Assembly (NCBI GenBank): GCA_015057715.1 | Contig: SVDS01000028.1 | Span: 1 to 40,763 of the forward strand | DNA: 40,763 bases | Direction of reading: 5' to 3' | Source of the DNA: Paenibacillaceae bacterium | GTDB lineage: Bacteria; Bacillota; Clostridia; Lachnospirales; Lachnospiraceae | In this document: positions 1-40,763 of the stretch, piece after piece | Layout: each line of letters opens with the position of its first letter | How positions within the stretch are numbered: the first letter of the stretch is position 1 | Made by a program: the position numbers and the translations under genes | The notes under the pieces: generated by a model | Database searches by the model: none | What the model saw: only the letters and a program-made list of their open reading frames with translations | What the model was told of the DNA's origin: nothing

Positions 1-508
1 GCAGATCATCTACTTCCTTAAAATCAGATGCTGCCAACAAGCGATGATTATTATCTCCCAGCATAACGGGATTTCCCAATAACTCACTGGCTATATCTAT
101 AATGTAGGGAAGCCCTCTGCCTTGTATAATGGTATTAAATAGTGCAGCTGGCCGCTCGATTAATGAATACTGATCCACAAGTATGTCCGTAATATCATTG
201 AGCAGTTCCTCCGTGGTGATTCCCGGCTGTATATAAATAACATTGGCGTGGCAGTCTTCCTTCACCATGTGAGAAAGATCCGTATTAGACGGACATTCAA
301 GCAATAAAACATTCATGGGGAAATTATCGCCGGAACTATTGAAGATTTCAGAGTATCTGCCAATATAAAGTATATGATCATCAAAAGCTGCAATGTGGTC
401 AGTTAATAGTTTTACTCCCCGTATGGTCAGATTTTCTTCGCATAAGACTGACTTTATGATGATTGTTTCCTCTAATTTCTCTAATATGTCTTTTATTCTC
501 AGTATCAT
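1..508 (-). CDS. PucR/CdaR-like transcriptional regulator, N-terminal part (C-terminus outside window)
   Basis: The minus-strand frame opens with ATG at 508, behind a GGAGAAGGTG ribosome binding site, and stays open to the window edge, giving about 169 residues. It begins MILRIKDILEKLEE and contains the stretch QGRGLPYIIDIASELLGNP followed by NNHRLLAASD. This is the style of the N-terminal sensory part of PucR/CdaR-type regulators of Clostridia, which usually end in a PucR-type helix-turn-helix. That DNA-binding part would lie beyond position 1 and cannot be checked. No ligand can be inferred. A terminator hairpin separates the gene from the upstream deacetylase, so it probably has its own promoter. 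The family call rests on similarity of style only. Confidence 0.6.
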   Translation of the reverse strand, partial: MILRIKDILEKLEETIIIKSVLCEENLTIRGVKLLTDHIAAFDDHILYIGRYSEIFNSSGDNFPMNVLLLECPSNTDLSHMVKEDCHANVIYIQPGITTEELLNDITDILVDQYSLIERPAALFNTIIQGRGLPYIIDIASELLGNPVMLGDNNHRLLAASDFKEVDDL

Positions 509-535
509 GGGTTCACCTTCTCCATATTATAAAAA

Positions 536-562
536 TACCCTAATAGCATTACTATTAGGGTA
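536..562 (-). terminator. Intrinsic terminator of the polysaccharide deacetylase gene
   Basis: A perfect 11-bp inverted repeat (TACCCTAATAG / CTATTAGGGTA, loop of 5) lies 21 bases past the deacetylase stop. On the minus strand it is followed by TTTTTA. Confidence 0.8.
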
Positions 563-582
563 CAGTTTTCCTTTTTTTATTC

Positions 583-1533
583 TTATCGATAGAACTGTGA
601 ATAAACTCCTCCGGACACCACACCGCCCCGATAGCTTGCCAGCTCGCTTACGGTAACCAGCTGATATCCCTGCTCGGATAATCTGCGGATAATCTCAACT
701 GCGGCAGCTCCGCTTTGAGGATAGAGTTCATGCATCAGCACAATATCCCCATCTTTCACCCGGCTCATCACTGTCTGTATGGATTTAGCCGTGTTCCTGG
801 TTTTCCAGTCCAGGGTATCAATACTCCACATAATCATAGGTGCATGAACGTTCTGAAGAACTGTGCTGTTTTTATTTCCTCCCGGCAGTCTGACTAATAC
901 AGGTCTTACGCCGCAGACAGCTTGTACCGCATCATTGCAGCGGTTAATCTGGCTTTGAATCTGCTGGGCATTTAACTTGTTTAAATACTTATGCTCATAT
1001 GTATGATTACCAATCTCATGCCCTTCTGCAGCCATACGCTTTAATTCATCCGGATAATAGGCCGCCCGGTTTCCTACCACGAAAAAAGTTGCTTTTCCGC
1101 CATACTGTGCCAGACTGTCCATAATCTGATTTCCTACCGGAGCGTAAGGACCATCATCAAAGGTCAGGGCAACCATTGGTTTGGAAGGATCAATCACTCT
1201 TTTCGCAGGTTGTCCCTCAGTTTCTGATGATTCCTGCTCCCCAGCTGTCTCTCCTGTACTTTGACTTTCTGTCTCTGCCTGTGACTGTGTCGCTTTCTCT
1301 GTCTGTGTCTCTTCCTGCTTTCCTGGTTTTGTAGAAACGTTACCACTTTCATCTACCCATCTGGCAACTCCCGGCCCCAGGTTTTCATCTATCCAGCCGC
1401 CTCGTACCTGCGTTGTCTCTTCTGCGGCTGCCGCCGTTTCATATGCCATGGACGGAAATGGAGAAGCCGGCACGAAGGCTGTTATAAGGGCAAGGGCTGT
1501 TACACCCAGACCCAGTTGTAAAAATTTCTTCAT
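583..1533 (-). CDS. Secreted polysaccharide deacetylase (NodB domain, CE4)
   Basis: This 316-aa protein has an N-terminal signal sequence (MKKFLQLGLGVTALALITA, ending near residue 30). A low-complexity Thr/Glu/Gln-rich linker follows at about residues 70-110, then a NodB homology domain at about 115-300. Visible CE4 motifs are TFDDGP (catalytic and metal Asp), HTYEH (metal-binding H-x3-H), RLPGG (motif 3), SIDTLDW (motif 4) and DIVLMHE (motif 5 His). The family removes N- or O-acetyl groups from peptidoglycan or other cell-surface or dietary glycans; the substrate here is unknown. Export and the flexible linker suggest action outside the membrane. The gene starts with ATG at 1533 behind GGAAAGGAA and is monocistronic, flanked by terminators on both sides. 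Confidence 0.9.
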   Translation of the reverse strand: MKKFLQLGLGVTALALITAFVPASPFPSMAYETAAAAEETTQVRGGWIDENLGPGVARWVDESGNVSTKPGKQEETQTEKATQSQAETESQSTGETAGEQESSETEGQPAKRVIDPSKPMVALTFDDGPYAPVGNQIMDSLAQYGGKATFFVVGNRAAYYPDELKRMAAEGHEIGNHTYEHKYLNKLNAQQIQSQINRCNDAVQAVCGVRPVLVRLPGGNKNSTVLQNVHAPMIMWSIDTLDWKTRNTAKSIQTVMSRVKDGDIVLMHELYPQSGAAAVEIIRRLSEQGYQLVTVSELASYRGGVVSGGVYSQFYR

Positions 1534-1604
1534 GAAACATCATTCCTTTCCCTGTTACTAATCACTACTATACAGGAATTAGGGGAAAATAGAAAGTAAA
1601 AAGC

Positions 1605-1647
1605 AAAAAAAGCCCCAAAATACAGTTTGTTCTCTGTATTCCGGAGC
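1605..1647 (-). terminator. Intrinsic terminator of the PHP/DRTGG/hydrogenase-like operon
   Basis: Minus-strand hairpin with a 14-bp stem including G-T pairs (arms 1612-1625 and 1634-1647, loop of 8), followed by a run of seven T. It lies 33 bases past the PHP stop and ends the five-gene minus-strand operon. Confidence 0.85.
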
Positions 1648-1679
1648 CTTCTCTAAATTGCAGCTTCAGTCCCTCATAT

Positions 1680-2405
1680 TCATACAAATCTTTCCTTCAA
1701 AAGGGCAGCTATTAACCCTTCCACGCTTTTTTCTTCTACTTCAATGGGCAGACCCGGTTCTTTGATATCCCCCAGCTGATGGGCGTCTGAATTTTGTAGG
1801 ATCACGCAGCGCTCAAGATATGGATTCTGTCTGACCAGTTCAGGAAGATTGTTTAAATTTCTCACTTCTGCCGCCATAAAACGGCTGTCGGGCGGTACGA
1901 AACCCAGATTTGACAACAGGCTGTTGGCGTTTTTGTCCAAATGAGCAGGAAACATAACACCGTCAAAGGAACGGACCAGGTCCCAAAGTCCATCAAAGGA
2001 TATCTCTGTGGAGTTAATCAGAAGATTTTCAAACGTCCCTGCTGCTTCGTCTTCCTTATTATATATAAATTGATTCCCAAATATTGCCACATTATTAGGA
2101 AATGGGATCAGCTTCTTCTCCACATACGCATCGAATTCCATGGCTTTTGACAGCGTTTTAAAGAGACACACCGCATGTACCTCCTCTGACGTACAAAGCT
2201 CCATACCGGGAATTGCAAGAATCCCCAACTCCTCTGCAAAATGCAAAACAGCGGGACAGTTCTTGCAGGAATTGTGGTCTGTCACCGCAATCACTTCAAG
2301 TCCTTTTAAGGCTGCCATCCCTACGATATTGCCAGGTGTCATATCGTCATCACCGCAGGGAGATAAGCAGGAATGAATATGGAGGTCATATTCAAGCGTC
2401 TTCAT
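1680..2405 (-). CDS. PHP-domain metal-dependent phosphoesterase
   Basis: This 241-aa protein shows the metal-binding motifs of the PHP superfamily: HIHSCLSPCGD near the N-terminus, VTDHNS, a GMEL...VHAVCLF segment, PAHLDKNA and NSDAHQ near the C-terminus. PHP enzymes hydrolyse phosphoesters such as histidinol phosphate, nucleotides or DNA 3' ends; the substrate here is unknown. An in-frame TTG at 2423 is possible, but ATG 2405 has the better Shine-Dalgarno (AAAAAAGG) and fits the PHP domain start. The start overlaps the stop of the upstream DRTGG gene by 14 bases, so translation is probably coupled. Extra cysteines (SPCGD and CKNC) sit near the metal motifs. The context ties it to hydrogenase regulation, but its role there is not known. 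Confidence 0.85.
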   Translation of the reverse strand: MKTLEYDLHIHSCLSPCGDDDMTPGNIVGMAALKGLEVIAVTDHNSCKNCPAVLHFAEELGILAIPGMELCTSEEVHAVCLFKTLSKAMEFDAYVEKKLIPFPNNVAIFGNQFIYNKEDEAAGTFENLLINSTEISFDGLWDLVRSFDGVMFPAHLDKNANSLLSNLGFVPPDSRFMAAEVRNLNNLPELVRQNPYLERCVILQNSDAHQLGDIKEPGLPIEVEEKSVEGLIAALLKERFV

Positions 2406-2736
2406 GGGAAAGCCTTTTTTCAATCAGCAGAGCTGCTTCAAAAATAGGAAGCCCGGTCTTCATTACTGTAATATTCTGTTCGATTGCCTTTTGTTTTGCG
2501 GCCTCGTCAGGTGCCACACCCTCTGCAAGGATCACACAGGCGGCATCCGTTAGAGACGCAACAGCAAGGGTGTTCATATTCCCCATAACAGTCACCCATG
2601 CACAGCCCTCAGGTGCTTTACCCATGGCAATGCTTAATAAATCACAGCAAAATGGCTTTGTAATGCTTCTGTCCGTTCTCTCACCTACATGAATCGTCTC
2701 AAATTCTCCAGTATCAATCAGTTCCCTTATCGTCAT
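2392..2736 (-). CDS. DRTGG-domain protein (second of two in the operon)
   Basis: This 114-aa alpha/beta protein is of the DRTGG family. It has a conserved-type GERTDRSITKPFCCDLLS segment, an internal VTVMGNMNTLAVA and AACVILAEG, and a C-terminal ITVMKTGLPIFEAALLI. DRTGG domains occur alone or fused to CBS or phosphotransacetylase modules and are thought to be regulatory or ligand-binding; no catalytic residues are obvious. The chosen start ATG 2736 has a GGGGAG site; the longer frame from 2763 has none that is clearly better. It overlaps the preceding hydrogenase-like gene by 23 bases and the following PHP gene by 14, so the three are tightly coupled. It is related to the DRTGG gene at the head of the same operon. 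Confidence 0.8.
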   Translation of the reverse strand: MTIRELIDTGEFETIHVGERTDRSITKPFCCDLLSIAMGKAPEGCAWVTVMGNMNTLAVASLTDAACVILAEGVAPDEAAKQKAIEQNITVMKTGLPIFEAALLIEKRLSHEDA

Positions 2737-4126
2737 TTTGATTTCTCCCCTCTTTCCTGTCAAGCTGGTTCATTTCATCAGAAATCCTTACTATATAAGA
2801 AGTCATGGCTCTAAATTTACCGTAGCTGTCTCCATCCCCCTCCTCAATATCAGCTGCCAGTCTGGCAACCTCCTTTGTCAGCTTATGAACATTATCCCGG
2901 AGGAAATAGATGCAGTCCGACTCCGCGGCTTCCCCTCTGACAATATCTTCTGCCAGTGCCTTACAGGTGGGAGCACCGCAGGAACCGCAGTCCAGTCCCG
3001 GAAATTTTTTCAATAGCCGTTCTACCTGATTCAGCCTTGCAAAGCTTTCCATCATGGTGTCACCCAGGTGAAATACCGGCTCATACTGGACCATACTGGT
3101 CCATCTGACAAGTTCTTCCCCTTCTGATTCCATATGACTTCTGGCCACAGGCATATATTTGCGCAGACGCTTTAATTTTACCTCTGCTACATAAGGATTT
3201 TCAACGGTAAGAACCCCTCCGACGCAGCCGCCGTTACAGGCATTTAACTCCACAAATTTTAAATTGGTAAATTTCTGGTCTTCCATATCCTCCAGAACCC
3301 GTATGACATTCTCAATCCCGTCTGCCGCCAGATAATCCTCTGTAAAAAGACCGCTTGCTTCTCCTCCGCTTCTTCCCCAGCTGACGCCGATTTTCCCCGA
3401 GGTCCCGATCTCCGGCGGTTCGTCTCCCACCGCTTTCATGCAGGAAAGAAGCCGTGGATAGACGTCCTTAATGGCAAGGACTTTATCCACTTCACTGTGA
3501 TCTGTTCCCAGGGGAGCACGGGCATAAGTCACCTTTGACGGGCATGGAGAAATAAATATGATCCCGATCTTCTCCCTGGGCAGTCCCGTCTTTTCCATAG
3601 CTCTTCTCACTGCAAGTATGGCAGCCACCTCAACCGGCGGATTAAGCGGCAGAAGATTGGGAATTAAATTAGGAAAACGAACGCGGATGAGCCGTACCAC
3701 CGAAGGGCAGGCTGTACTGATTACCGGAAGCTTATCCGGATTCTTGCTTAAATACCCCCTGGTTGCCTCACTGACCAGTTCTGCTGCCGCGCTCACTTCA
3801 AATACATCATCGAATCCCATAAGCAGCAGTGCATTGAGCACAATGTTCACATCATCTAAGTTATTAAACTGGCTGTACAAAGATGGTGCCGGCAGGGCAA
3901 CCGTGTATTCAAACTGCTTTAAATCCTCCATGGTATCGTAAATGGCATGTTTGGCATGATGAGGGCATACACGGATGCACTCACCGCAGTCAATACAGAA
4001 TTTACTGTTAATCTGTGCTTTTTTATTTCTGACCCTGATCGCCTGGGTGGGGCAGCGCTTAATGCAGTTAATGCAGCCCATGCAGAGATCCTCATCAAGT
4101 CTTACAGAATGATAAAATTTATCCAA
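2714..4126 (-). CDS. [FeFe]-hydrogenase-like iron-sulfur protein, probably sensory (group D-like)
   Basis: This 470-aa protein starts with TTG at 4126 behind GAGGTG. Two ferredoxin-type [4Fe-4S] motifs lie at C15-C18-C21-C25 and C44-C47-C50-C54. An H-cluster domain follows with L1 STACPSV (C140), L2 SPCPSK (C195) and L3 ELNACNGGCVGG near residue 300, so all four cubane-ligand cysteines are present. Compared with TSCCP of catalytic enzymes, the proton-relay cysteine is alanine (A139). A C-terminal CGSCGAPTC...C region adds another probable [4Fe-4S] site. There is no PAS domain and no histidine kinase domain. The operon also encodes an RsbT/W-like ATPase and two DRTGG proteins, which argues for signalling rather than bulk H2 turnover. 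The group D assignment follows the known TamHydS type and is an inference from motifs. Confidence 0.8.
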   Translation of the reverse strand: MDKFYHSVRLDEDLCMGCINCIKRCPTQAIRVRNKKAQINSKFCIDCGECIRVCPHHAKHAIYDTMEDLKQFEYTVALPAPSLYSQFNNLDDVNIVLNALLLMGFDDVFEVSAAAELVSEATRGYLSKNPDKLPVISTACPSVVRLIRVRFPNLIPNLLPLNPPVEVAAILAVRRAMEKTGLPREKIGIIFISPCPSKVTYARAPLGTDHSEVDKVLAIKDVYPRLLSCMKAVGDEPPEIGTSGKIGVSWGRSGGEASGLFTEDYLAADGIENVIRVLEDMEDQKFTNLKFVELNACNGGCVGGVLTVENPYVAEVKLKRLRKYMPVARSHMESEGEELVRWTSMVQYEPVFHLGDTMMESFARLNQVERLLKKFPGLDCGSCGAPTCKALAEDIVRGEAAESDCIYFLRDNVHKLTKEVARLAADIEEGDGDSYGKFRAMTSYIVRISDEMNQLDRKEGRNQNDDKGTD

Positions 4127-4162
4127 TGGCTCACCTCTTTTAGCAATCCATATTTTTTGCGG

Positions 4163-4582
4163 CTACAGATTCACCACCATTCGAATGGTGGTTCCTTCTC
4201 CTATCACCGTATGTATCTCCATCTCATCGGAATACTTTTTCATATTGGGCAGTCCCATTCCCGCACCGAAACCAAGGGAGCGAACCGCATCCGGAGCAGT
4301 GGAATATCCAGCCTGCATGGCAAGATCAATATCCGGAATACCGGGACCCACATCTTCTAAAACCATCTCAATCCGTTCTGTTGATATATGTACCGTAATC
4401 ACCCCGCCTTTGGCGTGTATTACCATATTGATCTCTCCTTCATACATGGCAATGGCAACCTTGCGAACGGCTTCCGGTGTAACACCCATTTTTTTCAGTT
4501 TGCTCTTCACATCGCTGCTGGCCTCTCCCGCTCTTGTAAAATCATCCGGAGAAATCGTATAATGAAACGTAATCACATCCAT
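4163..4582 (-). CDS. RsbT/RsbW-like GHKL ATPase (putative serine kinase or anti-sigma-type switch protein)
   Basis: This 139-aa protein is essentially one HATPase_c domain. It has the N box (YEGEINMVIHA), the G1 box (VGPGIPD) and the G2 box (LGFGAGMGLPNMKK). It lacks a dimerisation/phosphoacceptor-His domain and transmembrane segments, which resembles RsbT/RsbW/SpoIIAB-type serine kinases rather than a two-component histidine kinase. It follows the DRTGG gene after 2 bases, with its GGAGGTG site inside that gene's end, and precedes the hydrogenase-like sensor. No STAS anti-anti-sigma partner is encoded in the window, so its phosphorylation target is unknown; the DRTGG proteins are the nearest candidates by context only. 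Confidence 0.85.
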   Translation of the reverse strand: MDVITFHYTISPDDFTRAGEASSDVKSKLKKMGVTPEAVRKVAIAMYEGEINMVIHAKGGVITVHISTERIEMVLEDVGPGIPDIDLAMQAGYSTAPDAVRSLGFGAGMGLPNMKKYSDEMEIHTVIGEGTTIRMVVNL

Positions 4583-4584
4583 AA

Positions 4585-4932
4585 TTAAATCGCACCTCCG
4601 TGTAGTCCTGCCTCATAGAGCATTCCGCAGGCAGAAAACATGCGGTGCCCGGTGGACAGAAGAATAATCCCCCTCTCAGCCGCCATCTGGAGCATGGCTT
4701 CATCTGGCTTTTTCCCTCTTACAAACACGATGCACACAATATCAAGCATTTCAGCAGTCCGAACCACCTGGGGGTTGCATAGTCCTGTGAGCAGTACAGA
4801 ATGATCCTTTGAATAAGCAAGCACATCACTCATCATGTCAGAACCGCAGGCGCTTTTCACCTCTTCAGACAGATGCTCCTCACCAACCAGCACTTTTGCA
4901 CCCAGTATTTTCCTGATATCTTCGACTGTCAT
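4585..4932 (-). CDS. DRTGG-domain protein (first gene of the operon)
   Basis: This 115-aa protein has the DRTGG-type fold signature: an N-terminal MTVEDIRKILGAKVL, then SACGSDMMSDVLAY, VLLTGLCNPQVVRTAEML, VCIVFVRGKKPDE and a C-terminal GIILLSTGHRMFSACGMLYEAG. Start ATG 4932 is preferred over ATG 4950 because GGAGGAAAAGG lies immediately upstream of it. It heads the minus-strand operon, diverging from the HydABC operon across a roughly 210-base intergenic region. Stand-alone DRTGG proteins are recurrent neighbours of clostridial hydrogenase genes. No enzymatic activity is predicted; a regulatory or nucleotide-sensing role is an inference. Confidence 0.8.
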   Translation of the reverse strand: MTVEDIRKILGAKVLVGEEHLSEEVKSACGSDMMSDVLAYSKDHSVLLTGLCNPQVVRTAEMLDIVCIVFVRGKKPDEAMLQMAAERGIILLSTGHRMFSACGMLYEAGLHGGAI

Positions 4933-4989
4933 ATGGCCCTTTTCCTCCATCCATTCACGCTATTCACACAATTCAAGACATTATTGATA

Positions 4990-4995
4990 ATTATA
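4990..4995 (-). promoter_or_regulatory. Putative sigma-A promoter -10 for the DRTGG/hydrogenase-like operon
   Basis: The minus strand reads TGATATAAT here, an extended -10 (TGn + TATAAT), about 58 bases before the chosen start of the first DRTGG gene. No good -35 is visible at 17 bases (TACACT). Confidence 0.5.
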
Positions 4996-5091
4996 TCATA
5001 AATAGTGCCTCAAGTGTATAAATTTCCCACGTAATGTTTGTTATTTTTTTGTCGAATCTTGATTAAAACTATAGATTTTTTCTCAATAACA

Positions 5092-5100
5092 TGATAAAAT
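5092..5100 (+). promoter_or_regulatory. Putative extended -10 promoter for the hydABC operon
   Basis: TGATAAAAT matches an extended -10, ending 41 bases before the hydC start codon. The -35 region is weak. The divergent intergenic region (4933-5141) is AT-rich and holds both promoters. I saw no convincing Rex operator in it. Confidence 0.4.
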
Positions 5101-5141
5101 ATCAGTTACATTGCATAAGCAACATTGAAGGAGGTTATCAA

Positions 5142-5636
5142 ATGACTTGTAAAAAACAAGGCGTCCAGTTTAACGGGACAAAAGAGCAGGAAGTTGCTTT
5201 GAAAGAAATGATTTCCCAGCTCAAAGATACAAAAGGATCACTTATGCCTATCATGCAGAAGGCACAGGAGATCTATGGTTATCTTCCAATTGAAGTTCAG
5301 ACCATAATTTCTGATGAAACGGGTATTCCCCTTGAGAAGATTTATGGTGTTGCCACTTTTTATGCCCAGTTTGCACTTCAGCCTAAGGGCAAATATCAGG
5401 TATCTGTCTGTCTTGGAACCGCATGCTACGTAAAAGGCTCCGGTGACATTTTCCATAAAATTGAGGATATTCTTGGCATCACCAACGGAGAATGCACTCC
5501 GGATGGAAAGTTTTCTTTAGACTCCTGCCGCTGCGTAGGCGCTTGCGGTCTGGCTCCTGTCATGATGGTGAACGGAGAAGTTTACGGAAGACTGACAGTC
5601 GATGATGTTCCAGGTATTTTAGCCAAATACGAATAA
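5142..5636 (+). CDS. hydC: Electron-bifurcating [FeFe]-hydrogenase subunit HydC (NuoE-like)
   Basis: This 164-aa NuoE/NDUFV2-like protein has an N-terminal helical region and a thioredoxin-like [2Fe-2S] domain with ligands in CLGTAC and CRCVGAC. In HydABC complexes it passes electrons between the flavoprotein HydB and the hydrogenase. Start ATG 5142 (MTCKKQ) has an AAGGAGGT site 6 bases upstream; the longer frame from 5091 has no such site. It is the first gene of a five-gene plus-strand operon (hydC, ATPase, [2Fe-2S] protein, hydB, hydA). HydABC couples NADH and reduced ferredoxin oxidation to H2 formation, or the reverse, in the cytoplasm. Confidence 0.9.
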   Translation: MTCKKQGVQFNGTKEQEVALKEMISQLKDTKGSLMPIMQKAQEIYGYLPIEVQTIISDETGIPLEKIYGVATFYAQFALQPKGKYQVSVCLGTACYVKGSGDIFHKIEDILGITNGECTPDGKFSLDSCRCVGACGLAPVMMVNGEVYGRLTVDDVPGILAKYE

Positions 5637-5648
5637 TTACATACGCTT

Positions 5649-6206
5649 ATGATGACAGAGATTTCTTTAAATATTTTGGATGTGGCAGAGAACTCCACAC
5701 GGGCAGGCGCCAGCCTGGTTACCATTCTTGTTTCTGTGAATACCTCTACAGATGAATTGACCGTCCAGCTATCTGACGACGGCTGCGGAATGACAAAAGA
5801 ACAGTTAGAGAATGTAACAGACCCGTTTTTTACCACCCGCCAGACCAGAAAGGTTGGTCTTGGTATTCCGTTTTTCAAATATGCAGCGGAATCCACGGGA
5901 GGGAGTTTCTCCATCGAATCGAAACCGGGTATCGGAACGAAGACAACTGCTGTGTTCGGACTCTCCCACATAGACCGAATGCCCTTAGGTGACATGAACA
6001 GTACCATTCAGACACTGATCACCTGCCATCCGGATACAGATTTTCTCTATATCTATCGTTATAACGAAGCGTCCTTTGAGCTGGATACAAGACTCTTTCG
6101 GGAGATTCTGGGTGAGATTGCCTTTGACACACCTGAGGTAGCCGCTTATATAAAGGAATATTTATTTGAAAACAAATTGGAGACTGATGGAGGCGCGGTC
6201 ATTTAG
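5649..6206 (+). CDS. GHKL ATPase (histidine-kinase-like) of the hydABC operon
   Basis: This 185-aa cytoplasmic protein carries a HATPase_c domain in its first 120 residues. It has an N box (NILDVAENSTRAGA), a G1 box (SDDGCGM), an F box (DPFFTTR), a G2-like KVGLGIPFFKYAAE and a GTKTTAVF end. There is no HisKA dimerisation helix, no receiver and no membrane segment. Such orphan ATPases are recurrent between nuoE- and nuoF-like genes in clostridial hydrogenase operons, with no settled function. It starts 13 bases after hydC; an ATG 3 bases downstream is equally possible, and neither has a strong ribosome binding site, suggesting coupling to hydC. The C-terminal 65 residues match nothing I recognise. 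Confidence 0.8.
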   Translation: MMTEISLNILDVAENSTRAGASLVTILVSVNTSTDELTVQLSDDGCGMTKEQLENVTDPFFTTRQTRKVGLGIPFFKYAAESTGGSFSIESKPGIGTKTTAVFGLSHIDRMPLGDMNSTIQTLITCHPDTDFLYIYRYNEASFELDTRLFREILGEIAFDTPEVAAYIKEYLFENKLETDGGAVI

Positions 6207-6230
6207 ACCCGTCAGAATTGGAGGATAAAC

Positions 6231-6608
6231 ATGAAGACTCTTGAAGAATTAAAAGCAATTCGGGAGAAGATGCAGAGTCAGGTCAGCATGCGCGGAGAAG
6301 ATCACGCACGTACCCGTATTTTAGTTGGTATGGCAACATGCGGAATTGCAAGCGGAGCAAGACCTGTTCTTAATAAATTGTCAGATCTGGTTCAGGAGAA
6401 CCACATGACAGATCGTTTTTCTGTTACCCAGACAGGTTGTATCGGTTTATGCCAGTACGAGCCTATCGTAGAAGTTTTAGAACCGGGCAAAGAAAAAGTA
6501 ACCTACATAAAAATGACAGCGGAGAAGGCAGAGGAAGTTTATAAAGAGCATCTTATTGGCGGACACGTTGTTCAAAACTACACATTATCATCTGCGGATA
6601 TTAAATAA
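6231..6608 (+). CDS. Thioredoxin-like [2Fe-2S] ferredoxin-type protein of the hydABC operon
   Basis: This 125-aa protein resembles the thioredoxin-like [2Fe-2S] domain found at the N-terminus of HydB/NuoF and in NuoE. The cysteines visible are C37 (ATCGIASGA) and C70/C74 (GCIGLC). The fourth ligand expected at C-x4-C is glycine (G42), so either the cluster has a non-cysteine ligand or the site is degenerate. About 30 N-terminal residues precede the domain. The ribosome binding site is GGAGG, 6 bases before ATG. It sits 12 bases upstream of hydB in the same direction, so it is probably an electron carrier or assembly partner of the bifurcating hydrogenase. The exact role is not established. 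Confidence 0.8.
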   Translation: MKTLEELKAIREKMQSQVSMRGEDHARTRILVGMATCGIASGARPVLNKLSDLVQENHMTDRFSVTQTGCIGLCQYEPIVEVLEPGKEKVTYIKMTAEKAEEVYKEHLIGGHVVQNYTLSSADIK

Positions 6609-6620
6609 GGAGGAATCAGG

Positions 6621-8408
6621 ATGTATCGTTCACATGTATTGGTTTGCGGCGGTACCGGATGTACTTCCTCCGGAAGCCAGCAGATTATGGTTAAATTAAG
6701 AGATGAATTAGGAAATCAGGGTCTTTCTGAAGAGGTATCCGTAGTACAGACAGGTTGTCATGGCCTTTGTGCTCTGGGACCCATTATGATTATCTACCCA
6801 GATGCAACTTTTTATGCAATGGTAAAAGAAGAGGATATTCCGGAAATTGTTAGTGAACACTTATTAAAGGGACGTCCGGTTGAACGTCTTCTTTATAACG
6901 AAACAGTAACTCCTAACGGAATCAAAGCTTTAAGTGATACCGATTTTTACAAAAAGCAGCACAGAATTGCTTTAAGAAACTGCGGTGTTATTAATCCGGA
7001 AGAAATCGAAGAATACATCGGTACCGGCGGATATCAGGCACTTGGTAAGGTTCTTACCGAGATGACTCCTGATGACGTAATCCAGACTCTTTTAGACAGT
7101 GGATTAAGAGGACGCGGCGGCGCTGGCTTCCCTACCGGAATGAAGTGGAAACTGGCAAAGCAGAATGATGCAGACCAGAAGTACGTATGCTGTAACGCAG
7201 ACGAAGGTGACCCAGGCGCATTCATGGATCGTTCCGTATTAGAGGGAGATCCTCATGCATTACTGGAAGCCATGACTATCGCAGGTTATGCAATCGGCGC
7301 ATCCCAGGGCTTTATCTACGTTCGTGCTGAGTACCCTATCGCTGTTGATCGTCTTAAAATCGCCATTGCACAGGCCAGAGAGATGGAACTTTTAGGTGAT
7401 GATATCTTCGGAACAGGCTTTTCCTTTGATATTGATCTCCGTCTGGGTGCAGGTGCATTCGTATGCGGCGAGGAAACTGCATTGATGGTATCCATCGAAG
7501 GTAACCGTGGAGAACCAAGACCAAGACCTCCGTTCCCGGCTCAGAAAGGTTTGTTCGGCAAACCAACCATCTTAAACAATGTTGAAACTTATGCAAATAT
7601 CCCACAGATCATCTTAAACGGCCCGGAATGGTTTGCAGCCATGGGTACAGAGAAATCCAAGGGAACAAAAGTATTCGCTTTAGGCGGCAAGATCCACAAC
7701 ACCGGTCTGGTAGAAGTTCCTATGGGTACCACACTGCGTGAAATCATCGAGGAAATCGGCGGCGGCATTCCTAACGGAAAGAAGTTTAAAGCTGCTCAGA
7801 CCGGCGGACCTTCCGGCGGCTGTATACCTACCGAGCACTACGATATTCCAATTGACTATGACAACCTTCTTGCAATCGGCTCCATGATGGGTTCCGGCGG
7901 TCTGATTGTAATGGATGAAACCGACTGTATGGTTGATATCGCAAAATTCTTCTTAGAGTTCACCGTAGAGGAATCCTGTGGTAAATGTACTCCATGCCGT
8001 ATCGGTACCAAGCGTATGCTTGAGATACTTGACAAAGTTACAAAAGGACAGGCAAAACCGGAAGATATTGACCGTTTAGAGGAACTGTGCTACTACGTGA
8101 AAGCCAACTCTGCATGCGGACTTGGTCAGACAGCTCCAAACCCGGTACTTTCTACCTTAAAGTACTTCCGTGACGAATACAATGCCCACATTTATGACAA
8201 GAAATGTCCGGCTGGTGTATGTAAGGCACTTCTTTCCTACTACATCGATGCTGACAAGTGCAAGGGCTGTACACTTTGTGCAAGAAACTGTCCTGCTAAC
8301 GCCATTACCGGCTCCGTAAAGAACCTGCATGTGATTGATCCTGAGAAATGTATCAAGTGCGGCGTTTGTATGGAGAAATGTAAATTCGGCGCTGTCTATA
8401 AAAAATAA
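6621..8408 (+). CDS. hydB: Electron-bifurcating [FeFe]-hydrogenase subunit HydB (NuoF-like flavoprotein)
   Basis: This 595-aa protein has the full HydB domain order. First is an N-terminal thioredoxin-like [2Fe-2S] domain (CGGTGC, GCHGLC). The NuoF core follows with FMN/NADH motifs (GRGGAGFPTGMKWK, CNADEGDPGAF, GAGAFVCGEETAL) and an SLBB region. Next is a [4Fe-4S] site (ESCGKCTPCRIG plus a downstream Cys). A C-terminal 2x[4Fe-4S] ferredoxin domain ends the protein (CKGCTLCARNC and CIKCGVCMEKC). In the family HydB binds NAD(H) and FMN and is the site of flavin-linked electron bifurcation with ferredoxin. The AAGGAGGA ribosome binding site and 12-base spacing place it in the hyd operon. Its length and C-terminal ferredoxin domain match bifurcating hydrogenases and exclude a complex I subunit. 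Confidence 0.95.
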   Translation: MYRSHVLVCGGTGCTSSGSQQIMVKLRDELGNQGLSEEVSVVQTGCHGLCALGPIMIIYPDATFYAMVKEEDIPEIVSEHLLKGRPVERLLYNETVTPNGIKALSDTDFYKKQHRIALRNCGVINPEEIEEYIGTGGYQALGKVLTEMTPDDVIQTLLDSGLRGRGGAGFPTGMKWKLAKQNDADQKYVCCNADEGDPGAFMDRSVLEGDPHALLEAMTIAGYAIGASQGFIYVRAEYPIAVDRLKIAIAQAREMELLGDDIFGTGFSFDIDLRLGAGAFVCGEETALMVSIEGNRGEPRPRPPFPAQKGLFGKPTILNNVETYANIPQIILNGPEWFAAMGTEKSKGTKVFALGGKIHNTGLVEVPMGTTLREIIEEIGGGIPNGKKFKAAQTGGPSGGCIPTEHYDIPIDYDNLLAIGSMMGSGGLIVMDETDCMVDIAKFFLEFTVEESCGKCTPCRIGTKRMLEILDKVTKGQAKPEDIDRLEELCYYVKANSACGLGQTAPNPVLSTLKYFRDEYNAHIYDKKCPAGVCKALLSYYIDADKCKGCTLCARNCPANAITGSVKNLHVIDPEKCIKCGVCMEKCKFGAVYKK

Positions 8409-8425
8409 TGGAGGGAGATTGTATC

Positions 8426-10171
8426 ATGGAGAATATCACTATAAAAATCAATGGCATGGACGTAAGCGCTCCGGCAGGCTCCACCATTTTGGAAGCTGCC
8501 AGACTTGCCCAGGTAGAGATACCGACTTTATGCTTTTTAAAAGATACCAATGAAATTGCAGCCTGCAGACTCTGTACCGTTGAGATCAACGGAGGCAGAC
8601 TTGCTGCTTCCTGCGTATACCCAATCAATCCAGGCTTAGAGGTAAAAACCAATACTCCAAGCCTTCGTGAATACAGAAAGAAAACACTTCAGCTGATTCT
8701 TTCCAACCATGACCGTTCCTGCTTATCCTGCGTACGCAGTGGAAGCTGTGAACTGCAGACTTTATGTAAGGAAATGGGCGTGGATGCAGATGACTACTTT
8801 GACGGTGACAAGACACCTTCCGTTCTGGACGAGAGTGCCGCTCACATGGTCAGAGACAACAGCAAATGTATCCTCTGCCGCCGTTGTACTGCTGTTTGCG
8901 AGAAAGTACAGGGAATTGGCGTAATCGGACCAAACGATCGTGGATTTGCCACATTTATCGGTTCTGCTTTTGATATGGGACTGGGAGAAACCAGCTGTGT
9001 TTCCTGCGGACAGTGTATCGCAGTATGCCCTACAGGTGCTCTTTATGAAAAATCAAGTATTGATGAAGTAACTGCTGCCATAGCAGATCCTGCAAAGCAT
9101 GTAATCGTTCAGACTGCACCATCTGTACGTGCTGCTCTTGGTGAGGAATTTGATTACCCAATCGGAACCAATGTGGAAGGTAAGATGGCTGCTGCTCTCA
9201 GAAGACTTGGTTTTGATAAAATATTTGATACCAACTTCAGTGCGGATTTAACCATTATGGAAGAAGCTCACGAGTTCATCGAGCGTGTACAGCACGGCGG
9301 TGTTCTTCCTATGATTACTTCCTGCTCTCCAGGCTGGGTTAAATACTGCGAGCACTACTTCCCGGATATGACAGAGAATTTATCTTCCTGTAAATCTCCG
9401 CAGCAGATGTTCGGTGCCATTGCCAAATCCTACTATGCAGAAAAGATGGGCATCAAGCCGGAAGATATCGTTTCTGTCAGCATTATGCCATGTACTGCAA
9501 AGAAATTTGAGATCGGCAGAGATGATCAGGATGCCAACGGCGTTGCTGATGTGGATTATTCCTTAACTACCAGAGAATTAGCAAGAATGATCAAACAGGC
9601 CGGTATTCGTTTTAACAATCTTCCTGACGAAGAGTTTGATGCTCCTCTGGGTATTTATTCCGGTGCTGGCGTGATCTTCGGTGCTACCGGCGGAGTTATG
9701 GAAGCTGCTCTTCGTACTGCTGTAGAGACATTAACCGGTGAAGAACTTAAGAAACTGGATTTCACTGATGTCCGCGGTACAGAAGGGATCAAGGAAGCCA
9801 CCTATCATGTTGGCGATATGGATGTAAAAGTTGCTGTTGCTTCCGGTCTTGGCAATGCAAGAGACCTTTTAAACAAGGTTAAATCAGGTGAAGCTGATTA
9901 CCACTTCATCGAGATCATGGGTTGCCCTGGCGGTTGTGTAAACGGCGGCGGTCAGCCTCAGCAGCCAGGCTATGTGCGCAACACTACAGATATCCGTACA
10001 CTGCGTGCAAAAGTTCTCTACGATACCGATGCAGCTGCACCGATTCGTAAATCACATGAGAACCCTGCAATCAAGGAACTCTATGCTACCTATCTTGGCG
10101 AGCCTGGAAGTGAAAAAGCACATCACCTGCTTCACACCAGCTACGTAAAAAGATCAATCAATAATAATTAA
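8426..10171 (+). CDS. hydA: [FeFe]-hydrogenase catalytic subunit HydA (group A3, bifurcating)
   Basis: This 581-aa protein has a plant-type [2Fe-2S] domain (residues 1-75), a His-Cys3 [4Fe-4S] site (NHDRSCLSC...CELQTLC), a 2x[4Fe-4S] domain (CILCRRCTAVC, CVSCGQCIAVC) and the H-cluster domain. H-cluster motifs are L1 TSCSPGW, L2 MPCTAKKFE and L3 EIMGCPGGCVNGGGQP. It catalyses reversible H2 formation. In HydABC this is coupled to oxidation of NADH plus reduced ferredoxin. Start ATG 8426 is chosen over 8408 because GGAGGGAG ends 8 bases upstream. L1 has Ser where many enzymes have a second Cys (TSCCP). The gene ends the operon at a strong terminator. Maturation genes hydEFG are not in the window. 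Confidence 0.95.
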   Translation: MENITIKINGMDVSAPAGSTILEAARLAQVEIPTLCFLKDTNEIAACRLCTVEINGGRLAASCVYPINPGLEVKTNTPSLREYRKKTLQLILSNHDRSCLSCVRSGSCELQTLCKEMGVDADDYFDGDKTPSVLDESAAHMVRDNSKCILCRRCTAVCEKVQGIGVIGPNDRGFATFIGSAFDMGLGETSCVSCGQCIAVCPTGALYEKSSIDEVTAAIADPAKHVIVQTAPSVRAALGEEFDYPIGTNVEGKMAAALRRLGFDKIFDTNFSADLTIMEEAHEFIERVQHGGVLPMITSCSPGWVKYCEHYFPDMTENLSSCKSPQQMFGAIAKSYYAEKMGIKPEDIVSVSIMPCTAKKFEIGRDDQDANGVADVDYSLTTRELARMIKQAGIRFNNLPDEEFDAPLGIYSGAGVIFGATGGVMEAALRTAVETLTGEELKKLDFTDVRGTEGIKEATYHVGDMDVKVAVASGLGNARDLLNKVKSGEADYHFIEIMGCPGGCVNGGGQPQQPGYVRNTTDIRTLRAKVLYDTDAAAPIRKSHENPAIKELYATYLGEPGSEKAHHLLHTSYVKRSINNN

Positions 10172-10180
10172 TTATTTTTT

Positions 10181-10214
10181 AAACTCCTTCTGCCTGGTCA
10201 GAAGGAGTTTTTTT
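10181..10214 (+). terminator. Intrinsic terminator of the hydABC operon
   Basis: A perfect 12-bp stem (AAACTCCTTCTG / CAGAAGGAGTTT, loop CCTGGT) runs into a T tract, 10 bases past the hydA stop. Confidence 0.95.
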
Positions 10215-10242
10215 GTCATAAAAAGGAAATGAAATGAAAAAT

Positions 10243-10271
10243 GCATGGATCGTCTCAAATTCTCCATACTA
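10243..10271 (+). promoter_or_regulatory. Candidate forespore sigma-G promoter for the CotF-like pair
   Basis: GCATG at 10243-10247 and CATACTA at 10265-10271 are separated by 17 bases, matching the Bacillus-type sigma-G pattern (GHATR / CATWMTA). The expected start point would fall within the GGAGG site at 10277-10281, which is unusually tight and lowers confidence. Confidence 0.35.
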
Positions 10272-10290
10272 TGACTGGAGGTGATGAGAC

Positions 10291-10464
10291 ATGAGCCCAA
10301 AGGAATTAAATTATATTGAAGACGCTCTCGGACATGAAAATTTCTTAAAAACCCAGTGCCAGGATGCTGCACAAAATTTACAGGATCCTGAATTAAAAGC
10401 CTGTGCACAGCAGCTGCAGCAAAAACACCAGCAAATTTTCGATAACATCTATAATTTAGTGTAA
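10291..10464 (+). CDS. Small CotF-like spore protein (57 aa)
   Basis: A short ORF of 57 codons reading MSPKELNYIEDALGHENFL..., rich in Gln and helix-forming residues, preceded by GGAGGTG 7 bases before ATG. It contains the KELNYIEDALGHE / LQDPELKACAQQL type of sequence found in the N-terminal helical part of CotF-like spore coat proteins, and its partner gene follows 12 bases later. CotF family proteins are helical ferritin-like bundles deposited in the spore coat. The two small genes may together correspond to one longer CotF protein in other species. Function beyond that is inferred. Confidence 0.75.
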   Translation: MSPKELNYIEDALGHENFLKTQCQDAAQNLQDPELKACAQQLQQKHQQIFDNIYNLV

Positions 10465-10476
10465 GGAGGAAGCAAA

Positions 10477-10722
10477 ATGGACGATAAGTGTATTATGGAA
10501 AACTTACTCAACGTCACAAAGGGTGCCTGCGATTTATATCTGCACGGAACCATCGAGTCCCCTACCATGAATGTACACCAGGCATTTGACAATGCGTTAA
10601 ATGATACGCTGTGCATGCAGGATGATATCTATAAAAAGATGTCCTCCAAGGGATGGTATACCACAGAACAGGCAGAACAGCAAAAAATTTCCAAAATAAA
10701 GAATCAGTTTGCAGGAATGTAA
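10477..10722 (+). CDS. CotF-family spore coat protein
   Basis: This 81-aa protein carries the CotF-like core: ENLLNVTKGACDLYLHGTIE, then NVHQAFDNALNDTLCMQDDI, then KMSSKGWY near the end. The C-terminal QAEQQKISKIKNQFAGM tail is typical of the group. The ribosome binding site is AAGGAGGA, 7 bases before ATG, overlapping the end of the preceding 57-codon gene, so the two are co-translated. The family forms part of the spore coat; its presence shows that the organism is a spore former. The pair sits as an island between two hydrogenase operons and has no evident functional link to them. Confidence 0.85.
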   Translation: MDDKCIMENLLNVTKGACDLYLHGTIESPTMNVHQAFDNALNDTLCMQDDIYKKMSSKGWYTTEQAEQQKISKIKNQFAGM

Positions 10723-10737
10723 GCAGATTTATTATTA

Positions 10738-10772
10738 AAAAAGTCCCTGCCGGATTATAATCTGGCAGGGTT
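10738..10772 (-). terminator. Terminator of the sensory/group B hydrogenase operon (possibly bidirectional)
   Basis: Stem CCCTGCC / GGCAGGG (10745-10751 and 10764-10770), extended inwards by GAT/ATC. On the minus strand it is followed by ACTTTTTT. It lies between convergent genes and may also end the CotF-like transcript. Confidence 0.8.
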
Positions 10773-10796
10773 ACTTATATCTTACTGTTATCTTAT

Positions 10797-12251
10797 TTAA
10801 TTGTTTCTATGCATCATAACTGCTTCAAGACCCTGATTTTTCAGATTCTCGTGCACCATTCTGGAATCGGCCTTACCAAGAAGTAAATCCCTTGCCTTTT
10901 TGGCTTCTCCCTCACTCTTATGCTTGCTTGGGCCCCCAACGCAGCCCCCCATACAGGCCATTCCTTCCACAAAGTCTGCTGGAAGCTTTCCAACCTTTAA
11001 AAGCATCAGCGCTTTCTTACATTCTGCTGCACCGTTGCATTTCATGACCTCAATATCTGTATTTTCTCCTGATTCTTTGAGACATTCTAACACTGCAGCG
11101 GTAACTCCGCCTCCATTGCCAAACCGCTTTCCAAATATGGAACCTGCCTGATATGTATTCTCCTCCGGCTCCAGCTCTACTCCCTTTGCCACCATCATGG
11201 CATGAGCCTCTCCAAGGGTTAGCACGTAATCCGCATTTCCCTTCACATTTAAATCCAGAGCTTCACTTTTCTTGGCAATACAAGGCCCGATAAAGACAGC
11301 GATGGTTTCCGGATCTTTCTCCTTCAGCATTCGGGATACTGCGCACATGGGAGAAACAGTCGTGGACATATTGTCCAAAAGCATGGGGTAATGCTGCTTA
11401 ATCATATTTACAAATGCAGGACAACAGGAAGTAGTCATCTTCTTCCCTTCCTTATAAGCCTCAGCCCATTCCTCAGCTTCAGCAGCGGCTGTTAAATCAC
11501 CCCCAAGGGCAACCTCAACCATATCTTCAAATCCAATCTTCTTAAGGGCGGTTCTCCAGCTTGCCATGGTGATATCCGGTCCATACTGCCCCTCTGTGGC
11601 AGGCGCCACCATAGCCACTACTTTTTTCCCGGCCTTAATCAGATTAATTACGTCTACCATGAAGGTTTTTGATCCAATTGCGCCAAATGGGCAGCTGTGA
11701 ATGCACGCTCCGCACTGAATGCATTTGCTTTCATCGATTACAACGATTCCGTTATCATCCATGGTAATTGCATCTACCGGACAACTTCTTTTACAGGGGC
11801 GAGTTAAATCTGCAATTGCATTATAAGGACATGCCTGAGAACATTTTCCGCATTCCTTACACTTATCAGGATCGATATGGGCACGGTCATGACTCATGGA
11901 AATGGCTCCGAAATTACAGGAATTCTGGCAGGCCTTACCCATACAGAGCTGGCAGTTATCTGTTACTACATATCTGGCAATGGGGCATCCCTCACAGGCA
12001 GAATTAATTACCTGCACTACATTTTTGGTGTCTCTGCCACTGGGACAGAACCCCTCTGCCAGCCTGACTCTCTCTCTGATAATCTCCCTCTCCCTGTAAA
12101 TACAGCACCGAAACTGTGCCTTTGGTCCCTGAATCATATGATAGGGAATCTCATCCCTTTTCTGTTCCAATGTACCTTCCCAGGCAAGCTTCGCTACTTC
12201 ATTTAAAACCTGATGCTTGATGCGAAGTAATGTTGCATCATTCGTTACCAT
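10797..12251 (-). CDS. [FeFe]-hydrogenase, group B-like (monomeric, ferredoxin-rich)
   Basis: This 484-aa protein has a Cys-rich N-terminal half containing CEGCPIARYVVTDNC, CQLCMGKACQNSC, and ferredoxin-type motifs CKECGKCSQACP and CIQCGACIHSCP, so several [4Fe-4S] clusters are expected. The H-cluster domain has L1 TSCCPAF, L2 GPCIAKKSE and L3 EGMACMGGCVGGP. It differs from HydA by having no N-terminal [2Fe-2S] domain and by Phe instead of Trp in L1; these features match group B enzymes such as Clostridium pasteurianum CpIII. Start ATG 12251 is chosen because AAGGAGGA lies 7 bases upstream; the GTG at 12275 does not have this. It is the last gene of the operon with the PAS sensor and phosphatase. 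The probable role is ferredoxin-linked H2 turnover; direction is unknown. Confidence 0.9.
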   Translation of the reverse strand: MVTNDATLLRIKHQVLNEVAKLAWEGTLEQKRDEIPYHMIQGPKAQFRCCIYREREIIRERVRLAEGFCPSGRDTKNVVQVINSACEGCPIARYVVTDNCQLCMGKACQNSCNFGAISMSHDRAHIDPDKCKECGKCSQACPYNAIADLTRPCKRSCPVDAITMDDNGIVVIDESKCIQCGACIHSCPFGAIGSKTFMVDVINLIKAGKKVVAMVAPATEGQYGPDITMASWRTALKKIGFEDMVEVALGGDLTAAAEAEEWAEAYKEGKKMTTSCCPAFVNMIKQHYPMLLDNMSTTVSPMCAVSRMLKEKDPETIAVFIGPCIAKKSEALDLNVKGNADYVLTLGEAHAMMVAKGVELEPEENTYQAGSIFGKRFGNGGGVTAAVLECLKESGENTDIEVMKCNGAAECKKALMLLKVGKLPADFVEGMACMGGCVGGPSKHKSEGEAKKARDLLLGKADSRMVHENLKNQGLEAVMMHRNN

Positions 12252-12302
12252 ATCGTTCCTCCTTGAAGCTTCCACATAACGTGGCTGTGTGAATATTCTC
12301 TA

Positions 12303-13484
12303 TTAATAATAAGTAACTGTAACCGTCTTCCCCATCTCTTCCACCGCATGTTTCAGCTGCTCTACAAGATTTTGCCGGATTCCCAAATCAAAGGGAAGCC
12401 CCGGATTCTGGTAAGCGCTGTTTATTGCTTTCCCCACATACAGCTTTAATTCCGTACAGTCCTCAATAATCATCTTTGCTACCATGGATGCGCCATTCGG
12501 TTTATCCAGTTCCAGGAAAAATTCCTCCGTTACTGATTCATTTTTCACATACCGCTTTAAGAGTTTTAAAACCCGGTTTAAAGTCAGTACCCCTTCTGTG
12601 ACCAGTTCAATGCCGTCGATGTAAGCCACAGGCGGTAAATCCGGATCGTTATACTCAAGGGATACCGTCAGTTTCTTATCCATGGTCCTGGAAACAATAT
12701 TGGCACTGGTTCCTCCGCAGACAATCCTCTTGGTGGTATCATCTCCGGATAAGAAATCCGTTACCATACAAACATCATCTTCCGGGTCTTTAGGCGGGCC
12801 TGTCATTAAATGAACCGGTTTGCTGTCGATTATCCGCATAACAGCAACGGTTGTATCATCTCCGGGCCGGTACTGGTAAAGTTCATCACACGCTCTGCAT
12901 AACGCATTGGCCAGACGAACAGCCGATATAGTCAAACGGTACTGTTTTACCGCATAAGCAGCCACATCTTCCCAGAGCCAGCCAAAATTTAAAAGCTGCC
13001 CCACACCTGCATGAATGGTTCCGTCACTAAGAAGAATCAAAGCATCTCCTTTTTTTACCCGGAACCGGTATTCATTAATTTTCTTATCCCGTATCACCCT
13101 CATACTGTGTGGAATGGGAACCAGACTCCCATCCCTGATAAAGATACAGCCCGGGTTATCAAACTCCACCAGATAGGCATCTCCATTGTGGAATACCTGA
13201 AGAATACTGAAGGTGGAATATGCAATCTGTCTCACCTGACAGACAGGAAGGGTCTCTACAATGGTCTCCACACACTCTTCCAGGGTCGCTCCGTTTAAAA
13301 ACATGGTGCCCAGTATCTTAGAGGTCATGGTTGCAAGTATGTTTGCCTTTACTCCGCTTCCCATACCGTCGGCAAGAATCATAATGTTGGAGTCCTCCGT
13401 ATGGAGGAGCTCCACCTTATCCCCGCAAAGTACTTCACTGAATTTATTTAAGCTTTTATAAGCAACGTCAACGGTAACTCCCAT
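12303..13484 (-). CDS. SpoIIE-type PP2C serine phosphatase linked to the sensory hydrogenase
   Basis: This 393-aa protein has an N-terminal PPM/SpoIIE phosphatase domain (about residues 1-215) with metal-binding ILADGMGSG and the later ILLSDGTIHAGVG and GDDTTVAVMRI motifs. The C-terminal 170 residues (VCGGTSANIVSRTMDKKL onward) form a separate domain without a clear name. No membrane segment is visible. Its ATG overlaps the stop of the PAS-hydrogenase gene by one base (TAATG), indicating translational coupling. Phosphatase-linked sensory hydrogenases are the recognised C3 type, so H2 or redox state sensed by the neighbour probably sets the activity of this phosphatase. The phosphoprotein substrate is not known. 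Confidence 0.9.
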   Translation of the reverse strand: MGVTVDVAYKSLNKFSEVLCGDKVELLHTEDSNIMILADGMGSGVKANILATMTSKILGTMFLNGATLEECVETIVETLPVCQVRQIAYSTFSILQVFHNGDAYLVEFDNPGCIFIRDGSLVPIPHSMRVIRDKKINEYRFRVKKGDALILLSDGTIHAGVGQLLNFGWLWEDVAAYAVKQYRLTISAVRLANALCRACDELYQYRPGDDTTVAVMRIIDSKPVHLMTGPPKDPEDDVCMVTDFLSGDDTTKRIVCGGTSANIVSRTMDKKLTVSLEYNDPDLPPVAYIDGIELVTEGVLTLNRVLKLLKRYVKNESVTEEFFLELDKPNGASMVAKMIIEDCTELKLYVGKAINSAYQNPGLPFDLGIRQNLVEQLKHAVEEMGKTVTVTYY

Positions 13485-15217
13485 TATTTAACCTCGCTTT
13501 CGCTGCCCTCATCTAACAGAGACTTGCACAGCTTGGTCAGTGTGGTTTTCGTTTCAGCCGTAGTCTCTCCCAGAAGCCCTGCGATCTCCTGGGCCACCAT
13601 CATCTGCTTATGAATAACCTTTTGAGCCAGATCGATGGTCTCTAACTTCTTTTCGTACTCCTGTCTGGCCTGTTCTTCTTCCTTTGTAATATCGATAAAC
13701 GTGGCCAGCACCACATCTTCCTTGTTTACATAAACAATGTTCTGAAGAGTAGAAATTCTATATTCTCCATATGTGACCTTTTTGCCATGAATTTTCTGAT
13801 GGGTATCATACACCCACTGAAAATCAGTGGTATCAATCAGTTCATACAGATACATGGTTAAAGCTTCCTGTCTGGTCTTGCCAAAATACTTCTCACCAAC
13901 TGCAGAATACTCCAGAATCTTCATCTCCTTATCAACAATGAGCACAATGTTGGGAGACGTCTCCATAACAAGATTGGATAAAGATTCCGCCTTTTCATGC
14001 ATAAACGGGATGCACATATTTAATTCCGCTTTTTTCTGAATAACAGCTACGGCCTTCTCTCTGCATGTGGAATAACCGCATGCTCCGCAGTTTAGTTCAT
14101 CTTCCGGTCTTGTCTTTCCTGTCTTCTTCAAAATCTCCTGAATCTGGGCTTCCGTAGGAACAATATCCCTGGGAGCACGGTTTAAGAAACGCTTTCCAAA
14201 GGTAAGGGAATCGAAGATCTCCTGAATTTCTTCATCGGGAACCCCGTCTTTTTCAATGGTATCTTCCATATCCAGCTTTATCCTGAATCTGGATACATGC
14301 TCATGATCTGCAGCAGGCCCCTTGATACAGCCGCCTGAGCACATATTCATCTCAATGAAGCACCCCGTAATCTCACCCCGGAGCATGCTTTCACAAAGGT
14401 CAATACAGTTGCGGCAGCCATGGACATAGAACTTCCGGTATCCATCCCGTTCGGCCTCGGTTGCCAGCACAGAGCTAACGATTCCATTGGTAACCGGATA
14501 GAGACGGTTCACTCTTGGGTTCATATGAGCAAATGGGATATCCTCGCAATCTTCTATGGTAATCTCTTCCTGTGCAAGCCACCGTTCTATATCATTGAAA
14601 TTTAAGACAGCATCAATATAATCCCCGTGCCTTAAATCCTCAGCTTCTTTTTTCTTGGCAATACAGGGCCCCAGAAAGACCACTTTGGTATCCCTTCCAA
14701 ATTCTTCCTTTAACATCTTGCCATGGGCTACCATAGGCGATACTACCGGCGCCAGATAAGGGATCAGTGCGGGGTAATATATTTCAATTAAATCATTAAC
14801 ACTGGGACAGCAGGTTGTGATTATATTCTCCATACTGCCTTCCTTTAAAAGTCTGGTATACTCAGCAGTTACAACTGCCGCCCCCTCTGAGGTTTCCCGC
14901 ACATCGGCAAATCCCAGCTTTCTAAGGGCGCCGTTTATCTGTCCTGCCGTTTTATAGTTTAACAGCCCCATATAGGATGGAGCCAGTGAAATCACAGTTT
15001 TATAACCAATGTCAAGAAATCCTTTAACAAGATCCAGATCACTGATAAGCGTTTTGGCAGACTGAGGACAAACCTGCATGCATTTTCCGCATAAAATGCA
15101 CTTATCAGACATGATTTCTGCCCGTTCATCTTTAATCATGACCGCTTTGACTTCACAGTTACGAACACATTTATAGCAGTGCTTGCATTTGGTCGCCTTG
15201 AAATCAATAATTCCCAT
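13484..15217 (-). CDS. hydS: PAS-containing sensory [FeFe]-hydrogenase (group C3-like, HydS)
   Basis: This 577-aa protein has two ferredoxin motifs (CKHCYKCVRNC, CILCGKCMQVC) and an H-cluster domain (L1 TTCCPSV, L2 GPCIAKKKE, L3 EMNMCSGGCIKGP). A further [4Fe-4S] region follows (CGACGYSTC...C), then a PAS domain at about residues 420-530 (SPNIVLIVDKEMKILEYS, GEYRISTL, DITKEEE) and a C-terminal coiled coil. Membrane segments and kinase motifs are absent. It is encoded 2 bases after a small [2Fe-2S] protein and is coupled to a SpoIIE-type phosphatase. In known homologues the H-cluster senses H2 or redox and the PAS domain relays the signal. Unlike the group D-like protein in this window, it keeps both L1 cysteines, so it may retain catalytic competence. 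Confidence 0.9.
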   Translation of the reverse strand: MGIIDFKATKCKHCYKCVRNCEVKAVMIKDERAEIMSDKCILCGKCMQVCPQSAKTLISDLDLVKGFLDIGYKTVISLAPSYMGLLNYKTAGQINGALRKLGFADVRETSEGAAVVTAEYTRLLKEGSMENIITTCCPSVNDLIEIYYPALIPYLAPVVSPMVAHGKMLKEEFGRDTKVVFLGPCIAKKKEAEDLRHGDYIDAVLNFNDIERWLAQEEITIEDCEDIPFAHMNPRVNRLYPVTNGIVSSVLATEAERDGYRKFYVHGCRNCIDLCESMLRGEITGCFIEMNMCSGGCIKGPAADHEHVSRFRIKLDMEDTIEKDGVPDEEIQEIFDSLTFGKRFLNRAPRDIVPTEAQIQEILKKTGKTRPEDELNCGACGYSTCREKAVAVIQKKAELNMCIPFMHEKAESLSNLVMETSPNIVLIVDKEMKILEYSAVGEKYFGKTRQEALTMYLYELIDTTDFQWVYDTHQKIHGKKVTYGEYRISTLQNIVYVNKEDVVLATFIDITKEEEQARQEYEKKLETIDLAQKVIHKQMMVAQEIAGLLGETTAETKTTLTKLCKSLLDEGSESEVK

Positions 15218-15219
15218 GA

Positions 15220-15459
15220 TTAAAGCCTCCCCAGAATTTCTTTATCAAAAAACTCCTTTGTATCTTCCGGTTTTAATGAATAGATCTGACCGTCAACCGT
15301 TACGCAGACTCCATTCACACAATTTCCGCTGCAAAAGGAACCATTTAAATCCACCTGCTCTTCCAAATGCTTCTCTCTCACCAGATTCTGAAGCTGGGCA
15401 ATGATCTCTCTGGACCCTTTTAAATGACATGCACTTCCTATGCATATTGTTACTCTCAT
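15220..15459 (-). CDS. Small thioredoxin-like [2Fe-2S] protein (NuoE C-terminal type)
   Basis: This 79-aa protein is a minimal [2Fe-2S] thioredoxin-like domain with four cysteines in the family spacing: CIGSAC near the N-terminus and CSGNC in the middle. Start ATG 15459 follows GGAGGGAG; the longer frame to 15492 would add residues without a better site. It heads the sensory operon and ends 2 bases before the PAS-hydrogenase start, whose ribosome binding site lies inside this gene. It probably delivers electrons to, or reports redox state for, the sensory hydrogenase; this is an inference from context and from HydC-like domains. Confidence 0.85.
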   Translation of the reverse strand: MRVTICIGSACHLKGSREIIAQLQNLVREKHLEEQVDLNGSFCSGNCVNGVCVTVDGQIYSLKPEDTKEFFDKEILGRL

Positions 15460-15509
15460 GAATATTCTCCCTCCGAAATAAATCCCCTGCATGAACTGCC
15501 TTTTCGACC

Positions 15510-15538
15510 ATTATCGCATATTGTTATATTTATATCAA
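15510..15538 (-). promoter_or_regulatory. Sigma-A promoter of the sensory hydrogenase operon
   Basis: On the minus strand TTGATA (15538-15533), a 17-base spacer and GATAAT (15515-15510), with TGC before the -10 (extended -10). This is one of the best promoters in the window. It begins only 8 bases past the stop codon of the adenine deaminase gene. Confidence 0.85.
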
Positions 15539-15545
15539 TACTTAT

Positions 15546-17318
15546 TTACTGATTGGATGTATTTTTTAAAGTACTGAAAAATATAGTTTTTACAACTTCC
15601 TGCCGTTGTACGTCAATCAGACCACAGGTATTTAACCGCAGCATGGGAATAACTGGAAGACTGGCAAATGCAAGGGTCATAAAAGGGTCAATTCCCGTTC
15701 CGATACCAAGCTGGTGCGCATGTGTCTTCAGCCTTTCCAGCCGCTCGTCTACCCATATTGCGGACTCCGGGCTCATAAGTCCACCGATGGGAAGAGCCAG
15801 CTCTGAAAGAACTGCTCCATCCGCCACAACCGCAATGCCCCCCTGGTTTTTCCTCACTGTATTTCCTGCAAGGGCCATATCCCGGTCATTTGTCCCTGCT
15901 ATGATCAGATTATGGGAATCATGGGCAATACTGGTTGCCACAGCCCCGCGTTTTAGTCCATATCCGCCAAGGAAACCAAGGCCTGTATGTCCGGTATTCT
16001 TATGCCGCTCCAATACTGCCATCTTTACAATATCCAAGGCAGTAAGGGCATCCGGATCAGCTCTCAGCTTTTCAGTCCATGGCACAAGTCTCTCTTTTGT
16101 AGTCAGTTCTCCGGGAGTTAAACATAAAACCCGTATGGTGTCTCCCTCTTCCTTCATAACAAAGTCTTCTGGCACAATCTCTTTTAACCGGAAGGAGTTA
16201 CCCACTTTATCCGGTATCTGTCTGTGGGAATTTGTACCAGCCTCTTGAGATTGTACCAGTCTTCCATCTTCTGCCACCAGAATTCCTTTCCGGTAAACCT
16301 TACTGACTGTAAACTCCTTAAGATCAGAAACAACAATGAGATTTGCCTGATAACCGGGTGCAATGGCTCCTGTCTCACTCAGTCTGAAATACCGGGCAGC
16401 CTGATAAGAAGCCATGATCACGGCACGCACCGGATCAGCTCCCAGCCTGATCGCCTCTCTGATAATATAATCCATATGGCCAAGCCTGGATAGCTCGCCA
16501 GGGTGCCTGTCATCGGTTACCAGCATACAGCGGTGATAATAGGGCTCCTCAAACAGGGGAAGGAGGGCCTTTAAGTTCCTGGCCGCAGTACCTTCCCGTA
16601 TCATCACCCACTGTCCCCGTTTCATCTTTTCCACTGCTTCTTCCATGGAGGAGCACTCATGATCCGACCCAACACCGGCCGTGATATAAGCATTTAACTG
16701 CCTGCCGGAAAGAAGGGGGCCGTGACCATCGATGATCCGGTCATGACTTACGGCACTCACTATTTTTTTCATAATACCCGGATCTGCCTGTACGGTTCCG
16801 TGGGAATCCATCAGCTCTGCAAGTCCAAGTACATATTTTTCCTGATAAAAGGGGGCCAGATCATCTGCTGTTAAAACAGCTCCGGACTCATCAAGCTTTG
16901 CTGCCGGAACACAGGAAGGGAGCATGAAATACACATCCAGATCCAGGTTCCTGGACCGCTCCATCATAAATCTGATACCCTCTGTTCCTGCCACATTGGC
17001 AATCTCATGGGGATCCGTAATGACTGCTGAAGTACCATGAGGTATTACGGTTTTCGCAAATTCTTCAGGGGAGAGCATGGAACTCTCCAAGTGGATATGT
17101 CCGTCAATCAAACCGGGGCACACCACCTGGCCGCTTAAATCCACCTCTGTTTCCCCCTCATAAAAACCGATCCCCACAATATATCCGCCCTCAATGGCGA
17201 TATCACCATCTTCCAGCTCTGAAGTAAATACATTCACCATACTGGCATTTTTCAATACCAGAGATGGTTTTTTTCTTCCTGACGCAGCAAATATCCGTTC
17301 CGCCAGCATACGATCCAT
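15546..17318 (-). CDS. ade: Adenine deaminase
   Basis: This 590-aa amidohydrolase is of AdeC type. The metal-binding motif GLIDGHIHLESSML lies near residue 70, followed by GTSAVITDPHEIANVAG, DGHGPLLSGRQLNAY, TAGVGSDHECSS and LVTDDRHP. The C-terminal adenine deaminase domain has HDSHNLIIAGTNDRDMA. It converts adenine to hypoxanthine plus ammonia in the cytoplasm. The length is normal for the family. It lies 15 bases after the purine nucleoside phosphorylase gene with an AAGGAGG site, forming a two-gene purine salvage operon. No terminator is visible after its stop, so read-through into the sensory hydrogenase operon is possible. Confidence 0.95.
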   Translation of the reverse strand: MDRMLAERIFAASGRKKPSLVLKNASMVNVFTSELEDGDIAIEGGYIVGIGFYEGETEVDLSGQVVCPGLIDGHIHLESSMLSPEEFAKTVIPHGTSAVITDPHEIANVAGTEGIRFMMERSRNLDLDVYFMLPSCVPAAKLDESGAVLTADDLAPFYQEKYVLGLAELMDSHGTVQADPGIMKKIVSAVSHDRIIDGHGPLLSGRQLNAYITAGVGSDHECSSMEEAVEKMKRGQWVMIREGTAARNLKALLPLFEEPYYHRCMLVTDDRHPGELSRLGHMDYIIREAIRLGADPVRAVIMASYQAARYFRLSETGAIAPGYQANLIVVSDLKEFTVSKVYRKGILVAEDGRLVQSQEAGTNSHRQIPDKVGNSFRLKEIVPEDFVMKEEGDTIRVLCLTPGELTTKERLVPWTEKLRADPDALTALDIVKMAVLERHKNTGHTGLGFLGGYGLKRGAVATSIAHDSHNLIIAGTNDRDMALAGNTVRKNQGGIAVVADGAVLSELALPIGGLMSPESAIWVDERLERLKTHAHQLGIGTGIDPFMTLAFASLPVIPMLRLNTCGLIDVQRQEVVKTIFFSTLKNTSNQ

Positions 17319-17333
17319 AGGCCCCTTCCTCCT

Positions 17334-18164
17334 TTATTTACCGGCAAGTTTCGTAATGGATGCCGTAATCAGCTTTTTAAACAGCGGTGCTACCCGGTCA
17401 GCCGTCTCCTGAACTTCTGCATGGCTTAAAGGCTGGTCGATTATACCGCATGCCATATTGGTGATACAGGAAATACCGCAAACCTTCATACCCATATGGT
17501 TGGCAGCAAGCGCCTCACAGGCTGTACTCATTCCAACTGCATCCGCTCCCAATATCCGGCACATCTGCACTTCTGCTGGAGATTCATAGGCGGGTCCTGT
17601 CAGCTGCAGATAAATTCCCTCCTGCAGTTCAATTCCCTCTTCCTTTGCCGCTTCTTTAATTACCGCTCTCAGCTCCTTGCGGTAAATATCGCTCATATCC
17701 GGGAATCTGGTTCCCAGCTCCCCAATGTTGGTTCCAATTAGCGGAGAAGGAACAAATGTGGCAATGTGATCCTTAAGAAGCATAAAATCACCCGGTTTGA
17801 ATTCCTTGTTCACCCCACCACAGGCATTGGTCAAAAATAAAGTCTTTGCACCCATAAGTCCCATAAGTCTCGTTGGGAGAACTACATCCGTCATAGGATA
17901 TCCTTCATAAAAATGAACCCGCCCCTGCATAATGACTACTGGAACTTTATTTACATAACCAAAAATGAATCTTCCTTTATGACCGGCTACGGTTGAAACC
18001 GGAAATCCCTCAATGTCTTTATAATCTATGGTGGCAGCTACTTCAATCTCCTCCGCATATTCCCCAAGTCCGGAACCAAGAATAAGGGCAACCTCGGGAA
18101 CAAAATCAGTTTTCTCCCGCACACTTTTTAAACAGCTTAAAAGCTTCTCATATACATCATTCAT
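17334..18164 (-). CDS. Purine nucleoside phosphorylase (trimeric PNP-I type)
   Basis: This 276-aa protein has the PNP-I motifs: LILGSGLGEYAEEI (phosphate loop), STVAGHKGRF, GRVHFYEGYPM, LTNACGGVN, GPAYESPAEVQM, VGMSTACEALAANH and CITNMACG. The Glu of YESPAE and the Asn of ITNMA fit binding of 6-oxopurines, so inosine, guanosine and their deoxy forms are the likely substrates, releasing hypoxanthine or guanine plus ribose-1-phosphate. Together with adenine deaminase it channels purines to hypoxanthine. The start ATG at 18164 follows AAAGGAG. The 5' leader carries a hairpin and a dyad over the -10, but no purine riboswitch signature. Confidence 0.95.
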   Translation of the reverse strand: MNDVYEKLLSCLKSVREKTDFVPEVALILGSGLGEYAEEIEVAATIDYKDIEGFPVSTVAGHKGRFIFGYVNKVPVVIMQGRVHFYEGYPMTDVVLPTRLMGLMGAKTLFLTNACGGVNKEFKPGDFMLLKDHIATFVPSPLIGTNIGELGTRFPDMSDIYRKELRAVIKEAAKEEGIELQEGIYLQLTGPAYESPAEVQMCRILGADAVGMSTACEALAANHMGMKVCGISCITNMACGIIDQPLSHAEVQETADRVAPLFKKLITASITKLAGK

Positions 18165-18187
18165 ATTGTTTTTTCTCCTTTCACAAT

Positions 18188-18211
18188 CCTGACAGAGTCA
18201 CGCTCTTCAGG
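18188..18211 (-). repeat. Hairpin in the 5' leader of the purine nucleoside phosphorylase mRNA
   Basis: CCTGA + AGAG pairs with CTCT + TCAGG (9 bp with one bulged C, 5-base loop). It lies between the predicted start point and the ribosome binding site. It has no T run, so it is not a terminator; it may stabilise the mRNA. Confidence 0.5.
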
Positions 18212-18228
18212 TGTTACAAGTATAACAC
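18211..18228 (-). promoter_or_regulatory. Extended -10 promoter with overlapping operator-like dyad
   Basis: The minus strand carries TGTTATACT (extended -10, hexamer at 18219-18224). The same bases lie inside a perfect dyad GTGTTA-N6-TAACAC, a likely repressor site for the pnp-ade operon. Confidence 0.5.
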
Positions 18229-18254
18229 ATTTCCATAAGATTCTGCATAATATT

Positions 18255-18284
18255 TTGACAAACAAGACTGAAAAATGGTATACT
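18255..18284 (+). promoter_or_regulatory. Sigma-A promoter of the NMT1/THI5-like transporter operon
   Basis: TTGACA (18255-18260), 18-base spacer, TATACT (18279-18284). It is divergent from the purine operon promoter and upstream of a structured leader. Confidence 0.85.
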
Positions 18285-18290
18285 TTACCT

Positions 18291-18381
18291 GTTCGTACTA
18301 ACCCGAAAGGAATACCTGACGGAGAAGGCGAGGAGAATACGTCAAACCGGAAATCCCATGCCTGTCGGCGTGGTTTTTTTT
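18291..18381 (+). promoter_or_regulatory. Structured 5' leader with intrinsic terminator (riboswitch or attenuator candidate)
   Basis: From the predicted start near 18291 the leader runs about 65 bases and then forms a terminator: CCATGCC (18356-18362), loop TGTC, GGCGTGG (18367-18373), followed by eight T. The coding region starts 56 bases later, so the terminator must be conditional for the transporter to be expressed. An alternative pairing of GGC-N2-GGA at 18327-18334 with TCC-N3-GCC at 18354-18362 would disrupt the terminator. The CTGAGA box of the TPP riboswitch is absent, and I recognise no other class. A GACG/CGTC pair (18318-18321, 18340-18343) may close part of an aptamer. Confidence 0.65.
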
Positions 18382-18436
18382 CATCCGTTTGCATAAAACC
18401 AATATAAAATGGTACGGACAGAAAGTGAGGATTATT

Positions 18437-19519
18437 ATGAAAAAAGTTTTATCAGCACTTGCAGCACTTGCTATGACAGCCGTTGTATTAACCGGCTGTG
18501 CTAAAAGCAGTCCACAGGCTTCCGCTCCCGCACCGGAAAGCACATCTGCGGCCCAGACTACAGCGGCACCAGAAACCACCAAAGCACCAGAAAGCACCAA
18601 AGCAGAGGGTTCAAAAGACTCCTACACCTTAAAGATCGGTTCTTTAAAAGGTCCTACTTCCATGGGACTGGTAAAGCTGATGGACAAGGCTAAAAAAGGA
18701 GAAACCGGGAATTCCTATGAATTTACCATGGTGACTGCAGCCGATGAGCTTCTTGGTAAAATTGTGAGCGGAGAACTGGATGTCGCCCTGATCCCTGCCA
18801 ATATGTCATCCATCCTTTACACCAAAACCAAACAAAATGTAACCGTTCTTGACATCAATACCATGGGCGTTCTTTATGCGGTGTCTTCGAATGATTCCAT
18901 TCACACCACAGCTGATTTAAAGGGGAAAACTGTTTATTTAACAGGAAAAGGAACTACTCCTGATTATGCCTTAAATTACGTTCTGAAGGCAAACGGGCTG
19001 ACTGCTGATGATGTAAAACTGGAATATAAGTCAGAAGCAGCGGAAGTAGCCGCTGTATTAAAAGAAAAACCGGATGCAGTAGGTCTTCTTCCACAGCCAT
19101 TTGTGACAGCAGCCATGGCTCAGAACGATCAGCTGAAAATGGTGCTTGATTTAAACAAAGAGTGGGATGCAGCTGCAAAAGAAGGCAGCGGAAGTCTGGT
19201 AACTGGCGTTACCGTCTGCAGAAATGATGTTTTAAAGGATCATAAGGAAGCCATTGATCAATTTCTTGCAGATCACAAGGAATCTGCAGAATTTGCCAAT
19301 AATAATGTAAGCGAGGCTGCTGCATTAGTGGCTGCCGCTGGAATTATTGAAAAAGCACCTGTTGCAGAAAAAGCAATTCCTTTCTGCAGCATTACCTATG
19401 TAGACAGTGAAAAAATGAAATCCCTTTTAAGCGGATATTTAAATGTTCTTTATGAAATGGAACCTCAGACAGTCGGAGGCGCACTGCCTGGTGATGACTT
19501 CTACTATATTCATCAGTAA
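18437..19519 (+). CDS. NMT1/THI5-like ABC transporter substrate-binding lipoprotein
   Basis: This 360-aa lipoprotein has a signal peptide ending in a lipobox (VVLTGC, Cys near 21), an Ala/Thr/Glu/Pro-rich linker, then a periplasmic-binding fold: LKIGSLKGPTSMGLVKLMDK, SGELDVALIPANMSSILYTK, LKGKTVYLTGKGTTPDYALN, KPDAVGLLPQPFVTAAMAQ. This is the NMT1/THI5 or SsuA-like class, which binds pyrimidine precursors of thiamine, sulfonates, nitrate or related small ligands. Start ATG 18437 is preferred because the signal peptide begins there and GTGAGG precedes it. It is followed by permease and ATPase genes. The ligand cannot be told from sequence; the leader RNA may report on it. Confidence 0.9.
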   Translation: MKKVLSALAALAMTAVVLTGCAKSSPQASAPAPESTSAAQTTAAPETTKAPESTKAEGSKDSYTLKIGSLKGPTSMGLVKLMDKAKKGETGNSYEFTMVTAADELLGKIVSGELDVALIPANMSSILYTKTKQNVTVLDINTMGVLYAVSSNDSIHTTADLKGKTVYLTGKGTTPDYALNYVLKANGLTADDVKLEYKSEAAEVAAVLKEKPDAVGLLPQPFVTAAMAQNDQLKMVLDLNKEWDAAAKEGSGSLVTGVTVCRNDVLKDHKEAIDQFLADHKESAEFANNNVSEAAALVAAAGIIEKAPVAEKAIPFCSITYVDSEKMKSLLSGYLNVLYEMEPQTVGGALPGDDFYYIHQ

Positions 19520-19540
19520 CCACCTAAAGGAGATCCCAAT

Positions 19541-20311
19541 ATGAATGCAGGCATTCTCCGCTTTAAAAAAGCCGGAATTATCCTGTTCTGGCTTTTGATA
19601 TGGCAGGCTGCCAGTACGGCAGTCCACAACAGCATAATACTGGTTGGTCCTTTGGACGTCATATTGGCATTAATCAATCAGATCCGTCTGGCAGACTTTT
19701 GGAAAACGATCGGTTTTTCTTTTGGAAAAATCAGCCTTGGATTTCTTTCTGCTTTTGCAGCCGGGATTTTAGCCGGCGGAGCTGCCTGCCGATACCCCCT
19801 CATTGGAGATTTTCTGTCGCCGCTTATGGCACTGATGAAGTCCGTTCCCGTCGCCTCCTTTGTTATACTGGCGTTAATCTGGGCAGGATCTGAAAATCTC
19901 TCGGTGATTATCGGGTTTCTTGTTGTATTTCCCATAATCTATATACAGACCATGGCAGGAATCAAAAGTACGGATCAGCAACTGCTTCAAATGGCCGATG
20001 TTTTCCAGATGTCAGAAGCAAAAAGATTTTTTTATCTCTACCGTCCGGCGCTGCTTCCCTATCTGGCAAGCGGCTGCCGGGTGGCGCTTGGTATGAGCTG
20101 GAAATCAGGAATTGCCGCAGAGGTAATCGGCGTTCCTCTCCATTCAATTGGTGAAAAGCTATATCTTTCCAAGATTTATTTAAGTACTGCTGATTTATTT
20201 GCATGGACACTGGTGATCATTCTGCTCAGTGCGCTTTTTGAATCCTTCTTCCTATGGCTTTTAAGCCTGGCATCTCCCGGAATCAGACAAAATAAGAAAG
20301 AGGTAGGATGA
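19541..20311 (+). CDS. ABC transporter permease (SsuC/ThiX-like)
   Basis: This 256-aa polytopic membrane protein has about six hydrophobic segments. The binding-protein-dependent permease signature lies in the middle (LADFWKTIGFSFGKISLGFL and MADVFQMSEAKRFFYLYRPALLP, the EAA-type loop that contacts the ATPase). The first segment is at about residues 10-30. A GGAGA site precedes the ATG. Its stop overlaps the ATPase start by four bases (ATGA). It forms the membrane channel for the ligand delivered by the upstream lipoprotein. Confidence 0.9.
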   Translation: MNAGILRFKKAGIILFWLLIWQAASTAVHNSIILVGPLDVILALINQIRLADFWKTIGFSFGKISLGFLSAFAAGILAGGAACRYPLIGDFLSPLMALMKSVPVASFVILALIWAGSENLSVIIGFLVVFPIIYIQTMAGIKSTDQQLLQMADVFQMSEAKRFFYLYRPALLPYLASGCRVALGMSWKSGIAAEVIGVPLHSIGEKLYLSKIYLSTADLFAWTLVIILLSALFESFFLWLLSLASPGIRQNKKEVG

Positions 20312-20892
20312 ATATGGAACTTGTAATCAGAAAGCTTTGCAAGTCCTTTGACGGACATTCCGTACTAGACCATGTAAATCTTCATCTCGTATCGGGTAAT
20401 GTTTACTGCCTCATGGGACCATCCGGATCAGGGAAAACCACATTGTTTCATATACTGCTGGGTCTTGTTTCAGCGGATTCCGGAGAGGTAAACGGTCTTA
20501 ACAAAGAAAGAATTTCAGCCGTATTTCAGGAAAACCGGCTCTGCGAAGCGTTCACTCCGGTAGAGAATGTAACCATGGTAATGCCTTCCTCTTCGGGGAA
20601 TAATAAAAGGAAGGCCAGGGAAGCCCTTAAACGTCTGTTGCCTGACGAATCTCTGGACCGTCCGGCATCAACCTTAAGTGGTGGAATGAAGCGCCGTGTG
20701 GCCATAATACGCGCTCTAACGGTACCTTTTGATATGGTAATCATGGATGAACCGTTTACGGGCCTTGATGAAGAGACAAAACAACAGGTCATGACCTATA
20801 TAAAAGAGCAATCGGCAGGAAAGCTGGTTTTAATCAGTACACATCAGGAAGAGGATGTTCAGCTGTTAAACGGAATAAAGATCCACTTATAA
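20308..20892 (+). CDS. ABC transporter ATP-binding protein (SsuB/ThiZ-like)
   Basis: This 194-aa ATPase has Walker A GPSGSGKTT, a Q-loop region (AVFQENRL), the signature LSGGMKRRVAI, Walker B MVIMDEPFTGLDE and the switch His (ISTHQEEDV). It is short for the family (usually 240-260 aa) because it lacks most of the C-terminal extension, but all catalytic motifs are present. It overlaps the permease gene by four bases and ends at a terminator, so the operon is leader RNA, binding protein, permease, ATPase. Confidence 0.95.
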   Translation: MNMELVIRKLCKSFDGHSVLDHVNLHLVSGNVYCLMGPSGSGKTTLFHILLGLVSADSGEVNGLNKERISAVFQENRLCEAFTPVENVTMVMPSSSGNNKRKAREALKRLLPDESLDRPASTLSGGMKRRVAIIRALTVPFDMVIMDEPFTGLDEETKQQVMTYIKEQSAGKLVLISTHQEEDVQLLNGIKIHL

Positions 20893-20937
20893 AAGCAGGG
20901 GCAATAACCATGTTGAACTGGTTACTGCCCCTGCTTT
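20892..20937. terminator. Bidirectional terminator between the ABC operon and the lipoprotein gene
   Basis: Long stem AAAGCAGGGGCA.TAACCA / TGGTTA.TGCCCCTGCTTT with one mismatch and an 8-base loop. T-rich tails lie on both strands between convergent genes. Confidence 0.9.
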
Positions 20938-20964
20938 CATTCATTCATTCAATGATTGTTATTT

Positions 20965-21684
20965 TTATTTCAGTTTAAGAGAATCCAGAGCAGCTTCAAT
21001 CTGTCCTTCTACACCGCTGTCAGTTGAACCAATGGTTCCTGCTGCGCTGATATAGGTTTTAGTAGCTGCGTTATAAGAACCGGAGATAGCGTAATAACGA
21101 ACTCCATCCTGAGGTGTCTTATACCGGAGTGCATAACGGAATGTCTGGCTGCCGTCACTGCCGTTTTTAACATCGTAACGGACAAATTCCATATCCTCAC
21201 CACGGCTGATTAACTTCTTATACTCATCCATGGTAGCCGGATAAACTTCTCTGGCTCCATCTGCATCATCACCCTGTACATAAGTAACTTCCAGGTAATC
21301 TTCGCCGTTAGGTGAAGAAATCGCTACCACGCTCTCGTCTCCGTCCTCGTCCAGTGACCAGCCTTTTGGCGGCATAATCTGATATTTGCCTGATTTGGAA
21401 GTAAATAAGCCTTCTTTAATATCTCCTGCATCATTGGCTGTAATCGGCTGTGTTTCTTTTGTTTCCTCTTCTTCCGATGTATCCTCAGCTTCTGATGTTT
21501 CCTGCCCAGAAGAAGCCACTTCTGCGTTCACCGCTGTGGTTGCCTCAGTGGATGCTTCTGCCTGTGTCTGCTGCTTGGTTTCCTGCGTCGATTCCGCTTT
21601 AGTATTATTCTTTCCGCAGGCTGTCGCTGTCATCATCACTGTCATCGCAATCAAAATCCCTGCTAAGATCTTATTTTTTCTCAT
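20965..21684 (-). CDS. Lipoprotein of unknown function (PsbP/DcrB-like style)
   Basis: This 239-aa predicted lipoprotein has a hydrophobic signal ending in ATAC (Cys near residue 23), a Thr/Glu/Ser-rich linker of about 60 residues, and a C-terminal domain. That domain reads SKSGKYQIMPPKGWSLDED, SPNGEDYLEVTYVQG and later YYAISGSYNAATKTYISAAG. The pattern of a short beta-rich domain with a KGW motif and a final amphipathic helix resembles PsbP/DcrB-like folds of secreted proteins, but I do not assign a function. Start ATG 21684 has AGGAG 8 bases upstream. The linker resembles those of the deacetylase and binding proteins in this window. Confidence 0.75.
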   Translation of the reverse strand: MRKNKILAGILIAMTVMMTATACGKNNTKAESTQETKQQTQAEASTEATTAVNAEVASSGQETSEAEDTSEEEETKETQPITANDAGDIKEGLFTSKSGKYQIMPPKGWSLDEDGDESVVAISSPNGEDYLEVTYVQGDDADGAREVYPATMDEYKKLISRGEDMEFVRYDVKNGSDGSQTFRYALRYKTPQDGVRYYAISGSYNAATKTYISAAGTIGSTDSGVEGQIEAALDSLKLK

Positions 21685-21728
21685 AGAATCACTCCTCATC
21701 ATAAAATTCTTTTCTGGTGACGTGGAGG

Positions 21729-21734
21729 ATTATA
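21729..21734 (-). promoter_or_regulatory. Putative extended -10 promoter for the lipoprotein gene
   Basis: The minus strand reads TGTTATAAT, 45 bases before the start codon. The -35 is poor. A second TGCTATACT lies about 20 bases further upstream. Confidence 0.45.
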
Positions 21735-21793
21735 ACATGAACAGTCCTGAAAGTATAGCATTTTAAACGAACCGAAAGAATCACAATGAAATC

Positions 21794-22273
21794 TTAATAA
21801 TTTTCCCAGATGACACCAGGACTCTCCAGATTTAGTAATTTCACTTTAATATTCAGTCCTCCCCCATATCCCACAAGGCTTTTGTCTGCACCAATTACAC
21901 GGTGACAGGGGATGATTATGGAAATGGGGTTGCGGTTATTTGCCATTCCCACTGCACGGCAGGCCTTTTCATTACCAATCTGCACGGCAATCTCTTTATA
22001 ACTTCTTGTCTGTCCGTAAGGAATGGTGCAAAGTGCCTCCCATACCTTTTTTTGAAATGCGGTTCCCTCAGGCTTTAACGGAAGATCAAATTCTGTTCTT
22101 TCTCCTATTAAATACTCGTTCAGCTGACGAACCGCCTCCTTAATCAGGTCTGTGGACTTTTTTAGCCCCTCTTTTGGAGCTTCACTCCCAAATTCCACAC
22201 CTAATACCCAATCCTCATCACATATTACCTGAATAGGACCCAGTTCACTCTCAAAAATATCCCAGTATTTCAT
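21794..22273 (-). CDS. ogt: Methylated-DNA--protein-cysteine methyltransferase
   Basis: This 159-aa protein has the DNA-binding region (FQKKVWEALCTIPYGQTRSYKEIA), the arginine/asparagine hinge (RAVGMANNRNP) and the active-site motif IPCHRVI followed by GYGGGLNIKVKLLNLE. It removes O6-alkyl groups from guanine in DNA by irreversible transfer to the cysteine of PCHR. The N-terminal 70 residues are the variable Ogt domain. Length is normal. It starts with ATG 22273 after AAAGGAG and is probably monocistronic. Confidence 0.95.
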   Translation of the reverse strand: MKYWDIFESELGPIQVICDEDWVLGVEFGSEAPKEGLKKSTDLIKEAVRQLNEYLIGERTEFDLPLKPEGTAFQKKVWEALCTIPYGQTRSYKEIAVQIGNEKACRAVGMANNRNPISIIIPCHRVIGADKSLVGYGGGLNIKVKLLNLESPGVIWENY

Positions 22274-22319
22274 AAGTACTCCTTTCTCTTTCGTTTTTCC
22301 TTTTTTACTGTCTGTAACA

Positions 22320-22325
22320 ATTATA
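22320..22325 (-). promoter_or_regulatory. Putative extended -10 promoter for the methyltransferase gene
   Basis: The minus strand reads TGATATAAT here, with TTTCTG 17 bases upstream as a partial -35, about 47 bases before the start codon. The stretch 22274-22747 holds no gene; besides this promoter I see only the hairpin at 22541-22572 and the tRNA promoter. Confidence 0.5.
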
Positions 22326-22540
22326 TCATAAGAAGCATTACACAGAAATTACTTTTTCAAGTCAGCAAATCCTCTTTATATGGGAATACTTTCTATTTTT
22401 TCAAACATTACTTAGAATTCTTTTAGTTTTTTTATGAAATCTTTATCGACTGGTCAAACTTATGTCATAATTCCAGGGTATACTGATATTTGTAAAGGAA
22501 CCCCACCCTTTTAACATTGACTTTTTATTTTTCATACTCA

Positions 22541-22572
22541 AACCGGCAGGAACATTTATGTACCTGCCGGTT
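22541..22572. repeat. Strong inverted repeat in the gene-free stretch
   Basis: Perfect 10-bp arms AACCGGCAGG / CCTGCCGGTT enclose an inner ACAT/ATGT pair. The hairpin is very stable but has no proper T run on either strand. It may be an mRNA end, a degenerate terminator or a protein site. Confidence 0.6.
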
Positions 22573-22668
22573 CCTCCCATTTTAAGGCTATTCTATCTGC
22601 TTTTCTCCCCTTACGAAATCCCGCAAATATCAGCTTTTTTCGATTTTTATTTTTTTTTGAAAATATTG

Positions 22669-22697
22669 TTGACAAATCTATATCCATCATATATAAT
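22669..22697 (+). promoter_or_regulatory. Sigma-A promoter of the tRNA cluster
   Basis: TTGACA, 17-base spacer, TATAAT: a full consensus match, 50 bases before the first tRNA. Confidence 0.95.
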
Positions 22698-22747
22698 AAC
22701 TCTTGCGTTGCGGAAAACAAGAAAAAAACAAAGACGCAAAAAACCTT

Positions 22748-22822
22748 CGGGGTGTGGCTCAGCTTGGCTAGAGCGCCTGGTTTGGGACCAGGAAGTCGCA
22801 GGTTCGAATCCTGTCACCCCGA
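22748..22822 (+). tRNA. tRNA-Pro (anticodon TGG)
   Basis: Complete cloverleaf: acceptor CGGGGTG / CACCCCG, anticodon loop TTTGGGA, T arm GTTCGAATC. CCA is not encoded. Confidence 0.97.
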
Positions 22823-22859
22823 CTTGAGATCAAGTCATTTATTTCTCAAAAAAGCCTTT

Positions 22860-22930
22860 GCGGGTGTAGTTCAATGGTAGAACACTAGCCTTCCAAGCTA
22901 GATACGTGGGTTCGATTCCCATCACCCGCT
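22860..22930 (+). tRNA. tRNA-Gly (anticodon TCC)
   Basis: Acceptor GCGGGTG / CACCCGC, anticodon loop CTTCCAA, T arm GTTCGATTC. CCA is not encoded. Confidence 0.97.
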
Positions 22931-22933
22931 CTT

Positions 22934-23007
<74 letters not shown>

Positions 23008-23039
23008 TTTCACACTGTCAACCAGCAGTGTGAAGCTTT
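23008..23039 (+). terminator. Hairpin with T run inside the tRNA cluster
   Basis: Stem TTCACACTG / CAGTGTGAA, 8-base loop, then GCTTTTTA, between tRNA-Arg and tRNA-His. It looks like an intrinsic terminator or a partial attenuator. Confidence 0.65.
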
Positions 23040-23043
23040 TTAT

Positions 23044-23118
23044 GGTGGGTATGGCGAAGTTGGTTATCGCGCCAGATTGTGGCTCTGGAGGCCCAGGGTT
23101 CGAATCCCTGTACTCACC
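23044..23118 (+). tRNA. tRNA-His (anticodon GTG)
   Basis: Acceptor GTGGGTA / TACTCAC with the extra G at -1 facing C73, typical of tRNA-His. Anticodon loop TTGTGGC. Confidence 0.97.
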
Positions 23119-23143
23119 TTTCCCTTAAAGGGAATTTTTTTTT
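23119..23143 (+). terminator. Short hairpin with a nine-T run after tRNA-His
   Basis: TTCCCT / AGGGAA with a 3-base loop (15 bases in all), followed by nine T. Second terminator-like element within the tRNA cluster. Confidence 0.5.
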
Positions 23144-23158
23144 ATCAGGAGATGTTAT

Positions 23159-23230
23159 TGGGCTATCGCCAAGCGGTAAGGCACAGGACTTTGACTCCTG
23201 CATTCGTTGGTTCAAATCCAACTAGCCCAG
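23159..23230 (+). tRNA. tRNA-Gln (anticodon TTG)
   Basis: Acceptor TGGGCTA / TAGCCCA, anticodon loop CTTTGAC, T arm GTTCAAATC. Confidence 0.97.
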
Positions 23231-23232
23231 TA

Positions 23233-23307
23233 TGGGATACTAGCTCAGGTGGTAGAGCACTTGACTTTTAATCAAGTTGTCCGGGGTTCGAATCCCCGGT
23301 GTCTCAT
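23233..23307 (+). tRNA. tRNA-Lys (anticodon TTT)
   Basis: Acceptor TGGGATA / TGTCTCA (with G-T pairs), anticodon loop CTTTTAA, T arm GTTCGAATC. It follows tRNA-Gln after 2 bases. Confidence 0.96.
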
Positions 23308-23331
23308 TTTATTATGATCTGTTTGCTATCA

Positions 23332-23411
23332 GCGGGTATGGCGGAATTGGCAGACGCGCCAGATTTAGGTTCTGGTGGGAGACCGTGCAGGTTCAAGTCC
23401 TGTTACCCGCA
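23332..23411 (+). tRNA. tRNA-Leu (anticodon TAG)
   Basis: Acceptor GCGGGTA / TACCCGC, anticodon loop ATTTAGG, and a short variable region. Last tRNA of the cluster. Confidence 0.95.
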
Positions 23412-23428
23412 TGTATAATGAATTGATG

Positions 23429-23478
23429 GAAACACCGGAGTCCCTTGTTCATACAAGGTAGTCCGGTGTTTTACTTTT
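23429..23478 (+). terminator. Intrinsic terminator of the tRNA cluster
   Basis: Outer stem AACACCGGA / TCCGGTGTT and inner stem CCTTGT / ACAAGG, followed by TTTTACTTTT. Confidence 0.9.
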
Positions 23479-23518
23479 CCCTCTCTTCCATTTCATTCAC
23501 CACTTCTCGCCGATAGCA

Positions 23519-23546
23519 GAAAATTATACAACGTTATATAATTTTC
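23519..23546 (+). repeat. Perfect dyad overlapping a TATAAT box upstream of the 60-aa gene
   Basis: Arms GAAAATTATA and TATAATTTTC separated by 8 bases. The right arm contains TATAAT (23537-23542), and the GGGAGGTG ribosome binding site starts 2 bases after the dyad. It could be an operator or a leader hairpin. Confidence 0.55.
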
Positions 23547-23560
23547 TGGGAGGTGATCGC

Positions 23561-23743
23561 TTGAAACGCCAAAGGAAAGAAATCGAAATAAGGCTGGCAA
23601 AAGAATTCGACCGGTTGGAAGCAGCAAGCAGAGATATAAAGACTCCTGCTGCCCCACCAGACGAATTTGAAAACATCTTAGGTGAGATGAAACGCAGGGG
23701 CATTAACCCCAGAGTCAGAAAAGAATTAGGCGACGGGAAGTAG
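23561..23743 (+). CDS. Hypothetical 60-aa charged protein
   Basis: A 60-codon ORF starting with TTG at 23561, supported by GGGAGGTG 5 bases upstream. The product is very charged: a basic/acidic N-terminal helix (KRQRKEIEIRLAKEFDRLEA), a Pro/Ala segment (TPAAPPDEFE), then ILGEMKRRGINPRVRKELGDG. There is no signal peptide, membrane segment or cysteine. I do not recognise a family; the length and helical basic ends would fit a small regulatory or nucleic-acid-associated protein, but that is only a possibility. It lies between the tRNA cluster and the holin gene. Confidence 0.6.
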   Translation: MKRQRKEIEIRLAKEFDRLEAASRDIKTPAAPPDEFENILGEMKRRGINPRVRKELGDGK

Positions 23744-23746
23744 GCG

Positions 23747-23769
23747 GGCGGGGTTACCGATAACCCGCC
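23747..23769. terminator. Hairpin between convergent genes (weak terminator)
   Basis: GGCGGGGTTA pairs with TAACCCGCC (one bulged G, loop CCGA) 3 bases past the stop of the 60-aa gene. There is no T run on either strand. Confidence 0.4.
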
Positions 23770-23795
23770 AAATCAAACCAGGATATGCAGCCTGT

Positions 23796-24092
23796 TTAAT
23801 CAGGCTTTCCCCACTGTTTTATCAGCTGGTTAATATACGTACTGAGCCCGGCAACCAGTATGCCTTGTGTCATTGCACTGAACACAGCCATAGCTGCCTT
23901 CTGCAGGGTATCTGTTTCACTGACTGCAAAAATATAAATTCCACATAGAATGATACCTGCCGCTCCATTAATAAGCGGGATATACTTATCCTTAATCGTC
24001 TGGCTCTGTTTAATACCCTGTCCCAGAAGATACAAAACCAAAGCCACCACAATCAATTCCGGTTTCACATATCGAAGAATCTCCTCCATCAT
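23796..24092 (-). CDS. Phage holin family protein (A118-like)
   Basis: This 98-aa small membrane protein has three hydrophobic stretches: PELIVVALVLYLLGQGI, YIPLINGAAGIILCGIYIFA and AVFSAMTQGILVAGLSTYI, with a basic C-terminus. The pattern and the MEEILRYVKPELI start match A118-type holins, which form pores that release endolysin. Start ATG 24092 follows AAAGGAGGAG; an ATG 3 bases later is equivalent. There is no endolysin or other phage gene nearby, so it is an orphan, either a phage remnant or a domesticated holin. Confidence 0.8.
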   Translation of the reverse strand: MMEEILRYVKPELIVVALVLYLLGQGIKQSQTIKDKYIPLINGAAGIILCGIYIFAVSETDTLQKAAMAVFSAMTQGILVAGLSTYINQLIKQWGKPD

Positions 24093-24177
24093 AACAGATC
24101 TCCTCCTTTCCTGTTTCGGGAAAGACAAACTCTCCCCTTTTTATTGGATGCATGATTTCCTGCAAAGGTTACAACAA

Positions 24178-24216
24178 GCCTCCTGACCAGAAAGTACTTT
24201 TCACCAGTCAGGAGGC
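24178..24216 (-). terminator. Probable terminator of the Csp-like subtilase gene
   Basis: A perfect 10-bp inverted repeat GCCTCCTGAC / GTCAGGAGGC, with a T-rich (TTGTTGT) minus-strand tail, just after the stop codon. Confidence 0.65.
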
Positions 24217-24221
24217 AGTAT

Positions 24222-25892
24222 TTAAAAGTCTTCTAATTCATCAAAAATATTTTCTGCATTGATCTTTCCATACCCCCAGATATTATTGGGATAGATTGCA
24301 TCAGGGTCCCGCTCTGCCGCTCTCATCATCAGGCGGCTAATCTGATTTCCTGTAATTGCGGTGTAATTTCCTTTGATATATGCCCATTCTATGATCTTGG
24401 CAGCTATCCCGGCCGCATATGCCGCAGCCACTCCGGTTCCAGTGGCTGTTCCATACTGAAAATCCGGTATAGCACATGGAATATTGTACCCAGGTGCCGC
24501 CACATCCGGTTTTATCCCTCCCAGCCTTGTATATCCTCTGCTGGACTGTGCAAGAATGGATCCGTTATTTTGGTTATAGGCCGCAACTGTCAGAAGATTT
24601 GCAGTATCTCCCTGCATGGTAATGGTTGTATTGGGATCAGAATTTACAAAATAAGTCTCATTTGAAATCAAATTTCCAGATGGGAGCCAGCAATGAAATG
24701 AAAACGGTATCGCATCTTTATTATCCAGCCTGATATACCAGATACCCGGTTCCATATTCCGGAATCGTAGCAGGATGAGCTGATTCCCAGTCTCAGATTC
24801 AAATAAAACATTATTTATCCATACATTGGTTTTAATCGATTGAAAACTCAGCTTGTGGCACTGTCCTAATGCAGGCTTAATAACCTGAGAGCTTTCCCAG
24901 GTGGGTGCTGTCAGCTGTATGGAAAGTCTGGAAGGAATATAGGGCCAGATTTCTATATTATATTCGTTGTCTATTCCTCCTGAGTTTAACTGGAAACTGT
25001 CAGAAAATGGTTCTTCTGTGACATCCCCATAATAGTGCCTGCCGCTGTTTCCTTCATTACCTGCCGAGGTAATGATACTTATTTTAGGCAGCAGCATCAG
25101 ATTGTCTAAATAGGTGCTTAAAGCGCCGCGTCCGTCATGTCCGCCCTGATTGGTTCCCAGCGTCAGACAGATTACCAGGGGGCGGTTTAACTTGTTTGAG
25201 ACGTTTAGTAAATACCTTATTCCTAATATAATATCTGATTCCTGATAGCACAGGGCATCTGTTGGAACGCAAAACAGCCTTTTTAAATTTTCTTTTGCCT
25301 CCTTTAACTTTACCACCACTAAATCAGCCTGGGGTACTACTCCGCTGAATCCTTCCTTATCGTTGGAGCGTCCTGCGATAACGCTTGCAATTGCAGTCCC
25401 ATGCCGATAGGGATCATTGGTCGGAACAATATTATAGGGATATTGGGAAAGAAGAGCAAAATTAATCAGATCCTTTGTGTATTCCGATCCAAAGTTAAAG
25501 CCTGAGGGGGGTGTACCGTCCACTGTCTGATCCCATATAGAAAGAATACGGCTGGTTCTGTCATTATTCATAAAGGTTGGATGACGGTAGTCAATCCCTG
25601 TATCAACAATTCCCACTATGACGCCTCTGCCGAACAGGCCCCGGGTAGCAGCGATCTGTCTTGATTCTTCACCGGTATTTTCCATGCTGACAACCGATTC
25701 CAGTGTATATAACTCTGGAAAGCTGTGATAGGCATTTACTCCAAGATCACAAGGCTCCATACGGTCCTTTGGAATATGAAGCAGAGAAAACAAATCGTTC
25801 ATCATGGTAATGTTATCACCGGTATTATACGAAGTGACCAGTGCATTGCTAATAATCAAATCATAATATCGATTGTCCAGAATTTTTTCCAT
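24222..25892 (-). CDS. Csp-like S8 subtilase with the catalytic serine replaced by glycine (pseudoprotease)
   Basis: This 556-aa subtilase-family protein has no signal peptide. The Asp motif is IVDTGIDYRHP (D97), the His motif YRHGTAIASVIAG (H164), and the oxyanion-hole Asn lies in SAGNEGNSG. The serine motif expected as GTS-V-A reads GTGVAAAYAAG, so the nucleophile is Gly (about residue 487); the bases give GGA at that codon. A jelly-roll-like insertion (about residues 310-450) is typical of the CspABC group. In Clostridioides difficile, Csp proteins act in spore germination and CspC and CspA are pseudoproteases; a similar non-catalytic role is possible here. Start ATG 25892 follows AGGAGGTG; the longer frame to 25994 would add an atypical extension. 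Confidence 0.85.
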   Translation of the reverse strand: MEKILDNRYYDLIISNALVTSYNTGDNITMMNDLFSLLHIPKDRMEPCDLGVNAYHSFPELYTLESVVSMENTGEESRQIAATRGLFGRGVIVGIVDTGIDYRHPTFMNNDRTSRILSIWDQTVDGTPPSGFNFGSEYTKDLINFALLSQYPYNIVPTNDPYRHGTAIASVIAGRSNDKEGFSGVVPQADLVVVKLKEAKENLKRLFCVPTDALCYQESDIILGIRYLLNVSNKLNRPLVICLTLGTNQGGHDGRGALSTYLDNLMLLPKISIITSAGNEGNSGRHYYGDVTEEPFSDSFQLNSGGIDNEYNIEIWPYIPSRLSIQLTAPTWESSQVIKPALGQCHKLSFQSIKTNVWINNVLFESETGNQLILLRFRNMEPGIWYIRLDNKDAIPFSFHCWLPSGNLISNETYFVNSDPNTTITMQGDTANLLTVAAYNQNNGSILAQSSRGYTRLGGIKPDVAAPGYNIPCAIPDFQYGTATGTGVAAAYAAGIAAKIIEWAYIKGNYTAITGNQISRLMMRAAERDPDAIYPNNIWGYGKINAENIFDELEDF

Positions 25893-26090
25893 TCGCACCT
25901 CCTGCAATCTCAGATGGAGCATATGGTATAATCTATGCAGCAACCTGTTCAATATGAAATTAATTTTCAACTGCATAATAACACGGTTGTTCATACTTAT
26001 ATAATCTCAAATACCCATTGTTTTTCTAAAGTTTTCACTAATTAATAAAAAAAATTACATATTTATCTTTACTTAACCGTTTTCTTGCGT

Positions 26091-26155
26091 TATACTTTAT
26101 GTAACTCTTCTTAGGAGTACCGTATTTCCCCAATCCTGCGGTGCTCCATTTTTTT
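26091..26155 (+). ncRNA. Candidate short RNA: promoter followed at once by an intrinsic terminator
   Basis: TATACT (26091-26096), with TTTACT 17 bases upstream, would start transcription near 26103. A terminator follows directly: GGAGTACCG (26114-26122) pairs with CGGTGCTCC (26139-26147), then seven T. No ORF lies between, and no plus-strand gene precedes it. The rest of the gene-free stretch 25893-26337 shows only the promoter at 26262-26290. Confidence 0.4.
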
Positions 26156-26261
26156 ATCATGTCTGCCCATCAAACCAATAAGAAATTACTCCCAGCCCTC
26201 TCTCTCTAAATAAGAACCGCAATTTTTACGAACTTTAAAAAACAAATTGGCAACATCTGCA

Positions 26262-26290
26262 TTGTCCCGCTCTGACTCCCGTGATACAAT
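26262..26290 (+). promoter_or_regulatory. Sigma-A promoter of the lyase-like gene
   Basis: TTGTCC (26262-26267), 17-base spacer, TACAAT (26285-26290) with an upstream TGA (extended -10). It ends 47 bases before the start codon. Confidence 0.65.
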
Positions 26291-26337
26291 AAAAACGGCA
26301 AAGACTTAAGCCGCAGACTGCGGAGAATGGAGCTTTT

Positions 26338-28011
26338 ATGAAAAAACATTACGAAAAAATCATTTTATACAGCGACCGGAAAACAGAAGAAATAATGAAT
26401 CAGCAGGTCATGGATGAGACCTCAGAATTCTATGGTGGTTTTCGTGATCGTGACGGGCTGGTAGAACCAAAACTTGCCATCTTTCAGGTGACAACAATGA
26501 CTGCCTGCTTATTTAATAGTAAAAGCCGTTTTTACGGCAATGAAGATATCTACAACAGAATATCCATAGCTCTCTCCTATATTGCAAACGGTCAGCGGGA
26601 AAACGGATTTTTTGACCTTATAAACTGTAATTTTTATTCTGGTGCAGATACGGCATTTTGCATTGACGGACTTCTTCCCGCTTATATTTATTTGAACCGG
26701 CTGTCAGGGAACGAAGACTGCCCTTCTATGGAAAGGACCATGCTTTCTACTCTCATGCCTGTTATGGAATCCATTCTGATCAGAGGCGGAAAGGCCATGA
26801 TAAACGGGGGATTCCACACACCCAATCACCGTTGGGCCATTGCTTCCACTTTAATGATGCTCTATCGCCTCACTTCTGATGAATCCATGAAGAAAGGGGC
26901 AGAGAAATTCTTAATCGAAGGATGCGACTGTAATGAGGACGGAGAATACGCAGAACGGTCAGCAGGAGGATATAACCTGGTTAATAATAACGCTATGATC
27001 ATGCTGGCAATTGCAACCGGTGACGATTCCTGGTATGAGCCTGTTAAAAGAAACTTAACCATGATGCTTCACTATATGGAGCCGGACGGAAGTATCTTTA
27101 CCAATAACTCCACAAGACAGGATCGTGGCACAAGGGTTTTTCCAACCGGATATTATCTGGAATATTTATATATGGGAATTAAATTCCACAACGAGACCTT
27201 TTTGCAGGCTGCCTGCTTTATTATGGATCAGGCTGTGGCAAAAGGAATCGGACCTTTGGACTGGCTGATTCACTTCATGCTTCTTCCAGAACTGGGCGAA
27301 TTTGAATATGAGGAAAGTAAGATTCTGACTAACTACTGCCATCACTATACTGATTCCGGTATTGTACGGCTTCGCAGAGAAGCTTATTCCTGTTCCATCT
27401 TAAAAAGCAGCCCCTCCTTCCTCTATTTTGTACATGGGGATTTATGCGTCAGCATGAAAATCGGTGCAAGCTTCTGTGAGCACAGATACTTTATTCCGGA
27501 AAACCTGGTACAGCTTCCAGGAGAAGAGGGATTTGTACTGAATCAGAAAATGGCAGGCTGGTACTACCTTCCCTTTCAGGAGCCTCAGGACACTGCGGAC
27601 TGGTGGAAGATGGATCATTCAAAGAGAGAAAAATTGCATGGGCCAGATATGAATTTTGTTCTGATTGTTACAGAGGTAGCGGATGGGGTTGACATCACCA
27701 TAGAAACTGCTGGAATTGACCGGGCTCCGCTGCGGGTAGAACTTGCATTTGATGCAGGATGCCGGGTGGAATCCCCTTATTTCATTTCCGAAGGGAATGC
27801 AGGTGGTGGAATTGTTGCCAGAGAAGGAACCGTTACTGCCTCCAAGGGTAAATACGCCATTACAGCCGGACCTGGCTTTGGTGCACATAACTATGTAGCA
27901 GGCAAGTTCGGAAGCCAGGGACGTTCACAGGAGTGTTATACAGTCTATTTTACGGACTTTACCTGCTTTAAGCATACGATATCACTTCGTGCGGTCCCAG
28001 CCGCCTATTAG
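26338..28011 (+). CDS. Polysaccharide-lyase-like protein ((alpha/alpha) toroid plus beta-sandwich)
   Basis: This 557-aa protein has no signal peptide. The first ~330 residues are helical with toroid-type repeats and conserved polar clusters: NGGFHTPNHRWAIASTL, EYAERSAGGYNLVNNNAM and RVFPTGYYLEY. The last ~200 residues are beta-rich. This layout and the Asn-His-Tyr clusters resemble heparinase II/III and alginate-lyase-type polysaccharide lyases, which cleave uronic acid-containing chains by beta-elimination. I cannot assign a family number. Being cytoplasmic, it would act on imported oligosaccharides. Its neighbour is a GH105 enzyme that uses the unsaturated products of such lyases, which supports the call. 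Confidence 0.6.
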   Translation: MKKHYEKIILYSDRKTEEIMNQQVMDETSEFYGGFRDRDGLVEPKLAIFQVTTMTACLFNSKSRFYGNEDIYNRISIALSYIANGQRENGFFDLINCNFYSGADTAFCIDGLLPAYIYLNRLSGNEDCPSMERTMLSTLMPVMESILIRGGKAMINGGFHTPNHRWAIASTLMMLYRLTSDESMKKGAEKFLIEGCDCNEDGEYAERSAGGYNLVNNNAMIMLAIATGDDSWYEPVKRNLTMMLHYMEPDGSIFTNNSTRQDRGTRVFPTGYYLEYLYMGIKFHNETFLQAACFIMDQAVAKGIGPLDWLIHFMLLPELGEFEYEESKILTNYCHHYTDSGIVRLRREAYSCSILKSSPSFLYFVHGDLCVSMKIGASFCEHRYFIPENLVQLPGEEGFVLNQKMAGWYYLPFQEPQDTADWWKMDHSKREKLHGPDMNFVLIVTEVADGVDITIETAGIDRAPLRVELAFDAGCRVESPYFISEGNAGGGIVAREGTVTASKGKYAITAGPGFGAHNYVAGKFGSQGRSQECYTVYFTDFTCFKHTISLRAVPAAY

Positions 28012-28016
28012 GGTAA

Positions 28017-28044
28017 AATGAGGGTGCATTCCTGCACCCTCATT
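28017..28044. terminator. Bidirectional terminator between the lyase-like gene and the hypothetical gene
   Basis: A perfect 12-bp stem AATGAGGGTGCA / TGCACCCTCATT with a 4-base loop and T-rich sequence on both sides, between convergent genes. Confidence 0.9.
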
Positions 28045-28046
28045 CA

Positions 28047-28730
28047 TTATTTTTGAAAGTAATCTTTAATCACTGCAATCTGCTTATTAACACGGTCAGG
28101 AATGGAATTCTTCAATTCTTCCCAGGACATCAGCTTCTCATTTTCCAGGATAAATGGCACAAATTCCATAGAAGGCTTAAACCCAAATACTTCCTTAATA
28201 TATATCTCTGTCATTTTCTGCAGATCATTATCGGTATGAATCTGATCCTCAAACATATCCTGAACCAGGACACCGTCTACCCCAGCCATCTCCTGGCAGC
28301 TTTCTAACCAGGCCGGTATCATTCTGATCACTCTGGGATCAGGCACCAGCGCGTGTTTGCCAGGCTGGGCATAAACCACTGGATGGGTATCGTCCTCCAG
28401 GATCGGCTCACCATTTTCTAAGTCTACCATATTTAAAAACTTGCCATGAAAGCTGGCTTCCACTTTTTTTACTCTGCCATCATCGTCAACATAGACCCAG
28501 ACATGTTCCAGCTCATATAAATGCTGGATATCAAAATCATACCAGATGGCATATTCGATTGCAAAATCCACTTCTTCTTTATTAATCACAATCTCACGTT
28601 TTGGAAACGAATCGCTTTTCTTTGTTTCCCGGAAAATAGTACATCCCATGGCTGTAATTACAAAAGGCTCTTTTTTATCCTGCATGATGACTGGTTTATA
28701 GGCTGCCAGTAATTCTAAGTCTGTGCTCAT
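28047..28730 (-). CDS. Hypothetical protein with weak Vps62/NPP1-like motif
   Basis: This 227-aa soluble protein is not recognised with confidence. Its middle shows LEHVWVYVDDDGRVKKVEAS, then FHGKF, and later HPVVYAQPGKHAL. This arrangement recalls Vps62-like or NPP1-like domains, where His and Asp/Glu residues bind a metal, but the match is weak. There is no signal peptide or membrane segment. Start ATG 28730 has GGAGGA 5 bases upstream and is preferred over 28742. It lies behind a terminator-like hairpin downstream of the GH105 gene and is probably expressed from that unit, which hints at a carbohydrate-related role; this is only inference. Confidence 0.65.
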   Translation of the reverse strand: MSTDLELLAAYKPVIMQDKKEPFVITAMGCTIFRETKKSDSFPKREIVINKEEVDFAIEYAIWYDFDIQHLYELEHVWVYVDDDGRVKKVEASFHGKFLNMVDLENGEPILEDDTHPVVYAQPGKHALVPDPRVIRMIPAWLESCQEMAGVDGVLVQDMFEDQIHTDNDLQKMTEIYIKEVFGFKPSMEFVPFILENEKLMSWEELKNSIPDRVNKQIAVIKDYFQK

Positions 28731-28743
28731 TTTTTCCTCCATA

Positions 28744-28781
28744 GTAAAAGAGCGGATTGCCGTAAAATGGGTCCGCCCTTT
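28744..28781 (-). terminator. Terminator or attenuator after the GH105 gene
   Basis: An 8-bp stem (28749-28756 / 28772-28779, with one G-T pair) followed on the minus strand by TTTTA, 9 bases past the GH105 stop and directly before the ribosome binding site of the next gene. Confidence 0.65.
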
Positions 28782-28789
28782 GTCTTTTA

Positions 28790-29866
28790 TTATTTTGATG
28801 CTTCTAACAGGAACAGCATAGCCATTGCCTGTCCGTATGGCATTGGGCGAAGTTCAATATCTTTATAGAACTTTACACTTTCTCTTCCCATAGGTGTTCC
28901 ATAGGATACCTGATGCAACACACCTTCCGTATCAATACACTGAAGAACGGGCAGAAGAGCCTTTCTGGCACTTGCCTCAAAAGAGGCATCTACAAGTCCT
29001 AAATGAACCGCTTTTAATATTCCATAACCAAAACCACAGGTTGCACTGGCCTCAACGTAAGAGGTATTGTCATCAATGACTGTATGCCACATGCCGTTTT
29101 CGTTCTGGTAAGAAACCAATGCATCAATCTGATTTTTTAATGCTACTGTTAAATAGTGTTTGACTGCACCGCTGCATGGAATGATGCCGAACAGTTCCGG
29201 AATCGCCATTGTGATCCAGCTGTTGCCTCTTCCCCAGAATGCACAGGCGAAATTATGGCAGCCATGGAACGTCCAGCCATGGTACCAGAGACCGGTCTTT
29301 TTGTCAGCCAGATATTTCACATGGATGAGGAACTGATATTCAGCCTCATCAATCCACTCCTGTTTCTTAAGAATCACACCCATACGGGCAAGGAATAAAA
29401 CGGACATAAAGAGGGTGTCATCCCAAAGTTCCTGCTCATTTAAAGTATCAGATGTCAGGTGCTGAAATCCGCCTTCTTCTGTTTTGGGAAGTTCATCCAC
29501 AAGCCACTGCGCCCAGTCCCGGCAGATTTCCATATAAGTCTCATTTCCGTCTTTCTCAACCAGATAGGTTAAAGCCAGAAGAGGAGCTGTTGTGTTAATA
29601 TTACGGGCAGGCAAACCAATGGTAAGCTGTCTTTCATAATACTTATTCAGTTTCTCTATAATTACTTCTTCACCGGTTTCTTCATAGATCTTCCATAAAC
29701 CGAATAAGCCTACTCCCTGTGTCCATTCCCAATAGCGGTACCGTTCCGGATTGTCTCCAGCCAGATTATTTGTCTGCATGTTTTTTAAAAAGATATCATC
29801 TTCATCATACAGAATCTTTTCAAAGCTGGATACAAGCAGATCTATTTTTTCTTTTAAATTTTCCAT
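28790..29866 (-). CDS. GH105 unsaturated glycuronyl hydrolase
   Basis: This 358-aa (alpha/alpha) toroid enzyme is of the YteR/GH105 type. Visible signatures are YRYWEWTQGVGLFGLW, NTTAPLLALTYL, LWDDTLFMSVLFLARMG (the Asp of WDD matches the catalytic acid), WGRGNSWI and the C-terminal GRESVKFYKDIELRPMPYGQA. The family removes the 4,5-unsaturated uronic acid left by polysaccharide lyases. No signal peptide is present, so it is cytoplasmic. Start ATG 29866 follows AGGAAGTG; the frame continues upstream to 29977 without such a site. It diverges from the AraC regulator gene, with candidate operators between them. Confidence 0.9.
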   Translation of the reverse strand: MENLKEKIDLLVSSFEKILYDEDDIFLKNMQTNNLAGDNPERYRYWEWTQGVGLFGLWKIYEETGEEVIIEKLNKYYERQLTIGLPARNINTTAPLLALTYLVEKDGNETYMEICRDWAQWLVDELPKTEEGGFQHLTSDTLNEQELWDDTLFMSVLFLARMGVILKKQEWIDEAEYQFLIHVKYLADKKTGLWYHGWTFHGCHNFACAFWGRGNSWITMAIPELFGIIPCSGAVKHYLTVALKNQIDALVSYQNENGMWHTVIDDNTSYVEASATCGFGYGILKAVHLGLVDASFEASARKALLPVLQCIDTEGVLHQVSYGTPMGRESVKFYKDIELRPMPYGQAMAMLFLLEASK

Positions 29867-29913
29867 TCTTTTGCCACTTCCTTTCTGCTGCCAGCCAACA
29901 AAATAGTTGGGGC

Positions 29914-29966
29914 ACATTGCAATGTCTACAATATTTTTCTTTTTTATTTGCCAATGTATTGCACAT
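29914..29966. promoter_or_regulatory. Candidate operator pair in the araC-GH105 intergenic region
   Basis: A perfect 12-bp palindrome ACATTGCAATGT at 29914-29925 and a related imperfect dyad AATGT-ATTGC-ACATT at 29953-29967, both containing an AATGTGC half. These are plausible regulator sites between divergent genes. Confidence 0.4.
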
Positions 29967-29988
29967 TTTGTCATCATTCTGCTATAAT
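29959..29988 (+). promoter_or_regulatory. Sigma-A promoter of the AraC regulator gene
   Basis: TTGCAC (29959-29964), 18-base spacer, TATAAT (29983-29988) with TGC before it (extended -10). The -35 overlaps the second dyad, which would allow autorepression. Confidence 0.7.
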
Positions 29989-30036
29989 GAATATCCGATA
30001 CATGACTATTACATAGAAAGTATAAAGGTGGTTCCT

Positions 30037-30951
30037 ATGACAAATACTGATGATACTTTGCTTTATAAGAAAAAACATAATATCACCATTAACGATATCC
30101 AGCACTCTCTTTATTATTACTTTGATTATGATGAACGATCCTTTGATATCAACATGCCGTTTCAGCATTTTCATTCCTTTTATGAACTGATGATACTGAT
30201 CAGTCCTCAGGCATACCATCTGGTAGAAGGTATCCCCTATTCCATACGATCCGGCGATATCGTACTTCTTCGACCTTCGGTGCTGCACCGCTCCGAATAT
30301 CAGAAAGGCGCCCCCAGCAAACGGCTGATCATCGGTTTTTTGTATCCCCCTTCACTTTGGGGAATGCCTGAAACCTATCAGAAGCTTTTTGAACCTTTTT
30401 ACTCACCGCTGCCGATTTTCCGTTTTCCTTCCAAACAGCAGCAGCTGGTTAATGAAAAACTTAACCGGATTTACCGCTACTCCTTTCAGGACGAAGAACC
30501 GGAACTTAAATCACTCATTGTCCACGGAATGTTTGTGGAATTTCTCTATACATTACGGCAGCTGGCACCTTTTAACACCTATTCCAATGAACCGTTAAAA
30601 GATGAAGCTTCTCAAAAAATATACACTATAGCCAACTTCATTCATAATCATTACTCAGAGGAATTAACACTGGACTCCCTTTCCAGGGAATTTTATATCA
30701 GTCCTTACTATCTGTCTCATCAGTTTAAAGATGTGACTGGTTACACCCTGACCCAATACATTCAGATGACACGGATTCGAAACGTGCAATACCTGCTGTT
30801 AAACACGAAAAAGAAGATTTCTGAACTGGCGGAAGAATGCGGATTTACAAGCTTTTCACAATTTAACCGAATTTTTCAAAAGTATTGCAGCCAGTCGCCC
30901 TCTGAATTCCGTAAAGATGGAGGCGGAAACAGCATTCCGACAATATTTTAA
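30037..30951 (+). CDS. AraC family transcriptional regulator (cupin + HTH)
   Basis: This 304-aa protein has an N-terminal cupin-like ligand domain (FQHFHSFYELMILIS, SGDIVLLRPSVLHRSEY). A C-terminal AraC DNA-binding domain carries two helix-turn-helix motifs (LTLDSLSREFYISPYYLSHQFK, with GYTLTQYIQMTRIRNVQYLL, and ISELAEECGFTSFSQFNRIFQ). It probably senses a sugar and activates or represses the surrounding carbohydrate genes. Start ATG 30037 follows AAAGGTGG; the frame is open to 29719 but lacks a better start and would overlap the divergent GH105 gene. It is flanked by the GH105 and the Lpl-type transporter genes, the likely targets. Confidence 0.9.
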   Translation: MTNTDDTLLYKKKHNITINDIQHSLYYYFDYDERSFDINMPFQHFHSFYELMILISPQAYHLVEGIPYSIRSGDIVLLRPSVLHRSEYQKGAPSKRLIIGFLYPPSLWGMPETYQKLFEPFYSPLPIFRFPSKQQQLVNEKLNRIYRYSFQDEEPELKSLIVHGMFVEFLYTLRQLAPFNTYSNEPLKDEASQKIYTIANFIHNHYSEELTLDSLSREFYISPYYLSHQFKDVTGYTLTQYIQMTRIRNVQYLLLNTKKKISELAEECGFTSFSQFNRIFQKYCSQSPSEFRKDGGGNSIPTIF

Positions 30952-30967
30952 CGATCAGATGGGCAGA

Positions 30968-31028
30968 AAAAGCCCGTTACAGCTTCCCGGCATCATCCTT
31001 ATTTCGATGAAAAAGAGCTGTAACGAGC
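30968..31028 (-). terminator. Long-loop intrinsic terminator of the sugar transporter operon
   Basis: 13-bp arms (30972-30984 and 31016-31028) with a 31-base loop. The minus strand then reads TTTTTC. It lies 29 bases past the binding protein stop, between convergent genes. Confidence 0.7.
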
Positions 31029-31057
31029 TTCTTATAGCCTGCTGCCCCGTTAAGGAA

Positions 31058-32680
31058 TTACTTTATTGTGTCAAAATATTCTGCTCTTGCGTCAAGAATC
31101 TTCTGCAGCCCTGCATTTACAAGGTTGTCATATTCTGTCTTCTGCAGACTATCGAACTGGTCTGGTGTACAGCTGATCAGCTTGTAAACATATCCTACCA
31201 TTAAGTTCTCAACATTCTTTCCGTAATCAGCTTCTGCCTGTGAAACGTTAGCATATACAGGGAAACGGAACTTTCCTTCGGAACGAACATCATAGAAATT
31301 AGAGAACCAGTCAGGGGTTTCCCACTCAACAGACTGATCTTTAACCCATTTAGATACAATTGAATCTTTCTTTGTAGTCCAGTCCATAGCCAGGTTAACG
31401 ATATTTAAGTCATCACAGGTTCCTGGATATCCCTTAGAAGAAAGCTCTTCACTGGATAACTTAATCGGAACTCCGGTTTCATCTCTTTTGTGTTCTGCAG
31501 TAAATACGATATTCTCAGCAACTGCCGGATCTGCCATCCAGTTTAAATATTTCATGCAGGCATCTGCCTTCTTCTCGCTGCTCTTTGGTACCATTACAAA
31601 CATACCGTATCTTGGCTCAAATGGTGTACGGTAAGAACCGTCAGCCAGTTCAAAGCACTGTACAGGAACGAAAGTTCTGCCGCCTGCGCTCTGATTTAAT
31701 ACAGTGATATAGTTCCATGGACTTTCTGTATCGTCAAGGAAGAAACCTACATTACCAGCTGTTACCTGAGCTTTGTAAAGATCTTCATTTGTATCAGTTG
31801 CAAAATCTTTGTTAATAAGTCCTTTGTTATAAAGTTCATTTAATTTTTTAATACCATCAATCGCGCCGGGAGCTACAGCCATATAAGCTTCACTATATAC
31901 ATAAGCATCCTTATCGCCTGCAAGGTTAACATAAGAACCAAGGTAGTTGATATAACCTTTTTCAGTATCATTACGTCCGCTCATTGCCCATGGAATTACA
32001 TTATCTACGCCGCCAGGGTTTTTGTCTTTTACTGCCTGTAAATAAGCAGCAAGTTCTTCTTTGGTTTTTGGCATCTGCATTCCAAGTTTATCCAGCCAGT
32101 CCTGACGGATATAAGCTGTATGACGAGGAGATTCAACACCTCTCTGTTTCATGATAGCAAACTGCTTTCCATCAATCTGTCCCATGTTCTGAGCATCTGC
32201 AACGAATTTCTTAATATCTGCACCGTTCTTTTCATAAGCCTCAGTTAAGTCTGTAAGACCGCCAGCCTGGGCAAAGCTGTTGAAGAGACCCTGATTATAG
32301 GTAAATACGATATCAGGAGCACTTCCGCCAGACATCATGATATTCACTTTTTCATCAGAAGAAGATCTTGGTACTGAAACGTATTCCACGTTAATATTGT
32401 ACTTTTCTTTAACCTGTTTCTTTACCCATTCTGTCTGGGTATTATTCTCTACAGTTGTACCGGGAGCTGCATCACCTCTGTCCCAGATCATAACTTTAAT
32501 GGTTACTTCTTCCCCCTTGTCAGCGGAAGAGGAAGCCTCTGCTGCCTTTGTTTCTGTACCGCCAGCTGCTGCGGTGGTTGCTGTTGTTGCATCTTTTGCT
32601 GCGCCGGAACCACATCCGGTTACCAGAGATGCTGCAGCTAAAACAGCCACACAGCTCTTTAATAAGTTTGCTTTTTTCAT
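31058..32680 (-). CDS. Extracellular sugar-binding lipoprotein of an Lpl/Ytc-type ABC transporter
   Basis: This 540-aa lipoprotein has a signal peptide ending in LVTGC, an Ala/Thr-rich linker, and a long type 1 solute-binding fold (VKVMIWDRGDAAPGTT style start, GSAPDIVFTYNQGLFNSF, YIRQDWLDKLGMQMPKT, and the repeated aromatic segments near the end). Length above 500 aa is typical of the LipO/LplA group that binds oligosaccharides for Lpl-type permeases. It is the last gene of the HAD-permease-permease-binding protein operon, 48 bases after the second permease. The substrate is probably an oligosaccharide for the GH38 and GH105 enzymes. Confidence 0.9.
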   Translation of the reverse strand: MKKANLLKSCVAVLAAASLVTGCGSGAAKDATTATTAAAGGTETKAAEASSSADKGEEVTIKVMIWDRGDAAPGTTVENNTQTEWVKKQVKEKYNINVEYVSVPRSSSDEKVNIMMSGGSAPDIVFTYNQGLFNSFAQAGGLTDLTEAYEKNGADIKKFVADAQNMGQIDGKQFAIMKQRGVESPRHTAYIRQDWLDKLGMQMPKTKEELAAYLQAVKDKNPGGVDNVIPWAMSGRNDTEKGYINYLGSYVNLAGDKDAYVYSEAYMAVAPGAIDGIKKLNELYNKGLINKDFATDTNEDLYKAQVTAGNVGFFLDDTESPWNYITVLNQSAGGRTFVPVQCFELADGSYRTPFEPRYGMFVMVPKSSEKKADACMKYLNWMADPAVAENIVFTAEHKRDETGVPIKLSSEELSSKGYPGTCDDLNIVNLAMDWTTKKDSIVSKWVKDQSVEWETPDWFSNFYDVRSEGKFRFPVYANVSQAEADYGKNVENLMVGYVYKLISCTPDQFDSLQKTEYDNLVNAGLQKILDARAEYFDTIK

Positions 32681-32728
32681 TATAAAACCTCCCTTTCATA
32701 ATCGTTTATATTATTTAATTAAAAATAA

Positions 32729-33595
32729 TCAACCCTTAACGGCACCAAGCATAATGCCCTTTGTAAAATATTTCTGAATAAATGGATATGCAATAACCAT
32801 TGGTGTCATGGAAATTACAATACTTGCTGATTTAATGTTATCTGCTACAAGCTGAGACTGGATACCTTCCTCCTGAGTCAGCTTTACTGCTTCGATCAGC
32901 TGTTTTAATACCATCTGTACGGTATACAGCTTGGAAGAGTTTACATAGTAAAGAACATCGCTTAAACGGTTCCATCTGCCCACTGCATAAAACAGTGCCA
33001 GTGTTGCCAGTGTTGGATAAACCAATGGGAGTGCTACTCTGAATAATGTCTGTATTTCATTACAACCATCAATCTTTGCTGCTTCGTAAAGGGAGGAATC
33101 CAGCCCCCTAAATGCAGTACACATGATGATCATGTTATACGCACTCAGTGCTTCCGGTATAATCAAAGCCCAAACGGTATCGATCAGTTTAAGGCTTTTT
33201 ACGTTTAAATATTTCGGAATAATACCCGGATCTAAATACATAGTCAGTACAAACAGGGTCATAATGATTGTTCCGCCTTTTAAGTTCTTCTTAGAAAGGG
33301 GATAAGCTGCAAGTACGGTCATAACGATACATACGGCAGTGGATCCAATCATCAGGAACACGGAGTAAATAAATGAGGAGACGAAGCTTCCGCTGTGAAA
33401 CGATCTGACATAAGCTTCCACGGTAAACTGGACAGGATAAAGGAATACTTTACCACCCAGAATGGCATCCTTGGAACTTAGTGACATGGAAACTACCCTG
33501 ATTATGGGAATCAATGCCACGATGCTGATTACTACGAAAAATATGTTCCAGAAGAGCTGGAACCTTCTGTCTGCTTTGCTCTTTAATTCGCTCAT
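32729..33595 (-). CDS. Sugar ABC transporter permease (LplC/YtcP-like)
   Basis: This 288-aa polytopic protein has six predicted membrane segments and the permease EAA loop (YEAAKIDGCNEIQTLFRVALP). The N-terminal RFQLFWNIFFVVISIVALIP is the first segment. It matches the MalG-like partner of Lpl-type importers. Its start overlaps the stop of the other permease gene by one base (TAATG), so the two are translationally coupled. Confidence 0.95.
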   Translation of the reverse strand: MSELKSKADRRFQLFWNIFFVVISIVALIPIIRVVSMSLSSKDAILGGKVFLYPVQFTVEAYVRSFHSGSFVSSFIYSVFLMIGSTAVCIVMTVLAAYPLSKKNLKGGTIIMTLFVLTMYLDPGIIPKYLNVKSLKLIDTVWALIIPEALSAYNMIIMCTAFRGLDSSLYEAAKIDGCNEIQTLFRVALPLVYPTLATLALFYAVGRWNRLSDVLYYVNSSKLYTVQMVLKQLIEAVKLTQEEGIQSQLVADNIKSASIVISMTPMVIAYPFIQKYFTKGIMLGAVKG

Positions 33596-34530
33596 TACAT
33601 AATTCCCTCCTCTCCCATTTTTTTAGAAATCTGATTCACTGACAGAATCATAATGATTCCGACAACGGACTGGAAGAGACCCACGGCAGTAGCGAAATCG
33701 AAACGGCCTGCCTGAAGACCTACACTATAAACATAGGTACTGATAACGTCGGATGCACTTTTAACCAGCGTATTTCCCATCATGAATGGACGGTCAAAAT
33801 CGATGGAAACGATCTTACCAAGCTGCATAATAAGCATGATTGAAATGGTAGGTCTGATCTGTGGTATGGTCACATGTGCGATTCTCTGTAATCTGGTCGC
33901 GCCATCGATATAAGCCGCTTCACCAAGTGATGGATCCGTGGCAGTAAGCGCTGCGAGATAAATAATCAGAGAATAACCGGCTGACTGCCAGATACCTGCA
34001 AACCAGTAAACAAATCTCCATATAAAAGGACTGCTTAAGAAGTTCACTTCCCGAGCTCCTACTTTGCGGAAAATATCATTTACAAGACCACTTGTAGAGA
34101 ACAGCTGGGTAATGATACCTGCAATAATAACCCAGGAAAGGAAGTTTGGAAGATATAAAATAGTCTGTGTCGCTTTTCTGATATGCACATTTCTGATTTC
34201 AAACAGGAATACAGCAATCAGTACCGGTACCGGGAATCCAATAATCAGGTCACCGATATTTAATATCAATGTATTGACTAACGCATTCCAGAAATCTTTG
34301 GAACCGAATGCCTCTTTAAAATGAGCAAAACCAACCCATGGGCTATTCCATATTCCTGCAAACACGTTAAATTTCTTAAAAGCAATTACGCCTCCGATCA
34401 TTGGCTTATAACGGAACATAAGCATATAAATAACCGGAATCAGAAGCATTAAGTAAAGCTGCCAGGTATTGCGCACATACACCTTAAAGGGAATCTTACG
34501 TGCCTTTTCCTTGATTGTCTTTTCTTTCAT
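33595..34530 (-). CDS. Sugar ABC transporter permease (LplB-like)
   Basis: This 311-aa polytopic permease has the EAA loop (GEAAYIDGATRLQRIAHVTIP) and the aromatic N-terminal segment TWQLYLMLLIPVIYMLMFRY. It pairs with the following permease to form the membrane channel. Two starts are possible (34539 and 34530). GGAGGG is only 1 base before the first, so 34530 is chosen. The ATPase of this importer is not encoded in the window; Lpl-type systems often share an MsmX-like ATPase encoded elsewhere. Confidence 0.93.
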   Translation of the reverse strand: MKEKTIKEKARKIPFKVYVRNTWQLYLMLLIPVIYMLMFRYKPMIGGVIAFKKFNVFAGIWNSPWVGFAHFKEAFGSKDFWNALVNTLILNIGDLIIGFPVPVLIAVFLFEIRNVHIRKATQTILYLPNFLSWVIIAGIITQLFSTSGLVNDIFRKVGAREVNFLSSPFIWRFVYWFAGIWQSAGYSLIIYLAALTATDPSLGEAAYIDGATRLQRIAHVTIPQIRPTISIMLIMQLGKIVSIDFDRPFMMGNTLVKSASDVISTYVYSVGLQAGRFDFATAVGLFQSVVGIIMILSVNQISKKMGEEGIM

Positions 34531-34548
34531 AATATCCATACCCTCCTT

Positions 34549-35091
34549 CTATTCGTTTCCGTCTTTTTGAAGCTCTGCCTCCAGACTCTCAATCAGTGCC
34601 AGAAGCTCTTTTGGCTCATGGACGGTATAGTCCGGCGTTTCCCACTCATCAGCCGGATTCATATCATAGCGCGGAGACCAGTCAATGAGAACAGAGGTAA
34701 TTCCAAAGCGGTTGGCTCCGGCAACGTCCTTTCTCACATTGTTTCCAATCATAACCACCCGTTTTTTATCTTCTTCTGTCAGGTGATTTTTCTCCATGGC
34801 ATCTATAAACATTCTCTCGGAAGGTTTCTGGACCCCAACGATCTCGGAAATTGTTCTGGTGTGGAAGCAATAACCAAGGCCATTTTCTTCATAAACATTG
34901 GTGAAGGACTGTTCTTCTCCGTCAGCCACCATAGCAATGACATAACCGGCGTCGTAAAGAGCTTTTAAGGTCTCTCCCGCACCGGGGATTAATTCTGCGT
35001 GGATTACAATATCCTCATCATTACGAATTTCAGTACCTTCGTCAATAATGGTATCCCCACTGTCTGTAAAAATGATTAGCTTCTTTTGCAT
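34549..35091 (-). CDS. HAD superfamily hydrolase
   Basis: This 180-aa Rossmannoid protein has HAD motif I IFTDSGDT (nucleophile Asp, with Gly at the usual second Asp position, as in DxGxT-type members), motif II MVADG, motif III Lys (VQKPSERMF) and motif IV VMIGNNVRKDVAGANRFG. It probably dephosphorylates a small phosphometabolite. The second Asp of DxD being replaced by Gly is seen in several HAD subgroups. It begins the transporter operon, 18 bases before the permease, so it may act on an imported or phosphorylated sugar; the substrate is unknown. Confidence 0.85.
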   Translation of the reverse strand: MQKKLIIFTDSGDTIIDEGTEIRNDEDIVIHAELIPGAGETLKALYDAGYVIAMVADGEEQSFTNVYEENGLGYCFHTRTISEIVGVQKPSERMFIDAMEKNHLTEEDKKRVVMIGNNVRKDVAGANRFGITSVLIDWSPRYDMNPADEWETPDYTVHEPKELLALIESLEAELQKDGNE

Positions 35092-35145
35092 TTTGTTAAC
35101 TCCATATCAAATTTTGGTGTGTTTTTTCTTAATGCTGATGAAAAC

Positions 35146-35151
35146 ATTATA
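35146..35151 (-). promoter_or_regulatory. Putative -10 for the HAD-transporter operon
   Basis: The minus strand has TATAAT here, 55 bases before the HAD start. The -35 is weak, consistent with an activator-dependent promoter. It lies in the gap after the GH38 gene. Confidence 0.45.
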
Positions 35152-35221
35152 ATATTTTGGGTACATTGTTGCTATGCGTAATTTGTTTTTATGGAAACCA
35201 TCTTACTCGCATTTTTTGCGT

Positions 35222-38200
35222 TTATAATTTTAAACGCAATGTTTTTATTTCAAAAGGAGCAAAATTTAAGAGGATTTCACTTTTATTCTCAAGGAGATTC
35301 ACTGGCAGGGTTGTGGATGGTATGGTTTCTTCCATTGTAGTTTCCCACAATTTGCTGATTTTAAAGCCAGCTTTTATTACGCAGGAAGTATGACTTCCAA
35401 ATGCCTCATAAAATCTTAAAATTAAATGGTTTTCCCCGTCTTCCGCCATTTTAACTGTCTCCAAAATCACATCATCTGACGAAATACTGAAATATTCTTT
35501 GGTACCTGCCCCTTTTCCCCAGAATTTAAGCGGATTATTTAGCTGCATTCCTTCCCGTACCACACCGCTGTCCGCAAAATCACTGCTTTTTACATAGAAA
35601 GAGTAAGTAAATTCCTGCAGCCCTTTATCTGCATACATATCCGGCCATACAGGTGCTTTTAACAAAGTCAGTTCCATTGCATTCCCGTCCGTACTGATTC
35701 CGTACTTGGAATCATTGAGCACTGCTGCTGTTCTTCCAGGCTCTGTCATGGCAGTATAACGGTAATTGCACACCTCATAACGGTCAGCGTCATAACGGCG
35801 GTTGCGGTGAGTGGGCCGTTTCACATATCCAAACTGTATTTCTTCCAACGCTTCCTCTGCACGGATCGTAACCGGGAACGAAGTCTTTAACAGCTTGTGG
35901 GTTTCCTGCCAGTCAATCTGTGTTGCGAAATCGATACGCCTGCTGTGATAAGACAAAGAGATTCTCTGGGTCATGGCTGACTTATGAATCTGCCGATTTA
36001 CAAGAAGCACCACTTTTAGAGGGCCCGTCTCCTCAATGGTAATCACTGCTTCCTGATTCAGTTTCACTGGCACATCTTTATAGAAAGAGCTGATTTCCCA
36101 TGCATCGTAATCCACATTAATATCCTGATAAAGAAGAAACTGATTTGCAATTCCGTCAACAAATTCCGTTCCGGTATCCTGCTCCAGTACGCTCCTTAAC
36201 TGTCCAACGCCATCTATCGTTACTCTTAAAAGCTGGTTTTCCAAAATAAAGAATCCGTTTTCTTCATAGATTCTGCAAGTATCTTCCTGAATTGCACAGC
36301 TGTTTTCTTCAATCTGGGCATAACCACAGGAAGGTACCTTCACAGGTATCAGCAATTGATCTCCAATTATCTGACTTACCGGCAGTCTGCCACAGCTGAT
36401 TAGTTCTTCTCCTTCTTCCAGGGGGATCTCCACCAGTTCTTCCCGCTCCCAGGAAAGTGAGTTAAACACCAGCAGACTGTCTGTTTTTGAACCAGTGAGC
36501 TTCTTCTTTGCTTCCTCATAAAGACAGAGAGCGCTTTCTCCAGCTTTTTTTAACTGGGCTGCTGCATCCTTATAAACCCTGGTGATAGAAGTTCCGGGTA
36601 TAATATCATGGAACTGGTTAAACAGAAGTACTTTCCACAAAGCTTCCAGTTCTTCTGTTTTATTGTCACCGCTCTCCACAAAACATGCAATGGAATTAAG
36701 CATCTCCGCTTCCCGAAGCATTCGCTCCATCAACCTGTTTTCTTTCTTAATCCGTGCCTGGGAGGTATAGGTGCCTCTATGCCATGGAAGGTAAAGCTCC
36801 CCTCTGTAAACCTCTTTCACAGAGTTTTCTTCTTCCAGTCTTTCAAAAAATTTAACCGGACTTTCCATTCGGGTACGGGGTGCACCTTCTAAATCCTTCA
36901 CCCGTTTTGCCACCTCTGCCATCTCTCTGGTGGCACCGCCTCCGCCATCGCCGAATCCAAACGGGAAAATAAAGGTATCAATATTTTCCTGCTGTACCCG
37001 GTCTTCCTCCCATCTTGTAATCAGGTCAAGAGGATCCAGCCTTGCATTGTTCTTTTTATAAAAATGGGTCAGGATCCTGGTTCCATCGATTCCTTCCCAC
37101 CAAAAATTATTATAGGGGAAAACATCACAGCCCTTCAGCGCCCTGGCCATCTTCTGAGTTGCAAAATAACGGATTCCACAGCCTTTCATAATCTGAGGCA
37201 GCTGTCCGTTAAAGCCGAAGCAGTCCGGCAGCCAGACCATAACGCTTTCTATGCCCAGTTCTTTTCGAAACCACTTTCTTCCGTACAGACACTGGCGTAT
37301 GAGGCTCTCTCCCGATACCAGATTGGTATCAGGCTCCACATACATGCCGCCCTCAGGGATAAAGGATCCCTCTTCCACTTTCTTTAAAAGGCGTCCATAC
37401 AATTCAGGATAATGTTCTTTTACATTTTCCATAATCGGCGGCTCACATAAGAGAAATTTATAATCCTCATATTCATCGGATAAGGCAATCTGGGTGGATA
37501 GCGTTCTTGCACATTTGCGTTTTGTCTCTTCCCATGGCCACAGCCATGCCAGATCCAGATGGGATTGTCCGAAAATGGTAAACTCCGGAGCCGTTGATCC
37601 ATTTACACAGGAAAGGAGTGGCGCCAGTTTTTTCCTGGCCTTACGAAACGATTTATTTCGTCCTTCCCGGTCCAGTTCAAAGTCCGCTGTAAATGTAAAT
37701 TCCAAAAGTCCCTGATTTATTTTCATTGCTCTTAAAGATTTTGGATCAAGTCCCTCAGAAAGCTTGCTTAATGTAAATACGTCCATAAGCAGCTGAAATG
37801 CATCTTCATTCCAGATTCCAAAATCCGAATCTCCTACCGTAACCTGAAACTCCGGTGGTTCCGGAACCGCAGTACGAAAATCAGGGCATGGTCCGCCCTT
37901 TTCCAGTCTCGGTCCATGCCCTGCATAGCTTTCTGCCACAACAAAAAAACGCTCACCTGCCGTTGCATGGCGTGTCAGTGTAATTCCATCGTGCTTTAAA
38001 TCTCTGGAACCTGCCGTTTTCCCATTTACCCATAAAAGCATCTCACCGCCTACCTCCGGGTGAAGAAAAATCCGCTTTCCCTCCGCCTCTTTTGGCATGA
38101 CGATCTCCGTTAAAAACCAGCCGTATTCCCATTTGCTGCCCCAGGGGGTTCCCTGAGGCATGGGGTAAAACTCCTGTTTTAATGCTTCCTCATAAGAGAA

Positions 38201-38317
38201 ATGTTCTTTTGTCGTAAAACCGGTAAAAGTCACTGATGAAAGTCTTTCAAATAAATGGTTTTTTAATTCTTCCATCCAGATGTGAATCCGTCCGTTTCGC
38301 TCTGCAGCAAGCTCCAT
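35222..38317 (-). CDS. GH38 alpha-mannosidase
   Basis: This 1031-aa full-length GH38 enzyme has an N-terminal beta-sandwich-like region (about 1-245). The catalytic domain opens with GQSHLDLAWLWPWEETKRK (zinc His and Asp), then EPDTNLVSGESLIRQ and WLPDCFGFNGQLPQI (catalytic nucleophile Asp). FGFGDGGGG and the NQFHDIIPGTS zinc motif follow, before large C-terminal beta domains. It hydrolyses terminal alpha-mannose. No signal peptide is seen, so it is cytoplasmic and works on imported oligosaccharides. Start ATG 38317 has GGAGG at 8 bases; the ATG at 38323 has too short a spacing. It is one of two divergent GH38 genes in tandem. Confidence 0.95.
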   Translation of the reverse strand: MELAAERNGRIHIWMEELKNHLFERLSSVTFTGFTTKEHFSYEEALKQEFYPMPQGTPWGSKWEYGWFLTEIVMPKEAEGKRIFLHPEVGGEMLLWVNGKTAGSRDLKHDGITLTRHATAGERFFVVAESYAGHGPRLEKGGPCPDFRTAVPEPPEFQVTVGDSDFGIWNEDAFQLLMDVFTLSKLSEGLDPKSLRAMKINQGLLEFTFTADFELDREGRNKSFRKARKKLAPLLSCVNGSTAPEFTIFGQSHLDLAWLWPWEETKRKCARTLSTQIALSDEYEDYKFLLCEPPIMENVKEHYPELYGRLLKKVEEGSFIPEGGMYVEPDTNLVSGESLIRQCLYGRKWFRKELGIESVMVWLPDCFGFNGQLPQIMKGCGIRYFATQKMARALKGCDVFPYNNFWWEGIDGTRILTHFYKKNNARLDPLDLITRWEEDRVQQENIDTFIFPFGFGDGGGGATREMAEVAKRVKDLEGAPRTRMESPVKFFERLEEENSVKEVYRGELYLPWHRGTYTSQARIKKENRLMERMLREAEMLNSIACFVESGDNKTEELEALWKVLLFNQFHDIIPGTSITRVYKDAAAQLKKAGESALCLYEEAKKKLTGSKTDSLLVFNSLSWEREELVEIPLEEGEELISCGRLPVSQIIGDQLLIPVKVPSCGYAQIEENSCAIQEDTCRIYEENGFFILENQLLRVTIDGVGQLRSVLEQDTGTEFVDGIANQFLLYQDINVDYDAWEISSFYKDVPVKLNQEAVITIEETGPLKVVLLVNRQIHKSAMTQRISLSYHSRRIDFATQIDWQETHKLLKTSFPVTIRAEEALEEIQFGYVKRPTHRNRRYDADRYEVCNYRYTAMTEPGRTAAVLNDSKYGISTDGNAMELTLLKAPVWPDMYADKGLQEFTYSFYVKSSDFADSGVVREGMQLNNPLKFWGKGAGTKEYFSISSDDVILETVKMAEDGENHLILRFYEAFGSHTSCVIKAGFKISKLWETTMEETIPSTTLPVNLLENKSEILLNFAPFEIKTLRLKL

Positions 38318-38356
38318 CTGCATATCCTCCCTTTTCTGATACAGTTATATTGCACC

Positions 38357-38385
38357 ATTATATGATATCTCACAGGCAGTGACTA
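38357..38385 (-). promoter_or_regulatory. Putative promoter of the downstream GH38 gene
   Basis: TATAAT on the minus strand (38362-38357) with TAGTCA 17 bases upstream, a weak -35, about 40 bases before the start codon. A dyad lies further upstream. Confidence 0.4.
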
Positions 38386-38413
38386 TGCAAAGTTTGTCAA
38401 GTTACTGTATATC

Positions 38414-38432
38414 TTTTGCAAATCTTGCAAAA
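38414..38432. promoter_or_regulatory. Operator-like dyad between the GH38 genes
   Basis: Perfect inverted repeat TTTTGCAA-ATC-TTGCAAAA. It lies about 30 bases upstream of the weak -35 of the second GH38 gene, a position suited to an activator. Confidence 0.45.
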
Positions 38433-38441
38433 ATATAATTC

Positions 38442-40763
38442 TTACAATTGAATCTTAATGGTTTTTATTTCATAAGGCTTAAAGGTAAGAGCAATCCGTC
38501 CGTTTTCTGTCATCACCTTCTTTGTCTCCTCTTCCATACAGTTGCATTCACTGATCTGTGCGCCCTCTGTCATGGAGAATGTTACGTGGGTATTGGTCCG
38601 CATGCCATAAGACTCATAGAAACGTACAATCAGTCCCTCCCCATCTTCGGATCGCTTCACTGTGTCAGCCAGTATATTTTCATTCTCAATCTCTAAGAAG
38701 GAACAGGATAAAATACCATTTCCCTTAATTTCAGTAGAAATCAGAGGACAGTTTAGGTCATACGCTTCCTGTATTACTCTGCCAGTACGGAAATCTCCTT
38801 TATGAGGCAGCAGAGAATAGGTAAATGTATGCTCTCCCTGATCTGCATCCGGATTTGGAAAAATGCCGGATTTTAATAACGTAAGGCGAATAACAGAATC
38901 TTGAATGTCATATCCGTATTTGCAGTCATTTAAAACAGCGGCGCCGTAGCCTGCTTCTGAAACATCTGCCCATTTATGGGCACATACTTCAAATCTTGCC
39001 TGATCCCAGGTCGTATTTTTGTGAGTCGGCCGGCTTACATTGCCAAACTGAATGTCGTAATTGGCCTCATTACACAGAATATCCAGAGGGAAGGCAGCCT
39101 TTAACAGCATCTGATGCTCATTCCAGTCAATTCTGGTCTTAAAATCAATTCTCTTTGTATGACTGTAAAAGCAGATTTGCTGTTCAATGACAGAATCCAT
39201 GAATTTCCGTTTTACAAGTACCACTGCTCTTACCGGGCCATTTTCTAACAGCTTTATTTCTGTTACGTCATTTACCTGCCACTGTTTCTCCTCAAAGGTA
39301 GAATCAATATTCCATGCATCAAATTCCAGTGGCCGGTCTTCAAATACAAGCAGTTCATTTCCCGCTTTTCCTTCTTTTAACAGGCTTCTTTCTTCTGTTC
39401 TGTCATAAATACTGGACAGATTTCCTGCCTGGTCAAATTCCACCTCATAATATGGGCTGACTGCCTTTATCACGGCTCCTTCTTCGCCGCATTCCACAGA
39501 AGTAAATACGGACTCTGCCTCCTCCAATGAATTACCTGCCAAAAGTACCGTTACACCCTTTGATGGCACAGCTTCAGCCAAGGCGATCATGTGCCCGTCA
39601 AAGGTTTGCTGTGTGATTGCCGAAAGATTCTTAACGGCAGTCTCAAATTCAACAATTCCGGTTCTTTTAAAGCTTAAAGAGTTCCACACTGCAAGGGCAG
39701 TGGGGTTATTCCTGTCGCATTCAAATCCAGATACTGTTAAGATACTGTCCTGGCTCTTATTGATTATATCAAGATCTGATTCCATGATTTTCTTGTACTG
39801 AACCTCAGAATCCTCATATACCTCCTTGATGGATGAGCCTGGAAGAATGTCATGAAACTGGTTTAACAACAGAAGCTTCCAGTTTTCCTCCAGCTGGTTC
39901 TTTGGATACTCCCCGCTTTTGGTTATAAGAGATTGAAGAACTGAGTAAAATTCTGCATCACCGTTTAAAAACTCACAGTTTCTGTTGTATTTCTTATTTT
40001 TTGCCATGGATGTATAAGTTCCCCGGTGGAATTCCAGATATAATTCACCAGCCCATACAGGAAGCCGTTTTTTATCCAGTTCCTCTTCCAGCTTATGAAA
40101 GAAGTCCTTAACAAAGGTTTGTTCGGTTCTTGGACAGCGGGCCACATTCCGTTCCATTCTCCGGCTCTGTTCCAGCATATCTTCTGTTGGGCCACCGCCT
40201 CCGTCACCGTATCCATAACAGGTCAGTACTTCACGGCTGACATCCTTGTTTTGAAATCTCTGCCAGGTTCCCATAATCTGTTTGGGGTTCTGTCTGCCGT
40301 TGTAGGTGGTACTGTAGCCTTTGGATGGCTGACCATTTTTATAATAATCCTTGGTGGATATCAGATAAGTCAATACTTCACTGCCATCAATTCCACGCCA
40401 CACAAAGGTATCATAGGGAAACTGATTGTATTCGTTCCAGCCAAGCTTTGTTGTCATAAAATAAGACAATCCGGACTGCTTCATAATCTGTGGTATGGCA
40501 GCGCTGTAGCCGAATACATCCGGTAGCCAGAGCACTTCGTTTACAGGACCGGAAAGTTCCTTTTCGAAGAATCTTCTTCCATAAAGAATATGACGGACTA
40601 AGGATTCACCTGATGCTAAGTTACAGTCAGGCTCCAGCCACATGGCACCTTCTGTCTCCCATCGTCCTTCTTTTATTTTTTCCTTTATTTCTTCAAAAAG
40701 CTCCGGAGCCTCTTCTTTTACAAATTCGTAAAGCTGGGGCTGGCTGGACATAAATTTGTATTC
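38442..40763 (-). CDS. GH38 alpha-mannosidase, N-terminus outside window
   Basis: At least 773 residues of a second GH38 enzyme; the frame is open to the window edge and the first in-frame ATG (40751) is internal to the conserved EYKFMSSQPQLYEF segment, so the true start is beyond 40763. Seen here are EPDCNLASGESLVRHILYGR, WLPDVFGYSAAIPQI (nucleophile Asp), YGDGGGGPTEDML and NQFHDILPGSS (zinc site). The N-terminal HLD zinc motif lies outside. It shares only family motifs with its tandem neighbour, so it is an old or differently specialised paralogue, perhaps with another linkage preference. Confidence 0.95.
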   Translation of the reverse strand, partial: EYKFMSSQPQLYEFVKEEAPELFEEIKEKIKEGRWETEGAMWLEPDCNLASGESLVRHILYGRRFFEKELSGPVNEVLWLPDVFGYSAAIPQIMKQSGLSYFMTTKLGWNEYNQFPYDTFVWRGIDGSEVLTYLISTKDYYKNGQPSKGYSTTYNGRQNPKQIMGTWQRFQNKDVSREVLTCYGYGDGGGGPTEDMLEQSRRMERNVARCPRTEQTFVKDFFHKLEEELDKKRLPVWAGELYLEFHRGTYTSMAKNKKYNRNCEFLNGDAEFYSVLQSLITKSGEYPKNQLEENWKLLLLNQFHDILPGSSIKEVYEDSEVQYKKIMESDLDIINKSQDSILTVSGFECDRNNPTALAVWNSLSFKRTGIVEFETAVKNLSAITQQTFDGHMIALAEAVPSKGVTVLLAGNSLEEAESVFTSVECGEEGAVIKAVSPYYEVEFDQAGNLSSIYDRTEERSLLKEGKAGNELLVFEDRPLEFDAWNIDSTFEEKQWQVNDVTEIKLLENGPVRAVVLVKRKFMDSVIEQQICFYSHTKRIDFKTRIDWNEHQMLLKAAFPLDILCNEANYDIQFGNVSRPTHKNTTWDQARFEVCAHKWADVSEAGYGAAVLNDCKYGYDIQDSVIRLTLLKSGIFPNPDADQGEHTFTYSLLPHKGDFRTGRVIQEAYDLNCPLISTEIKGNGILSCSFLEIENENILADTVKRSEDGEGLIVRFYESYGMRTNTHVTFSMTEGAQISECNCMEEETKKVMTENGRIALTFKPYEIKTIKIQL

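Follow-up and report, generated by a model that had tools for sequence, protein, structure and literature searches.

A group D [FeFe]-hydrogenase operon is inherited with HydE and HydD and may control a bifurcating hydrogenase

Introduction

The locus described here encodes four H-cluster proteins together with kinase-like and phosphatase genes, and raises the question of what its sensory hydrogenase-type proteins act upon. The signal output of group D sensory [FeFe]-hydrogenases has itself been posed as a question, in the passages of PMC8163306 considered here. An earlier note on the same DNA proposed that a kinase beside the group D protein and a phosphatase beside a group C sensor have opposite outputs on a shared target. 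The analysis below points instead to two separable units, and the new part is the group D half.

Gene content of the locus

The window is the whole stretch of 40,763 nucleotides that was analyzed. Its relevant features are as follows.

1680..2423, minus strand: PHP-domain metal phosphoesterase, last gene of the D operon (PF02811, 34.5 bits), with a probable start at a Met at about 2405
2392..2763, minus strand: DRTGG protein 2 (DR2)
2714..4126, minus strand: group D-type [FeFe]-hydrogenase protein (PF02906 and PF04060)
4163..4582, minus strand: KIN, a SpoIIAB/RsbW-like GHKL kinase (PF13581, 42.3 bits)
4585..4950, minus strand: DRTGG protein 1 (DR1), first gene of the D operon
5091..5636, plus strand: HydC (PF01257, 170.7 bits)
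5649..6206, plus strand: HydE-like stand-alone GHKL ATPase (PF02518, 53.3 bits)
6231..6608, plus strand: HydD-like subunit, with an N-terminal helix (4-19) and a thioredoxin-like domain (PF01257, 26.3 bits)
6621..8408, plus strand: HydB, without a cis N-terminal helix and with the signature Arg3, Lys83 and Arg85 (PF01512, PF10589)
8408..10171, plus strand: HydA, group A3 (NCBI 'A6'; NF040763, 904.6 bits, cut-off 765)
10477-10722: small coat-F-type ORF between hydA and the group B gene
10797..12275, minus strand: group B monomeric [FeFe]-hydrogenase (TIGR04105, 609.2 bits, cut-off 450)
12303..13484, minus strand: SpoIIE-type serine phosphatase with a C-terminal domain (PF07228, 54.6 bits)
13484..15217, minus strand: group C (C3-like) PAS-containing sensory [FeFe]-hydrogenase (PF02906, PF04060; PF00989, 25.8 bits, cut-off 22.6)
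15220..15492, minus strand: thioredoxin-like [2Fe-2S] protein, first gene of the C3 operon (PF01257, 33.1 bits)

HydABC is assigned to group A3 by a HydA score above the model cut-off and the presence of HydB and HydC, and the group B enzyme is assigned by its own above-threshold model match. Profile matches bear out the gene content given in the earlier note, namely the four H-cluster proteins (A3, B, PAS-bearing C-type and D-type), two GHKL ATPases, the SpoIIE-type phosphatase, two DRTGG proteins and the PHP protein. Certain details must be amended. The PHP gene is present but lies mostly outside the span of 2392..15459 that had been given for the module. DR2 falls below the Pfam cut-off (21.2 versus 25.2 bits) but is caught by a DR1 profile (38.4 bits, E 3.9e-9). 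Among the three small proteins described as carrying [2Fe-2S] clusters, the one at 6231-6608 lacks one of four ligand cysteines, the first, which is replaced by Val32 in the window and by Val or Ile in all near (98 of 98) and all far (33 of 33) relatives.

The group D operon

By residue, motif and domain features, the protein at 2714-4126 can be classed as group D, using the marks listed by Land 2020 in the consulted parts of that paper (PMC8163306). It combines Fe_hyd_lg_C and FeS domains with no PAS match, and carries Ala139 at the Cys299 position, Ser193 at the Met353 position, a C-terminal Cx2Cx4Cx16C motif and all four H-cluster cysteines. The ligand cysteines are invariant; the listed cysteines occur in 40 of 40 far rows, and Ser or Thr stands at 193 in 38 of these 40. 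Proteins of this type exceed 400 bits, the score that defines a D-positive genome here, in 35 genomes of the 150-genome family survey. Among 398 genomes of the phylum, 167 also match the group D profile at E 1e-40, although the weakest of these matches may be group C.

KIN sits next to the group D gene at 79 of the 80 named loci and at all 40 loci drawn from the phylum, which exceeds chance. It belongs to the GHKL family, with an N-box (Glu48/Asn52) and G1 and G2 boxes that are kept in 113 of 113 near and 40 of 40 far relatives, and among NCBIfam models and solved structures it lies nearest to SpoIIAB. Because its spIIAB score is 61.8 bits against an equivalog cut-off of 135, KIN is not SpoIIAB itself. 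(Relative set A1 leaves out L019, L029 and L039, which have stops in frame, and six more loci.)

This kinship with SpoIIAB favors a classical anti-sigma partner switch, in which KIN would bind or modify a sigma-factor antagonist and so control hyd transcription. However, neither a sigma factor gene nor a STAS gene would fit into the window's D operon, and the genome's only small match to the STAS model PF01740 adjoins SpoIIAB. Only one other match, in a 549-aa frame, was found genome-wide, and no dedicated STAS antagonist was seen with PF01740. The gene-order scans of relatives covered window genes only and are silent on sigma and STAS genes. No STAS protein stands among the 50 fold matches listed for DR1, which excludes nothing. 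The anti-sigma explanation appears quite unlikely. Separately, a Rex operator search gave 2 matches versus 3.4 expected by chance.

The two small proteins are assigned to the DRTGG family by Pfam match and fold, and each carries a conserved serine. In DR1, Ser41 within D-M-M-S is invariant (set A2 took 67 of the 76 usable DR1 relatives, and far rows were counted from 100 bits upward). In DR2, Ser44 lies within D-[LM]-[LM]-S, with one far row reading D-V, and the serine is present in 110 of 110 near and 36 of 36 far relatives. PHP likewise retains its metal residues, which 108-110 of 110 near relatives and 32-34 of 34 far ones share. Across the 40 far loci, DR1 was missed in 6, DR2 in 4 and PHP in 6; since PHP was not found in these 6, the idea that it serves as an obligatory counter-phosphatase is weakened. 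No fusions among D-module genes occur among the near-relative matches listed.

Co-inheritance with HydE and HydD

The D operon does not travel alone. In the 150-genome family survey, all 35 D genomes have HydE and none of the 115 others does (E 1e-20). DR1 and KIN are each found in 34 of the 35, the exception being a genome (G097) whose contig breaks off immediately upstream of its D gene; KIN gave one weak, unrelated match elsewhere (G003). HydE and HydD occur together in every D genome whose hydABC locus is readable (34 of 34) and in 0 of 15 D-less loci, the latter taken in descending order of score from the D-less genomes among the 86 with a HydA match. Counted per locus, both are also found in all 64 of the 80 named loci that show HydB. 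In this family, DR1, KIN, the group D protein, DR2, PHP, HydE and HydD are kept or lost largely as one block. The strict companions of KIN are the group D protein and the two DRTGG proteins, and in the surveyed family HydE and HydD as well.

At the scale of the phylum, the coupling of the block is looser or less well detected. Of the 40 far loci, 12 have all ten genes on a single strand and in the same order, and HydD was undetected in 2 of 31 far loci with HydB.

The presence/absence survey covers one family, which leaves room for the view that transfer or chance merely keeps these genes side by side and that they have no joint function. Against this view, HydE and HydD stay with hydABC even when the D operon sits on another contig (G134, G053 and G097), and the block is jointly absent, with an accompanying change in HydB, from genomes inside a D-positive clade. 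Simple neighborhood is therefore an extremely improbable explanation. The co-inheritance suggests instead that the hydrogen sensor controls the enzyme via a detachable helper subunit.

A HydB helix that tracks HydD

In a HydA tree, which leaves out partial-HydA loci and L115-L117, five D-less genomes are nested in the D-positive clade. Placing the D label on the whole tree needs 7 changes, at least 6 of which are forced by supported branches. The five nested genomes are also without HydE and HydD, and in all five HydB carries an N-terminal stretch like the N-terminal helix of HydD. This stretch is most similar to the HydD helix, scoring 80-104 against it, versus 47-64 against outgroup HydB and 34-42 against D-positive HydB. 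In structure comparisons, the modeled HydD aligns with the HydB proteins of T. maritima and T. kivui, helix included, whereas it aligns only from residue 23 with the HydB of A. woodii, which is the species that has a HydD subunit. A more diverged cis helix is present in several outgroup HydB proteins as well. Because the best-matching HydD helices do not come from the nearest tree neighbors, a fusion is less certain in three of the five nested cases. In one genome (G110), a second hydABC comes with a HydD-like gene but with no HydE, and its HydB has no helix, indicating that the state of the helix follows HydD and not the whole block.

Residue patterns in HydB also track the module. Six columns were linked to it, of which position 1 is an ORF-start artifact, leaving five; the control drew random D-positive rows that were unmatched for phylogeny. 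The most specific is R85, which is Arg in 93 of 93 near and 30 of 31 far D rows and in 0 of 5 nested D-less rows; 2 of 10 D-less rows from the outgroup have it as well. K83, R3 and R89 are less specific. The first residue comparison was made without outgroup and second-copy HydB and the second restored both; the class of second copies (9 rows) includes two D-positive rows under 950 bits. No module-linked residues were found in HydA or HydC. For HydD, 56 of 64 relatives were used (set A3).

These patterns bear on the possibility that the D module matures or repairs HydABC, with HydE as a chaperone-like GHKL ATPase and the group D protein as a scaffold, and is no H2-responsive switch. A role for HydE in assembly or signaling has been suggested (in the cited passages of PMC3315566), the link to one HydABC type is strict, and Pfam detects no DNA-binding protein in the seven-gene block. 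However, D-less HydABC enzymes are kept, with the helix change, and KIN retains its kinase-type Glu and Asn. Furthermore, group D enzymes turn over H2, according to the portions of PMC8163306 used. A maturation role is accordingly rather unlikely.

The C3 operon as a proposed separate unit

The protein at 13484-15217 has a PAS domain, a C-terminal FeS motif and a phosphatase neighbor, and the C3 label is based on the PAS domain and this neighbor. Loss of Cys299 is stated for M2f enzymes (PMC8163306, in the part consulted); since TTCCPS is kept here, the protein is classed only as group C-like. The phosphatase is found in exactly the 32 genomes that have the C3 sensor, and its DG and DD motifs are kept in 28 rows.

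The earlier note was right that the two regulatory operons are real, conserved and linked to hydABC, and the C3-phosphatase pair accompanies 25 of the 35 D genomes. Each operon, however, tracks hydABC and not the other. Of the 34 genomes with the kinase, 9 have no phosphatase (10 genomes when G097 is counted), and of the 32 with the phosphatase, 7 have no kinase. Overall co-occurrence of the two modules is strong (p 1.8e-14). Among the 37 genomes with the same HydA type, read by hand at about 850 bits and with three D-positive genomes of partial or no HydA (G075, G103 and G109) left outside, the counts are 25/7/3/2 (Fisher p 0.58), a sample with little power. Co-occurrence was consequently rejected as a sign of direct interaction, its association being gone once HydA type is required.

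These counts bear most directly on the proposal that KIN and the C3-linked phosphatase oppose each other on one phosphoprotein that tunes both hydrogenases. In its favor, besides the genomes that hold both modules, 18 genomes have the two on one contig, and in 10 of these they are separated by no more than about 15 kb. Also, deletions of hfsB in T. thermosaccharolyticum were followed by hyd mutations in 8 of 10 revertants, which implies that such operons do interact (as described in the available passages of PMC11837493). The solitary occurrence of each module and the lack of association given HydA type argue against a shared target, as do the phosphatase profile, which matches 0 of 40 D loci across the phylum (within loci of up to 20 kb), and the absence of a spare PF01740 STAS protein. 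The kinase and phosphatase are not obligate partners, and a shared target for them is very unlikely.

A proposed route of control

The reading preferred here, to which we would give an even chance, is that two separable H2-control units surround HydABC and that the first, of seven genes, acts on the enzyme itself through HydD. Unit 1 would comprise DR1, KIN, the group D sensor, DR2 and PHP, together with HydE and HydD, which are encoded inside hydCBA. The group D H-cluster protein may read H2 or the redox state and alter KIN, which in turn would phosphorylate the DRTGG proteins on their invariant serine, placed where a helix begins. These proteins would occupy the place that the STAS protein holds in a classical partner switch. 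The DRTGG switch and the HydE ATPase could then decide whether HydD is seated on HydB, and thereby the way in which HydABC runs. HydD would be a regulatory subunit that gives in trans the N-terminal helix that D-less HydB has in cis, with contact made through the helix and the N-terminal thioredoxin-like domain of HydB. PHP, where present, may reverse or tune the signal. The joint inheritance and joint absence of the genes, the helix pattern and the residue signatures are observed; phosphorylation, the direction of control and H2 dependence are the steps that we infer. Unit 2 (the thioredoxin-like protein, C3 sensor, phosphatase and group B enzyme) would be an hfs-like operon with its own target.

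A bolder version is possible, though distinctly speculative. The bifurcating hydrogenase might be gated post-translationally by a detachable HydD helix, whose docking would be set by the H2-reading group D protein via KIN-marked DRTGG proteins, and bacteria that discard the sensor might hard-wire the helix onto HydB.

These proposals name likely output parts for a group D sensor (KIN, the two DRTGG serines, HydE and HydD) and a candidate contact site on HydB (R3, K83, R85 and the N-helix). They also put forward a concrete role for HydD and HydE, two additional genes of an intensively studied acetogen operon. Given the group D profile matches across the phylum, the module is relevant to how gut and syntrophic Clostridia turn over H2.

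Comparison with known systems

No earlier description of a D module with DRTGG, PHP, HydD or HydE was found among the papers listed in searches of an open-licence library. The C3 half, in contrast to the new D half, resembles a known arrangement. HydS/HydA2 of Ruminococcus albus are reported (Zheng 2014) to form an operon of PAS-type sensor, serine phosphatase and ferredoxin-linked hydrogenase. The hfsABCD operon of Thermoanaerobacterium, in the consulted text of PMC11837493, likewise holds these three parts in one operon, as does the C3-phosphatase-group B set. The first gene differs, being a thioredoxin-like [2Fe-2S] protein in the window, whereas HfsA is described otherwise in that text.

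The SpoIIAB/RsbW partner switch couples a GHKL kinase having a Glu/Asn N-box with a small partner, encoded directly upstream, that bears a serine at a helix start. These features recur in the window, but there the candidate partner is a DRTGG and not a STAS protein, the operon has no sigma factor gene, and a PHP protein is present. The DRTGG fold of DR1 is common to a CBS-DRTGG pyrophosphatase (PDB 3l2b) and AF1212 (2ioj). Judged by eye, the position of the invariant serine holds Glu in the genome's own CBS-DRTGG protein and Gln in AF1212.

The nearest known counterpart of the group D protein is TamHydS of Thermoanaerobacter mathranii, a putative sensory hydrogenase (group D, M2e) described as having the same domain order, the lost Cys299, Ser at Met353 and the C-terminal Cx2Cx4Cx16C, as given in the consulted passages of PMC8163306 and PMC13104023. 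Those passages also describe a bifurcating hydrogenase downstream of TamHydS and a histidine-kinase-like ATPase next to it, a likeness drawn by description; they carry no mention of a DRTGG pair, PHP or a HydD/HydE link, and, unlike in the window, an AraC regulator adjoins TamHydS.

Acetobacterium woodii HydABCD offers the nearest parallel for the enzyme itself. The passages of PMC3315566 and PMC6288185 considered here describe a histidine-kinase-ATP-binding-like HydE and a cofactor-less HydD of ~15 kDa in the hyd operon, and do not mention a link of either to a group D sensor or kinase. HydE is reported there to lie outside the active enzyme (PMC3315566), an observation that tells against the preferred reading above. 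The window, whose HydD and HydE are likened to these by description, shares the small cofactor-poor subunit and the kinase-like ATPase within the hyd operon, and its HydB, without an N-helix, begins at the thioredoxin-like domain just as that of A. woodii does.

Gene organization of the hydrogenase locus

In this genome of 5.4 Mb, the genes at 1680-15492 of the window form three adjoining transcription blocks:

Block 1, minus strand: DRTGG protein 1 (DR1), SpoIIAB/RsbW-like GHKL kinase (KIN), group D [FeFe]-hydrogenase (D), DRTGG protein 2 (DR2), PHP-domain metal phosphoesterase (PHP)
Block 2, plus strand, divergent from block 1: HydC, stand-alone GHKL ATPase (HydE-like, below HydE), small thioredoxin-like protein (HydD-like, below HydD), HydB, HydA
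Block 3, minus strand, beyond HydA: thioredoxin-like [2Fe-2S] protein, PAS-containing group C sensor, SpoIIE-type phosphatase, group B hydrogenase

All genes named in the earlier note were located. The group D protein (closest named match Lacrimispora amygdalina, 98% identical) carries the marks of its group, with Asn at the Met497 position, which is Leu in TamHydS (PMC8163306). Unlike its group as described in PMC8163306, the group C protein retains the cysteine pair (TTCCPS), and the C3 label is therefore assigned from its PAS domain and phosphatase neighbour. The phosphatase (12303-13484, minus) has a conserved C-terminal stretch of ~170 residues (~225-393) that matches no Pfam model at E 0.001. 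The genes for HydA and the group B enzyme are separated by a coat-F-type (spore coat) ORF (10477-10722, plus; PF07875, 64.3 bits). The C3 operon is followed at 15546-20892 by adenine deaminase and purine nucleoside phosphorylase genes and then an NMT1/Thi5-type ABC transporter. Outside the window, three more H-cluster matches occur on contigs C248, C233 and C4 of this genome; those on C248 and C4 end at contig ends and may be fragments of one gene.

A seven-gene block linked to HydABC

The five genes of block 1, together with HydE and HydD, quite probably constitute one functional unit acting on HydABC. The family survey covered 150 genomes (150 genera by its own tally), with group D counted at >400 bits and found in 35. 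Strong KIN matches occur in 34 genomes and adjoin D in every one of them (a further genome, G003, has a weak match, 40% identical); in G097, the sole D genome without KIN and DR1, the contig ends just upstream of D. The GHKL gene inside hydCBA, for which A. woodii HydE is the closest equivalent described, occurs in 35/35 D genomes and 0/115 others (E 1e-20), even when hydABC and the D operon are on separate contigs (G134, G053, G097). A readable hydABC locus is available for 34 D genomes (all except G109), and each of these has both HydE and the HydD-like gene; both are absent from the 15 D-less hydABC loci examined. Second hydABC copies of D genomes, where fetched, carry neither (G021, G046, G033), except for G110, whose second copy includes a weak HydD-like gene and no HydE. 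Among 80 named loci, all 64 with HydB have HydE and HydD somewhere in the locus.

Sampling across the phylum gave 40 loci, mostly one per family. Twelve carry all ten genes on one strand in the order DR1-KIN-D-DR2-PHP-HydC-HydE-HydD-HydB-HydA, so the window's divergent arrangement is probably a derived one; the rest lack one gene, are rearranged or are truncated. At the thresholds used, 6/40 loci have no PHP, 6/40 no DR1 and 4/40 no DR2. In contig L140, the matches to hydE, hydB and hydA are each split in two, as frameshifts or assembly errors would produce, and the D locus L165 has a second KIN-like ORF (188 bits) downstream of PHP.

Loss of the block and changes in HydB

On a HydA tree of 52 rows, outgroups included, five D-less genomes (G146, G092, G101, G145, G036), which are every D-less genome with this HydA type, nest inside the D-positive clade; the positions of G092 (L118) and G101 (L119) rest on weaker branches. 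Across the full tree the HydE label requires seven changes, of which supported branches demand at least six. At the thresholds used, D, KIN, DR1 and HydE are absent genome-wide from all five (although G146 has a completeness of only 68%), and HydB comes immediately after HydC.

HydB of all five has an N-terminal extension resembling the HydD N-terminus, with local scores of 64-81 to residues 1-30 of the window HydD; the other 119 HydB rows, nearly all D-positive, reach at most 19. Outgroup D-less extensions are more diverged (13-53). A second comparison gave best scores for the five of 80, 99, 96, 104 and 96 against HydD helices, 54, 61, 64, 53 and 47 against outgroup HydB, and 42, 37, 34, 38 and 36 against D-positive HydB. 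The plain reading of these sequences is that HydD would have been fused to HydB, and its thioredoxin part deleted, at module loss. Tree neighbours (L097; L102 and its named counterpart L171) are among the HydD partners that score best or nearly best for the L114 and L113 extensions, but not for the remaining three, and some cases may instead reflect an old cis helix that was retained rather than fused.

Gene fusion is classical evidence for contact between two proteins. Solved structures fit this reading: against HydB of T. maritima and T. kivui, and against 9mqx_B, the alignment of the HydD model begins at residue 3-6 and takes in the helix, but against A. woodii HydB (7q4v_B) it begins only at residue 23. 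It is A. woodii that has a HydD subunit (PMC6288185). T. kivui is described as having HydABC and the HDCR subunit as its only soluble hydrogenases (PMC4320612). Prediction of the HydD helix (4-19) is of low confidence and its linker is poorly defined (pLDDT <50 at 19-24), as would be expected if the helix packs on a partner. The HydD-like protein (6231-6608, plus) keeps three of four [2Fe-2S] cysteines; at the first position, all relatives counted have Val or Ile. Four phylum-wide loci (L235, L250, L254, L261) have HydB frames of 539-562 residues (others ~600) with the N-terminal domain start intact, and a HydD-like gene upstream of HydC.

Six HydB columns, one of them the start codon, are conserved in 97% or more of the 93 D-positive rows and changed in at least three of the five nested D-less rows; HydA and HydC have no such column. 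Random sets of five D-positive HydB rows (200 draws) gave a mean of 0.01 columns and a maximum of 1. R85 is Arg in 93/93 near-relative and 30/31 phylum-wide rows (the last has Lys), but in 0/5 of the nested D-less and 2/10 of the outgroup rows. K83 and R3 are each present in 124/124 D-positive and 2/5 nested D-less rows, and R89 is less specific (1/5 nested D-less, 7/10 outgroup). All four residues flank the thioredoxin-like domain at the HydB N-terminus. A DRTGG phospho-switch combined with docking of HydD is a tentative proposal for how the block works.

Relation to the C3-phosphatase module

The earlier note proposed that the D-linked kinase and the C3-linked phosphatase could set phosphorylation of a shared target in opposite directions. 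C-type sensors occur in 32/150 family genomes and the phosphatase in the identical 32. Both modules are present in 25 genomes, D alone in 10, C3 alone in 7 and neither in 108, a strong association (p 1.8e-14). Part of the family conserves the two-operon pattern. The association disappears among the 37 genomes with the window's HydA type (25/7/3/2, p 0.58). Within the limits of a sample of 37, each module tracks hydABC, not the other. The C3-phosphatase genes lie directly downstream of hydA in D-less G036 and G145. Of 80 named D loci, some of which end at contig ends, five have the C3 sensor in their flank; across 40 phylum-wide D loci of at most 20 kb, a group C-type sensor occurs in five and the phosphatase was not found. 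With the modules occurring apart, the opposing kinase-phosphatase reading is not supported, and the coupling of the seven-gene block to HydABC, with the HydD/HydB helix exchange, is the stronger finding.

The C3 half of the window matches the known hfs operon. There, hfsB has been hypothesised to be a regulator, and 8/10 revertants of an hfsB deletion bore hyd mutations (PMC11837493); these data support cross-talk between the hfs and hyd operons, but not a shared phosphoprotein.
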